Of a stretch of 64,000 nt of DNA, positions 1 to 64,000 are shown piece by piece. The DNA is taken from positions 7,910,613-7,974,612 of the forward strand of contig RPFO01000041.1 in the NCBI GenBank assembly GCA_009746045.1. The letters are read 5' to 3'. The DNA comes from Mesostigma viride (taxonomy: Eukaryota; Streptophyta; Mesostigmatophyceae; Mesostigmatales; Mesostigmataceae). Made by a program: the position numbers and the translations under genes. Each line of letters starts with the position of its first letter. Position 1 is the first letter of the stretch. The notes below the pieces were generated by a model. That model searched no databases and was not told where the DNA came from. It saw nothing but the letters and a program-made list of their open reading frames with translations.

Positions 1-3000
1 AAGCCACGAAGCAAGAACCAAGGACGGCGGGGCAACCAGCGCAGGAGGGGCAACCAAGCGACCAAGAAGGAGACCTCACCTGGCGGAAGCGTGGCCAACA
101 ACACCCAGGAGGCCGCGGAGCTGCCGGAGGGCTTCGTCTTCACCACCATCGCCGAGTCGGCGCCGTCGCAGGAGGCTGCTGCACTCACGCAGTATAGCCC
201 CAAGCCCCCTGCCTGGGTTCTGGACTCCGCTGCAAGCAGCCACATGTCCCCATGCCGCACTGACTTTGTGTCCCTCACCCCCACCACTAGGAACATCGTC
301 GGATCAGGAGGACGTCTTCGCGCGACGGGAGTGGGCACGATTCGGCTCAAACTGCCCAACCAGCATGTGCACCTGAATGGTGCGCTCTTCGTGCCCGGCT
401 TGAGCGCCCGACTGCTATCAGCTGGGCAGCTCGCCAAGGACGGCCACAAAGTCGACCTCACCGAGCAGACAGTGGTGCTGGACAACGAGACGCACAAGAT
501 TGCGCTGCAGAACAACATCTACGTGTTACCTGCGGAGCGCGACGAGGCGGCAATGGCTGCCACGGCCATCGAGCGGCCGGCGAGCCTGCTCTGGCACTGG
601 CGTCTTGGGCATGCTGGCGAAGATCGGATCAAGAGGCTGGCCGCCATTCCGGAGTCTAACCTTTTTTCGAGGCGCCTGTCATCGCCTGGCTGCCCATCCT
701 GCCCTGCTGGCTTCATCAAGAGGCGCTCATTTTCGCCTGGACAGCTCCGATCGACTGTTCCCCGAGCCAAGCTTCACAGCGACATTCTCGGGCCGATGCA
801 GCCAGCAATTGGAGGCACCCGCTACATGCTCGGCTTCACCGACGATGCTACCCGCTGGCGATGGTGCTTTCCGCTTCGACACAAGGACGAGGCTGTTGAC
901 GCCTTGCAACAGCTGCTCACGCGCGAAATTCGCCCCTTCTACAACGGTTCGATTCTTCTCCGGACCGACAACGACGCAGTCTTCACTGGGCAGGCGTGGC
1001 GGGCCGTCTGCGCTGAACACCGAGTGCACCAGGAGTTCTCCAGCCCCTACACTCCTGAGCAGAACGGAGTGGCGGAGCGGCTGTGGGGTCTGGCCATGGG
1101 CATGACACTGGCAATGCTCACGCATGCCGGTTTGCCCAAAGGATTCTGGGCACTAGCCTTCAATTGCGCGGTTTATATACTTAACCGCCTGCCGTCTAGC
1201 TCGAATCCTGGAGGTGCCACGCCACACTTCCTGCTCACCGGTCGCAATGCGGATCTCTCGAATCTTCGAATTTTCGGCTGCCCTGCCTTCTATCGGGTGG
1301 AGGGCCCACGTGGCAAGCTGGAGGCCAAGGCTCTGCCTGGAATCTTCGTCGGCTATGATCTGGAATCGCCGGCGTACCTCATTTACCGTCCAGAATCCAA
1401 GGATGTCATTCGCCGCCTGCATGTCACCTTCAATGAGGCCTGGCGCAATGGGGCCATGCCAACTCCTGCGCCGCTTCTGGAAAGTTCTGCCGCACTGGAG
1501 GAAACTTCACCAACTGATCTTCCGGCTGTAGCAGAAGTTCAGCCAAATTCTCTGGCCGAACCTAGCGGACCGGTCACCCGGTCTCAGGCGAGGTTTCTGG
1601 ACGCCACCAGAAGGGATATTCCTGAGGAGCTTCGCCACGAGGGAGCGGACGCACCAAGTCCTGATGCAGTCAACGTCCCAAGTCCTAGACCAGTTCCGGA
1701 GGCGCTCGACGGTGCTCCAAACTTTTCACAGCCCGTCCTAACTACTGACGACGTCTCCCCAAGTGACGCACGGGAGCTGTCTGCTGGTCCACCGGTCACT
1801 GCCACTTCAAGTGCTGCTCGACTGCAAAGTACAATCTCTGCGCTGCGACGTAACCCAGCTGGTAATGTCGCCATGGCAACTGCTGATGAGCTGATGTTTT
1901 GCGGTAGCACCCGTGAACCCCTCGCGATGGAGATTACTACCTATGCTCCCCCTGTCACGGTGTCGCCTAAATGGGCTCGTTTTTTTCCGCATTACCAGTC
2001 AGTTCGTGATCTTTTTGACACAGTGCATTTTACTGGCAGTGACGTTTCCCTTCCCGTCTCCTTTACTGAGGCTAACAACAGTCCAGAGTGGCGGGCTGCG
2101 ATGTTGAGCGAAATTAATAGCATTCGTGATCATGCAGTATACTCGCTTGTGAGCCCGCGTACTTTGCCCGCCGGTGCCAAGGTCCTCCCTTCCCGGTGGG
2201 TATTTGCTGTCAAGTCCGACGGCCGTCACAAGGCCAGGTTTGTCGTGAAAGGTTTTGCCCAACGTGAAGGTATCGACTTTAATGAAGTCTTTTCCCCCAC
2301 TGTTCGTGCGTCCACCGTGCGACTTGCTCTTGCTTTAGCTGTCACGTCTGGCTTTACTGTCAAGCAGCTCGATGTCCGAACCGCTTTTCTCTATGCTCCC
2401 CTACAGGAGGATGTCTTTGTGCGTCCCCCTACTGGCTTTGAAGAGCGGGATGCCAATGGCGATGTGCTTGTGTGGAAGCTGCACCGCAGCTTGTATGGCA
2501 TCAAGCAAGCGCCACGCAATTGGCATAAAACGTTCCGTGCACACCTTCTTTCTGACGGCGCCATCCAAAGCCAAATTGATGCGTGCCTGTATTACTACCC
2601 TTCGTCTCGTGGTTTCGTGTTCGTGCACGTCGATGACATTCTTGCTGCTCATCCTTCCCCTTCCTGGCTGGCATCCTGGTCTCGCCGTTTGGCTAATACT
2701 TTTCAAATCACTGAGTCGGACAATCCCTCTCTTTTCCTCGGTGTTTCCCTTACTATCGACCCTGCGTCTCGTTCCCTTACCATGCACCAACGGCCCTACA
2801 TTGAAGCTATTGCTGCCCGTTTTGGGCTTTCTACCCCTCACCCTGTGCACACCCCTATAGTGCCTGGTAGTCCCCGTCGCGAGGGGGGAATGTGTGATGC
2901 CCCAAACCATCAACTCTTTCAGCAGATTGTTGGTGCTCTCATGTACGCCGCGACATGGACGCGCCCAGACATTGCTTTTGCTGTCAACCAGCTGGCCCAA

Positions 3001-3567
3001 TGCATGCAGGCACCCACGGAGGGCGACTTGGAGCTGGCCAAGCGAGTGGTGCGCTACCTTGTCCACACCAAGGACTTGGGACTGCGCTATGGTGGCCAAG
3101 GGGGGCTGGAGGGGTGGACGGATGCCGATTGGGGGAACTGCCCTGAGACACGCAGATCTGTCTCTGGCAATGTAGTGATGTTCAGGGGGGCCGCAGTCGA
3201 GTGGTGCAGCCGCAAGCAGCACGTTACCGCCCTGTCTTCCTGCGAGGCGGAGTACATTGCTGCTAGCAGCGTAACCCAGCTAGTGCTTCCACTGAGGCAC
3301 ATGTTGGGGGAGCTGGGGCATCCAGTTCAGGGGCCCACGCCTGTCTTCTGCGACAACACAGGCGCCGTGGCACTCGCTCGTGACCCTGTTCATCCCAAGC
3401 GCACGAAGCACATTGACGTGCGTTTCCATTTCATCCGGGAGAAGGTGGAGGGGGGACTCATCGCCATGAAGCATTGTCCTGGGGAGGACATGCTTGCTGA
3501 TCTTCTGACGAAGGCACTTTCACGTGCCAGGTTCACTGCCCTGCGTGGCAAACTCATGTCAACTTAG
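1..3567 (+). CDS. Copia gag-pol polyprotein, 5' end outside window
   Basis: The frame is open from base 1 with no start codon, so it continues to the left. It carries the canonical Copia order. A retropepsin motif LDSAASSHMS lies near residue 75 (DSA in place of the usual DSG). A GAG-pre-integrase HHCC region includes LWHWRLGHAG. The integrase core shows the DDE set as HSDILGPM, RTDNDAVF and EQNGVAERLWG. The reverse transcriptase has KARFVVKGFAQREGIDF, QLDVRTAFL, LYGIKQAPRNWHKTF and the catalytic box FVHVDDI. RNase H has SCEAEYIA and ends with ADLLTKAL. The gag part with its zinc knuckle is probably beyond the left edge. The frame is intact over 1188 codons and is followed 28 bp later by the 3' LTR, so the copy could be coding-competent. 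Strand and order contrast with elements 2, 3 and 4 of this window. Confidence 0.95.
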   Translation, partial: KPRSKNQGRRGNQRRRGNQATKKETSPGGSVANNTQEAAELPEGFVFTTIAESAPSQEAAALTQYSPKPPAWVLDSAASSHMSPCRTDFVSLTPTTRNIVGSGGRLRATGVGTIRLKLPNQHVHLNGALFVPGLSARLLSAGQLAKDGHKVDLTEQTVVLDNETHKIALQNNIYVLPAERDEAAMAATAIERPASLLWHWRLGHAGEDRIKRLAAIPESNLFSRRLSSPGCPSCPAGFIKRRSFSPGQLRSTVPRAKLHSDILGPMQPAIGGTRYMLGFTDDATRWRWCFPLRHKDEAVDALQQLLTREIRPFYNGSILLRTDNDAVFTGQAWRAVCAEHRVHQEFSSPYTPEQNGVAERLWGLAMGMTLAMLTHAGLPKGFWALAFNCAVYILNRLPSSSNPGGATPHFLLTGRNADLSNLRIFGCPAFYRVEGPRGKLEAKALPGIFVGYDLESPAYLIYRPESKDVIRRLHVTFNEAWRNGAMPTPAPLLESSAALEETSPTDLPAVAEVQPNSLAEPSGPVTRSQARFLDATRRDIPEELRHEGADAPSPDAVNVPSPRPVPEALDGAPNFSQPVLTTDDVSPSDARELSAGPPVTATSSAARLQSTISALRRNPAGNVAMATADELMFCGSTREPLAMEITTYAPPVTVSPKWARFFPHYQSVRDLFDTVHFTGSDVSLPVSFTEANNSPEWRAAMLSEINSIRDHAVYSLVSPRTLPAGAKVLPSRWVFAVKSDGRHKARFVVKGFAQREGIDFNEVFSPTVRASTVRLALALAVTSGFTVKQLDVRTAFLYAPLQEDVFVRPPTGFEERDANGDVLVWKLHRSLYGIKQAPRNWHKTFRAHLLSDGAIQSQIDACLYYYPSSRGFVFVHVDDILAAHPSPSWLASWSRRLANTFQITESDNPSLFLGVSLTIDPASRSLTMHQRPYIEAIAARFGLSTPHPVHTPIVPGSPRREGGMCDAPNHQLFQQIVGALMYAATWTRPDIAFAVNQLAQCMQAPTEGDLELAKRVVRYLVHTKDLGLRYGGQGGLEGWTDADWGNCPETRRSVSGNVVMFRGAAVEWCSRKQHVTALSSCEAEYIAASSVTQLVLPLRHMLGELGHPVQGPTPVFCDNTGAVALARDPVHPKRTKHIDVRFHFIREKVEGGLIAMKHCPGEDMLADLLTKALSRARFTALRGKLMST

Positions 3568-3595
3568 TCCTTTGTGTTCAGCTGGCTAAGGGGGG

Positions 3596-4373
3596 TGTTG
3601 GGGATCATATACCCACCTGCCCACACTATATTCCAGCCTGACTTTATTCTTCTTTGTTTTACTTCACAAGGGCTGAGAATTTGATAGATTTGATAAGTTA
3701 GATGAATTGCTCTCAATGAGCTGATCAATGTTCATGTGCCATAGTCCTATATTTGGCCATAGATCTCTTGTACCTGAGTTGGTCTAGTAGCATCACTTCC
3801 ATGCTTGACAAGTGGTGTACTTCTTTGGTAGACAAGTGTCCATTCCATGAGCTGACATGTGTTGGAAGCTCATAGTGACAAGTGTTGCATTCCATTGACT
3901 GACAAGTGGATAGACTCATTGGATTACACTTGTCATTCCAAGTAGAAACCATGTGTCACTTTATTAAGCATTAGATGTGGCACATTGTTCAGAGGACATT
4001 TGGCAATCAACTGTCATGCCAGCTCATTAGAACCTTTCTAGAATGACCTTGGAATGTTCTAGGAATATACCAGGAATATTCCTGGAATATACTGAGAATA
4101 TGCTGGGAATATGCTTAGATGTTTCTACAAGCTTCTATGATGACATCAGCATCTGATGTCATCCTTCCTAGCTAGAAAGGTATAAAAAGAAACTGGCTCC
4201 TAAGGCCAGGTACCTCTTTTCCTAACCTCTCAGCCTAAGAAATAAAACTCTTTTTCTGGTCTCTCTTCCATTGTCTTCAAGCTCAGTCTTTCATCACCTG
4301 CAAGGTGCAAGGGTAACAAGGCCAAGCACAAGGCATTGTGTAAAACCCATTAGTTTCCTCTACCTTTCCAACA
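3596..4373 (+). repeat. 3' LTR of the Copia element
   Basis: A purine tract (GGCTAAGGGGGG) ends at the TG start. The segment begins TGTTGG and ends CCAACA, a perfect terminal inverted repeat of Copia type. The U3 part holds several GACAAGTG copies around 3807-3905 and a run of GGAATAT-like motifs around 4060-4115. The 5' LTR lies outside the window, so the right limit rests on the inverted repeat and on where element 2's RT frame resumes. That frame (EELYTPGML) is broken exactly at this edge, so the Copia element inserted into element 2. Confidence 0.85.
4181..4246 (+). promoter_or_regulatory. TATA box and poly(A) signal in the Copia LTR
   Basis: TATAAAAAGA lies at 4181-4190 and AATAAA at 4241-4246, about 60 bp apart, in the order expected for the U3/R part of an LTR. 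They would drive and end the element's transcript. Position and spacing are seen. The function is inferred. Confidence 0.55.
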
Positions 4374-4470
4374 ACATTCCTGGCGTGTACAGCTCCTCTC
4401 AATAGCAGACTCCCCGTGCCGTGATACTCATTCAGGACAGGCCTGACATGGGGCACTGATACCGACCTCA
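4374..4470 (-). pseudogene. Start of element 2 reverse transcriptase, truncated
   Basis: On the minus strand the frame VPHVRPVLNEYHGTG matches the same stretch of element 4 (VPHVRPVLNEFKGTG). After a frame change it matches EELYTPGML, and then it stops at the Copia insertion. This is the first part of the RT fingers region. One frameshift separates it from the upstream pol frame, which ends at 4428. The remainder is outside the window. Confidence 0.7.
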
Positions 4471-6659
4471 TCCACAACCTTCCTCTTCAGCACAAATCTC
4501 AAAGCAAGCTTCCTTGATGCTGGGGGACGCCTGTCTGTTGGTGCAGCACACTCAAACTGCAACCACTCCTCCAATGCCTTGGAGAAGGCGAGCTTCCAAG
4601 CCTCAAACAAAGTAGGCGAGCTCATCTCTTGGACTAGCTGGTCATATGTCAAAGGAGAGTGTGCAGCAAGGCTCCTGTGAGTTATGCCAATACTGCTGGG
4701 GTGCAACACAGCTGGAATCACCAAACTGGCTGCTGGGGGCACCTCCCCTTCATCCCATTTTACACATACCCTTGACCGGCTTGGCCCTGCACCTGATTGG
4801 AAATGTTGTCCTAAATTTTCTAGGGGAATAATCCCCCAGCCATCTCTTCTCAGAGCTGTAGCTCTGATAGAAATCCCAGGATTGCCCAGAAAATTCTGAC
4901 CCAAAATCACAGGGCCATCATAGTCCTCTAGGACAAGGAAGGTCACATCCACACCCATGACAGGGGCAGTAACCTCTCCCAACACCCTTAGATGCGTCCT
5001 ACCACTGAAATCAGACACCCAGGGGCAACTTGGTTCACCGACCAGCAGTTCTCCTGTATGCTGAGGTCCCATGACAGAAACCTGTGCATTGGTATCTATT
5101 TCCATGGCAGCTACCTCAGGTTCATCCAACTGGACAAGCTTGGACACCTTAGGCTCCTTCTTGGCTCTTTGCAAAGCCTGTACAATATCTGATAGACGCA
5201 CACCCCTAGGCCTGGTGTCGGGCCGTTCCGGAGGTGCAGCCTGTCCGCCTGCTTGCCCAACCACCGTATGTGAAGGTACCCCAGGGGCCGGGCCAGGGTC
5301 ACCCTGAGAGCTCGATACGGCTGTAGCACCCTGATCAGGAAGTTCCACGTCACCCCCGCCTTGTACACCAACGGGCACCTGGAAGAGGTCTCCTTGATTA
5401 CCTCCCCGGGGACGGATCTTTGACCAGGACAGACGGTGCACTGCTTGGGAGCCATCAATGTCCACCCAGCACTTATGGCCAGCGGCTTCTACTCGGGTCA
5501 CCACCCCATCTTGCCAGCTGCCACGTTTCCCTGGAAAGCTTGGCTCCTTCCACACAACAACCTGTTGTCCAACGTTAGGTTCTAGGACACTCCAGCCCTT
5601 GTCTTTCTGCCTCAGCTTGAGGAACTTGGCCTCTAGCTTCTCCTTCCATGCCTGCTCAGCATCAGCTGGCAGCATCCTGGTGTGCAGCATAAGAGGATTG
5701 ATGGCAATGTCACCAAAGAACATGGGAGTCCTGAGGTTCAGCCTATCCTCCACAGAACGTAGCCATGCAGATGTCACAATGGCAGATGACGTCCTTGGAA
5801 TCCTCTCCACCAGCAGCACAGTCTTGATCTCTTGGATGGCTCTCTCCACAACCCCTTGCTGGCCGTGGCTCTCCCGGGGTGTAATCAGCAACTCTGGAAA
5901 TTCTGGCAGGTTCTCACAGCACTCAAACTGAATGTCACACTGCAGCAACTCCAACCCAGGGTACCTGCTCCTTGTCAACTTCAGAGCAGCAATCAACGTA
6001 GGCTTCTCCATGTCAGGCAGGATCTCTAGGGTCTTGTACTTGGTATATCTGTCCACTGCCACCAGCAGCTTGAAACCCCTGATTCTCTGAATATCTACCT
6101 GCACATGGCCTGGCTGCAAAATAGGAGACCTGGCATGAGACTGCTTGGGCTTTCTAGCAACTAGCCTGCACCTGCAAGCTTGAGCAACCTGTTGGCAGAT
6201 GGAGTACAACTCACTTCCTCCCAGCCGTCTAGCAACTTGCAAAGACTGAGCTGCATGGCCAAACATGGTATGCAACCTTGAGGCAATGTCATACAAGAGA
6301 GAAAATCTTTTATTGTCATTATTAGCACTCAAGGTATGTACAGATCCCTTATGTACAGGAGGCACCAGGGTCGTGCCTTTCAGACTGTCTCCAGCCCTAT
6401 CCTCATCCTGACCATCCTGTGCCAGTCCTGCACGGTCAGAATGCTTCTGAGATCCACCTGGGTCCACAGCACCAGGTCCTACCTCAGGCTCAGCACCGCC
6501 ATGGCGGGCACGTTGGCGAGTAACCACTGCAGCTACAGCTGGCATACTCTCTGTGGTAACCAAGCTTGCCCCATCGTGTCCAATAGGCTCTGTCACTAGA
6601 GCATGGGGCTGCCCCTCACTGCCGTCACTAGCAGCTACCTTACACACCCCTGGGGGCAC
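4428..6659 (-). CDS. Element 2 pol: integrase then protease-like domain
   Basis: The 743-residue frame begins with a proline/glycine-rich stretch. An HHCC zinc-binding region follows (H130 and H135 in LHTMFGH, then C162/C164). The integrase core has D189 in VQVDIQ, D242 in LQCDIQF and E272 in GVVERAIQE. A tail with a KRGSW motif comes next, as in retroviral integrase C-termini. About 200 residues later comes a retropepsin-like segment: EIDTNAQVSVM, then FSGRTHLRVLGEV, then VILGQNFL. The catalytic DTG is DTN here. The order integrase-protease is the reverse of normal Copia. The frame is the same as that of gag, from which it is separated only by a TGA at 6693-6695, so readthrough may join them. 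Confidence 0.85.
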   Translation of the reverse strand: MPPGVCKVAASDGSEGQPHALVTEPIGHDGASLVTTESMPAVAAVVTRQRARHGGAEPEVGPGAVDPGGSQKHSDRAGLAQDGQDEDRAGDSLKGTTLVPPVHKGSVHTLSANNDNKRFSLLYDIASRLHTMFGHAAQSLQVARRLGGSELYSICQQVAQACRCRLVARKPKQSHARSPILQPGHVQVDIQRIRGFKLLVAVDRYTKYKTLEILPDMEKPTLIAALKLTRSRYPGLELLQCDIQFECCENLPEFPELLITPRESHGQQGVVERAIQEIKTVLLVERIPRTSSAIVTSAWLRSVEDRLNLRTPMFFGDIAINPLMLHTRMLPADAEQAWKEKLEAKFLKLRQKDKGWSVLEPNVGQQVVVWKEPSFPGKRGSWQDGVVTRVEAAGHKCWVDIDGSQAVHRLSWSKIRPRGGNQGDLFQVPVGVQGGGDVELPDQGATAVSSSQGDPGPAPGVPSHTVVGQAGGQAAPPERPDTRPRGVRLSDIVQALQRAKKEPKVSKLVQLDEPEVAAMEIDTNAQVSVMGPQHTGELLVGEPSCPWVSDFSGRTHLRVLGEVTAPVMGVDVTFLVLEDYDGPVILGQNFLGNPGISIRATALRRDGWGIIPLENLGQHFQSGAGPSRSRVCVKWDEGEVPPAASLVIPAVLHPSSIGITHRSLAAHSPLTYDQLVQEMSSPTLFEAWKLAFSKALEEWLQFECAAPTDRRPPASRKLALRFVLKRKVVDEVGISAPCQACPE

Positions 6660-6692
6660 CCTCCAGGGTTCAGGGATGTGTGCAGGCTCAAG

Positions 6693-7853
6693 TCAATGAT
6701 CAACAGCCTTGCCCTTGCCCTTATCCTGGGATGGACCAGCCTTCTCCTTGCTGCCACCCTGAGCTGGCTTGCTCTGACCTTCCTGCCTCAGGTACGAGGG
6801 ACACTCATTCCTGAAGTGACCCTTCCCTTGGCAGAAATAACATTCCACCTGACTGATGTCCCGTGAGGTCCCACTGCTGGGTCCAGCCTTGGGAGGACCA
6901 CCCACCCTCTTGAAGTCAAACTGGGACTGTGGATGTCCCGACTTCGGAGGTGTCCCCCGTCCAGCCATTCTGCCACGCCCTCTCCTGGACCTTCCTCGAC
7001 CCCTAGAAGAGGTCTCAGGCCCCCTCGAGGACGCTGGGCCCCCGTGGCCCGATCCCCTCATGGACTTGACTGCAGGCTCAGCTGCCTCCTCGTCCCCTTG
7101 ACGTGGGCGCTTACCGCCTACATACTTGCCGCTGAAACACTCATACAGCTGGTCCGTCATGGCAGCCCAGCGATGGACTTGGCGCATGTGAATGGTCACG
7201 TTGTCCATCAAGACAGGATCCAGCTGCAGCGACTTGAGAAAGTCGCCCATGGCCATCCGGTCGGCAACGAAGAAACCTTTGGCCACGGCGTCCTCCCTCA
7301 GCTTGACGAAGTCTTCAAAGGCGTGGACCACTAGCTGCCCCTTGATGGGCTTGTAGTCCAGGTACTCCTGCTTCAGGTGATAACCATCTATGGTCCTCTT
7401 ATCACTTAGGAACACCCTGAGGCGCGTCATAAACGCAGCCCAGGTATCCCCCGCTGTATGTCGCTCCCGGACGAACTTGAACAGCCGCCTTGCCGACTGC
7501 CTTATGTAGGCACTAGACGCCAGGATGCGAAGCTTGTCACCGGTGTAGATGTCCGTGTACAAGTTCATGTCCTCCAGCATCCTCTCAGCGTCCCGGGGCT
7601 GCCAATTGTCCTTGATGGACTGAAACTGGCTTAGTACCGCGTACCCCTCGGCTACGGTCGGCCGCCTAGGCGCTGCTTGGTCTGCTGCTGGCGCGTTCTG
7701 ACCGCCTTGAGATCCTTGGCTCTGATCATCCGCTAGCCCAGCCTGGTCCCCTAGCGCCTGGCCTCCACCTCGTCCATCGCGTCCATCCATATCAGCGCCG
7801 CGCCGCTCAAAGCCGACACCGCGCCCTCGTTGGTCAAATGCTCCCTCACTCAT
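6693..7853 (-). CDS. Element 2 gag with CCHC zinc knuckle
   Basis: The ATG at 7853 opens a 386-residue protein. The first 70 residues are Gly/Gln/Asp-rich. The middle, from about residue 70 to 240, is a helical capsid-like region. An RG-rich stretch follows and then one zinc knuckle, CYFCQGKGHFRNEC (C-x2-C-x4-H-x4-C), which in this family binds RNA. The tail is Lys/Gly/Ser-rich. The stop is TGA followed by CTT. The pol frame continues in phase straight after it with no other stop. Confidence 0.85.
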   Translation of the reverse strand: MSEGAFDQRGRGVGFERRGADMDGRDGRGGGQALGDQAGLADDQSQGSQGGQNAPAADQAAPRRPTVAEGYAVLSQFQSIKDNWQPRDAERMLEDMNLYTDIYTGDKLRILASSAYIRQSARRLFKFVRERHTAGDTWAAFMTRLRVFLSDKRTIDGYHLKQEYLDYKPIKGQLVVHAFEDFVKLREDAVAKGFFVADRMAMGDFLKSLQLDPVLMDNVTIHMRQVHRWAAMTDQLYECFSGKYVGGKRPRQGDEEAAEPAVKSMRGSGHGGPASSRGPETSSRGRGRSRRGRGRMAGRGTPPKSGHPQSQFDFKRVGGPPKAGPSSGTSRDISQVECYFCQGKGHFRNECPSYLRQEGQSKPAQGGSKEKAGPSQDKGKGKAVDH

Positions 7854-7954
7854 GATGGCCCCTGTTCAGGTCTGCTACAGCCAGCCAAGTGGCCAAACAG
7901 CAATTAAAGCAATATAAGCTGCTGAACAAGAAGGAAAATGACAAGTGTTACCAC

Positions 7955-8403
7955 TCAGTCAAGACCACCACGGTCACCCGCGGGCGCCTCCTGGTTTTCC
8001 TTGTCGCTGTCACTGTCGCTGTCGCTCACAATGATGAGCTCTGGCACCCTGCTGCCAGCAGCACCGTCGTCAGCCCGCTGTCGGCCTGCGATGACAGCGT
8101 CGTCACCGTTAGTGTAGTAGACAGGTGACAACCCGTCGTTACCACCCCGCGGGTTGTATCTTGGCACCTCGCGGTCACCAAGCTCCTCGTCGCCTAGACC
8201 AGCGACCCCCACAGCGCCCACCTCAAGGTCACTGTTGTAACCCAGAGGGGCGAACTCCTCCCACCGCGTCACTCGAACGCGAAGAGGTTGGGGCAGTTCC
8301 TGAAGAGGAACTCTCCTTCGCTCCGGATTCCTGTCGACTCGTGCCGCACGCTGACCTCCGGTGATGGCTTCCTCAGCCGCCTCGACCTCTGCTAGCCGCC
8401 TGT
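7955..8403 (-). CDS. Element 2 ORF1, C-terminal part
   Basis: This is the downstream half of a first ORF split by element 3. On the minus strand the frame enters from 8403 and includes TRWEEFAPLGYNSDLE. It ends in an acidic Ser/Asp repeat (DSDSDSDKENQE) and stops about 100 bp before the gag start. Taking out element 3 and one copy of CCTGT puts it in frame with the part at 21462-21941. The function is unknown. Element 4 has an ORF in the same place. Confidence 0.6.
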
Positions 8404-8861
8404 AGTTGGATGGAGTCTAACGACGATGGACAACTGCCGAAAGCTGAAACGGAAGGATGGTTGTATTAGCAATAATACAATGAGAGTAGTGTAAGCTTTG
8501 AGGGCTCAGAATGGAACGTCTGGGCAAACTCGGGTGCTGCGGCACTCCCCAGTGCTACGCCTATATGCCTATGGCGGTGCTACCTGCAGCACCTACCAGT
8601 GGACAACTGTCCCCTGCAATGCCATGCGACCACGTCACTAGCATCAACTACACTCGGCCCGTCCAGAACCGGATAACCCGGATCTGGCGGGTCGAGCTAG
8701 AGTCTAGGCACAGTCTGGCACTAACCGCACATCGGTCCACATGACACCTCAGTACCGTACGACCTGCCGTACAGTGCTGAGGTGTCCCGCTCAGCCGCGG
8801 TAGGCAATACGCGGCGCGCAGGCCGGAAATCCGTGTGTCAGCCTAAGCATCTCATCTAACT
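8404..8861 (-). repeat. Element 3 3' LTR
   Basis: Direct repeat of 21004-21461. It starts AGTTGGATGG and ends CATCTAACT on the plus strand. It is preceded by CCTGT at 8399-8403, the target duplication. Confidence 0.95.
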
Positions 8862-9924
8862 CCCATTATGTTTTCCTTTCAGGTTGAAGGCTAGCGACTT
8901 CAAGCCTGATCCTGCCCAGCTAGGAGACTGACTCCAAGCTGACTGAGGTGCTGAGCAACTGACACCCATACTGCAACATCTGGACTGAAAAAGATGGGCC
9001 CCAGAACTCGTGCAATACTTGTGATGGCATCACGTTTAGCTCAACATGCCCGGGGAGTTCCTCCTCCTCGCGAGCTCACAAGGGAGATAGCTATGCCTGT
9101 CTGCCTATCCAGGGAGTGCATCACCAGCCAAGAGAGCCATTGTAAAAAAATGCCAAGGTAACCGTTTAAGAGGTTCCATGTTGTTCCATCATCATCGCCC
9201 ACTCAGAGAAAAAATACCCAGCCAGGCTGGGTCAACTGAGCTCAGGTTACCTGCAACCTGAGGAGTGACAGTGACAGGTTTATTGCACCCTGCACTGTCC
9301 ATGTTGTACCTGCACAACATGTGAGGACCAGCCACCCCTGCCCTGCACAGAGGGGGCTGAAGTCCTAGTGACAGGTGACAGGACTATGACATCCTGGACC
9401 TGTCCACGTTGCACCTGCACAACGTGTGAGGACCAGCCACCCCTGCCCTGCACAGTGGGGCTGAAGTCCTGGTGACAGGTGACAGGAATATTTCATCCTG
9501 CACCTGTGCTGAGCACGTTGTACTAGACAACATGACAGCACCCATGCCTTTACTGCCACTGAACAGTGAGGCCAGGTGGCCCAGGATATCCACAGTGAAC
9601 TGGGGTCCTGGGTAACCACCTGTCAAGGGAGCTTTGACCCTCCACTTGAATGGGGGCACCTGAGCCACTGAGCTCAAGGCCAATCCACCAAGGCATACCC
9701 TAGTGGAAAGAAAAGTGTGAGATACATCCCATGCCCACCTATGAAGGTGTGCATAACGAAATTCCATGGTGTTGAAAAAATCAAAACAGATTTTATTGGC
9801 ATAGGGCACGCAGATGTATGAAAACAGACTCCAACCAACCCCCTTGCTGGAAGCCACAACCTACCCCTTGGACCTGCCCAAGGGGTACTGGGTGACCTAG
9901 GCGGCCCTGGTGAACAGGACCCTG
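8862..9924 (-). other. Element 3 3' untranslated region with tandem duplication
   Basis: About 1.06 kb between the RNase H stop and the 3' LTR has no convincing frame. Positions of about 9245-9370 and 9370-9495 are two imperfect copies of a roughly 110-bp unit. Each holds GTGAGGACCAGCCACCCCTG and GTGACAGGTGACAGGA. Confidence 0.6.
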
Positions 9925-11091
9925 CTAGGCGTCCCCCCTATGGGGCAGGGTTGCCTGCTTGCCATAGGGGTTCATCAAGTGGTACAACAGCTGATATTGT
10001 TCAGCTGCCTGCTGAGGCACTTTAGTGAGTGCATCAGCAGCGTTGTGTTTGTCCTCCACGTGACGGGTGGACTCCCAGTAGGTGGACTCCTGTTTAAGGA
10101 CCACCCAGTCAAGATCAGTGTGCACAGCATAGGGGTTAGCAAGGAAACTGAGGACTGACTGACTGTCAGTGAGCAAGTGTGCCACCACCCCAGCATTGCT
10201 GCCTGCTTGCATCTGCAACCAAACCAGCACATGATTCAAGTACCTGGCATGAAGCACTGCTGACACCACTGCCCTGCACTCAGCAGCATTGCTGCTGACA
10301 GCCTTGCGTCTATGCAACCGGCTGTACCATGAAATGAGAGACAAGGGTGCATCATCATTCTGCACAAAATACAAGCCTGACTCCCTTGCCTGCAACTTGG
10401 TAATCTGCCTGGACTCCATGGAACTATCCATCATAGCTTGGATGTGAATGGTTTTGTGGAGATCCAAGGAGTGCAAGATAAGGGGAGGGCCTTCCTGGAG
10501 AGTTTTGGTGATGGCTTTGTGACCTACTTGCATCAAGACATCATCATCAACTCTGCTAACCACAGCCAGGTGAGGTGCACACGTTGAGCACAACCACCCC
10601 AGCTTGCCTCTAATGGTAGGACAGGCTCCAGGTTTGATTTTTGTTTGCAAAACCTCCAAGCAGCTGTGCATGTAATCATTGGGAGAGTAAAGTGCACACA
10701 CCCACTGGTTTTGATGCTGCTGGAGTTGTAACATTGTGCCACAAAATTTTATGGCAGTGGTGCCCAGCTCTACTTGCTTGCCAATCTCAAAATGCTGTGA
10801 CACTTGTTGAATAAAATCATCTACAGCACGCCTTGGCCCAGCAATCAGCTGATCATCCCCATGCCACACAAAGGTGAGTATGCCATGAGGGTGTGGGACC
10901 ACAAAGAAGCAAGGGTCTATGTCATCATATCTAGCCCCTAGCTTTTCAAACACAGCCTGAGCTGACATCCTGAAAATGCGAGGAGCTGATTGCAGCCCTT
11001 CAACACCTATGTTAGCTTTCAGGTACTGCTGAGGGATGTGTTTTGCCCAAACTCTGGGAGTGGAGACTACATACACCTGACCATGCCACAC
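9925..11091 (-). CDS. Element 3 reverse transcriptase C-half and RNase H
   Basis: The 388-residue frame opens with VWHGQVYVV. The RT catalytic box is VWHGDDQLIAG, giving HGDD where Copia has YVDD. A connection region follows. RNase H of Copia type has MMDSSMESRQ, SWYSRLHRRKAVSS, AECRAVVSAV, LLTDSQSVL and the closing NAADALTKVP. The N-terminal RT half lies just upstream in broken frames. It acts in cDNA synthesis of the element's own RNA. Confidence 0.85.
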   Translation of the reverse strand: MWHGQVYVVSTPRVWAKHIPQQYLKANIGVEGLQSAPRIFRMSAQAVFEKLGARYDDIDPCFFVVPHPHGILTFVWHGDDQLIAGPRRAVDDFIQQVSQHFEIGKQVELGTTAIKFCGTMLQLQQHQNQWVCALYSPNDYMHSCLEVLQTKIKPGACPTIRGKLGWLCSTCAPHLAVVSRVDDDVLMQVGHKAITKTLQEGPPLILHSLDLHKTIHIQAMMDSSMESRQITKLQARESGLYFVQNDDAPLSLISWYSRLHRRKAVSSNAAECRAVVSAVLHARYLNHVLVWLQMQAGSNAGVVAHLLTDSQSVLSFLANPYAVHTDLDWVVLKQESTYWESTRHVEDKHNAADALTKVPQQAAEQYQLLYHLMNPYGKQATLPHRGDA

Positions 11092-11560
11092 TTGTTGTGC
11101 TATCTCAGGTGAGCCTTTCAGAAAGCCCTTTTAATGTCTGTAGCCTTACATACATAGTCATCCCCATCATTGAGATGACCCACAAAGACAGACAGCAAGA
11201 TTTTTAGGATGTTTGCTGAATGCCTGGCGTGTACAACTCTGCCTCTGTCAGATCAGTGGTGCCCTTGAACTCTGTCACACAAGGTCTAGCATGAAAATGA
11301 CTGACCCATCTGCTGCTGGCTTATGTTTACACACAAACTTCAGGCGCAAGTGCTTGCACCCTGCAGGCTTTTTGTCAATAGGTGTGACAGGTGGAGTATG
11401 AGAGGGCTAAGAGGATCTGGCACTACCCATTCTTCCCTGGCCTTGTTAAAGGCCTCCACCCATTTTAGGAATCCTATGTGTGTGCGACAGTCTTGCTCTA
11501 TCTGTTCATAAGAAAGAGGAGACATTTTAGCCACATCATGCTTGCCCAATCCAAATGAGT
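11092..11560 (-). pseudogene. Element 3 reverse transcriptase N-half, frameshifted
   Basis: Pieces of the RT fingers/palm region can be read in three frames: SYEQIEQDCRTHIGFLKWVEAF, then a piece with TEFKGTTDLTEAELYTPG, then a piece with DIKRAF. At DIKRAF a single missing C in a short C run moves the frame into TGA. Each break is one base. Because the element's LTRs are identical, these may be sequence errors rather than decay. Confidence 0.6.
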
Positions 11561-13044
11561 GGGATGAAGTTTTTGGTTGTGAACCAAGTCTGCCACACAG
11601 GGTTCTTGCCCTGGGGCATACTTGGGTGTAGCAAATTTTACAGAAGCAATGTTGGTGTTAAGAAGTTTTTCAAGAGAAATTTTGAAATGATTCAGATCAA
11701 CACCACCCAGGTCCTGGATGGATAGTCTATCACTGGAGATAATGACACCAGGGTAACAGAGAAAAGGATCCCCCAACAAAGCATTCCCTTTATAACCTTC
11801 CAATACCTGAAAAGGAGTGGGGATACCAAGTATAGTCAACATGACCTGACCTTGTACCTTGAGGGATGACTGCCCTGAGAAATCAGCCACATGGTGCCAG
11901 GGTGAAGGTTCCAAAGGCATATGGGGCACAGCCAGGGCACTGATAATGCTGACCTGGGCTTGTGTGTCCACTGCAACCATAAATGGGCTATTGTCATTCT
12001 GCCCAACCTTCCCCACCTTAGCTGATCCTGCAGCAGTTTGAGCTTTAGCTCTATGAGCTGCTTGTAAAATGCGAACAGCGTCTGCTAGGCTGCGTTTGGA
12101 AGGTGCAGCTAGTGGCTGAGCTATGTTCACACTTGAAGAGGTGATAGGTTGCTGATCACCTGTTTTGCCAATGTGACCCTCTGCTGCAGGGGGCCAAGCC
12201 TGCAGTGACTGCCTACAATCATCAAGGGTGACCTGGGTGTCACAGTGGGTGTGGCTCTCACACTCACCAGTGGGTGTTCCAAACAACCACTCACTGGGCA
12301 ACGCTGGGATGCCAGGCAACTGTACAGGGCTGTCGGCCAACAGCTCTTCCTCCTCTGCCACGTCTGACACAGTTGGAAAATACAATTTCATCCTGTGAGG
12401 TGAACACCTGTGAATCTTTCCCGTGTCATTGTGTTTAACTAACACTGTCCTGCCAGTGGTGTTAAACTTTAGGATGGTGGCTGGCCCATGCCAGGTACCC
12501 ACCTTGCCTAGTCCCGACTCCTTGTAGAATAGGACCTGATCCCCTTCTCTGAAGGTGGGACGTGGATGCTTTGCATCCTTGACAGCTAACCTGCTAGCTG
12601 TCTGTGCTCGCTGTGCGTTGTATAGGGCTAGTACCTCAGGTGGATAAATGCCTGCATGCAATCCATCTGGTGTAATGATCACCCCTTGTGGGGTTTTCAT
12701 GAGTGGCCTCCTGTTGAGGACTTGGCACAGCCTGGTGGACCACAGAGCTCTGTCAGCATATGACCCACTGTCAGCCAGCAGATTACCATCTTCCTTGGCT
12801 ACAAGGGTTTTAATGGACCTGATGGCCCTTTCAATAATGCCTTGCCTCTCATGATCTTCTAGCCCAGCCAGATCAATAGCCTCACACCCTGGTTCATTGG
12901 CAAGACACGTGAACTGTTGATCCAGTAATAATGCCTCCACAGGGTAGTACCTGGCCTGAGCAATCAAGAGAGCCCTGAGCAACTGTGTCTTGTCCATTCC
13001 AGGTAATGGTTCAATGGTTGTGTACCGTGACCATGCATCTTTAA
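11498..13044 (-). CDS. Element 3 integrase C-part and protease-like domain
   Basis: This frame continues the integrase after the piggyBac-like insertion. DAWSRYTTIEPLPGMDKT leads into the core with LLLDQQF (second Asp) and QGIIERAIRSIK (Glu). A KVGTWHGPATIL tail like integrase C-termini follows. The retropepsin-like segment is VAVDTQAQVSII, then FSGQSSLKVQGQV, then ALLGDPFL. The active-site motif is DTQ here. The order integrase-protease matches elements 2 and 4. The frame ends in the RT region at a single-base shift near 11.53 kb. Confidence 0.8.
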
Positions 13045-13866
13045 CCCCTCATTGGTCCCATTTAAAGCCGAAAAATCGGCTGCAAAATGCTAAATTTGCA
13101 AACCACCCCACACCAACATCCAAGGGCTGTCCTTGGGGGTCAAGCATGTCCATGAGTTGCCCTTCGGGGTGAGCTATCACAACCTAACATATCTGCAGGG
13201 TAGGCCATAGAAAACTACCGCCAAAGTTAGGGGGGTCGAGACGCGCGTTTTCATTTTTGGTAGATTGTGCATTTTGAATTATGTTATAAGAGCTAGGCAC
13301 CTACCACTTCAGGGATGATAAACAATTAGTTGCTGAACAGTTTGAGCCATTGGGGTTATCATTTGGGTGGGTATACCAGCAGTTACACCCAGTACAGCCC
13401 ATAGGGGTACCGTTGGTAAAAAGCAACCAAGGGGTAGGGGTGGGCATACTACCTACTAATACCTACTTATATGGCCCCCAACCATGCCATACAATACATT
13501 TCCCTTCCACAATGATGGGGAAACATAACTGCATCATCACACTGCCCTTACATGGCACCTATGTGCAGGTGCCACCTTGTCCATGCACGTAGGTAACGTG
13601 GTACGGATACCCTACGCAAGGCATACATTATAGGAGGCAGCCACCAACAAACTAGTGACGTTGAGCCCATTTCAGCCTGCCCTAGCAAGGATAAACTAGG
13701 CCTAAGCTGCTATAGCTTGCCAGGTGATGGCCAGCACACCTGGTGGCACATGCTGTCAATGGGAAGCTTTTACTCACCAGTTACGTGCTTGATGATGCCA
13801 CAGAGACCAGCCAACTGCCTCACAATCATGCAATATGTGTATGGGAAATGTATCACAAACATATAT

Positions 13867-14932
13867 TAAAAATATAATTACTTACAGCAGAGTGAAATCA
13901 CTCAAACCAAAGCAAACGCCCAGCTATAAACCTATATACAGAGCCATGTCAAAGCTCTATACTACGAAGTACGATAAGACCAATGGAAACGCCTAACGGG
14001 AGGAACCTAATAGCCCTGCTGCACCGCAAAATCAGCCCGCGTACGGCGGAGCATGATGTCCGCCATGGCCCGAGTCAGCGCCACCGACAAGCGCTGACGC
14101 CAATATGACGTCCAGGTCCGCGCCGACCATGGGGCCCGCTGGCCCTCCAGGTCCAGCCGGTCCTCCCGGAGCCGGCAACACTCCTTGAAGAAGGCGGAGG
14201 TCAGGGGCCCCATGGCCCCAAACTCCTCCAGGACAAAGGGCACCACACGATGGTGCCCGACGTCGCCGTAGGCCAGGAGCTTGGCCCGCTCCGCCCGGTC
14301 CGCCGTGTAACCTGCCGTGAGGGAGGCCCCAGCCACGTGGCTAAGAGCCAAGGGCCGCGCCACCGAAACGTCAATAAGCAGATGCCGGCCACCCCCCTCA
14401 AAGTCCAGCACCACGATGTCAGGCCGGTGGTTGGGGGAATAGAAGGCAGCGCCATCCGCATCCTCGGACCGGATGTTCGCGTGGGGGAAAACCGACCGAA
14501 TCATGGCGAGCACCACCGTCAGGAGGACAGTGTGCAAATACAAATACCAATTCTGATTCTGTTGGCCCCCCATGCAGGCAAGGTAGTGAGTCCCCGTGGG
14601 ATCCAGCGGCTGCCCACAGCTACCACAAGGCCGCCCGGCCGGAACAAGAGGCTGCGGGGCAAATAGCTGGTGCCGGAGCGCCACCGAGTAGTGGCTGGGA
14701 GCCAAGGCGAATGGGGGGGCCATGGGAAGAGCACGAAGGTACGCCGAGCCCACACTCCGCAAGGAAAGCGAGAACAGCCACGCACGTCCCTGGGCGTTGA
14801 GGTCCGCGAAAAGAGCAATCCAATCAGCCGTGTGCAGAATACCCGCGTAGGTTTTCTGGTGTTTATCGATGACGCGAGCAGGGAATGCGGCGGGAGATTG
14901 AACGGAGGCGACCGAGGGAGTGCCATATATGT
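13867..14932 (-). mobile_element. 5'-truncated non-LTR retrotransposon (RLE type)
   Basis: A 1066-bp insert in the piggyBac-like element is flanked by a 14-bp target duplication TCACAAACATATAT at 13853-13866 and 14933-14946. The coding strand is minus. Only the C-terminal part of the polyprotein and an AT-rich 3' end are left, as expected of an incomplete target-primed insertion. Confidence 0.85.
14007..14932 (-). CDS. Restriction-like endonuclease C-terminus of a LINE ORF
   Basis: The fragment covers the end of a LINE polyprotein. A zinc-binding segment CGSCGQPLDPTGTHYLAC is followed after about 60 residues by the PD-(D/E)xK endonuclease core RPDIVVLDFEGGGRHLLIDV. This pair is the hallmark of LINE clades with a restriction-like endonuclease, such as R2, and of the Dualen/RandI group that also occurs in green algae. 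It nicks the target site. RT is missing because of the truncation. The ends of the open frame lie in target DNA. Confidence 0.75.
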
Positions 14933-15813
14933 TCACAAACATATATGGAGGTATTCAAACCCATACAGCATCTAAAACTTATCACCATCACACTGTGGCA
15001 GGTCAACTGACTGAGGGAAGCATCTAAGAAGGGTGTTTTAGAAAGGGGCCAGGCCAGGGTCAAGAAAGAGCATGAATAATGCAAAAAGAATGTGCTACAC
15101 AAGCTAGAACGTATATATAAATGTCAAACATCGATAGGAAAACGATGCTGAAGCTTTACCAGGCATGGATGGCGTTACCTTGGCCCAGGCGGTGGCCGCA
15201 AAATGGCGCATTTTGGCACACCAAAGTTGTGCAGCATGGTCGCTAGATTCGGCGATTTCATGCCACCCTTGCACGTTTATGACTACTATGTATCATAATA
15301 AGTACAAAGAAACCAATATATCCTTTAACATACGCCGTAAAGTTATTGCTGTCAACGTTTCTATCGTCCGGCCTGATCGCAGTTTTTTCCAGCAAGAACG
15401 CTGCCGACACCTATCAAATGGCATTCCCGCGAACCAAAAATTGGCCTGTAGCATCTTTAGGACGTATAAAATCAATATCCTAAGTTTGGCCAGAAAATTC
15501 GAACGCAAACGTAAATGCCATGCGTGGGCGCAAGCCGCCATGGCCAGGTCGTCGTTTTCCGGAATGCACGTTTTACGTGAAAAAGTACCCTGACCCCTTG
15601 TACTTTGACCGGCCAGAACACCTCTATAACTTTGTCAGAAGTATGCAAACCCTAGTACCATGCTGTGAGGAAAATTATAAACTTTCGATCTTCTCAGCTA
15701 AACTTTTCCTAATTCTCAATAGTTTTCGCGCAATTTGGTCCCCCGCGGAGCAGCCGATGCATCGGCTGCAAGTCGATTTTTGGCGGAAAATCGGCTGCAA
15801 GACCAATGAGGGG

Positions 15814-16139
15814 TTAAGTGCCAAGTAAGATTGTCCTTTTATATGAAAGACATCTCCTACCACCCTGCCCTTGCACTTAGGTGGGGTAGCTACATGCCAC
15901 TTAGGGGGTTTGGGTGCATTGAACTGACAATGCTGGCAGTGGGATCTGACCACCTGGCAAGCACGTCTGAGTGCTGCCCCCCCTATTGCTGCTGCCACCA
16001 CCTCTGCACTCACTTCATGCCCATAAAGGAAGTGCAACTGCAAAGCAAGCTCCTGAATACTGATATGTATGAGCATCCTCTGATGGGGACACTCTGCACA
16101 CCTTGGGAACCATAGATGTGAAGGTTGGTTTAGAGACAT
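15814..16139 (-). CDS. Element 3 integrase N-part, cut by piggyBac-like element
   Basis: The minus-strand frame includes LHFLYGHEVSAEVVAAA and VVRSHCQHCQF, the HHCC zinc-binding region. GRVVGDVFHIKGQSYLAL follows, with the first catalytic Asp in GDVFHI. At 15817 it runs into the TTAA element. The rest of the core resumes at 13044. It overlaps the end of gag in another frame, so gag and pol are joined here by a programmed shift or by a sequence error near 16.1 kb. Confidence 0.75.
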
Positions 16140-16456
16140 AATCTTCTGAAACCAGCTGTAGCACCTTTCCAGAACTGCTCACTGCTCTGACAGTGGGGCA
16201 TGCAGATGAAAGAGGTGAAGCAGGCACACTCAAGCCAGCATGCGAGGAAGACTCACACTTCTTGCCGTAAGGAGGCCGCTTGCAGTCCTTGGGGTCACCG
16301 TGGGGCGGCCCGTGGCACTTGTGGCACAGGACGTCCAGATGCCCCAGCTCGTCCTCGTTCTTGTGGCAGGTAGGTCGTTCATGGTACTTCATGCCACAGC
16401 GGGTGCACCGCAGAGAAGACTTGTCCTCCTTTGCCTGCTTGTTGTTGTTATTGTTT

Positions 16457-16521
<65 letters not shown>

Positions 16522-18438
16522 GCTGGAGCTGCCCCCCTTGGAGGGAGACTGCCCCTTACCCTTGCCCTTGCCCCAGCCCCTGCCCTTGCCCTTGCCCTTG
16601 CCCTTGCCCTTGCCCTTGCCCTTGCCCTTAAACATCTGTCCCAGCAGGGACTTCACCTCTGGCATGGTTACAGGTCTCTTGCTCCTGTCTTCCCTCTCCC
16701 TGTCCTCCTCCTCCCTATCCTCCCCCCTGACCCTCTTTACAGAGGTACCCATGGCCCCCTGGCTGAGTGGGGCCAGGGCCAGCTTGATATAATCCAATGC
16801 CTCCTTCATGTCCTCCCAGTACTTTGCCATTCCTGTTGCAAGCATAGCGTATGTGTTTTTGTCAAGTTTGAGTTTCTCAAGGAAAGAACGCAGCAAGAAC
16901 TTGTGATCTAGCTGCTGGACGTCAGGATGTGCTTTGATGGCTAGCTCATATTTCTTGGTCTCAGCCACATAGTCTACGGAGGTGACCCTGTATTCCTCTA
17001 CCCACCTGAATGCCCCATATATGTCCACAGATGAGGGGGTGGAGAGGAGGTCAGTTAGCTCCTTCATGAAGGCCTCCCAAACTGCCCTAGCCTGCGTGTC
17101 CTGCCACTTGGGATACCTACGCTGGAAGACAAGGATGAGATTCTGAATCTGAGAGGAGGACTGATGGTAAAAATCCCCCTGCATGAGAGATCCAAACCAA
17201 TTCTTGACATTCAGTTCCTCCCTAGCCAGCTGAAGAGAGAGAAGTGCATGATTCCCCTGCTCCCTAGTATACCCCTCAGGCAGCCCCCTGACATTAATCC
17301 TATCCACAGGACGGTTTTCATTGTATGTGGGCCACCTGGAGGGGGATGCAGGGGGTGAGGGAGAAGATGGTGTTGCTGCTGCAGCATTCACAGAAGAGAC
17401 ATGCTGAGAGGGAGGTGCTATCTGAGTGAGCTGAGCAGGAGAGGCAAACATGGGCTGTGTAGGATGGGTAGGCAACATAGGGGTGGGCTGGGTTGGGGTG
17501 TGAGTATGTGTGACTTCCCGCCTCCTGCTGCGGGCCTCCTCCCAGTCATGGAAGGTGGGAGAGAGAGACACGTCATCGTCAGTGGGGTTAGTAAAATCAT
17601 GATGCAGCCAGGTAGGCAACCACCTACCAGCCCCTTTCATGATGGCATTGTGCAGGAGCTCCAGGAGTCGCACCAGGCGAACCCTGTTGCCCTGCACCCT
17701 CCTCCCTGAGAGGAGGGCCTGCAGGGCAGGCAGCAAGTCGTCACACACCCTGCGTGTGTCCGCGTGGACCTTGGGCAAGCCCAGTATGTGCGTGATAATC
17801 GCACACACCAGGCTGCCCGCCTCCGCGACGTGCAGCTGCTGGCTTCTGTCGGCCAGCCCACGGAAGGAGGCGGTGGCAGCCTGAATGGCCCGCCACACAG
17901 GCTCATCATTCAGGGTGATGAAGTCCTGACCGTCCAGATCGCCGTCCAGCCGTGCCGGCTGCTGCCCTGCCAGGGTGGGACCCTGGGGCCCCTCCGGCCC
18001 AGCCAGGGCCTTGTCCCTGTTGCGACTAGAGGGGGCCTGCCCCCCAGAGCCGCTGGAGGTGCCAGTGACACCCTCCATGGGAGTGACCTCCCCCGCCTGC
18101 GCCGGAGGCGCGGGCGTCGCTGCCGGGGTCCCTGCGACCCCGGGAGCTGGCGTCGCCGCCAGGGTCCCTGCAACCCCGGTGGCCTCCTCAGCCACCTGGC
18201 CCCCCACGCTGGGCGGGGGAGCCCGCTGCTGAGGTGGGACCCTCTGACCTGCCAGAGGGTCCTGGGTGGTTTCACCACCCGTGGGCGTGATAGGGGCGAC
18301 TGCCGCCCCGCGCTCTGTCGCAGACGGCGTCGCAGCCGCCTCACGCCTCTCCGGGCCCCAGCCAACTGACGTGACTTGGGGCCACGGCGCCAACGGAGTC
18401 AGTTGGATCTTGTCCCAATGTCCAGGAAAAGGCCTCAA
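16015..18438 (-). CDS. Element 3 gag
   Basis: The 800-residue frame has an Ala/Pro/Gly-rich N-terminal third and a helical capsid-like region around residues 180-560. A Lys-Gly repeat of about 13 KG pairs and a run of about 25 Asn follow. Then come Cys/His segments CTRCGMKYHERPTCH and CHKCHGPPHGDPKDC, which look like RNA-binding zinc knuckles. No ATG marks the start. The frame runs up to the palindrome-ended insert at about 18.43 kb, so the true N-terminus may lie beyond it, perhaps continuous with ORF1. The frame ends at TGA 16015-16017, overlapping integrase. Confidence 0.75.
16438..16631. repeat. Coding microsatellites (GTT)n and CCCTTG repeat in gag
   Basis: An almost pure GTT run spans about 16441-16521 and encodes poly-Asn on the minus strand. 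A CCCTTG hexamer array at about 16556-16631 encodes Gly-Lys repeats. Both keep the gag frame open. Confidence 0.9.
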
Positions 18439-20167
18439 TTGAGGCCTTTTTTATATTGGGTGTTGCATATAGCCAAACAAACTTTATTCCAAATATGAGC
18501 ATAGGACATCCATTATTATGATTGTTTTGGGGTTCCCAGCACTTAACATCAGTCATACAGCCCCAATACCTATTTAACTATGATTTTATAAAACAGGGTG
18601 TTGCTGCGGCGGCACCATGAACACAACATGACCATAGATACATGCATAAAAAAGGCAATAGTGCTCAGTTCCCTATGCATCTAACGTGTCTTACGGGTCT
18701 TGCAAGGCTTTCCCGTGACCCGGTAAGCATGGCAAGGCATGGCATGCTCCCCAAGGGACCACACACACCCACTTGCACGGCCGGGGCAGTCGCGAAGCAC
18801 TGCGGGCAGTAAAAGCCTGCCATGGGTATTGCACGTAACTACGAAGAATCCACAGCCTCTATTGCAACCACGCACAAGGATCATGCATTATCATGACAGT
18901 TGTGAACTGCAAAGCGCTTAAATTCGCTCACCAAGCCCCTATACCTATGCACTTATGATATTTTCTAACAAGGTGTTGCTGTTAAGATAGCACATGAACA
19001 GCATGGCAAGATATAAGAGCATGAATGGACACTCATACCCAGTTCTCGGACCTCTAACCCATTTCTTGGCACTTGCAAGGCTTGCCTGTGACATGAGCAG
19101 CGCAGCAGGAACTATCATGCTTCTTACAGAAAGCACGCACGCTTACACAACGGGCCCCATCCGCAGAGCGCAGCACTACGTAATAACCTGCCTTGAAGTC
19201 ACACCGGCCAGGTGCCGGTAAACAACAAAAAACTGGCAGCGTTACAAACCACACGATGATATAAACCTTCTCCCACCTGGATGCACTCAACTTTCACACG
19301 CATCGACACATGGCATCATGAAGCGCGCACTAACGCGGGCAGTGGAGGTGGCTGCGACTGGAACGCTGGTCAAACTCGACTTTTTTAAGCTCTCCGGGGC
19401 CAGCGCAGGCCGCTCCTCCTGCCGGACAGTAGCTCCATGCATCGTCCATTGACGCATGAAAACGGCTGCCAGCGCCCGGGCCAGCGCTGCTTGCGTACGA
19501 GCGCTGCCATAGCCGGGCGCGCGCGCGTTCTCGCTGTGCGCAACCCAGTTTTTCCTACCTAAAAACACCCCTTCTCTACCTACGGATACACGCCAGAAGG
19601 CTCGAATATAACCAGCGCCCCTTTAGTCACGGCTGCCCCAACATCCCCCCCCGCCGTTCCGCTAGTCTCCTTCCCAGCATATCTAAGCACCGGCCTGCTG
19701 GCAGGCGCACTATCAACGCCATCTACGCCCCATCTGAATTTCACTAACCTGGCATTCAGCACACAAATAACGACCCCACGAAATTATAAACCGACTTTTG
19801 ACACATTTAGCGGTCGGGCTAGCTTCATGGATAAGTTATCTGCCCAACGCGCTCCATACTGCTCGAAATGATGCACGGACGTGGCCATACGGTCTATTTT
19901 ACTCGAGGCCGCCATGGTCGTGCATTCGTGAAAATTCGTCGTCCGGTTGCACGAAAGTGGCCAAAATAGGTACTTTTCCACCTCACGTATTTTCCAGTAA
20001 CCGTCGACCCCTGTCGACCCCAACGGGTCAGGACGCTCAGCACATATACCAGATTCACGCCACTGGGGCCGGACGGCCCATAGGACCGGTCCTTCCCGCC
20101 AAAATACCGTACCCCATGTGATCTTGGTGAAAAAGGCCTCAATTGAGCCAAAAGGCCTCAATTGAGG
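18430..20167 (-). mobile_element. Element A, 1.7-kb element with palindromic ends
   Basis: The palindrome GGCCTCAATTGAGGCC occurs once at about 18431-18446 and twice (one copy slightly shorter) at about 20137-20166. Read on the minus strand, the head with two palindromes is followed by GGGGTCGACAGGGGTCGAC and CTGGAAAATA, and then GAAAAGTACCT. The same layout and similar sequence occur in element B at about 31.91 kb. Inside are two diverged copies of a roughly 370-bp stretch (about 18.57-18.92 and 18.95-19.23 kb), each with CTTGCAAGGCTT. No coding frame looks real. It separates ORF1 from gag of element 3. Confidence 0.65.
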
Positions 20168-20961
20168 CCTCTGGACACTGAGACAATCTCCTGTCTGGCG
20201 ACCACACGCAGCGCCTCTTTCTGACGCTGCCTGGACGCCCACTGATCAACAGTGCCGGGATTGCGCCTCGGCCGATTGGCGAAACACCACAGCCAAACTG
20301 CCACCTGGATCAGGTGGAACTGCATCCTCAGACGACCCTCGATCATCGTTTGCGCCCGATGAACCTCAATCGCATGTATCGGCTCATCTCCTGTCAACTG
20401 AAAACGCTGATTAATGATCCAGCCGTTCACCGAAATGAACGCTGGGATGTCGTCTTCTCCGATGGGGAGAAGATGCGGTAAGCGCCCGAACTCCACAGGC
20501 GGCGGAACATGCGCACCATAACGGTCGATGTCCATGGTGGCCATCTGTCGGCCCACCGAGAGATTACCAGACGTCGCTGGCGTCTGTGAAGAAATCTCGA
20601 GCGAAGGCCGTGGCCTCGCAGGCGTCACCTCCCCGTCCTCTTCCGAGGAGTCACTCCGTTCACGACCCCCATCACCTGCGACGGGGGAATTACGTGCCCG
20701 GGGGACCTGCCCCCCGGGTGCCATGGCGGACGAACCGCCAGTGGCAAACGGACGTCCGCTCGCCATCCCCCGGGCGCCGGTCCCCACCTGCGGGGTCCGA
20801 CGCCTGGGGTGGTCGGCGACCACCGTGCGGAAGGTGACGCTAGGCGTCACCCTCGCTGCATCGTTGGCGGAGGGCGTGCCCTCCGGCGTGAGTCGGGGGG
20901 ATGTGCGCCTGGCAGGCGCCTTCCCCTCCTTCTTGTTGTCGTTGCCGTTGTTGGAAGCCAT
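20168..20961 (-). CDS. Element 3 ORF1
   Basis: The ATG at 20961, 45 bp inside the 5' LTR boundary, opens MASNNGNDNKKEGKAPARR. A Ser/Pro/Arg-rich half and a Glu/Asp patch (SDSSEEDGEV) follow, then a helical region with EVHRAQTMIEGRLRMQFH. It ends at element A, whose palindrome gives the stop. No known domain was seen. The equivalent ORF1 of elements 2 and 4 suggests a conserved extra protein, perhaps the N-terminal part of gag. Confidence 0.6.
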
Positions 20962-21003
20962 GTTTTTGTTTTTCGGAAAAAATACAAAAAGCTTTTCAGT
21001 CCA

Positions 21004-21461
21004 AGTTGGATGGAGTCTAACGACGATGGACAACTGCCGAAAGCTGAAACGGAAGGATGGTTGTATTAGCAATAATACAATGAGAGTAGTGTAAGCTTTG
21101 AGGGCTCAGAATGGAACGTCTGGGCAAACTCGGGTGCTGCGGCACTCCCCAGTGCTACGCCTATATGCCTATGGCGGTGCTACCTGCAGCACCTACCAGT
21201 GGACAACTGTCCCCTGCAATGCCATGCGACCACGTCACTAGCATCAACTACACTCGGCCCGTCCAGAACCGGATAACCCGGATCTGGCGGGTCGAGCTAG
21301 AGTCTAGGCACAGTCTGGCACTAACCGCACATCGGTCCACATGACACCTCAGTACCGTACGACCTGCCGTACAGTGCTGAGGTGTCCCGCTCAGCCGCGG
21401 TAGGCAATACGCGGCGCGCAGGCCGGAAATCCGTGTGTCAGCCTAAGCATCTCATCTAACT
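21004..21461 (-). repeat. Element 3 5' LTR
   Basis: It is identical, as far as I can read, to 8404-8861. The sequence just inside it on the minus strand is TGGACTGAAAAGC, a TGG-starting candidate primer-binding site. CCTGT follows at 21462-21466. Confidence 0.95.
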
Positions 21462-21941
21462 CCTGTAGCGCTCCGTCCCGCGTCGCTCACGTCGAACTGG
21501 TCCCGCTGCAAATCCCTCGTCGCCAATTACACCGGCGAACGCACGTTGTGCGCCCGCACCCGCCGCTGCCTGCACGAACTCTCGTCGCACCGCACCAGCT
21601 GGCTCCGCAGCTTCTCCTCGCCTGGCCACCAACTCCGCACGCACTCGGTCAACTAAGGCTGTAATCACAGTCTGTATTCCGACCAGACCGTGCAGCTCTT
21701 GCTCAATGTCGTCGACGCTCCGGTGTGCCGGAACGACGATGGTCCGGACGTGCTGCAGAATGCGCTCCCAATCCTCGACCTGGTCGTCGACGAATTGCAC
21801 AAAGTTGCGATCAACAGGTGGCCGATCTGCAAGCAATAAAGATAAATCTCGAACCACACGACGCAATTCAGGCGAAATGGAACCACCAGCAGACTGCCGA
21901 GGAAACCGGAAATTCTGCTGCCGTTGTTCTTCCTGCACCAT
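21462..21941 (-). CDS. Element 2 ORF1, N-terminal part
   Basis: The ATG at 21941 starts MVQEEQRQQNFRF. The frame is helix-rich (VRDLSLLLADRP, FVQFVDDQVEDWERILQHV), Ala/Arg-rich later, and reaches the CCTGT target duplication in phase with 8403-7955. No known domain was found. The helical pattern resembles that of element 4 ORF1. Confidence 0.6.
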
Positions 21942-22035
21942 TCGACACCCGACGAGCTTCACCGCGTCGTCAACGCTGCACGCAGCAAACAGCAACGACC
22001 CTTCTGGCCGTTCCGTCGAGACTGCTTGTAATTTG

Positions 22036-22545
22036 AGTTAACGTTTTTAAACGCAATGTATAAGGATATGGTTGCAATGCAGCAATGTGTGAATGTGGTT
22101 GGAACGGAGCTTTGTTAAAATTGGATAATGTTACAGCGCTCACACACTTGAGGCTTATACACGAGTTTGCCAAGTCAAGGCAACACACGTGAGGCGGGCT
22201 CGCAAGAGATGCCCAATTGGCACTGGCCTATTCTTTATATACTTGTGCACTGTGCTCTGCTAGTCCTGAGCAGCCTCGTAGGCCTGCTCAGTATTAACAC
22301 CCCCGGTACAGTATTAACAACCTGTACAGCGTCCAGATCCTATACAGTAGGTCTGCCATACAGGCACAGTGACCACAGAGTACAGTCCACAGTGATCAGT
22401 ATTGCATCTGCACCTAGAAGTCCAGGACTAGGCCTGCGGTACCACCAGACCACAGGTTAAGGTTCCTATTTCCTGCGTACGACGTATTAATCCAATACCG
22501 TCGTAGGTTCAGCACCTAATATTTCCTGTCAGCCCAGGAATTACT
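22036..22545 (-). repeat. Probable 5' LTR of element 2
   Basis: It starts AGTTAACG just outside ORF1 of element 2, matching the AGTT start of the LTRs of elements 3 and 4. No second copy is in the window, so the outer limit is a guess placed before the CTGAG-rich repeats. Confidence 0.4.
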
Positions 22546-22568
22546 GTCGACCCCATACACTAGGAAGT

Positions 22569-22960
22569 CGGAAAAAATTCGTCCTGAGATTTCTTGAGAT
22601 TGTCCTGAGTTTTTTTTTGAGAAATCCTGAGAAATCCTGAGAAATCCTGAGATATCTTGAGATTGTCTTGAGATCGTCTTGAGATTTTTCTTAATTTTTC
22701 CTGAGATTGTCCTGATTTTTCCTGATTTTTTTCGTCTTCACAAAATCTGGTAAGTGCACACCTCGGGTCCTGAGATTTCTGGTGAAAAACTCAGGTCTTG
22801 AGATTTTGACTTTGTAGTGAAAATCTCAGGACAAAATCTCAGGACAATCTCAGGACAATCTCAGGACAAAAAAAGAGTAGAATCTCAAGAAAATCTCAGG
22901 ACAAAAAAACGAGTAGAATCTCAAGAAAATCAAGAACATGCACAGGCGAATTCTCCAGCC
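22569..22960. repeat. Degenerate CTGAGATT fold-back repeats
   Basis: About 22580-22735 has many CCTGAGATTT units. About 22790-22930 has the complement AAATCTCAGG many times, so the block is a loose inverted repeat. The same motif family recurs at 30.84-31.04 kb, where the large element inserted. The rest of 22546-23118 shows nothing else. Confidence 0.75.
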
Positions 22961-23118
22961 ATTCTGGGACAAAAAAATGGTGTTATCAGGGACCGTCAGA
23001 AATACGACAATGCAAGATGATTACAACAGGGGCATGACTCACAATCAGTGCATTTATTACATTGATAAATATTATTTAAAAAATCTTTTATTCATAGGCA
23101 GAAAATAAATCACAACAA

Positions 23119-25082
23119 AATCGGGGTTCTTTGAACGGAGTTTCTTCTATACGTGAATGCGGGAACAAGAGGCCGCTGGATGAGCGGCTTATAGGTCGCA
23201 GTGTTTACTCGTAGCTGTTTGGCTAGAGCTTTTGTGATTAGTAGATGCAATATAGTGCATGGTTGAAAAATGAATTAAATAAAATGTGCGTTCCGCGCTT
23301 GGGTTGATTATACCCGGGCGGAACGGGGCGTGAGGTGCAGTGCCCCTGAAAAGAACAACCTACGCATTATTTAATACTAGCCGTGCAGATTCGGGATATT
23401 CTACCCCCGGTCTGTACGGTTAGCGTCTTACTAGCATCCACTAAACATAAGGGTTTAATGACGTCAGTTAGCTAGGGATAAGGGAGGTTTTGCGACTAAA
23501 AGCCGCTCTGGCTGGTTTTGTCGGCCTCTTTCTTTGCTCGTTGTCGTTGCGGCGGCAGCCGCAGCTATGGGTGCTGCGGAGCAAAATCCCAAAAGCACTG
23601 GTTGCACTGGCCACTTGGCCAGTGGTGAGACTTCCAGTTGTTAACCGGCCAGGCGTAGTTCCTCGCCCGGTTAACTAAAAGAAAAGAAAAAGATTACCTC
23701 CGGTCCGCACCTTTTCCCCAGCTTGGGGTCTTTGGTGGGCCGGATGCCGTGACAGGTGCTCAACTGTCGCTTGGTCGGCCCAGTGCGCGAGCTGGTGCTC
23801 CGTACCTGGGGATGCTTGCACCCCGGGTTGGAGCCGGATGGCTGGCACTGGCGACCCGTGTCTCGGTCCGCGGCCTGCGGCTTTTTCTTCGGAAATTGCT
23901 GCTGGCCAGCAAACTTTGCAATTGCCTTCCGCCGAGGGGGGGGTGGTTGGGGCTGGGGACGGCGATGGGAAAAGCGTCTAAGCTAGAAATTTTTTCCCCA
24001 CACATAGAAACCTCGGGGGGAATGCGGTCTTGGCTGAACGGACTCTCGTTCAGCCAGGTGCCTGGGGCTGTGGCCTCGGGCATCCGGGCTGGCGGGGCCT
24101 GGGCTAGGTCCACGTTTTTTCTCGAAGCACCCCGGGTCTATGGGGAGACGGCCATAGCGGTACCGACTCGGGGCCCCGAGAGGGGTCATGATAGGCTGGC
24201 CGTGCGCAATCGCAGTGCAAATGCGCTGGGCCTTTTTGGGCCTGGCCATGCATCCACAGCCGCCGGGCACACGCCTCCCGATGTGGGGGGCTCCCGTTTT
24301 GCGGCAGGGCGGTCACTTGTGACAACGAGCAAGGTGGAGTGCGGCTTCAAGGGAAAGCCAGGGCGGGGGTGATTGGGCAACGTACTTCATGAAGGGCCTT
24401 GAACGGCGTGCCTCCGGGCATGTCAATTAGTGTCACATGTATGCTTCCACTTATTGTTTTAATGAAGATGCTGGTTTTTGTGGGAGCTACGTGGGACATG
24501 AATCGGGGTTCTTTGAACGGAGTTTCTTCTATACGTGAATGCGGGAACAAGAGGCCGCTGGATGAGCGGCTTATAGGTCGCAGTGTTTACTCGTAGCTGT
24601 TTGGCTAGAGCTTTTGTGATTAGTAGATGCAATATAGTGCATGGTTGAAAAATGAATTAAATAAAATGTGCGTTCCGCGCTTGGGTTGATTATACCCGGG
24701 CGGAACGGGGCGTGAGGTGCAGTGCCCCTGAAAAGAACAACCTACGCATTATTTAATACTAGCCGTGCAGATTCGGGATATTCTACCCCCGGTCTGTACG
24801 GTTAGCGTCTTACTAGCATCCACTAAACATAAGGGTTTAATGACGTCAGTTAGCTAGGGATAAGGGAGGTTTTGCGACTAAAAGCCGCTCTGGCTGGTTT
24901 TGTCGGCCTCTTTCTTTGCTCCCCACCCACCCACCCTTGTCTTGGTTGCCTCTAGGGCAACGTACTTCATGAAGGGCCTTGAACGGCGTGCCTCCGGGCA
25001 TGTCAATTAGTGTCACATGTATGCTTCCACTTATTGTTTTAATGAAGATGCTGGTTTTTGTGGGAGCTACGTGGGACATGAA
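23119..25082 (+). mobile_element. Element D1, split-direct-repeat element
   Basis: The layout is A1 (23119-23539), inner part, B1 (24376-24500), A2 (24501-24921), a short CCCACCCACCCACCC spacer, B2 (24955-25081). A1 and A2 look identical, as do B1 and B2. This A1-B1-A2-B2 pattern is that of PAT/Ngaro-like DIRS retrotransposons, which integrate by a tyrosine recombinase without target duplication, and of TOC1. No RT or recombinase is encoded, so the element is non-autonomous. The long inner frame at 23749-24372 shows no domain and does not recur in D2. Confidence 0.85.
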
Positions 25083-26166
25083 AGAGGATTGTTTCTTCAT
25101 CGTTTGGCAGATCTTGTAGATCATTTGGTTCTTCATATACTCTGCCAAACTGTGCTTCGTTGCACATTTACCTGCACGCATAAACCAGGAAGGGGGAAAA
25201 AAGGCATTAAACAGGAACATGATTAGAAACGCTGGGCTGCAGCATGTGCACATGTACACCTAACCAGACCAAAGGCATAGCAAACAACATCATGCTCGGC
25301 ATAAAAAAAGATACTTCTGACTGGTACAAAACATTGAAAAGATGACTTAAGTGAAAGCCTAGCACCGCCATTATTGAGATGTGCAAGACCAAGAAACCAC
25401 GACATTGCATATGACCGATGCATTGAAAAAGGGAAAACACGTTTATTAACTGTGAAGCTCCAGGGTAACTAGACTAAATTTCTTCAGGGCAAGGGACTAA
25501 TTGAATTCAGCAAGCAAGCGTACATGCGCGCAAGGACGAGAGTGGCTAAATAAGGAAGCAAGGGCCTAACAAAGGAAGCAAGGGACTTATTAGATTCAGC
25601 AAGCAAGCAATTGCAAGCATGCAAGGAAGAGGGGCTAACAAAGGAAGCGAGGGCCTAACAAAGGAATCAGGGGACTGATTCCATTCAGCAAGTGGTCAAG
25701 CATGCAGGGAAGGAACGGCCTAACCAAGTAGGCAAGGTCATATCAAAGGAAGCAAGGCATTAATTAAATTCAGCAAACATGCGAGGAAGAGTGGCTTACA
25801 AAGGAAGCATGGGACTAAGAAAGGAAGCAAGGGACTAATTACATTCAGGAAGCACGCATGCAAGGAAGCAAGGGAATAATGCAAGGAACTAATCAAATTC
25901 AGCAAGCGGCTAAACAACCAAGCAAGGGCCTAATCAAGGAAGAAAGCAACCACGCAAAGAAGCAAGCAAGCATGCAAAGACGGAAACAAGCATGCAAGGA
26001 AGCAAGGGGTTTATCGAACTCAGCAAGCAAGCATGCAAGGAAGCAAGGAGCAAGTGAGGGACCAAGGGACTAATCAACTTTATGACACTTACCACGCAGA
26101 AGGGACAACCTCATGACCGCGGAGAAGATAACATTCCGTCCCTCCTGTTGCGATTGCAAAGGGGAG
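25083..26166. repeat. Gene-free stretch with AAGGAAGCAAGGGACTAAT array
   Basis: From about 25480 to 26070 the sequence repeats units made of GGAAGCAAGGGACTAAT and ATTCAGCAAGCAAGC, with variable spacing of some 50-80 bp. The stretch before it (25083-25480) shows no gene. Confidence 0.65.
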
Positions 26167-28162
26167 AATCGGATTTCTTTGAAAAGAGTTTCTCGAAGTG
26201 AGGCGGGGAATAAGGCCGCTCACGGGAGCCGCCTGGATGGTCGGCTGAACCGGGCGGGTTTGGCAGATGTAACCGGATTTGGCTAATGGCTGGCGACCTG
26301 GAATTGTTAGTAGGGGCAGTGGCCCTATTGTGCTACAATCTCGAAACAATCTTATGCTTAAAGTTTGACAGGGCCGGGTTTGTTGAACCGGTTTGTTGAA
26401 TGATAATTAGAACCTTTCGGAAAGGGTATTTGATTGGTTGTTGTTTTTGTGGTACGGTAGGTGTCGCTACATTCTCAGGTTGGCGTGTTAAGTTAAGCTC
26501 GGTTGCTGATGTCAGCCCCGTGCTAGGGCAGTTTGACTACTTTGGCGGCGTAGTGACATTGTTGTGGTCTTTTTTCTTGTAAACGTTGGCTGAGCGCCGA
26601 CGGCTGAGGCTATGGCGGTACAAGAAGTGCCTCACCAGCCTTGCGCTCAGCATGGGTGCGGGGCTAAAATTTGTTAACCAAATTTCCGGCATCCATGATC
26701 CCTGGCTGCTTAAGGCGGTTGGGATTCATGGCTGCCACTGGCCCGGAATTAATGTCCGGGTGATCGGGGTTTAAATGCGAAGCGGGGGCTGATGCATTAT
26801 TTAATGGCTGGTTTGTTTGAAAGAAACGGCCAGCTGGCCGGGTTGGGCAAGGGCTAGCTTGCTTGATGGTTCCGTACCTGGGGATGCTTGCGCCTCGGGT
26901 TGGGCTGTCGGCAGGCTGGCCTGCCTTTGAGTTGTCTCGTACCTGGAAATGCTTGCATTCCGGGTTGGGCTTGGCTTGAGGGCCGCCGCGGCTCGGGGGG
27001 TAAAAAATTTAAGTCACCGTTGTGGGACACGGAGCCTCGGCGCAGGAGGCAAGGGCTGAAAGCCAACTTGATTTCGTAATCAGTGGTATTTCCACTTTTT
27101 TGTACGGAAGGAGTGTTTATGTGCTCGGCACTAGGTTGGTTGCTCTTCAAAAAAGTTGTAAACTGGGCGTCGGCTGGAATCAGCGGCGCCAGTCAGCAGC
27201 TTTTGCTTTGACTTTGTGTTCCGCGACAGCACCCCTTAGCGGACCAGAGAAGAGGTCGGCAACGAGGTCAGCGGGGCCCCCGAGTGGGGTCAAAAATGCG
27301 AGCTGTGTCGATTGACAGTGCATGAATTTTTGTGCATTCACAGTCGCTGGGAATTAAATCTGTTTTCTGGCAACGGAGAGCGCCCATCGCGACAGGACAG
27401 CTTTTGACGGGAAAGGAAATGGTGCTTCTTTAGCGGACCGGAGGGCCAGGAAGGGGAGGTTGGGTAATCGCGAGCCATGCCTAAGGAGTTCTTAATAGCG
27501 GTTCTGTAACCGCTACCTGTCTGTATGCATCTACTTATTGTTTTAACAAAGATGCTGGTGACTATGGTGAGCAAACGGGTGTATGAATCGGATTTCTTTG
27601 AAAAGAGTTTCTCGAAGTGAGGCGGGGAATAAGGCCGCTCACGGGAGCCGCCTGGATGGTCGGCTGAACCGGGCGGGTTTGGCAGATGTAACCGGATTTG
27701 GCTAATGGCTGGCGACCTGGAATTGTTAGTAGGGGCAGTGGCCCTATTGTGCTACAATCTCGAAACAATCTTATGCTTAAAGTTTGACAGGGCCGGGTTT
27801 GTTGAACCGGTTTGTTGAATGATAATTAGAACCTTTCGGAAAGGGTATTTGATTGGTTGTTGTTTTTGTGGTACGGTAGGTGTCGCTACATTCTCAGGTT
27901 GGCGTGTTAAGTTAAGCTCGGTTGCTGATGTCAGCCCCGTGCTAGGGCAGTTTGACTACTTTGGCGGCGTAGTGACATTGTTGTGGTCTTTTTTCTTGTC
28001 CCACCCACCCACCCTCTTTGGTGGCCTGGTCTGCGCGGGTAATCGCGAGCCATGCCTAAGGAGTTCTTAATAGCGGTTCTGTAACCGCTACCTGTCTGTA
28101 TGCATCTACTTATTGTTTTAACAAAGATGCTGGTGACTATGGTGAGCAAACGGGTGTATGAA
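26167..28162 (+). mobile_element. Element D2, split-direct-repeat element
   Basis: It has the same architecture as D1 with largely different sequence: A1 (26167-26580), B1 (27462-27585), A2 (27586-27999), a CCCACCCACCCACCC spacer, B2 (28037-28161). The copies of A and of B look identical. The B ends of D1 and D2 share TTATTGTTTTAA.AAGATGCTGG, and the spacers match, so the two are one family. No protein is encoded. Confidence 0.85.
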
Positions 28163-29922
28163 AGAATAGTAGTGATGTAAGGAATGAATTCCAGTGCAAA
28201 ATTAGGAAAATACCTTCAATAACAAAGCTAGTAAGTAGGCAAGGTAATCAAAAAGTAGGTAGCAAACTGATGACAACATGCACATACTCACGCATGGACC
28301 AACCAAGTTAGTATCTAATCTACTATGTGGCTTATGAGGAAGCACCATGAAACATTTGACCTTACTGGCTTCATCAGAACACGTCTAGATGCTTTTCCTT
28401 TGCAAACATAGTCGCAATTGACGCTTGGGGCTTGCATGGGATTCAGGTCTGCATGGACGTGCTTTGACAACAAACGGGCATGTACGCACAAAAATGCCCA
28501 AGGACGGTACTTCATGATGGTCATCTTCATGAAATTGACCACGCATGTAAGAGGACAAGAAATCAAGTATTCAGAGTTCATGCTATACTAAGAAACCAGC
28601 TTTTGCTCAGAATGCCGCTTTTGCGGTCTATGGGCCTTCCAATGCAACCTGCCAAGCAATTCTCATAAGTATCCTTGCTCAGCTACGCAGTTTCTCATTT
28701 TCCCGGCTCCATTCCTCTTCGATCACAGCCTGTCCATGACGGCCTTGTAGGTTTTGGATAGCTCCAGAATCTCGCTCTGTTTGTTCTCCGTTACTTATGT
28801 CACTCACATGTCGTCGCTACTAGAACCGCTTCTAGTGCGGTTCTCGCTGCCACCCCTGCTGCCACACCTGCAGCGCTTGTTATTCGGTGGTTGCATTCAT
28901 TGGTTACGTATGGAAATCGGTTGCCCCATCGCTCGAGCTAGCGTGTATGTGCCCTCACTGCCCGCTAGCCCCAGCACTGACTTGACTGCGAACAACGGCT
29001 AGGGCTACGTCAAACGCGTTTTTTTGAATTTGCGCAAAAAAAAAGATTGCGACTAGGTCACATCCGTAGCCAGCGGCAGGCGGAATGTCTCGAGTGATTC
29101 CAGCCAAGCGATCTTCCGTATTGTCATGACATCTTACCTTTCCACTGGTTACTACTCGTCTCAAAGCCTTTTAGAACGGTCGGAGCCGCAAACTGCCGAT
29201 AAATTTACAGGTACAGTAACTAGTATTCACCAATGAAAGCCACAGGCATTTAAAAAACCGCCGTCCTGCCAGACCCTAGAAAACGCTTGGTCCTGACTTT
29301 GCCGGACAACCATTGGAGCAGGTTATAAAGTGCGACAACGATTTCTGATTGTTGGCTGACAGACTGACAGCCGACAATTATTAACGCAAAGTCACTAAAG
29401 CAAATAGGCAGTGAGAACATTCTACAAAAGAGCTCTTAGTTCGGGCTTTATAGAAGTAGTACCTGCCTGTCAAAAATTTGAACAAGGATACGGTGCCGGC
29501 ATCCGTTTATTCCGAAGCCGGTACGGGCAAGGCTAGGGAACCGGCGTGGGAATAAACTGAACTGAACATAACTGAAATAAAGGCCGTTATGGTGCCGTGA
29601 AATAGCCGCATGACGACAGTGCCGTTCCAAACTTTCAACTTCGCGCCCTACCTCTCTTAACCGTTACCTGGTAGACCGTTGGTCCAACGAGCGAAAAATT
29701 TAGAAAGGTTGCGATTAGGCAACGCGACCTTGCACCTAGCCGCACCCATGAACGCCTTCAGCAGCCATGTTAGGCAACACAACCCTGCACCTAGCCGCAC
29801 CATTCCATAAACGCCTTCATCAGCCATGTTAGGCCGGAATAGACACGGCATTTCCACTTTGGGATTCGCACTAGTCAAGTCACTTGCTCAGATAGTATAT
29901 CACTAGCTCTGACCCGCCTTCA
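28163..29922. other. No gene seen, short tandem duplication
   Basis: About 1.76 kb has no convincing frame. At about 29715-29835 a unit of some 55-60 bp containing GCACCTAGCCGCACC and CAGCCATGTTAGGC is repeated twice. Confidence 0.5.
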
Positions 29923-30305
29923 AGCGGTTTGGTAGTGCAGCGGCTGTGTGTGGTTCTACCAAACGACTTTCAGAAGTATGTGCCTACTCCATGGCCCCAT
30001 CGGGGCAAGTAGCGGGGGCTCTTGCAGAATGTAAGTGATGCTGCGCATATACCGAACCCCGTCTTTGCCGCCATGAACCATGACTCCGGACGGAGCTGCG
30101 ATGACGTAAAGATGGTTGAAGGTCGCGGGTTGCTGTTCTGTAGTTGCCCCAATGCTGTTCTGTAGTGCTCCGATTGATGTGAGCTGATAGCGGCCTCTTC
30201 AATACCTTGAGTTTTGCACGTGCTCACGTGGGGCCATGGAGTAGGCACATATTTCTCAAAGTCGTTTGGTAGAACCACACACAGCCGCTGCACTACCAAA
30301 CCGCT
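29923..30305. mobile_element. Fold-back (MITE-like) element with about 75-bp inverted repeats
   Basis: About 29923-29997 and 30231-30305 are near-perfect inverted repeats. They start GCGGTTTGGTAGTGCAGCGG and hold CTACTCCATGGCCCC at their inner ends. The 230-bp middle is non-coding. I could not find a clear target duplication. Confidence 0.7.
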
Positions 30306-30719
30306 CGCGTGGCAAGAGCCGCACTGCTGGCAAGTCCATGGCAGCGGCTAGTGTCAGCGCATCGAGCCCTGATGACATAGCTAGTGTTTCGTCGTTCAGC
30401 AGCAACGGTGAGGCATGCATTCCCTCACAAAGGATAAGTGAGAGGCAGCGTGCTGTAGTAAATTATGCGGACAACTCTGACAGTGCTGCATACACTGATG
30501 AGGAGTGGCATTGATTATATTTCTGGCAATGATGCCTGTAATGTAACTTGTTGTGTGCTTGTCGCACTGCATTATCAAGGAGACAACCAGCGCAGGCCAG
30601 AAATCGGGAGAATCCGGACCATGCATTATATTTATTTATTTCCAATGAACATGTGTGTCAACTGCATCATTTCTGCATCCACATATATTGCATAAGTGTC
30701 CTGTCTTCATGCACTTGAG

Positions 30720-31044
30720 AGTTCTCAAGTGTCATGCTCAGTGTCCTGATTTTCCTGATTTTTTGTGCCATGCTAAGTGTCCTGATTTTCCTGATTTTTT
30801 GTGCCATGCTAAGTGTCCTGATTTTCCTGATTTTTTCTGATTCAGCGGGTTTTCTCAGGATCTCAGGATTTCTCAGGATTTTTTTAGGAATCTCAGTGTT
30901 TCTCAGTGTGTGGCGAGAAAAATCTCAGGCACTTCTCAAGATTCTCAGGAGGAAGTCCTGATATAATATCAGGAATCCTGAGAAAAATCTCAGGGTTTCT
31001 CAGGATTTCTCCTGATATCCTGAGAAAAAAATCAGGAAATCTCA
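30720..31044. repeat. Tandem CCTGATTTTCCTGATTTTTT units and CTCAGGA repeats
   Basis: Three copies of a roughly 36-bp unit (GTGCCATGCTAAGTGTCCTG and flanking T-rich sequence) lie at about 30735-30838. Degenerate TCTCAGGATT repeats follow to the edge of the large element. The same motif family is found at 22.57-22.96 kb. Confidence 0.75.
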
Positions 31045-31108
31045 GGGTGGTCCCACGCGGAATGGGGTAGGTTTTTGCAAGAAAAAAACGCTAATTTCAA
31101 TCGTCCGA
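31045..31108 (+). repeat. Left terminal inverted repeat of the giant element
   Basis: It begins GGGTGGTCCCACGCGGAATG. The second conserved block includes GCAAGAAAAAAACGCT and TTTCAATCGTCCGA. Just inside, GCGCCGAAATT and GCCGAAAATTT motifs repeat, possible transposase-binding sites. Confidence 0.85.
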
Positions 31109-31492
31109 AAACCGGACATTGCGCCGAAATTCTTGCCGAAAATTTGGCAGCCGAGCGAATTTTTCGCCCGACGGACTTTGCGCCGAAATTTTTTGTCTGC
31201 CGTGCTTCGAACTCAACCGACTCCTGCTGTTGCGTGCACTTTGTCCGATGCCGGCAGGCCACGCACGAATTTTGCGACCGAAATATGACGACTAGACAAG
31301 TTTATCGACGACCTACATCGATCTATTGCCACTTTTGAAGTCCTTGGCTTGCTAGCAGCTTTTGATTATCAATGCCGGGAACAAAATTGCCGAAATTTTT
31401 TATTGAATCAGTACATATATGTGCACATGTCCGTAATTTTATCATTCTCAATTTTGACATTGTCGGAGTATTTGACAACTTAAGCATTGCGC
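31109..31492. other. Subterminal non-coding stretch of the giant element
   Basis: No gene was seen. Short GCCGAAATT-like motifs occur several times near the end (about 31128, 31140, 31188 and 31391). Confidence 0.4.
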
Positions 31493-31909
31493 CTAGAAAA
31501 AGGTGCCCCATCCGTCGATGTCAAAATCGCCGAAGGAGTACACTCCCTGGTACTGGTCTCCCCTGTAGTTGGGAGGCTCGCCTGTATACATTTTGGTGTT
31601 CCACTTGGCCCCGCCGTTCTCCGCAGCAGCCAGGAACTCCTGCTGGGCCTCGGCCCTCAGGCGCATCATTGATACATTGGGAGAGCCCGGAATTTCCGTG
31701 CTCTCCACCACCACTCTCGCCTGATTGTCAGGCACGCATTGGTAAGCAGGGTTCAAATCTGAATCGGGTGGCACCAGATCGATCATGCCATTGCCGAACG
31801 CAATGACACCTGCACCCCACTGTGCAGAAGGTCCGAGCAACTCTACATCAATTCTGATGTTTGCAGCGTGCTCATTTTTGTCGACCATCACATAGTGTCC
31901 AAAAACCAA
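31493..31909 (-). CDS. Unknown 138-residue protein end, cut by element B
   Basis: The open minus-strand frame enters from the element B junction and ends at 31493. It contains VELLGPSAQWGAGVIAFGNG, MMRLRAEAQQEFLAAAENGG and ends DFDIDGWGTFF. No family was recognised. The composition looks like a real globular protein, and the frame has no start of its own next to the insertion. It may be the last exon of a cargo gene whose upstream part was separated by element B and by element 4. Confidence is low that it is still expressed. Confidence 0.45.
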   Translation of the reverse strand: MVFGHYVMVDKNEHAANIRIDVELLGPSAQWGAGVIAFGNGMIDLVPPDSDLNPAYQCVPDNQARVVVESTEIPGSPNVSMMRLRAEAQQEFLAAAENGGAKWNTKMYTGEPPNYRGDQYQGVYSFGDFDIDGWGTFF

Positions 31910-31911
31910 AT

Positions 31912-33640
31912 GTCCTCATTTGAGGACATAGTCCTCGTTTGAGACAGGGGGGGTCAGGGGCGTGGTTTTGGCGCCAAATTTGGTCCTAGGGTCACTTGGT
32001 GGGTTTTGGCGCGAAACTGGGATAGGTACTGAGCGCGCCAAGCCCCTGGGGTCGACAGGGGTCGACCGTACCTGGAAAATATGAGGCGACGAAAAGTACC
32101 TACAACAGCAAGAACATCGCAATGCAATCGAGTGTTTTGTCGAGTGGCGGCTATGGGGTCGTGCCAGTTCCGAGGCTTGCCTGAATGTTATAGGGCATTA
32201 TTTTGCCCCGGACGAAGACAGCATTTTAGATCGTCATCTAGTGATTTCGAAGATGCTATTCTTCACGTGCAGGTGCTTTGTATATGTCGAAAATTTTGTT
32301 CATGAACGGATTTTGGCACTGTTGAAGAAAATCTGAGAGCTACGTAGATCGCATGATAGGTCAGTTCGCAGTTCGGTTTTACAATTTCTTTTTCCGCCCA
32401 GGCGCTGCGGATATCGCGAGTATGGGTTATGGTACGCTTCTGGGCTTATGGGCGACATGGGGAGAAGAGGGACCTGGGCAGTTGCATGCGTCAAAGAGTC
32501 TCTATTTTTTCGTCGTGATGTCGCAGTCGCGCCTGGCGAAAACCAGGGCGAGCGCGAGCCATATTTTTCTTTTGCCGCAAGGCTGGGTGCTTCCCACGCG
32601 TCACCGTCCTTGAATATATATTTCTTGAGCTGGCCCGCGCAGCTGGCGGCCTGGGCGCACGTCAAGAACAAGGTTCCGACTGTCATTCTCAACCGCATCG
32701 TTCTAAGTAAGCGTGTTAAGCGGATTGTAACCTGTAACTCCCGCAGACGTGATAATTCCGGTTGCTTTCAATGCCCAACTTCGTGTTTTTGATTACGTTA
32801 ATGTCCGGGCAATAACGGAAGTTTGCTGGGCAGTACTTTCTTTTCCCGTTGCGTCACTGAAAAGGTAAACGGCCTTGCGTTATCAAAACAGCAGCAATTA
32901 GATGTCGCTGTGCTTAATTGCGATGTGGTAGTTTGATTCAACACATATACTGCCTTGTTGCTGAGAAGTTTTTCAAGGCTTGCTGGTATGTTGCCCATAT
33001 GTTTCTAATGCTTCAACTCATGTCCAAGTGATCAAGACTGGCTTGGAAACTTGAGCTTGTCATGTTTACATTGTGCTTGTGCTACAACTTGTGCCTCTTT
33101 GCAGTATATGTTTTATATATAATGTAAGGGTTCAGCATCATTGTTTAGCACCGTGGTGGCAGCCGAGCCTCTACTAACGATCATGGACCTAACCTTGGCA
33201 AGTATTTGCTTCATATTTCACTCTTTGGACTGAGCTAGCTTTACACCTGCTGTTTGGCCTGCACCATGGTCCCTGGCTGCCAGTTACATTTTGTGCCCCC
33301 CCCTGGCAGGCTGCAGGGTCTATGGCTGCGAGGGTGTAACATAGACATGTTCTGGGCACCCTGGGTGCATTTTCAGGACCAGCCATGACCTGGCCATGCC
33401 TTCTTTCTTGGCATATTGTTGACTTGAGTGCTTTTTGGTCACTCGCGTAGCGACCCCCCTGCATTTATTAATCGTAAACAATTATACAATGAGCATATTT
33501 CATGGATGTTAAGCATTGCAACTCTTGAACATATCATAAATGAACATGGTTCCATACCGTACCCATGGATTTGTTGACATGTGTTAGTTATTACAAATGG
33601 TATCCATGCTTAAAAATGTCCTCATTTGAGGACATTTTCT
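31912..33640 (+). mobile_element. Element B, 1.7-kb element with palindromic ends
   Basis: The palindrome GTCCTCATTTGAGGAC lies at about 31914-31929 and 33617-33632. A variant copy (GTCCTCGTTTGAGAC) lies just inside the left end. After it come GGGGTCGACAGGGGTCGAC, CTGGAAAATA and GAAAAGTACCT in the order seen in element A, read there on the minus strand. No coding frame is convincing. Length and plan match element A, while the palindrome sequence differs. Confidence 0.65.
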
Positions 33641-33690
33641 TGGTGATTAGACAATAGGTATGCTGAGAACCGAAAATATTGCTCTGCTCC

Positions 33691-34307
33691 AGTTGTGAGG
33701 GTGAGAATGCCACGAATTCCGCCATGGTTCTTGCAGGAAGTTGCCTTTATTAATAACAAGGAAACACAGACGTAAGTCACGTCACTTCCAAGACTGCACG
33801 CAGCACAGACGACAGGGTCGCAGTGCCAAGAGAACGTGCACGCAAGAACTAGCGTCCCGGTGTGACCAAGTCACTCATATAGCTTGCTAGGGACGCGTCC
33901 AAGTATTCAGCTGAACTGTCACAGCTGAACTGTCAATCAATTGATTACACAGACTCTGGCACGCCTTTGGCGCGCAGATCTATCAATTGTCCATACGGCT
34001 AGTCCTGTGGACCTATCCGTACACTAGTCAGCATCAATTGTCTCATAGGTCCTGGCGCGCTACAGTGCGCCTACCTATCAATTGACCATCAAGTCCTGTA
34101 CAAGTCCTGTCAACGTCCTGCGGACTATCAAAGTGACACTTGTACATCCTGTGTCCGTACGCGCCCACAGTGGCGCGCCGGGTACTGTCGGCACAGCCTA
34201 GGAAACGTCATAACTTTTACGTTCCTTAACCAAATGAGGCGTTCAAGGTGCCGTTGGAAAGAGCGTAACAATCTCTATCCATCTAACGTAAATCCTTTAC
34301 GTTAACT
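33691..34307 (-). repeat. Element 4 3' LTR
   Basis: Direct repeat of 40905-41521, starting AGTTGTGAGG and ending CGTTAACT on the plus strand. Several TATCAATTG motifs lie inside. Confidence 0.95.
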
Positions 34308-35257
34308 CCAATCCCTTCTTTTCTTTAGGGATCACATCCCCTGCCAGGGACCCTTGAAGTAGCTTGAAATGTCCTTCACTCCAGCTTGAAGCTTGAACAG
34401 ATGTCTTTAATGGCCAATGCCATTCCCCCAGCCCTTTCTTTTAAGGAACTGGAAAAGAAACAGATCTGCCACAGGGAAAACCATTTCATGAGAAATGGAT
34501 AAAAACCTATGGAAGTGGCATTACAGAGTACCACCAGATATTAGAAGCACACAAAATTAAATACATACAGGTTAATTCTATGAGGTCTTCTCCAGGAATT
34601 AATCCCATCACCTCGGTAGAGCCTCCAGTACAATGACCTTCTGGCGGTGAGTTACATTAATCCCAGATACTAATCCCATAAAACCCAGTACATATTCAAT
34701 ATAAGTACAATAAATCCATGACAATTAAAATACCACTTGACAAAGTAAGGCGTATTACAATAGTTTGCCTGTCATTCTCTCAACAGGGGTCTATTGGCGC
34801 CCGTCTTACGGCGCCCGTCTACTTGCCAGATGGTAAACTGCCACAGCAAACAAATGACAAAATGAAACACATAGGCAACAATTAAATCCTGCCCTGGGGA
34901 ACTAGGGAAGTCTGAACAGGCAAACACCTGAACAGGCCAGCTTGTAGAAACATAATACCAGGGAATCGAACCCCGCCCTATAAACCCCAGAATAAAGGTT
35001 CCCAGACCATTGTGAGAAGTATGTACAAATATACATTTCTTTTAAAATAGAATACATGGTCTGTAATGGACCTGTCAACCTTGTGTAGTCAACAGCATGA
35101 ACCCCAGCCAAAACCTGGCTGTATCCTGATTAAAATCAGAGTGAGTGTACCATGGTCCATGAGCCTTAGTACAGACTAAAATACAGGTATTATGCCAGTC
35201 ACAATGCTGACACTACCACACAATCTGCTCTCCAATGCCCTATAACCATGCACCAGC
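34308..35257 (-). other. Element 4 3' untranslated region
   Basis: About 950 bp between the RNase H stop and the 3' LTR. No frame was recognised. Confidence 0.6.
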
Positions 35258-36001
35258 TTAGACAGCTTGCTGAGATGGGTCCATCAGAGACTGAAGAACC
35301 TTGTATTGCACTGCTGCCTTCTGCACTAGCTTGGTCAAAGCATCAGCAGGATTGTCAACCCCAGGGATATGCTCAATATTGGCCAAGGAGGACAACTCCT
35401 TAAGAAGGAGATAATCCAAGTCCCTACTTCTGGCCATCTGCCTGTGCACAAACTGCACCATCCCCATGGAGTCTGTTTTTAGAAGAGTGGTAACCTGAAG
35501 TGGCCAAGGAGTGTTAGAAGTCATCTGATGAAGCAACTCCTTCAGATAAAGGCTTGTGTGAATGCCTTCACAAATAGCCCTGCATTCTGCCACATCACTG
35601 CTGACAGCCACCCGTTTGTGCAGGCGACTAAACCAGCTCACCAAACTCCCCAGGCCTTCCTGTCTGAGCACAAAGAGCCCTGCAGCCCTGCCCCTGACCT
35701 TGGAGACCTGCCTGCTGTCCATTGAGCTATCCACATACAGCTCCATGCAAATGGGTTGTGATAAATCCACTGCAGACAACAGAATGCCAGATGAAGCCCT
35801 GACCTGATCAGCCACCTTGGCAGACCCTAGCTCCACCAGCATGTCATCAGGCAACCTGGCTATGACCATAAGGTCTGGCCTGGAAATGCCTGCCACCCAA
35901 GCAACCATGCCCCTCACCATGGGACACAGTGCCTGTGTGATGGTTGGAGGAAGCTTGCTAATGAGGGTCTCTTGATAATCATTGCCCCCCACCAGCAGCA
36001 T
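35258..36001 (-). CDS. Element 4 RT end and RNase H
   Basis: The 247-residue frame starts in the RT connection region. RNase H of Copia type follows with LYVDSSMDSRQV, SWFSRLHKRVAVSSDVAECR, LLKTDSMGMVQF and NPADALTKLV. It overlaps the upstream frame near 35.98 kb, where one base is gained or lost. Confidence 0.85.
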   Translation of the reverse strand: MLLVGGNDYQETLISKLPPTITQALCPMVRGMVAWVAGISRPDLMVIARLPDDMLVELGSAKVADQVRASSGILLSAVDLSQPICMELYVDSSMDSRQVSKVRGRAAGLFVLRQEGLGSLVSWFSRLHKRVAVSSDVAECRAICEGIHTSLYLKELLHQMTSNTPWPLQVTTLLKTDSMGMVQFVHRQMARSRDLDYLLLKELSSLANIEHIPGVDNPADALTKLVQKAAVQYKVLQSLMDPSQQAV

Positions 36002-36450
36002 ACGCCACTCCCCCCCTTCTTCACCAGTGTGGCCTCCATGCCCACAAACAGCAGAGGCTCATTCTCCACCTGCCATTGCTCCCTACCCAGAGGAAACTTG
36101 GACTTAATGATGGAGATCAGCTCCTTAAGCCACGACGTGGGAGCTATCAGATGTAGGTCATCCCCGTGCAGCGAAGCATACACTGGCAGGCCTTCCCATT
36201 GCCCCAGAAACAGACAGGGGTCTACAGGAGAGACCTTCAAGTTGCAATGCTCCTTCAGGAAACGGTTGAGAGTCTCCCTCCAGATTATTGGACTTGACCT
36301 CAGGCCCTCCAGGCCCTTGAGGATTTTAAGGAACTCCGTGTGGATGTCCCTTTTCCATACAGCAGGCACCCTAACATAGAAAGGCGTCTTGCCCTCCCAC
36401 TTTTCCTGTGCCACATCTGCATCCCCTCCAGAAATGCCCTCTTGAAGTCT
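35914..36450 (-). CDS. Element 4 RT palm segment
   Basis: From DADVAQEKWEGKTPFYV the frame runs through GLEGLRSSPIIWRETLNRFL to the catalytic box YASLHGDDLHLIAP. HGDD replaces the usual YVDD, as in element 3. The frame is linked to its neighbours by single-base shifts at about 36.42 and 35.98 kb. Confidence 0.75.
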   Translation of the reverse strand, partial: RLQEGISGGDADVAQEKWEGKTPFYVRVPAVWKRDIHTEFLKILKGLEGLRSSPIIWRETLNRFLKEHCNLKVSPVDPCLFLGQWEGLPVYASLHGDDLHLIAPTSWLKELISIIKSKFPLGREQWQVENEPLLFVGMEATLVKKGGSGVCCWWGAMIIKRPSLASFLQPSHRHCVPW

Positions 36451-37040
36451 ATCACCACTGAGCCATAGTCCAAGCCCTTGTTGAGAAGGCCTAGAAAGAC
36501 ACACAGCAGCAGCCTCCAAGTATCATGCAGCATGCCAGGGGTATACAACTCCTCAGCAGTGCACTCACCAGTACCCTTGAACTCATTCAGCACTGGCCTG
36601 ACATGTGGTACCTTGACCCCGTCCACCTCCTTCATCTTGATGACAAACTTGAGCTTGAGTAGACGTCGTGCAGGAGGCAGGTCATTGACAGGTTCCACGC
36701 ATTTCTTGGAGATCCAGTCCTCCCCAGATTTAATCAGACCCAGTGTGACCTGGGGACACATAATGGGAGAGGACATGAGCTTCACCAGGCCTTGGTAGTT
36801 GATAGGGCTGTGTCCAGCAAGTGAGTGAGGACCAATGCCCAAACTGCTTGGATGACTAGCAGCTGGCAGTATGAGGTCATCAACCAAGGGCTCCTGCCCC
36901 TGGCACACTTGCACACGCTTAACCGTCCTGGTTACTGCACGTGATAGGTGAGTGGTCCTGAAATTAATCAGTGGGACCTGACCAGCCCCTTCCTTAGTCA
37001 GGAGAGAGGACGTGATCACTACCCATCCTGGCATAGGAAA
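36420..37040 (-). CDS. Element 4 RT N-terminal segment
   Basis: The segment starts right after the protease-like domain (PGWVVI...). It holds PPARRLLKLKFVIKMKEVDG, VPHVRPVLNEFKGTGEC, EELYTPGMLHDTWRLLL and the first catalytic Asp motif VVIDFKRAFLEG, the counterpart of Copia LDVKTAFL. It changes frame at about 36.42 kb. Confidence 0.75.
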
Positions 37041-38692
37041 TTCTGCCCCAGAAGAGCAGGTCCTTGATAGCCCTCCAAGACACAAAAAGCAGTGTCCTGT
37101 CCAAGGATAGGAATGAATACCTCACCCAGTACCTTCACGTGTACCCCGCCACTGAAGTCAGACACAAACTGATAGCTGGGTTCAGACATGCTGTACCCTG
37201 CTGCAGCCCTGGTCCCAATGATGGAAACCTGAGAATTAGTGTCTACCTCTAAGGCAGTGTCCAGCCCCAGATTGCCATGCCACCTGAGCTTGGCTACCTT
37301 GGGCTGCTTCTTGGCCCTTTGTAGAGCCCCAATCAATCCAGCCAAACTTGTCCCCCTGGGCTTGGTTAGTGCCTTGGGCTTGACAGTTGACTCCCCAGCT
37401 GTTGACCTTGCAGCCTGTTCAACAAGTACCTCTGCAACCTGGCCAGGGCTGACAGATTCCCCTGCAACAGATGTGGTCGTTGCGTCAGTGATGTCACCTG
37501 GGACCTGAAAATCCTGCAGATCCTGTGAGCCTTGTGCCTGACTGCCCTCATTCATCAGGTTAGGCTTGACATATGACCAACTCAGCCGGTGTACATGCTT
37601 TGGTTCGTCCTCCATGCTGACCAAGCATGCGTGGCTAGCTTCATCAACCTGGGTAACCACCCCAGGACTCCAGCTACCACGTTTGCCATAAAGGCTAGGT
37701 TCCTTCCAAGCTAGGACCTTCTGACCCACTTGTGGCTCCAGCATCTTCCAACCCCGGTCCTTCTCCCTCAGCTTGGCAAAGGTGACATGTGCAGCATGTT
37801 TCCAGCCCTCCAGCACATGTGGTGGGCACAGGCCATGATATAGACCCATTGGGCTGACAGCAACTCCATCATAGTAGAAGTTAACCCTGCTGTTCAGCTG
37901 CTGCTCCACGTTCCTCAGCCATGCACTCCTGACAAGTGCAGGTGCAGACAAGGGTACCCAGTCTTCAGAGATGATCAATTTCTTGACCTCCTGGATTGCC
38001 CTCTCGATAGCACCCTGCTGCCCATGAGCCTCCCTAGGTGTAACCAGCAACTCAGGAAGGGTAGGATCACCCTTGAGATGCTGAAACTGCATGTCCACCT
38101 GGATCCTTGTGGTAGGAAACTTGGCTCTTACATTCTGCAGGGCAGCCAGCAAGTACCTGTTCTTCATAGAAGGTAAATGCTCCAGCACCTTGTATTTCGT
38201 GTACCTGTCCACGCACACCAACAGTTGCATGCCCCTGATGTGTTGGATATCACACTGCAGATCACCAATGCTCTGAGGTAGAGCTTTGGCATGTGATTTC
38301 CTGGGCTTGTTGGAGGACAACTGGCACTTACACCGTGAGGCAGCTTGCTGACACGCCTTAAGAAGGGGTGCCCTGCCCATACGGAAGGCAAAGTTGTTTG
38401 ACAGAGAAGTGGCATGCCCAAACATGTTGTGGATTCGGGCACCCAACTCCTGGTACACAGAGGAAGCAGTCCCTGGCACAGTCAGGACTGTGCTGTCAGG
38501 TTGTCCAGCATCACCATGCTGACTTCCATCCTGTTCTGACTCAGAGCCTGAGTCACCCTGCTCATGCCCAACACCTGGACCGCCAGCAGGGACCACATGC
38601 ATACCACCAGAGGCCTTCACACCCCTCTGTGGTTGTACATTGGTTTCTCTCAAAATGAGAGGTCCACCCTCGTGCCCAGCACGAGGATGCAT
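37019..38692 (-). CDS. Element 4 integrase and protease-like domain
   Basis: The 557-residue frame opens with a variable linker. HNMFGHA and CQQAASRCKCQL give the HHCC region. The core has LQCDIQHIRG, IQVDMQFQHL and QGAIERAIQE (D, D, E). KRGSWSPGVVTQV lies in the tail. LAGLIGALQRAKKQPKVAKL precedes the retropepsin-like segment VDTNSQVSIIG, FSGGVHVKVLGEV and ALLGQNFL. The ALQRAKK linker is shared with element 2. The protease lies after the integrase. The ATG at 38692 follows a TGA, but the gag frame stays open after its own TGA almost to this point. Confidence 0.85.
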   Translation of the reverse strand: MHPRAGHEGGPLILRETNVQPQRGVKASGGMHVVPAGGPGVGHEQGDSGSESEQDGSQHGDAGQPDSTVLTVPGTASSVYQELGARIHNMFGHATSLSNNFAFRMGRAPLLKACQQAASRCKCQLSSNKPRKSHAKALPQSIGDLQCDIQHIRGMQLLVCVDRYTKYKVLEHLPSMKNRYLLAALQNVRAKFPTTRIQVDMQFQHLKGDPTLPELLVTPREAHGQQGAIERAIQEVKKLIISEDWVPLSAPALVRSAWLRNVEQQLNSRVNFYYDGVAVSPMGLYHGLCPPHVLEGWKHAAHVTFAKLREKDRGWKMLEPQVGQKVLAWKEPSLYGKRGSWSPGVVTQVDEASHACLVSMEDEPKHVHRLSWSYVKPNLMNEGSQAQGSQDLQDFQVPGDITDATTTSVAGESVSPGQVAEVLVEQAARSTAGESTVKPKALTKPRGTSLAGLIGALQRAKKQPKVAKLRWHGNLGLDTALEVDTNSQVSIIGTRAAAGYSMSEPSYQFVSDFSGGVHVKVLGEVFIPILGQDTAFCVLEGYQGPALLGQNFLCQDG

Positions 38693-38880
38693 GGGTCAGA
38701 CATTCTTACAGCTGCATCAGCTGTCAAGGACGTCTTCATAGGAACCTGTACCTCTCCAGGTGACCTGGGGCCACACTGAACCTGGAGATCACCCTCTTGT
38801 TGCCCAGATATAAAATCTGCATTGGAGCACCTGGCCTCCCCCTTGGGTGAATTAAGGTGTGTAGGGGTTGCCTCAGACAG

Positions 38881-39999
38881 TCACTGCTCCTTGTTGTCTT
38901 CTTGCTGACTGCCCTTTGAAGGCTGGCCTGCCTGGGACTTGTTGTTGTTCTTCTTCTTGTTGTTGTTGTTATTCTTGTTGCTGCCCTGGCCCTGGGACTT
39001 CTTGAAGCTGGGACACTCCTTCTTGATGTGCCCCCACCCCTTGCACAGGTAGCATTGTATCTTGGACTTGCCCTGGCCACTGCCCCCATTGTCAGACGCG
39101 TTGCCCTGCTTGGGCTGACCACCCACCCGCCTGAACACCGACTTGGAGTGTGACCTCCTGTCAGAATCAGGTGAATGATCTCCCTTGCGCTTGTTATGGT
39201 TGCCCCTACGCCCTCCTTGGCTTCGGTCAGCCTCAGACGTCTTGGAGCCACCCTGGGTACGCCCGCCTGCCTGGGTAGCCTTCACTGCTGGCACTCCACC
39301 CTCAAACAGCTCCTCTGCCTCGAGTGCTTGTTTAATGATGACCTTGTAGGCCTTCAGGGTAGAGTGTGGGGCACACATGACTTTTAAGGAGCCACGTGTC
39401 GCCTTATCCAGCCCAGAAACCTTGAGCCAGTTGGTTAGGGCTATGTTATCAGCGACATTAAAGCCGTGAGCCCTGCCCTCCTCAACCATCTTACAATAGT
39501 TGAGAAAGTTCTGGATCAGGTCCCCCTTGACCTCCCACCCTTGATACTTGTCCTGCCAATGGATGCCGACCTTCTTGCGTTGGTCTTCCAGCAGCTCCTT
39601 CAGCTCAGCCACGTACAGTGCCCAGGCCTTATTGGCCTTTTTGCACTCCCTGGTTAGGTCCTTAATCTGGTCAGTACACTTGCCAAAAGTGCTACTGCCT
39701 ATCCAGATTTGATAGTAATTTGTACCACCGTACAAGCTAGGGAACCCTTCCAATCCCTCCACAAACTCTTCAGCCTGCTTAGGCTTGGAGTCTGAGGTTA
39801 CAGGCTGCAACTGATTGACAATTAAAAGACCCTGTGTGGTAAGATCAAAGCCATGAATAGCTTGTGCATTATTATTATTGTGAGGAAGGTTGGTAATCTC
39901 TCCGGTAAGCCCCACGTCATCTACGTGAGCGGTTCCACTACCAGCACCCCCATTATTATTCCCACTGGCTGGACCCTTGCTACGGCGTCCCTCAGCCAT
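38881..39999 (-). CDS. Element 4 gag with CCHC zinc knuckle
   Basis: The 372-residue protein starts at the ATG at 39999. A helical capsid-like region spans about residues 60-240. A basic Gly/Arg/Lys-rich stretch follows, then one zinc knuckle CYLCKGWGHIKKEC and an Asn/Lys-rich tail. The stop is TGA in the context CAG TGA CTG. The frame after it stays open for about 190 bases. Confidence 0.85.
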   Translation of the reverse strand: MAEGRRSKGPASGNNNGGAGSGTAHVDDVGLTGEITNLPHNNNNAQAIHGFDLTTQGLLIVNQLQPVTSDSKPKQAEEFVEGLEGFPSLYGGTNYYQIWIGSSTFGKCTDQIKDLTRECKKANKAWALYVAELKELLEDQRKKVGIHWQDKYQGWEVKGDLIQNFLNYCKMVEEGRAHGFNVADNIALTNWLKVSGLDKATRGSLKVMCAPHSTLKAYKVIIKQALEAEELFEGGVPAVKATQAGGRTQGGSKTSEADRSQGGRRGNHNKRKGDHSPDSDRRSHSKSVFRRVGGQPKQGNASDNGGSGQGKSKIQCYLCKGWGHIKKECPSFKKSQGQGSNKNNNNNKKKNNNKSQAGQPSKGSQQEDNKEQ

Positions 40000-40169
40000 C
40001 CTGCACTACCAGCTATTCAAAGAACACCTTAACAAAGCAGCAGAAAATATGTACAAAATTTTTGTGTCGCCACTGCCGCCTGCGCCGGTGTCGCTGCCGC
40101 CCCGCGAATTGCCGCTGAAAATTCGACAAAAAAAATGTCGACGAGTACTGCAAAAGAAAATTAGGCCGA

Positions 40170-40880
40170 CTAGTAGTCAAGGCCCCTGAAGTCGCAGTAC
40201 GTGTATACGAACTCACGATCCTCCATATCCAGCTCCGGACCTGCACCGGTATGAATTAAAACCGGTGTGCTCCCCGCCGCGTAAGTTGCGACGCGCCGAC
40301 GCGCGACGAGGCGCAGAGGATGTGTAAAGATCGTCAATAATTCCCACCCCGCGGGAATCCACTCTCGCACAGAGGCGAGAAATGCCACCAGGTTAATTAA
40401 AACCTGGCGCTCACGACTGCGTACGCCGCGAGTGAGCAGCGATAGCAGCGCAAGATCCTGAAACAAATTTGTTGACACCGCCGGCGCGCCCCCCGTGCGT
40501 AGCGATGCCCAGTTTTGCAGGTTTCTCTGGTAACCGGTGAGTGAAGAGAGGACGTTGTCCAACTCCTCAATGGCAGTCGTGACTTCGGTCACCGACCGCA
40601 AACCTCCCCGCACCTGGACCGTAAATGTCGATAAAATGTTTCGAATCTGGTCCAACAGGTTGCGGATTGCCGGCACCAGTGCTGGCAAATCGGGGTCCTC
40701 GGGGTTATCCCCGAGCAATGGATGAGCTGCGCGCTGTTGACGATGAAGCTCGTCGAGCGAGATCGTAACTTCGTCGAGCAATTGCTGCCACGACGGCGCA
40801 GTCGGTCTTGACGAAGGACCAGCCGGCGGAGCGGCTATTTCCTCGTCATCGGGAATCCGGAATTCTTCAGAATTTGGCAT
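40170..40880 (-). CDS. Element 4 ORF1
   Basis: The ATG at 40880, 25 bp inside the 5' LTR, opens MPNSEEFRIPDDEEIAAPP. Long helical stretches follow (LLDEVTISLDELHRQQ, IRNLLDQIRNILSTF, VTTAIEELDNVLSSL, VLINLVAFLASV), and the protein ends DREFVYTYCDFRGLDY. No known domain was found. It ends 170 bp before gag. ORF1 of element 2 has the same place and helical character, so this is probably a shared accessory or capsid-related protein. Confidence 0.65.
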   Translation of the reverse strand: MPNSEEFRIPDDEEIAAPPAGPSSRPTAPSWQQLLDEVTISLDELHRQQRAAHPLLGDNPEDPDLPALVPAIRNLLDQIRNILSTFTVQVRGGLRSVTEVTTAIEELDNVLSSLTGYQRNLQNWASLRTGGAPAVSTNLFQDLALLSLLTRGVRSRERQVLINLVAFLASVREWIPAGWELLTIFTHPLRLVARRRVATYAAGSTPVLIHTGAGPELDMEDREFVYTYCDFRGLDY

Positions 40881-40904
40881 CTTTTTAACAGAGCGTGTAA
40901 TACG

Positions 40905-41521
40905 AGTTGTGAGGGTGAGAATGCCACGAATTCCGCCATGGTTCTTGCAGGAAGTTGCCTTTATTAATAACAAGGAAACACAGACGTAAGTCACGTCACT
41001 TCCAAGACTGCACGCAGCACAGACGACAGGGTCGCAGTGCCAAGAGAACGTGCACGCAAGAACTAGCGTCCCGGTGTGACCAAGTCACTCATATAGCTTG
41101 CTAGGGACGCGTCCAAGTATTCAGCTGAACTGTCACAGCTGAACTGTCAATCAATTGATTACACAGACTCTGGCACGCCTTTGGCGCGCAGATCTATCAA
41201 TTGTCCATACGGCTAGTCCTGTGGACCTATCCGTACACTAGTCAGCATCAATTGTCTCATAGGTCCTGGCGCGCTACAGCACGCCTACCTATCAATTGAC
41301 CATCAAGTCCTGTACAAGTCCTGTCAACGTCCTGCGGACTATCAAAGTGACACTTGTACATCCTGTGTCCGTACGCGCCCACAGTGGCGCGCCGGGTACT
41401 GTCGGCACAGCCTAGGAAACGTCATAACTTTTACGTTCCTTAACCAAATGAGGCGTTCAAGGTGCCGCTGGAAAGAGCGTAACAATCTCTATCCATCTAA
41501 CGTAAATCCTTTACGTTAACT
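40905..41521 (-). repeat. Element 4 5' LTR
   Basis: Direct repeat of 33691-34307 followed by GCTCC at 41522-41526. The sequence inside it on the minus strand is CGTATTACACGC, which does not start TGG, so the primer is not obvious. Confidence 0.95.
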
Positions 41522-41526
41522 GCTCC

Positions 41527-42350
41527 ATTTGTGACAGTGTTAAATTTCGGCAAGCTTGGCTGCTTGCAATCGACAGGAAATTGGTGACCCCGACAGCCAG
41601 ACGCGCAAGGGTTATAACTGCAGGTAGAACCCAAAATTTGTCGATAAGGAGTAATGGAAGGGCACGACCACCAGTCACTAGTATTCGCTTCACCGGACAC
41701 CTTTTTCAGCTTCCGGATAAAATTCAGCAAGAGCAGCGGCGATCAGATACTAAATATTGCGTTATTGGTTCGTACCGTACCCAGACAAAAATTGTACTAG
41801 TGACGCAATTGTACTAGGCGGAATGACAACTGCGCCCGGCAAATAAGTATTTATTGCTCCAACCCCACACCTAACTTGTTCCGGAGCTGTTCGAAGCGAA
41901 GAGCAATGGGAGGGATCGGACCCGAGCCAGATTTGAGTGCGGAACATGATGGCTGGCCTACCTCACTCCGAACATTAAGGTGGACCCGGGTTCGAATCCT
42001 GTCAGTGCTATTCGCTTCGAACAGTTCCGGAACGATTTTTTTTGTGGGGGTGGAGCAATAAATTCTCGACATGCAGAAACAAATGTCGAATAGATTGTGC
42101 AAAAAAATATCGAAATCCTTATCATTATTTAAATATACAGCATAAAATTATGTTGCAGTAAAAAATAACTGTTAATTGAAGGCCGCAAAAAATTATCAAC
42201 TACCCTTAAACTTGACCACAGAAAGATCTCGAAAAATATATACAATATATGCGGCCACCTTTTTACACCCTACTGAAGCCCCACTCTAAAGATATAATAC
42301 GAGCCGAAACTAGGGCGTCGTCTACCCGCAGCGAGACCCCAATTTCTTGT
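41527..42350. other. Non-coding stretch with 30-bp inverted repeats
   Basis: About 41877-41906 and 42007-42036 are inverted repeats with CGAACAG.TCCGGAAC. The loop contains GGTTCGAATCC, which matches a tRNA B box, but the arms of a full tRNA do not form. No gene was seen. Confidence 0.5.
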
Positions 42351-45300
42351 TTAAGTCGGTGCCGGCCCCTCCGGGGCTTCATCCTTGATCACCAGCGCAG
42401 TAAGCCACTTGTCGAGCTCCTTGCTCATCCTGATGTCGGCACACATTCCGTCGCTGCGCACGCGTGCTTCTAGCCGGAGAGCCGGAGCGACGCAGAGATA
42501 GCAATTCACAAGCTCGGGCTGGCGTGACGGTGGCCAATCCTCAACGTTGAGCGTGAAATGCAGGGGGTCATGCTTATCCCGCTTCCAAATCCGAACGGGA
42601 AGAATGCCGTTCCCGGCGAGGAACAGCTCCTTCTCCCGTCCGTTCCGGCCCTCGACCCACCTCTCGAAGTTTTTGTCTAACACGATCGGCCCGGCTTCGC
42701 TTACAACCTCAGCCAACCAGAACGGGTGGATGGGATCGTGATCCGTGTCCTTGTCCGATGGAACTGCCACATAGTCGTGGAGTCTCATCTGCCGGCCCAT
42801 CGCCTCCCGCTTGTCCTTCAGCTGCTCCCCCCGCGTCACCATGCGAACCGGAGGGTTGGGCTGGCTCGGTGGCAGCAAACGGACAGTTTTCATCGAGCTT
42901 CCTGCATCATTGAACTCGATGATAAACGACCACTCGCTTAGACATCCCTCAAACCGCCCAGCCAAACAGGGCGGACAGTAGCAGGAATAGCGCCTAATCA
43001 TCAAAAGGCCAGGGTCGGACTTGTCCAGTCGCCACCAATGCGCCTTCTTGATGCCAGGCACCTCCTCCACCTCCGCGCGTCGGCCGGACTCGACGTCCTG
43101 TCATCAAATAGTTAGGGCAAAAAGAATACCGTTCAAGTTAGCAAAATTGACCAAAAATCAATAAAACAGGGTATAGCTGCAGAGAGACCCCTTAAAAAAA
43201 AAATTAACGACAAGACATCAAGTGATCAAAATTCGACACAGGGTATAGCTGCAGAGAGACCCCATTCGAATCATAATAACAACGTACGACAAGATATTAA
43301 GTGATCGAAATTCGACACAGGGTATAGCTGCAGAGAGACCCCATTCGAATCATAATAACAACGTACGACAAGATATCAAGTGATCGAAATTCGACACAGG
43401 GTATAGCTGCAGAGAGACCCCTTCATACCGATAGAACAAGCGAAATTTCATACCTAAAAGAAAAGCAACCCATTGACAGTATATAGGGTCTCTCTGCAGA
43501 GATACCTTTATTGGGTTTGAATTTTTATAGAACAGCGGCAGTTGACGTCTTAAAACCTGAAATAACACACAATTCCGTACCGGGGGTAAAAGGAAGAAGT
43601 GGCGAGTGACGTTCTCGGCCCGCGCGCGGGCCGACTCCCTGCTCGATGTCTTGCCGCCCTGCCAGTTCTGGTTCAAGTAGGCGACTAGCTGGTGGGTCTC
43701 AAGTATGTGCTGGTTTTCGGGAATCCTCTGCATTTCCCTCAAGACGCACTTGCACTTCGCTCCTTGACCATCCACCTCCCCCTTCCCATGCTGCTCCCCC
43801 ATGTAGTGGAACTCAAAGGCCTGCAGGTCGGGATCCCCCATGAGCAGACCGTTAATCTGGTTAATCACGTACCTGGACTTAAACTGCACCGCGCAGTTGT
43901 CCGAGCACATGTACAGGTTTCGCACCTCTACCCCTACTTCTACCCGCAGGGTTTCCAGAATCTTGCGAAGAGCGTATACGAGTGCGCGCTCGCCCCGCTT
44001 GATACTGGAATCCCCCAGGAAAAAGAAGACGCGCTTTTCCAGCTCGCCGTTGAGCCGATAACGCACGATCATGGGCATCAGGATGTGGCTGCGCTTGTGG
44101 AAGTACTGCGACTGCAGTTGGACGTAGCTGCTGTTCTCGTAGTTCTCGGCCCAGTCGCCGTGCACGAGCACGTCCCCCTCTCTCAGATTCTTCTCCCGAT
44201 CCTTGATTGTATCCGCCTGCGACCAGGCCGTAAAGCAGTGCACGGTGAACTTGTCCCACCTCTTAAGAATCTCGTCCCGCAGCTCAGCTGGGGTGGACCT
44301 CATTTGGACTTGCTCGGGCCGCTTCACCTTCTTCGCCGCCCTGCCATCGGTCTCGCCCTGTTTCGCAAAGGTCCGCAGACAGTTTCGATTTGCAATAAAA
44401 TCGCATTTCGATCATAACTGCAACTCACAAAGGGTCTCGCTGCAGCTATAGGTCACAAAAACAAAAAGTCAACAACATTTTAACGGAGAAATAAATCGAA
44501 ACCTACTCACCCTCACCCCTCGGGTCACAGTCTGCTCCACCATCTCGAACTTGAACCAATTCAGAATCTCCGTGGAATTCTTGTCCCGATCACACTGCAC
44601 CCAGTTATTATGGATGCCGCATGATTCCTCAGGACAGAACCCCTCCACACACGCCATCTTCAGTATGCGGTGAACCCTCTCCGTCCTCGGCACCCCATCT
44701 TCGTCCTCCACCAGCCTCTCAGAAATGTCGAGGTCTTCCAGGTCCCGTCCCCGCCATTCATCTTCCCCCTCCCCCTCTTCCATCCCCCCGCCCATTCCGC
44801 CCCCTTCACGCAGCCCGTTATCCCTGCCGTCAGTCTCGGCGGACACCGGGCAGTGAAAGTGCTTGATCCAGTCCGTCGAGTGAATGGCTTTCCACATTCC
44901 GCAAGTACCGTCCGGCTGTCTGTACTTGGAGCATCCCGCACACTCCGCGCCACACTTGCAGTTCTTGCCGTGGTTCGCATTGCAGTGCTTGGTCCACGCC
45001 CCCATGGCCGACTGCATGGTGACGTGCTTCTCACACGCGCACAGGTTCCTCTCCTTCCACTTGCCCTTGATGCAATCGGGCGCGTATTTGCAGAAGGTCG
45101 TGTAGCCCACGTGAATGCCCACGTCCTTATCATACTGGTCACTCCTTTTGTTCCAGTACGCATGCTTTTCGAGAAAGTGATTGTACATGTCCTCCTTGGA
45201 GGTCATGTAATAGCGCGCTCCCTCAACGGCGACGAGCACCCCGCGATTGCCATGACCCTCCCTGCTGTAAGTGCGCTTGACATCCTTCATCTGGGAGGAG

Positions 45301-46076
45301 GCGCGCGACTCATCATCGTGCATCCACGCGTCCACTATCGCGTCAATCACGAATTGCGGCAAAGGGCGCCCCTTGCGAGCCTGCGCGTGTCTGAGGTAGT
45401 CCAACTTCTGCTGCCTTCGTATCGCGCGAATTCCGCGAATCTTCTTGGCGTCCATCCCCGTCAGGTTCTCCAACTCCGCGGCCGAAAACTCCTTCTCCAA
45501 GTCGTCACCACAGTAAAGCGTGGACATCAGCACCATCCTGACGTCTCTGTCTGCGTCGCTTTTGGTCAGACCATCAAAAAAGCCGTTAATCCGAGCCACC
45601 CAGAACCTGTTCAGTTCTGCCATCCGCTCCTGATTGTAAAGCTTTTTCGCCTCCTCATGATACTTCCCGTGACCTAGTTCAGCGGCCCTAGAGTTAAAGC
45701 CAGCAATCATCTGGTCGAAAGCCGGCCCCCGCCCCTCGGGTTTTGTCATCGCCTGAGCCGCTTCAAACGCCTGGTCAGCGAAATATTCCCCAATAACCCT
45801 CTTTGATTTCGAGTATTCTCCCGGCCGCTTGACTTCCTTGGCTTCAGGCTGCGCTGGATTCTGGTTCTCATCTCCGAAAACCCTTTTTGCGCCAGTTGAC
45901 TGCTTCGTCCCGGTGTTCAACTTAATTGCACTGAATCCTGGACGACCGGACGCAAGGGCGAAAACTCCCACCCGTTCGCGTGCTGCATGCCATGACGACC
46001 GGCACAACGAAATCCATGCAAATCGAGTATCGTTGGGAAAAGCGACAATTACAGACAAAGTTCGAAAGTGTATCAT
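42351..46076 (-). CDS. DDD-type transposase, Sola-like, three exons
   Basis: The exons are 46076-44511, 44357-43581 and 43097-42351, all joined in phase 0 with GT-AG borders (GTGAGT, GTACGG; CAG acceptors), giving about 1030 residues. Exon 1 carries a Cys/His-rich zinc region (LCACEKHVTMQ, CKCGAECAGCSKY, CVEGFCPEESCG). Exon 2 carries an RNase H-fold core: VHGDWAENYE, MCSDNCAVQFKSR and EQHGKGEVDGQGAK, which supply D, D and D. This pattern is that of a widespread eukaryotic transposase family that I assign to Sola with some doubt. Exon 3 (about 249 residues) is less clear. The start at 46076 is the first ATG, and an upstream exon near 46.39 kb is possible. It would mobilise the 31-kb element. 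Both introns carry the element's palindrome. Confidence 0.7.
43168..43506. repeat. Tandem palindrome units in transposase intron 2
   Basis: Four units of about 70-80 bp start with GGGTATAGCTGCAGAGAGAC at about 43170, 43241, 43320 and 43399. A reversed copy lies at about 43485. The spacers share AAGATAT.AAGTGATCGAAATTC. Confidence 0.85.
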
Positions 46077-47180
46077 TTTTTACCACGATTGGGGTCTAGC
46101 TGCAGCTAGACCCTTAGAGGGGCTTTTTCCGTTAGACGAAAAGATTACCTGATGTGGTGAACTTAGCATACCCCGACCAAGATTGGGGTCTCGCTGCAGC
46201 TAGACCCTTCATTGCGGCGTGCGATTGTTAAATCACAGACTTCTGATTCATTAATTTTATAGCAACCATAAAGAGGGTCTAGCTGCAGCGAGACCCTTGA
46301 ATTTAAGCTATTGCTTGTGGTTATAAATGGTCTAGCTGCAGAGAGACCCCAATAAGGACGAAAAGATTTCAGGTTTTCCTCACCTTCGCGGCTCATTCTC
46401 TTATTAGTTCTCCCAGAACACTCAGATACCTGCATGGCGAGAATAACAAAAATAACACAGTAGCATTGATAAAATTGTTTATCAGAAAATATATATACTA
46501 ATTACAGTATATTTTGCAAAAGATTTTATAATATATTGTGAATAGCATGGTTAAATTCCACATACTTTAATAATATGGTATGTTAAAGTATATAGAATCA
46601 TTATTTAGTAAATGATTTACAAGAAAAAGTGGTATAGACTATTATTATTATATAGTTCGGCAATCTATGATAGTAAGACATACCGGATGTCAGGTTTATC
46701 AGCGGCCTCCAGGGCTATAGCGTCTCGCTGCAGCGTGACCGTTTGGTGCTATGACTGATTTCAGTAGATGTGCAGAAAAAAATTTATTTCCATGACCACA
46801 CCAGGAATCGAACCCAGAACCTCATTGAACATTTCTGCATGGTAACGATGTCAGCCAAACATCCGAATGTTCCCAGGTAAATGGGCTGGAGGTCGTCTCT
46901 TTTTATACCTGCGGCCACAAGCACGGGTGACGGCATATTGGATGTCGTCCAATCCGCTAGCTTGGTTCCAAAAGATGGGATCGAGCTTTTGCACCAGCGC
47001 CGCGCTTCCAGTTTTCAGTTCCGTGGGGAGGAACGAGGATGCCACGTTTCCAATTTTTTCAATACCGTTCAGCCCTGTGACGCCGCGTCCGGTTTGCGAA
47101 TTGCGACCGTCCCATCGCCCATCGAAAAAGAAGCGCAGCCGCAGAGAGACCCCATAGCTAATAGTAACCAGCTGCAACCG
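46077..47180. other. Intergenic stretch with palindromes and a tRNA-like arm
   Basis: Four palindromes lie at 46.09-46.35 kb and a degenerate one at 46.72 kb. On the minus strand 46862-46790 contains CTGGGTTCGATTCCTGG, a T-arm and B-box match, but no full cloverleaf forms. The region 46440-46680 is very AT-rich. No gene was seen. Confidence 0.5.
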
Positions 47181-47903
47181 TTTGCATGCTACCTGCTTTT
47201 TTACAACATCGCTTTGCTACCTGTGCATAACGAAAGGAAATCGGTCTTCAAGCAATTAAGGCAATCGGTCTTCATTTTCCCGCATAAAGAAAAAAGGTGA
47301 GCTTTTGCCGCATCGTGGATGGTAGGCTGACAAACTGCGTTCTATCAAAAACGGCAACTAAACAGCGCATGCACGCCGACGACACAGTTAGCCAGCTGGG
47401 CGAAGACATGTCCTTGCTGCCATCGCAAGAAACTCTATGTTGCAGCAAGAGTGATAAAAATGTCTGGCTTCCTTCTTTTCGTTGCTAGCGAAACCCTGCA
47501 GACATCTCGGTAGAGTCAGCTAAGCCGATCCTAATCCACATCTGGCATCCATCCCTTTAGTCTAGTTGCCATGGAGCGTTTCTTGGTCTCGCACATGTCG
47601 ATCATGGTGGTGCTAGGCTTTCACTTGGGTCACCCTTTCCATGTTTGCTATGCCTTTGGTCTGGTTAGGTTGTAGGTGTAGATGTGCACATACTGCATTT
47701 GCTGCGTTTCTAATCGGTGCTCCTGTTTGATGCTTTTTTTCCCCTTCATATCGTTTCGACGTTTGCATGCTACCTGCCGGATTATAACATCGGACGTTGC
47801 TACCTGCCTGCATAACGATAGTTTGCAAGAAATCTTCATTTTGCCGAAACACAAAAAAAGGTGATCTTTTGCCGCAACGTGGATGGTAGGCTGACTAAAA
47901 TTG
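47180..47903. repeat. Direct duplication leading into the minisatellite
   Basis: About 47180-47350 and 47761-47903 are diverged direct copies. They share TTTGCATGCTACCTGC, ATAACGA, TCTTCATTTT and CGTGGATGGTAGGCTGAC. The second copy runs straight into the 30-bp array. Confidence 0.7.
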
Positions 47904-49198
47904 TGCTGCTACGTATCAATACATGTGGGGGGGTGCTGCTACGTATCAATACATGTGGGGGGGTGCTGCTACGTATCAATACATGTGGGGGGGTGCTGCT
48001 ACGTATCAATACATGTGGGGGGGTGCTGCTACGTATCAATACATGTGGGGGGGTGCTGCTACGTATCAATACATGTGGGGGGGTGCTGCTACGTATCAAT
48101 ACATGTGGGGGGGTGCTGCTACGTATCAATACATGTGGGGGGGTGCTGCTACGTATCAATACATGTGGGGGGGTGCTGCTACGTATCAATACATGTGGGG
48201 GGGTGCTGCTACGTATCAATACATGTGGGGGGTGCTGCTACGTATCAATACATGTGGGGGGGTGCTGCTACGTATCAATACATGTGGGGGGGTGCTGCTA
48301 CGTATCAATACATGTGGGGGGGTGCTGCTACGTATCAATACATGTGGGGGGGTGCTGCTACGTATCAATACATGTGGGGGGGTGCTGCTACGTATCAATA
48401 CATGTGGGGGGGTGCTGCTACGTATCAATACATGTGGGGGGGTGCTGCTACGTATCAATACATGTGGGGGGGTGCTGCTACGTATCAATACATGTGGGGG
48501 GTGCTGCTACGTATCAATACATGTGGGGGGGTGCTGCTACGTATCAATACATGTGGGGGGGTGCTGCTACGTATCAATACATGTGGGGGGGTGCTGCTAC
48601 GTATCAATACATGTGGGGGGGTGCTGCTACGTATCAATACATGTGGGGGGGTGCTGCTACGTATCAATACATGTGGGGGGGTGCTGCTACGTATCAATAC
48701 ATGTGGGGGGGTGCTGCTACGTATCAATACATGTGGGGGGGTGCTGCTACGTATCAATACATGTGGGGGGGTGCTGCTACGTATCAATACATGTGGGGGG
48801 GTGCTGCTACGTATCAATACATGTGGGGGGGTGCTGCTACGTATCAATACATGTGGGGGGGTGCTGCTACGTATCAATACATGTGGGGGGGTGCTGCTAC
48901 GTATCAATACATGTGGGGGGGTGCTGCTACGTATCAATACATGTGGGGGGGTGCTGCTACGTATCAATACATGTGGGGGGGGTGCTACGTATCAATACAT
49001 GTGGGGGGGTGCTACGTATCAATACATGTGGGGGGGTGCTGCTACGTATCAATACATGTGGGGGGGTGCTGCTACGTATCAATACATGTGGGGGGGTGCT
49101 GCTACGTATCAATACATGTGGGGGGGTGCTGCTACGTATCAATACATGTGGGGGGGTGCTGCTACGTATCAATACATGTGGGGGGGTGCTGCTACGTA
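47904..49198 (+). repeat. 30-bp minisatellite with G7 runs, about 43 copies
   Basis: The unit is GCTGCTACGTATCAATACATG followed by G7 and T, nearly unvaried apart from a few units shorter by one to three bases. It is open in all forward frames, so the long frames across it are artefacts of the unit length. It ends at the TTAA where MITE 1 inserted. Confidence 0.95.
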
Positions 49199-49202
49199 TT
49201 AA

Positions 49203-50554
49203 CCCATAGTCCGTAAACTGGGTGCTACAGCACCCAGTTTTGGTACCCGTCACATTTCGCGAATTTCCGGGAGCGCCGCGCCAGATGTGACGGCAGCAAG
49301 TGGTCCAACGTGTCCAGGAACTCGTGAGCATTCAGAAAAAGTATAGGGTTGGGGGGTAATTCGCCATAGCCTGTAAAATATAGCCCAGGAAAGGAAATTA
49401 TCACGTGACTTTGGCGGGAAATTTTCACTCGCGCGCGCGCGTAACGAGATATGGCTGCAAACGTGCCGTTAGCAAGGAAATTTTGCGTCTCGCGGCTAGA
49501 AACGGTTCAGAATGTTGCTCAGAATGGTGATGCGTGATTTTCGTAAGTCAGGCATGGCCAGATTTTCAGGATTGGGAAAATACAGGTGGGAAAATACTGC
49601 CTTCTTGGTCGTCAGTGCCAGATGGGCCATAGCGTATCGCCTTTCGATTTTCTCCTTATGGCCGGGCAGTCTGCGCCAGCCCGAGCATCCTGTTTATTAC
49701 CGGACATCCGCTGCACCATTTCCTGGGCCTGCGGATGCGTTTATAGGCCATCTATGCACGGAACATCAACCTGGTAATCATGGCAGATGCATGCATGATG
49801 CGGATATGGCGGCCTATGCCTGTATAGCATTAGTATGTGTGAGATATGAGGGTCCCGGCCAGCAGAATCCGGAAAGGTCGTGATCGAGCCAGGTACGGCC
49901 ACGTTTTTGCGTGTTGTTTGCAGCGGAATACGTCTTCCATCCATTACATTTCACGAGTTTACTAGTGCACCGTTCAGCAAGCTTCCATACCTGCTGTAGA
50001 GGGTGGTATTAGCCCTGAAAGTGCCCAGTTTGTGGCATGTCTTTGGAGTATATCATTCCGTTAGTGCAGGTAGGCAACGTGTTTGTATTCCAGCACTTTT
50101 GGCTGTCTTTTGTTGCTTGTTATACTGCATATTTGTGTTGCATGCCATAAAGACCTGTTTACAAGCGCGTATTGACGCATACCCATGTGTCAATATGAGC
50201 GTGGTGCCATGGTCAGAATGCATTTCTGAGTGCACCCCCCTTGGTTGGGGACCCCTGGACTATCAATTGAAATTATCCAATCATTAAAATGATGTTTGAA
50301 ACCCTGCCCTGGATTATAGGGGTAGGTTCACTTTTTCTTGCCTGAAAAAGATCGTCTTTTAGACAACTTTGACAGCTAATATCTTCCAAACTACTTGCTG
50401 GACTCAAGATGTTATTGCCATATTCTGAAAGCCCTTGAAGTGTAGATATTCCTGGCACCTGGGTTGAGGGTATTTGGAGTTGTAGTCTATGAGTTATGAT
50501 TTTTTTCATTTTCAGGGGTCAAAAAGTGCCAAAAAAGGCCTAGCGGACCATGGG
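49203..50554 (+). mobile_element. MITE 1, TTAA-flanked, 1.35 kb
   Basis: The ends are CCCATAGTCCG and CGGACCATGGG between TTAA at 49199-49202 and 50555-50558. A hairpin AAACTGGGTGCT / AGCACCCAGTTT lies at 49215-49240. It sits inside a minisatellite unit in which TCAA reads TTAA. No convincing protein was seen. It is a diverged, inverted relative of MITE 2. A piggyBac-type origin is likely from the target and the CCC ends. Confidence 0.85.
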
Positions 50555-50558
50555 TTAA

Positions 50559-50802
50559 TACATGTGGGGGGGTGCTGCTACGTATCAATACATGTGGGGG
50601 GGTGATGCTACGTACGTATCAATACATGTGGGGGGGTGATGCTACGTATCATTTATTTATTCATGCCATCACCCCCCCACATTTAATTATTAATGCCAGC
50701 ACCCCCCAACATTCATTTATTCATGCCATCACACCCCCACATTCTTTCATTCATGGCAGCACCCCCCCACATTTATTTATTCATGCCATCACCCCCCCAC
50801 AT
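50559..50802. repeat. Minisatellite centre, orientation switch
   Basis: Three G7 units in plus orientation (to about 50650) meet C7 units of the opposite orientation (ATTTATTTATTCATGCCATC then C7). The switch lies at about 50650. The two unit types are diverged versions of one repeat. Confidence 0.8.
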
Positions 50803-50806
50803 TTAA

Positions 50807-52147
50807 CCCATAGTCCGGGAATGGGTTTTTGGCATTTTTTGACCCCTGAAAATGAAAAAAATCATAACTCATAGACCACAACTCCAAATACCCCCAACCA
50901 AGGTGCTAGGAATATCTACACTTCAAGGGCTTTCAGAATATGCAATAATATCATGAGTTTATAAAGTGGTTTGCAAGATATTTAATGTCAAAGTTGGCCA
51001 AAAGACGATCATTTTCAGGCAAGGGAAATCCCCTTAGTTTACCCCTCTAGGGAGGGTTCTAAAAAATTATTCTGGGGTTGGACAATGTCAATAGATAGTG
51101 CCACCATGCTTTCCTTGGGTCAGACCGCACGGATAGCCCAACTGACCTATATAATCCGCTCACTTACGTGTGTGGGTTACGCGCGCGTATACAGCTATCC
51201 ATGAATTGCCACACACTTATGCATTGTATACAGCCACATAGGAATGTCAAAAGTGCTGGAAAACAAAGAAGTTGCTAAACCAGCACCAACGGAATGGCAT
51301 CCTCCAAAGAAACACCACAAACTGAGCAGATTTGGGGCTAATAGCACTCATACAGCAGGCATGGAAACCTGCTGCAAGAGGCACTGATACACTCATGAAA
51401 CAAGGATGCATAAACGACAGATTCCCGTGCAAACGACATGCAAACACGTTGCCGTACCTGGCTCGATCACGACCTTTCCGGGTTCTGCTGGCCGGGACCC
51501 TCATATCTCACACGGGCTAATGCTTTCCAGGCATAGGCCGCCATAGCCTGATAATGCATGCATCCACCACGATTACCAGGTTGATGTTCTGTGCAAAGAT
51601 GACATATAAACGCATCCGAATTCACAGGGACGCTGCTGCGGATGTCCAGTACCAAAACTGGGTGCTCGGGCTGGCGAAGCCTGCCCGGCCATAAGAAGAA
51701 AATCGAAATATGACGTGCCATTACTCATCTGGTACTGGCGACCAAGAAATCAGTAATTCCCTACCTGTATTTTCCAAATGCTATACATCTGGCCACCCCT
51801 GACCTACGAAAATCACGCATCATCATTCTGAGCAACATTCTGAACCGTTACAAGCCGCGAGACGCAAATTTCCATGACAACGGCACGCTGGCAGCCATAT
51901 CTAGTTACGCGCGCGCGCGAGTGAAAATTTCCCGCCAAAGTCACGTGATACTTTCTCAATACACGTTGTAATTACCAGGCTATGGCGAATATTACCCCCA
52001 AACCTATGCATCACCTTCGTCCCTAAGTGTTCCCAGACCCACCGGACAACTTACATCCGTCACGGGTGGCGCGGCGCTCCTGGAATTAAGCGCCGCGCCA
52101 CCGGGGGTCAAACTGGGCGATATATCGCCCAGTTTCCGGACTATGGG
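50807..52147 (-). mobile_element. MITE 2, TTAA-flanked, 1.34 kb
   Basis: The ends are CCCATAGTCCG and CGGACTATGGG, with TTAA at 50803-50806 and 52148-52151. It is inverted relative to MITE 1. The subterminal hairpin AAACTGGGCGAT / ATCGCCCAGTTT at 52110-52135 keeps pairing although the stem sequence differs from MITE 1. No protein was seen. Confidence 0.85.
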
Positions 52148-52151
52148 TTAA

Positions 52152-52786
52152 TGATTAATGCCAGCACCCCCCAACATTCATTTATTCATGCCATCACACC
52201 CCCACATTCTTTTATTCATGGCAGCACCCCCCCACATTTATTTATTCATGCCATCACCCCCCCACATTCTTTTATTCATGCCAGCACCCCCCACATTTAT
52301 TTATTCATGCCATCACCCCCCACATTTAATTATTAATGCCAGCACCCCCCAACATTCATTTATTCATGCCATCACACCCCCACATTCTTTTATTCATGGC
52401 AGCACCCCCCACATTTATTTATTCATGCCATCACCCCCCCACATTCTTTTATTCATGGCAGCACCCCCCACATTTATTTATTCATGCCATCACCCCCCAC
52501 ATTCTTTTATTCATGGCAGCACCCCCCCACATTTATTTATTCATGCCATCACCCCCCCACATTTAATTATTAATGCCAGCACCCCCCAACATTCATTTAT
52601 TCATGCCATCACACCCCCACATTCTTTTATTCATGGCAGCACCCCCCCACATTTATTTATTCATGCCATCACCCCCCCACATTTAATTATTAATGCCAGC
52701 ACCCCCCCACATGCATTTATACATAGCATCCCCCCCCACATGTATTTATACGTAGCTTCCCCCCCCACATGTATTTATACGTGGTC
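52152..52786 (-). repeat. C7 minisatellite, inverted arm
   Basis: Units of about 30 bp alternate ATTCATTTATTCATGCCATC and TTTTATTCATGGCAGC types with C6-C7 runs. The last units, at about 52710-52786, are closest to the G7 array on the left arm (TACGTA and CATGTATTTATAC). Confidence 0.85.
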
Positions 52787-53260
52787 GTAAGGGTCTCGCT
52801 GCGGGTAGACCCTCGGAATTTTGTTTTTGTATTGACGTAAGGGTCTCGCTGCAGCGAGACCCCAAGGAATGTCAATTTTTCATGTTTTCATGATGGGGGG
52901 TCTTTCTTTTCTCACCCTTAAAATGATTTGTTTTTGTATCGGTGTTAGGGTCTCGCTGCAGCGAGACCCCTACGAATGTCGACTTTTAATGTTTGCAAGA
53001 TGGGAGGGGGCTTTCTTCGCTCACCCTAAAAATTATTTGTTTTTGTTTGACGTTAGGGTCTCGCTGCAGCGAGACCCCAAGGAATGTATACTTTTTTATG
53101 TTTGCATGATGGGAGGTTGCTTGTTTTCGCTCACCCTAAAAATGATTTGTTTTTGCTTGAAGTGAGGGTCTCGCTGCAGCGAGACGCCAAAGTTTTGCAT
53201 TAAACTAAATGTCCCTTTTAGAATCCACGAAAGGGTCTAGCTGCAGCGAGACCCTCCCCA
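52787..53260. repeat. Tandem 105-110-bp units, each with one palindrome
   Basis: Units at about 52837, 52947, 53054 and 53164 hold the palindrome, then GGAATGT, TTTTTATGTTTGCATGATGGG, CGCTCACCCTAAAAAT and ATTTGTTTTTG. The array lies just upstream of the first plus-strand gene. Confidence 0.85.
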
Positions 53261-53331
53261 TCGTTTTTCTGCCGGCGATTCAGATTCTGAATGACATTTG
53301 TGAAACTTGCTTTTTTGATATTGTTCTGCAG

Positions 53332-54518
53332 ATGTCGTCCTCCTATTCCGATTCTGTCAAGGCCACTCCCGTTTCACCCAAGATGACGTCGAACACCTCG
53401 CCGGACCGAACGGCAACGGAGGCGTTTCCTCCGTTGCAGTTCGGTCCCGTAAATGCTCTTGCGAGGTCCCCCCCACCGAGTCCCCCTCGCCCTCCAAGTC
53501 CAACTTGCCCCCCAGCGAGTTGGACAGAATTATACCCCCCAACTCTCTCGCTGCTGCGTCTCGCGCTCCGTCCCGCTCTCCGCCCCGTAAGTCTCCATCG
53601 CCGCCCCCCAAGTCGGCCGGAGCTACTGCGTCCCGCTCGCCGCCCCGCAAGTCCCCCAAGTCCCCCGCAACTGCGACCCGTTCGCCGAACCGCAAGTCCC
53701 CCTCTCCGCCCAAAGTTCCCCCCGCTACCGCGTCCCGCTCTCCTTCTCGCAAGTCCCCCTCGCCGTCAACCAAGAACCCCGCAACTGCGTCCCGCTCGCC
53801 GTCCCGCTCTCCTTCCCCCAAGTCCCGCTCGCCGCCACCCAAGTCCCCCGCTCTGCGTCCCGCTCGCCGTCCCCCAAGCATTCCAGTTCTAAGCGTAAGC
53901 CTGCGGCCGAGTGGGTAGAGGAAGACGACCGCACCAAAGAGCTCAGGAAGCTGAGGAAGTCTATCAGTGAGCTTGTTGAGGAGGACGAGCGCGATCAGAC
54001 TAACGGGAGGCCTGAAGACCCGGAATCGCCGGTTCGGGAGTCGCGTCAGAAGCGGTTGTCCGATTTGTTAGCAATGGCCGCAAGCTTTGCTGACGAATAC
54101 GCGGCTCTCGACAAGAAGGACAAGGAGAAGGAGAAGGCGGAGAGGGAGGCCATCGAGAAGGCGGAGAGGGAGAGGGTGGAGAGGGAGGAGAAGGAGAGGC
54201 TGGAGAAGGCGGAGAGGGAGGAGGAGGAGAGGGAGTACAAGGAGAAAAAGGCTGCCCAGGAGAAGGAGCACAGGATCCTGGTGGCGAAGCAGAAGGAGGA
54301 GGCGAAGAAGAAGACGGAGGCGGCAGCGAAGGAATTCTTGCGGAGGAGGCCGCTCTTTTTTTGCAGATGCGACAGGAGAGGATGAAGGCGGAAGAGGCCG
54401 CGAGGAAGATGGAGGAGGAGGCTGCGAGGAAGGAGGAGGAGGCTGCGAAGGCAGTTGAGGGGGAGAAGGACGAGAACGGAGACCCCTTCTTCACGAAGGA
54501 TTTTCAGTCGATTATCAG
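53332..54518 (+). CDS. Cargo gene 1: SP/RS-repeat and coiled-coil protein
   Basis: A splice acceptor TTCTGCAG precedes an ATG at 53332, and a donor GTATGT follows at 54519. The first third is an Arg-Ser-Pro repeat region (ASRSPSRKSPSP type, about 53560-53890). Then come KRKPAAEWVEEDDRTKELRK and a long Lys/Glu coiled coil (about 54100-54480). It is continuous only if the frame changes near 53.45, 53.85 and 54.34 kb, each time by one base. RS/SP repeats next to a charged coiled coil recall nuclear RNA- or DNA-binding scaffold proteins, but no family was recognised. Confidence 0.5.
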
Positions 54519-54708
54519 GTATGTTTATTAATGTGAGACGTACATTTTTCAGATGGCTTGAACGGCGTGTGTGTATCGTAGAAAGGGTGGGATTTTATGT
54601 CATACATTGATCGTAAGGGTCTAGCTGCGGAGAGACGTTGACCTAGGAGTTAAGGTTGTTGACGACGACGACGATGTGTGGCCTTTTTTTTACTCTTGTT
54701 GTCTGCAG

Positions 54709-55277
54709 CCCTCCACGGTGGCCATTCTGAAACAGTACCTGGCTCAGACTGAGTCTGAGCTGGGGTGAGTCGTAAAGCCGAAAAGGGCTTGAGAGGCTTG
54801 ATCCGCTTTCTTTCGGCCGAGATAGCGTTTGCAGAGAAGTCCGGTGTCGTCGTGGACCGTCCGGAGTCGGCACACATAATTTGGAAGAACGACCGCCTGG
54901 GCCGTCTTGCATTGTTCGAAGCCACACAGCGAGCCATTCATGGGAAGAGGGTCGTTGGTGACGACATGTATGAGGTTTTGAAGATCGCGCAGTCGTGCAT
55001 CCTTAATCTGAAGGAGGATGTCGGACGTTACTTTCCCCGTCGTGCTTTAATATGGTCGACGCTCTTTGATGAGGTTGAAAAGTTCGAGGTCCACATTGGC
55101 TTCACATGCATCGAGGCTTCCTATATGGAAACCTTGAAAACCACTGCGTTGCATCAGCTCTTTAAACTCATGACTGGAGATATGAGAGCGGATTCGAGGG
55201 CTTCACTGTCGGAAGATGAAGTGTTTGATATTGTCAGGCAAGGATTTGTTGACACGTCCAACAGTGACTTATCGTAA
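54709..55277 (+). CDS. Cargo gene 1 or 2: helical exon(s), unknown
   Basis: After acceptor TCTGCAG (54708) the frame PSTVAILKQYLAQTESELG runs for 55 bases. After a one-base shift at a G run it continues as SRKAEKGLRGLIRFLSAEIA and on to VDTSNSDLS and a TAA at about 55.28 kb. GTGAGT at 54764 could instead be a donor. The segment is helix-rich with IIWKNDRLGRLALFEATQRA. Phase with the previous exon does not match, so the join is uncertain. No known domain was found. Confidence 0.5.
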
Positions 55278-55291
55278 TTGTGCCGGGAAGA

Positions 55292-58200
55292 ATGAATGAC
55301 GTAGGAGGATTGGAGGAGCGCGCACATGAAGTGATCGCGCATTTGGACATGGCAAGAGACCACTTACTGCAATCTTTTGTTAAGTGGCGGACTGACTTTC
55401 TTGTCAGCCCGGACGCCAGCCTTTCGCGGGAAGCGGTCGCTTTCTTTTTGGATTGGGCTGGACAGGTGATCCAAAGTTTCCGGCACCGGGAGGACTTCCA
55501 TGTTATTCAGACATATAAGCCATACCGGGAAGTCGTCCAGGAATGGTTGGATCAAATCTCGTTGGTTGATTGTCTCCAGAGTATCCGAACCAAGACAGAC
55601 ACGGAGTGGTCTGATTTAGAGGCGGGAGGCCATTGGCAGTCCCTCGAGTTGTTCTTCGAGGCGGAATTGAGGCGGCAACTGGAAAAGGAGAGAGCCCATC
55701 AAGTGCCGATATGGCCTTTGGGGAAGATTTTGAGGAGGTGGAAGTTCTACGTTTCGGTACGTTAACTTGCCGATATCGTTTATCGATTTGGGTTGTTTCC
55801 ATTCCCTGAATAGGGCTCTATATGCTGACCAACCTTCATGGTTTGTCCTGTCATATCATGCAGGGGGGCTCCATGCCAGGGGACGTATCGGAGGATTTAC
55901 CTAATTTGTCAGACTTGGTTGATAAGGTGGGTGCTTGTCCGTCGAGTTTCCACGAGCATCTTACATGGGGTCTAGCTGCAGGTAGACCCTCACCCTTTTA
56001 TTGAGACTGACATGTTCGGCTAATTTCAACGGTGCCCCCAACCAATCTGTTGTCTTTTTTCAGGGGGCGGCTGCGGCGATGGCTGTTGACAGTGCTGGTA
56101 TTTGGTCTGGACTCGAGATGGAAATGGTAAGCATTAAACGATATCCGGATGTCTGCATTTCGCCTGAAGTTTTAGTGAGCGCATTATGCGAAATATACAA
56201 ATATCGACTAATTTTGATTTCCAATGAGCTGTCGTATTCGGTGTTGACAGGCGGGGGGTTTGGCCTCAGCAGGCGCTGCCGGAGAGGAAGAAAACGCTGG
56301 AGGAGATGAGGATGGGGGGGATGAAAACGCTGGAGGAGATGAGGATGGGGGAGACGCTGAGGGAGAAGTGGCTGTGCAGGTACGTTCATCCGCCGCGAGT
56401 TCGTGTGATTTTTTTCGTGCTGAGGGGTATCTCCGCAGAGAGACGATGGTGCAACAATCGAACTGAGGTCAAGTCCCTTCTTGTTCGTTTTTTTTTGTCA
56501 TGCAGGCGGGGGCTGTCGCTGGGGGTACTGCGGGGGGGAAGGCGGCGAAGCCCCATTGACAGCATGAAAGGGAAAAGCTGGATTCCCGCAAGAAGGTTGC
56601 GAAGGATCATATTATTGCTGTTGGCCTGATCATGCTTAAGTCTCCGCCCGATGGCGTCGATTCGGAGGGACCTGCGGGGTCCGAGTTTCGCAAGTACCTG
56701 ACACGACTTGAGGCGGAAGTCGATGCCGATTTCGATACGGAGGTGTTGGGTGACGCTACCTTTAAGAGTGAATTGGCATATGAATTCGCAAATCTGGTGA
56801 AGTCGAAAGCCACCAAGAATTTCAAGTGGCAGCCTAAGGAGTACTCAGAGGCAAAGGTTGACAAGATCGAGAAATTCATGAAGGCTGATTTTCGTCGTCG
56901 GGCCGCTGAGGGAAAAAGGGCGCTGAATGCGGTGGCAAAGGCCAACAGTAAGAAGAACGCGGAGGCGAAGGCGGCGGAGAAGGAGGCGAAGAAGGCGGAG
57001 AAGGAGAAGGCTAAGGAGGCCAAGAAGCAGCAGAAAACTGGACAGGTACGATTGTTGTGAAAATTTAGACCTCTCGCTGCGGGTAGACGCTGACGGCTGC
57101 GGGACTTGGTGTTTAGTGTCAGTAAGGTATTATTCCAACAGAACTTTGTTCGTCCCTGAACAGGATGTCGTGGTCGGCCTAAAGATTACTGACTTGAGCA
57201 AATCCTGCGGTCCTTTTCGATTTTTTACTTCAGGATGACGGGGGGGACGAAGACGCCACGGTGGAGAAGAAGTTACCTGGTCATGACGCCGTGTTCGCGC
57301 TGGTGAAGGATATGCTCAAGTACTGCTCGAGTAGGCGGATGGCGGACGTCGATGACCTGCCAAACTGGCCCGAGTTCTCCCCCTTTCTTGAGCTGCTCCG
57401 GTCACTCAACAAGCTTTTTAAGGAGGGGGTGCTCACGAGCAGTGGGAACCCGGACACCGACCCTATCATTGAAAGCTGGAAGCCTTCGAAAAAGGTCGAC
57501 TCGAACAAGGAGGTCAGGGACCAGAACATCCGGAAGGCCAATACTCTCAGGGAAACGCGTTGGATTCGGCCGGCCGATTTTAGCAGACCGGATGTTTCAG
57601 TATGCGGATCCAGACGGTCAACGCGCTTATTTTGCCAGAGGCTTTGAGGCAGCGGCGTTTAAACCTTGAAACCATTAAGGAGAACGGCCGCATTCTCCTC
57701 AATGCGCGGGACAACGCCTTGCACTTCAAGGTTGTTGTCCCGGTCTGGCAGTTCCCTTTCCAGGCGCTTGCCGAATCTCAACCTGACCTGTTCGACAAGC
57801 AAATCTTGTGCATGCCGGATTTCGTCAAGTGGCTGAAGCATCACCACGGCGCCAAGATTGACGCGGAGGATGTGGGGTCCAGGTACTTCCGGCCCCTTTC
57901 GGATACTGAAGTCGACGTGTGGCTTAACACGGAGTCCACCACCTCTTTCCTCGCGAGAGGACTTGAGTGGCGTACCTACGCCAGGGTGGACGAGGTGGAA
58001 GCAGTTTTGCCTCAGGAGATCGAGGGCAGTCGGCAAGTTTTCAACCTGCTGTGCAATACTGCGATGAAGTCCTACGATCCGAAATTTTTTGAGGAACGGG
58101 TACCGGTACCGTATCTGGTTCTCCGGTACGCGGTGGTGGATGGGAACCACTACTTTAAGGGGTTAAAGTCGTTTCTCAGGGGGCCGGATGGCGGGTGGGG

Positions 58201-58402
58201 AGAGGTTCGGGCAATGATGTGCGAGGGTGGGGCGGAGTCCAATTTCGCAAATACTCCTAAGGAGGCGGAGCACGCCTTCCAGGACCTGTTGCGGAAATTC
58301 CGTGGTGGTTACATGGGTACGAACGTCGTTCTTCTCAAGGGTGGCGACCTGCTCCCGTCGTGGAGTGAGCTCGAAATCTACCTAAGGCAAAAGAAGATGT
58401 AA
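55292..58402 (+). CDS. Cargo gene 2: multi-exon protein of about 800 residues, unknown
   Basis: The exons are 55292-55756, 55864-55926, 56064-56126, 56251-56379, 56506-57045 and 57234-58402, all with GT-AG borders and all phase 0. The start is ATG 55292 (MNDVGGLEERAHEV). Exon 1 is helical. Exon 4 is an acidic repeat (ENAGGDEDGG twice). Exon 5 ends in a Lys/Ala/Glu coiled coil. Exon 6 holds the most globular part, with PVWQFPFQALAESQPDLFDK and YLVLRYAVVDGNHYFKGLKS. Two defects exist: an in-frame TGA at 56557-56559 and a one-base shift near 57.60 kb. No family was recognised. Introns 3, 5 and 6 (55927, 56380 and 57046) hold the element's palindrome or a degenerate copy. Confidence 0.6.
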
Positions 58403-58644
58403 GCTATCTATTTTGGCAGGGTCTAGCTGCGGGTAGACCCTCGGAATTTTCGTGGTTGTTTTTTGTGTGCGCTTCAAGTTTTTTGCGAGGGTCTCGCTGC
58501 AGCTAGACCCTCTCCTTTTTTTTGTTGGAATTTTCGTTGCGTATTGTCGGCCGTTTCTTTTTCGAATTTTGTTAGGGTCTATCCGCAGCTATACCCCTCG
58601 CCTTTTATGACTGAGTTTTGTCGTTGCTCGCTCGATGTTAATTG
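58403..58644. other. Intergenic stretch with three palindromes
   Basis: Palindromes at about 58418, 58486 and 58573 are spaced about 70-90 bp apart between two cargo genes. Confidence 0.7.
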
Positions 58645-59661
58645 ATGTCGCAGGCGGTGCTGACCGGCAAGCTGGAGAAGCTGTTCGACATCGCCAAGGG
58701 GGCGAATTCGGAGGACTTAGCCGTGGCGGATCGTACGCTGGGCCAGGCGTTGCTTGACGTGTGGAACTACAACAAGCTATATCTATACGGCAAAGTCACG
58801 CGTGGGAAGGGCCACTATATTGCGGATGGCCACTACACCAATCTGCTCACGTACATCCTCCCGGCTATGCGGCAAGCGGGGGGAAGGGAAGGGAATGTGG
58901 AGCCGGCAGCGGTGGATGTACACGAGGAGGAAGCAGAAGGAAAGAAAAAGCCGGCCCACAGCATTGCTTCAGTGCATTCCGCTTACAGTCGCACGCTGGC
59001 CAACACGTTTCTCCGTCTGACACAGGAGCAGACTGATGATCCTGCCTCAACGAAACCCGCGCCTGAGGAGGTGATGATGCAAAGGTGCAAATTCGCCAAT
59101 GCAGAGGGGGAGAAGAAAGGCCAGAAGGTCTCTTGGACTTCTTTCAGGAACTTGGCCAGCCTTCCTATGATGGACGCCGTGATCGATTGCATCATGAGCT
59201 GCCAGGTTGGACCGGAAAAGCTCACCAAGTTGGTGGAGATCGCCAAGGATGTGCTGGAGTGCCTGCGGCTGACCATTTGCGCCAGATTCAAGGAGGATGA
59301 GACGCTGGAAGCGCAATGCAAGGACGCAAATGGCAAGGAGTTTGTGGCGTCTCATATTTTCGAACTCGTCTTCAATCTCCATCCTCTCGCTCGGCCGGTC
59401 GGCAGGAAGGAGATTGTGGCCAGATACCGGGAATTTTGGGATGTGGCCGTCATCATAACGAGGAACATCGCCTACCTTCTTAAAGCCAAAAAACACGCCG
59501 CACATCTGAGGATTCCGAGAAAGGATCTCAGTAATGGCAAGATCGACTTTCAGGAGATTCTGCTAAAAGAGAGCGAGGACAAGACGGTGGGTTTGGCACT
59601 TTTGGCTCCGGAAGCGTTCAGGAAGTACGCTCCAAAAGTTGGATTACTCGAAGGGGGGTGA
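58645..59661 (+). CDS. Cargo gene 3, N-terminal frame, unknown
   Basis: The ATG at 58645 opens MSQAVLTGKLEKLFDIAKG. The 338-residue frame is helix-rich and globular: DRTLGQALLDVWNYNKLYLY, VHSAYSRTLANTFLRLTQEQ, GPEKLTKLVEIAKDVLECL and FWDVAVIITRNIAYLLKAKK. Its last residues (KYAPKVGLLEGG) overlap the next frame, DYSKGGEGGGDEG. A one-base shift in CCAAAAG would fuse them into a protein of about 850 residues. No known domain was found, and no signal peptide or membrane span is evident. Confidence 0.6.
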   Translation: MSQAVLTGKLEKLFDIAKGANSEDLAVADRTLGQALLDVWNYNKLYLYGKVTRGKGHYIADGHYTNLLTYILPAMRQAGGREGNVEPAAVDVHEEEAEGKKKPAHSIASVHSAYSRTLANTFLRLTQEQTDDPASTKPAPEEVMMQRCKFANAEGEKKGQKVSWTSFRNLASLPMMDAVIDCIMSCQVGPEKLTKLVEIAKDVLECLRLTICARFKEDETLEAQCKDANGKEFVASHIFELVFNLHPLARPVGRKEIVARYREFWDVAVIITRNIAYLLKAKKHAAHLRIPRKDLSNGKIDFQEILLKESEDKTVGLALLAPEAFRKYAPKVGLLEGG

Positions 59662-61173
59662 AGGAGGCGGCGATGAAGGGGCCGGTGAAGGGGCTGGAGA
59701 AGGGGAAGGGGAAGGGGAAGGAGACGGAGGCGAAGAAGGAGAGGAGGCGAAGGAGGAGGAGGAGTGGGACGTGAAGTATGAGTGGCAGAGTGTGGACTGG
59801 GGCCGTCGCCGGGTCTGGTTTTGCTGTCAGGTACTAGACGGTGATGATGATGACAAGTCGCTCGTCAAGCAGGTGGCAGGCGAGGTTGCCTCAGCTTCAG
59901 CCCGCCCCTTTCCCTTGGGCAGGTCCCTTCCGTGCCTGAGCCTGCTGAACTTGGCGAACATTTGGGGTGATAAGTGGAGTAACTTTCAGTCCAGGTGGTG
60001 GGCGTTCGGTCCTTGCCCGAAAGCTTCGGACATTCCCCAACCGGGCGGGATGTACGATAATGTGCTGAAGGCTTGCGCCCACGACTTTTTCTCCAGGTTC
60101 GAACCGATGGTGATCGTGTTTGGTACCGAGACGGAGATTAAGGGGTTTCAAGAGATAGTGGAAAGGATCGGGAAAGGGAGTGAATTGTGGGAGCGGCTTG
60201 AACAGGGGGAAGGTGATGGGGGGCCTAGGCTCGGAAGGGCGAAGAAGCGAAAAGCTTCCCACGAAGCTGGGGGATCGTCCGCCGTGGTGGAGAGGGATGA
60301 CCAACAGTTGTTGGAGGGAGGGGATGGAGGGGATGGAGGTCCGGCAGGAGGGTCTAACCGCGGAGAGACCCCCGTCGAGGTCAGAACGCAGCAGGCCGAA
60401 CAGATGACGGGGCCTGAAGGTGATTCGGATCCGCCTGCGGCGAAGAAGCCCGCTTCTCAAGTGACTCGACGGGCAGTCGTGTCACTTGTTGAGGATGATG
60501 GAGGTGGGCCTTCCAAGCCTGCCGCGTCGCAGCCCGTTTTTCAGGTTCCGAAGAAGCAGCTTCGGGTTCCCCCGCCGACTCTGCCCACCCCGGCGCCTCT
60601 GCCCAGTTCTCAGGTACCGAAGAAGCAGCTTCGGGTTCCCCCGCCGACTCTGGCCATTTCTCAGGTACCGAAGAAGCAGCTTCGTAAGCCAGTTGTGGCA
60701 GTGGCTGATTCGGACGACGATGCTGAGGAGGAGGAGGAGGAGGAGGACGACGATGCTGAGGAGGAGGAGGGGGAGGAGGAGGAGGAGGAGGAGGAGGAGC
60801 AGCACGTTGCTACCAAGAAATCCGCCAAGGGTGGGAAGGCTGCGGAGCACGTTGCTTCCAAGAAATCGGCCAAGGTGGGGAAGCCTCCCAAGCCTGCCCT
60901 GCCTCAGAAACGGCGTCGAAAAGCAGTTGTGCTTTCAGATTCGGACGATGAGGAGGAGAAGGAGGAGGAGGATGGCGGCGGAGAGGAGGAGGACGGGGGA
61001 AAGGAGCGCGTTGCTTCCAAGAAGTTACCCAAGACCGCGAAGACTGCCAAGGTTGCCGAGCCCGCCAAACCCGCCCCGGCGCCTGCCCCCCACCCCCAGA
61101 CGGGGTCTACCTGCGAGCAGAGGTCGAAGGAAAAGGCCAAAAAGGGTAAGAAAAAATCTGCGAGTGAATTCTG
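59639..61173 (+). CDS. Cargo gene 3, C-terminal frame: acidic/basic chromatin-like tail
   Basis: The frame starts with an acidic Gly/Glu run (GEGEGEGDGGEEG), then a folded part (WDVKYEWQSVDWGRRRVWFC, SRFEPMVIVFGTETEIKG). A long disordered tail follows with QVPKKQLR three times, poly-Glu stretches, DSDDD and DSDDEEE patches and three HVATKKSAK-like blocks. Such alternating acidic and Lys-rich tails are common in nuclear, chromatin-associated proteins. This is an analogy, not homology. A donor GTATGT follows at 61174. The palindrome at 60350 lies inside this open frame and is translated. It probably forms one gene with the preceding frame. Confidence 0.6.
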
Positions 61174-61234
61174 GTATGTAGAGTGTTTTGATTTTTCACG
61201 GTTGGCAGTCCGATTTCTACTAACTCGATTTTAG

Positions 61235-61831
61235 TCATGCGTTGATGGCATGATCGGTTTGCTCGCAGGTAATGAGGATGTGGAGCAGTTACTTCGCTTG
61301 GCTAATGTGGCGGTGGGCTTCGGACCAGCGGCTGTACATGCTGACACTTCCGGACGGGAGGAGCCTAAGGGGGCGGAAGACAGTCAGGCGGGCGATGAGG
61401 ATGATGACAAGCCCACGTTGGAAATGAGACTTATGGACGGGGAAATGGGGTTCGGAGCACCAGAGGCCTTTTGGTGTGATGGGTGGACTTTAGCCATTAT
61501 GCAAGCAGGGAACAAGGATACGGCTACGCCAATGTATGCCAAGCTAGAAGACGTCATGCTTTATGGGCAGGTGTCTGGATACGACACCAAGTGGAGGGAC
61601 GTCGCATTTAAGTTTTTCGCTGAGGGGGAGAAGGGAGGGAAGTTGAAGAACAAGTTGTGGTGGATGCCGCTGGACTACGCGATGAAGGTGGTAAAGCTGA
61701 CGGATGGCAAGAGCTGGAAGGATGTGGAAGTCTGGGCGCCTGCAAAGGAGATCGATAAGAAGAGGAGGAACTCGAAAACGGAACAGCAGATCGCGGAAGC
61801 GAAATTACGGAAGAGGCCCTCGAAAGTGTGA
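61235..61831 (+). CDS. Cargo gene 3 last exon or cargo gene 4, unknown
   Basis: After acceptor TTTTAG or CTCGCAG (61234 or 61268) the frame runs NEDVEQLLRLANVAVGFGP, then MRLMDGEMGFGAPEAFWCDG, KWRDVAFKFFAEGEKGGKL and KNKLWWMPLDYAMKVVKLTD to a TGA at 61831. The phase of neither acceptor matches the donor at 61174, so the link to the previous frame is uncertain. It could begin at ATG 61250. No family was recognised. The product is probably a small Trp-containing globular domain with a basic tail. Confidence 0.55.
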   Translation, partial: SCVDGMIGLLAGNEDVEQLLRLANVAVGFGPAAVHADTSGREEPKGAEDSQAGDEDDDKPTLEMRLMDGEMGFGAPEAFWCDGWTLAIMQAGNKDTATPMYAKLEDVMLYGQVSGYDTKWRDVAFKFFAEGEKGGKLKNKLWWMPLDYAMKVVKLTDGKSWKDVEVWAPAKEIDKKRRNSKTEQQIAEAKLRKRPSKV

Positions 61832-62053
61832 GGGAAAGTTAGCACTTGGACATGCGCTGGCAATGCTCGTCCTATGGTTAATACAAAGGTTAGGATGATG
61901 TCGAGTCTCTCCACGTAAAATTTACATGAATTACTAACTTTCAAGCCTCTCGATGTGGAATGTACGCTCAAATTGACATGAATTAAGCATTATGACACCA
62001 AATTAGCTCGAAAATACGCGATCGGACGCCAAATTCGCGCGAAAAAAAGATAT
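61832..62053. other. Subterminal non-coding stretch, right side
   Basis: Nothing coding was seen. Two copies of a segment with GACATGAATTA or ACATGAATTA and CTCTC.A.GT lie at about 61900-61990. GCGCGAATTTGG-like motifs close to the TIR resemble those at the left end. Confidence 0.4.
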
Positions 62054-62126
62054 CGGACGATTGAAACTAGCGTTTTTTTCTTGCAAAATGCGCCAAAAAT
62101 GACCCCATTCCGCGTGGGACCACCCC
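62054..62126 (-). repeat. Right terminal inverted repeat of the giant element
   Basis: Complement of the left end: the outer GGGTGGTCCCACGCGGAATG and the inner GCAAGAAAAAAACGCT with TTTCAATCGTCCGA. It has 8 bp more between the two blocks. CTCA follows at 62127-62130. Confidence 0.85.
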
Positions 62127-62130
62127 TCAG

Positions 62131-63319
62131 GAAGTCCTAGTTGAGTAACTCTAGAGCCCTAGGATCTGGCTCTGAGTTCCCCATGTCCGTCCGCACGCCT
62201 TCCGCTAGCGTCCGCTCAGCCGCCGGCTATAATCCGGCGGTCCGATGCGGGCGACCGGTCTAAGGGCGGCGCCTAGGGCCGGCGCCACCTAGGCCCCAGT
62301 CCGGGGCCTTATCCGGGTCAGTACGGACGGCTAGCTTGTCCCACGGTTACGGCTAACCGGATAGGGTTTGCTGGCTAAGACATAAACCAGTGGTGGGCCA
62401 GCTCCGACAGCAGTTCTCTGTGTTCACCTTATCCCAAGCTCAACGTGACCGACCGCCATAGCTGAGCCGGTCGGGCTTTAACTTGTATTCATAAAAATCC
62501 CGATGGCTTCCGGTACACGGAGCCGCACGGGCGAACACATCAAGTTTCGTTTAAGTGGCCAGCCGGAGCGGCTGCTTAGGTTTTAGCGGACAAGTGTTCG
62601 AAGCGCGTCATTGGTGAATTACTTGGGAACTTGGGTTTCCCCGCGAAACTCCAACCGCACGTTCAGATTTCCAAATCTCAAGTAAAGTTCGGCGCAACTT
62701 TCTGAACGGGGGCAGTTGACGAGCAGCATTCCTCCGGACGAATGAATTGCGTTCCATACTTGCGCAAAATTTTGAAAGGTAGCTTGCGTGCAGCCCTACT
62801 AAAATTTGCGCGGACGTTCAGATTTCCAAATCTCGGGTAAATTTCGGCGGAACTTTCTGAACGGGGGTAGTTGGCGGGCAGCGTTCCTCCAGACGAATGA
62901 AATGCGTTCCATACTAGCGCAAAATTTTGAAAGGTAGCTTGCGTGCAGCCCTACTAAAATTTGCGTGAAGTGTGGGACTGAAAATTCGTAACGGAAACTT
63001 TTTGGTAGTTGCCGTCACTTCCTTTTGTGCAAACGTGTGGGAGTGAAAATTCGTAACGGAAACTTTTTGGTAGTTGCCGTCACTTCATTTTGCGCGAGTG
63101 TTGGGCTGAAAATTCGTAACGGAAACTTTTTGGTAGTTGGCGTCACTTCCTTTGGTTCGACTGAAAATTCGCTGAAATTCGCTGAATTCGTACCGTAGCC
63201 AAATTTTTAGTACCTCGAAGTGACGGGGCACCTAAAAATTTGCCCACAAGTACACTTGGCAGCGCGCTCACTGGGAAAAATTGTACAGCCGCTCCGGCGG
63301 GCCACTTGAACGAATTGTA
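62131..63319. repeat. GC-rich flank and two tandem repeat blocks
   Basis: The region 62131-62640 is GC-rich with small hairpins (GCCGCCGG / CCGGCGG). About 62660-62814 and 62814-62965 are two copies of a 150-bp unit with GATTTCCAAATCTC and TTTGAAAGGTAGCTTGCGTG. About 62965-63155 holds three copies of a 60-65-bp unit with TTCGTAACGGAAACTTTTTG. It may be the untranslated leader of the element that follows. No gene was seen. Confidence 0.6.
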
Positions 63320-64000
63320 ATGAAACAGATACGCCAAGTGGCGAGGCCGCAGGGTCCGTCCTGCCACGCTTTAGTGCGGACGAGGCCACGAGGTTGATGC
63401 AAACCCTCGTGGCGCAACCTGAACTGGCCAAGCAGTTCAAGCATCTGATGCTTGCTGCTGACGATGCACTAAATCGCGGCCCTCTCAAGCAAACGGAGGT
63501 GCCCGCTGATCTACCGGCCGACTATACGGCGGACGACGCAGCAGATTTTCTAGCTGCTCTCAAGCGTCTGCGCGATGGACGCGCAGACAAAGATTCGGAG
63601 CTGATTGGCAAGTTCCGTGCAGTATTCTGCAGTACAACAAAGCACCCAAACATTGCCAATCTAGTTCGCATTGCGGACGACAACAAACAAACCTGGGAAG
63701 TTTTTTACAACGGTCTAGATGCCCACTTGTCGCGGTCTAAGGAAGAGGCCGACGAGCAAGCCTTCAACGACTTCGAGGGCTATGCAGTTAATAAGGCAAA
63801 TTTGCCCGGGGCTGCACGTGATTTCCAGGTCTTCGTGCACAAGCACAAGCTGCTAGATACTCTCAAGCCCATTTTCCTGTGCAATCGATTTCTCAAGAAA
63901 TGCGACCTCTCGTCGGATGTGCATCTGACCATAGCGACGGAACTCAAAAAGAAGAGTGCCGTCAGTTTCGACGAGGGCATGCTGTATTTGATCTCATGCT
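63320..64000 (+). CDS. Gag-like frame, runs off the window
   Basis: An open frame begins after a TGA near 63.31 kb and continues to base 64000. Its first in-frame ATG gives MQTLVAQPELAKQFKHLMLA. It is helix-rich with DFLAALKRLRDGR, NKQTWEVFYNGLDAHL and AARDFQVFVHKHKLLDTLKP. Length, helical character and a preceding repeat-rich leader suggest the capsid part of a retroelement gag. No zinc knuckle is reached, and no family is proven. It could instead be the first exon of a host gene. Confidence 0.45.

Follow-up and report, generated by a model that had tools for sequence, protein, structure and literature searches.

We analysed a 64,000-nucleotide stretch of Mesostigma viride DNA (the window) and conclude, with a probability of about 0.88, that the interval from 31045 to 62125 is a copy of an autonomous, recently amplified TIR DNA transposon of about 20 kb, swollen to 31 kb by later insertions. 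In the mechanism we propose, the transposase encoded in the interior would cut and paste the whole unit, and it would act in trans on small forms. At about 20 kb, the element is far larger than ordinary TIR transposons.

Ends, copies, and native length

The left terminal inverted repeat (31045-31108, plus strand) consists of 24 exactly repeated bases, a short spacer, and a second block, and its inverted partner forms the right end (62053-62125, minus strand). The outer 24 bp (31045-31068 and 62102-62125) pair exactly, the termini start with GGGTGG, and BLAST aligned 31045-31108 with 62125-62053 over 73 columns at 82% (E 2.7e-14). Directly outside lies the 4-bp target site duplication (TSD) CTCA, at 31041-31044 on the left and 62126-62129 on the right. 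A preliminary description of this DNA had reported both the exact outer repeats with their further block and the CTCA flanks, and both were confirmed.

A chance origin of these ends is excluded because the exact 24-mer occurs 187 + 176 times (363 in total) in the 439.9-Mb assembly, while the reversed control occurs 0 + 0 times. Left-type and right-type ends differ, and each of 22 end pairs, chosen by hand from the listing of ends, consisted of one left and one right end. A 4-bp TSD was present in 19 of these 22 pairs (18 by script; L006/L007 was added after the end of a neighboring MITE had been replaced); one further pair matched over 5 bp, and two had no TSD. The shuffled control gave a mean of 0.8 and a maximum of 5. 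The duplicated sequences vary, including CGCA, ATTA, TCCT, ATCC, and CGAA.

The preliminary description had suggested looking for more copies with the same gene order, and we found them: five sister copies fetched from the assembly share both the ends and the interior of the window copy, with an identical gene set, and four of them have their own matching 4-bp flanks. A variable minisatellite aside, these giant copies are collinear and 95-99.8% identical to the window copy. They measure 19.5-21.6 kb; the window copy measures 31.1 kb. This sequence comparison puts the native length at about 20 kb, because all five sisters lack two nested insertions that account for about 9.6 kb in the left part of the window copy. 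The earlier proposal of a 31.1-kb unit was therefore right in recognizing one mobile unit and wrong in its size, and its suggestion that later insertions (about 7.8 and 1.7 kb) had added length was upheld by flanking duplications and by the absence of both from every sister.

In all five sisters, window position 31895 is joined to 41520 through 26 bp. The shorter insertion (1.76 kb; 31896-33657, with one of its two ATAG copies counted in) is flanked by ATAG on both sides. The longer is a copia-type LTR retrotransposon (33691-41521, minus strand) with 617-bp LTRs that are 99.5% identical and a GCTCC duplication at 33686-33690 and 41522-41526; sister copy C85 has a single GCTCC at this site. A palindromic MITE-like insertion (41846-42066) is missing from one giant sister alone, C1, which lacks window positions 41827-42120. 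Further right, a 30-bp minisatellite array of variable length (47903-52778) holds two insertions, 49199-50558 and 50803-52151, each with TTAA at both edges; a reading of 47.9-52.8 kb as a foldback gene region was dropped in favor of this array. Copies lengthened by nested insertions are no proof of movement at that size, as the insertions may postdate it.

Across the assembly, the transposase of this family (family 1) has at least 123 matches at 91-100%, five of them with internal stops, and an exon from the right-hand part of the element was found at 121 places. The giant element occupies roughly a hundred places in the Mesostigma genome.

Transposase, accessory genes, and a second family

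The transposase gene that had been noted in the interior (42351-46396, minus strand) proved to be an intact 1,002-aa frame in four exons (46396-46384, 45982-44511, 44357-43581, and 43097-42351) with no internal stop. Its three introns all start with GT and finish with AG, and its exon borders agree with Mesvir1 models P0004 (99%) and P0005 (63%). A structural model of exon 44357-43581 returned RNase H-like structural matches; its predicted strands and helices follow the order of an RNase H core, and conserved acidic residues stand at the usual places. Candidates for a catalytic triad are the conserved D in GDWAEN/HTDYAEN, D in SDNC, and, at the third position, an acidic residue such as the E or D in HGKGEVDG. 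The modeled exon thus points to a predicted RNase H-like catalytic core, with a possible DDD/E triad. The AF2 model of full-length P0005 (pLDDT 37) was left out of this structural reading. Pfam gave only weak TniQ and DUF7869 matches for P0005, below the cut-off, and no match for P0004 or P0001. The DUF7869 match (E 0.12, not significant) covers the putative catalytic stretch; the name itself was not found in the literature searched. A PDB sequence search returned 0 matches with the long transposase ORF and two, at E 1 or worse, with alignment A3, and the viral contigs searched with the transposase and the TIR yielded no match.

A row of intron-containing genes had also been reported, and the multi-exon transposase and right-hand region bear this out. 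The right-hand region (53332-61831, plus strand) comprises coding blocks at 53332-54518 and 54709-55756, short exons to 56379, and blocks at 56506-57045, 57234-58398, 58654-61173, and 61269-61831, which represent one long gene or a few. It carries frameshifts in the window copy; the block from 58654 is open over 844-866 aa in seven copies. On the other side lies the 3' part of a left gene (31496-31895, minus strand), interrupted here by the 1.76-kb insertion; it is open as a 204-216-aa frame in four of the five fetched giant copies and broken in C1. Ten window ORFs gave no Pfam family above the cut-off; the only sub-threshold matches were Bromo_TP (E 0.062) and BSP_II (E 0.0076). The ORFs of L090 gave no match.

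A second family, with at least 24 transposase copies, repeats the arrangement of left gene, transposase, and right-hand region, with amino-acid identities of about 55-66% (left gene 58.9%, transposase 63%). In family 2 the left gene lies equally far from the element end, and those right-hand exons that were sampled are homologous and keep their order. Between families, the comparisons with unsaturated dS (near 1) gave dN/dS values of 0.28, 0.26, and 0.32; a selection test within families had too few differences and showed no visible constraint. Because all three genes are present in this diverged family and constraint is evident between the families, we conclude from the alignments that they are not passengers, and the cargo-bearing form envisaged in the preliminary description was not supported in this respect. 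The left and right genes, orphans common to two families, probably supply accessory transposition functions instead, either in complex assembly or in protection or expression of the long element.

A private palindrome and the small forms

The private repeat family mentioned earlier corresponds to a 22-bp palindrome, GGGTCTMGCTGCAGCKAGACCC, with 19 sites at up to three mismatches between 43169 and 58596; at this threshold there were none anywhere else in the window, its 32.9 kb outside the element included, and 0 in shuffles. Genome-wide, there are 1,977 sites at up to one mismatch (control 0). Among the 50 exact sites listed, 23 lie inside an exact family-end pair and another 23 no more than 20 kb from such an end, and as far as the matches are listed the palindrome is private to the element family. 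Its sites are spread through most of the 20-kb element and often fall in the giant's introns, including every transposase intron. Family-2 stretches contain variants near GGGTCACTCTGCAGAGTGACCC (one site at two mismatches, one at four, and two at five); element and palindrome may have changed in parallel. We considered an RNA hairpin and dropped it, as positions 7 and 16 of the window sites do not covary (A-G 7, C-G 4, A-T 3, C-T 3). As a separate observation on the 10.3-kb form, these positions are A-T in 15 of 18 sites, and pairing would fit there too.

The same ends flank non-autonomous forms of 586 bp and 10.3 kb, which have little in common with the giant besides the ends and the palindrome, the latter being the same in all large and small forms examined. 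Short elements account for 11 of the first 30 ends listed, and the TSD is exact in 10 of these 11. The palindrome is probably a cis-acting DNA site, because little that is recognizable is left in the 586-bp form apart from the ends and two palindromes. An element-encoded dimeric protein might bind it and be needed for, or help, mobility. The series of 20 kb, 10.3 kb, and 586 bp points to minimal cis parts and allows a direct test of how a long TIR element remains mobile, in a single-celled alga that branches near the streptophyte base.

Alternative readings and known systems

Since the same ends build short elements, chance end pairs could occur, and the 31-kb unit might be an accident in which two unrelated solo ends or MITEs bracket host DNA. 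We give this almost no credence: the five sisters already refute it, left and right ends pair one to one in all 22 pairs, and the right-hand exon lies divergently, 5-50 kb off, for 78 of the 123 transposase matches as against 1 in the strand-flipped control. A composite origin, in which a transposon of a few kb once captured the right-hand block of host genes and amplified them as true passengers, would suit genes without known function and small forms evidently mobile without the right-hand and left genes. It is unlikely, though, given that family 2 keeps the left gene offset and right-hand exon order with dN well below dS; capture must then predate the family split, with selection keeping the genes since. 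The element's length, its divergently oriented gene blocks, and its several genes also recall a provirus-like or virus-derived element with TIRs, such as a Maverick/Polinton, which carries DNA polymerase B, capsid, and integrase genes, or another integrated dsDNA virus. This is highly improbable: polymerase, capsid, and protease were not recognized, because the ten window ORFs scanned, which cover some of the exons, gave no Pfam family above the cut-off, and 586-bp forms with TSDs suit a transposase-type mechanism.

For the palindrome, there is an appreciable, minority chance that it is a tiny parasite or neutral repeat spreading inside elements with no role in mobility; its number per element varies from 2 to about 20, with tandem arrays in the 10.3-kb form. 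Against this, it is absent from the window outside the element, 46 of the 50 exact sites listed are inside an end pair or within 20 kb of an end, and the 586-bp form has kept it twice. Returning to an autonomous TIR transposon of about 20 kb, we tentatively raise the idea that giant TIR transposons of this sort, with their constant complement of genes, form a new superfamily. A protein encoded by the element would bind the private palindrome across most of the DNA, in introns as elsewhere, and so mark the element over its length and keep some 20 kb mobile.

The TIRs, the constant-length TSD at scattered sites, and the predicted RNase H-like core place the element among TIR (class II) DNA transposons. 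Its varying TSDs differ from the TTAA duplications of Kolobok and piggyBac, its GGGTGG termini from the CACTA termini that define EnSpm/CACTA, and its 4-bp TSD from the 8- to 11-bp TSDs of MuDR, hAT, and KDZ-Zisupton. Sola elements combine a DDD transposase with a 4-bp TSD; the Mesostigma element shares a 4-bp TSD that has no fixed sequence and may have a DDD/E triad, but a multi-gene 20-kb form with internal palindromes is not known from Sola. We assign the element to no superfamily and provisionally treat it as a separate, new lineage among TIR transposons with several genes.

Starships and other giant cargo transposons are likewise large multi-gene mobile units. Starships use a tyrosine-recombinase captain and their cargo varies, whereas the Mesostigma transposase has a predicted RNase H-like fold and all five sister copies fetched share one gene set; the ten window ORFs scanned, which cover some of the exons, gave no Pfam match above the cut-off. 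As in the autonomous/non-autonomous pairs Ac-Ds and Spm-dSpm, which have subterminal binding repeats, non-autonomous derivatives retain the ends and short repeats, but the 22-bp dyad is spread over most of 20 kb rather than in a subterminal cluster. Sola is named among 20 DDD/E superfamilies (PMC9587614). In the red alga Chondrus crispus, some En/Spm (CACTA) families are enlarged, measuring 16-20 kb and containing 4-5 ORFs (PMC6431247). As described there, these are algal TIR transposons of similar size with several genes; the Mesostigma element differs in its GGGTGG rather than CACTA ends, its 4-bp TSD, and a transposase without a Pfam match above the cut-off.

Element ends, copies and target-site duplications

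We found in the window all the terminal features claimed in the preliminary description: an exact 24-bp inverted pair (left end, 31045–31068; right end, 62102–62125), a second block just inside these ends that is similar between both sides, and CTCA on both outer sides. Searching the whole assembly (439.9 Mb, 2,243 contigs) for the ends, as had been proposed, revealed many further copies, with the exact 24-mer present 187 times on one strand and 176 times on the opposite strand, against 0 for the reversed control. Proteins encoded in the window match the JGI Mesvir1 gene models at 96–100%, which identifies the organism as Mesostigma viride; the published NIES-296 assembly, close in size and probably the same one, comprises 441.8 Mb in 2,363 scaffolds from PacBio, Illumina and optical maps (PMC6947507).

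Target sites were sampled in 22 plus/minus end pairs, picked by eye among ∼100 listed places. The 4-bp flanks were identical by script in 18 of the 22, and a nineteenth pair (listed ends L006/L007) has the duplication CTAA, the script having scored the terminus of a MITE next to it. The flanks of L060/L061 match over 5 bp, those of L054/L055 and L072/L073 do not match, and the L052/L053 duplication is a weak case, sitting in a simple ATTA repeat. In 2,000 shuffles of the pairs, matches averaged 0.8 and never exceeded 5. A duplication was also present in six of seven whole copies fetched, C382 being the one without.

Native size and nested insertions

Five giant sister copies, named by contig, measure 19,535 bp (C323), 20,976 bp (C382), 21,568 bp (C446), 20,658 bp (C1), and 21,542 bp (C85), and with the minisatellite masked they match the window copy at 95–99.8% in long blocks. 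The suggestion that later insertions had added to the length of the window copy (31045–62125) proved right: two are present between 31895 and 41520, and both are missing in all five giants. ATAG flanks the first, of 1.76 kb; the second, a copia-type element, lies between two copies of GCTCC, a motif that is single in C85. A small palindromic insertion at ∼41.85–42.07 kb is also missing from C1, and C446 has two extra insertions of its own (∼2 and 0.8 kb). The 47.9–52.8 kb stretch is a 30-bp minisatellite in which lie two related, mutually inverted, TTAA-edged insertions with CCCATAGTCCG-like ends (49199–50558 and 50803–52151), piggyBac- or Kolobok-like by their duplication. Outside the element, at 23119–28162, long direct repeats of 421 and 415 bp form two blocks ∼1.4 kb apart, with 100% identity within each pair.

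End pairs 32–48 kb apart with matching flanks, known from ends and flanks alone, also occur. At C1:655061–765992, a right-hand exon, palindromes, transposase and left end follow the element's order across ∼110 kb, perhaps as one copy inflated by nested insertions. C323 and C224:2489380–2505487 differ in length and have the same flanks, and we take them to be one site assembled twice, as a haplotype or redundant contig; the assembly thus duplicates at least one locus, and the number of matches exceeds that of distinct insertions.

Genes of the element and a second family

The left gene (3' part at 31496–31895, minus strand) is a 204- to 216-aa frame in four of the five giants, broken in C1, and is split in the window copy by the 1.76-kb insertion. 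The transposase (42351–46396, minus strand) was followed through one exon, with at least 147 assembly matches scored among 730 candidates: at least 123 at 91–100% identity, five of them with internal stops, and at least 24 at 68%. A right-hand exon gave 122 matches in 121 places (two are pieces of one copy) at 82–100%. Further copies with the same gene order, which the preliminary description had proposed to look for, were found, as 78 of the 123 transposase matches have a divergent right-hand exon in the expected order 5–50 kb away, versus one case in the strand-flipped control. The right-hand coding blocks (53.3–61.8 kb, plus strand; 53332–61831) contain frameshifts. Their positions differ from copy to copy, the largest block is an open frame of 844–866 aa in seven copies, and the assembly is presumably PacBio-based, which together suggest indel noise.

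A second family shares this architecture; its transposase is 63% identical (at least 24 matches), its left end is distinct, and its palindrome is a variant. Its loci include C1:2458300–2478264 (L090, L093) and C435 from ∼227580 (L092), where the left end reads TGGCCGGGCCCACTTCGAATG, the same over the 164 bp compared in both, and looks like GGGTGGTCCCACGCGGAATG. At the C1 locus we read 4.2 kb around the left end, both within the element and in the flank, as well as 4.5 kb on the right: the left gene lies 448 bp from the end, the same offset as in family 1 (58.9% amino acid identity), followed by the transposase and three sampled right-hand blocks in order. Between families, dN and dS were 0.25 and 0.90 for the left gene, 0.29 and 1.11 for the transposase exon (43097–42351), and 0.36 and 1.11 for the last right-hand exon; two more right-hand blocks have dS >2, one of just 37 codons. 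The genes are therefore probably not passengers of the kind that the notion of cargo implies, since the left gene, transposase and sampled right-hand blocks recur in the family-2 locus with dN below dS. No constraint was visible within family 1, where few differences are available. Constraint thus shows between the families only, a pattern to be expected were most young copies free of selection. An open reading frame (L090:2336–4201; ≥622 aa), for which Pfam gave no match, spans the family-2 left end into the flank, and the insertion site of this copy may lie within or next to a gene.

Palindrome, small relatives and classification

The element carries a private palindrome, GGGTCTMGCTGCAGCKAGACCC, with 19 sites at ≤3 mismatches, all within 43169–58596, and none in the 32.9 kb of the window outside the element. 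At ≤7 mismatches there are 27 sites at 42.2–61.8 kb, 16 of them in introns as defined here, namely all three of the transposase and four right-hand ones, two of which depend on weak 6-mismatch sites; one palindrome (60350–60371, 4 mismatches) falls in a right-hand coding block. Genome-wide, 1,977 sites occur at ≤1 mismatch (control, 0). Among 50 listed exact sites, 23 lie within a pair of exact ends and another 23 have a single exact end no more than 20 kb away; the remaining four are 80–110 kb from an end, follow the order of the element and may belong to one very inflated copy.

Short forms own 11 of the first 30 listed ends (ten measure ∼586 bp and the other 1,340 bp); all 11 contain palindromes and 10 have exact 4-bp duplications. 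The 586-bp form, in the two of ten copies compared, shares 131 bp with the giant at the left and 65–97 bp at the right; around the two palindromes, 20- to 41-bp stretches are also shared. A second form has exactly 10,314 bp in both fetched copies, C36:18339–28652 (L043, L044) and C80:300151–310464 (L045, L046); it is satellite-rich, carries 20 palindromes along with some right-end sequence that has diverged, and did not match the two transposase proteins. Because the small forms carry the palindrome, we infer that it is a cis-acting site. On balance, its half-sites are better explained by a DNA dyad than by an RNA hairpin. The hairpin reading is disfavored by half-sites that show no covariation in the window copy; in the 10.3-kb form they are mostly symmetric. 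A dimeric element-encoded protein would bind the dyad.

No earlier description of such an element was found in the literature searched, which had little subscription-journal coverage and included accessible portions of PMC6431247, PMC7027972, PMC6947507, and PMC9587614. Judged by its sequence, the element is an autonomous TIR transposon that has a gene set of its own and is accompanied by small relatives of two kinds. It lacks the TTAA duplication of piggyBac and Kolobok and the CACTA ends of EnSpm/CACTA, and its 4-bp duplication differs from the 8 to 11 bp of MuDR, hAT and KDZ-Zisupton. With Maverick and Starship elements in view, ten ORFs of the window were compared with Pfam, and none matched a family above cut-off. 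Sola, compared by its duplication alone, makes one of 4 bp, as the element in the window does.
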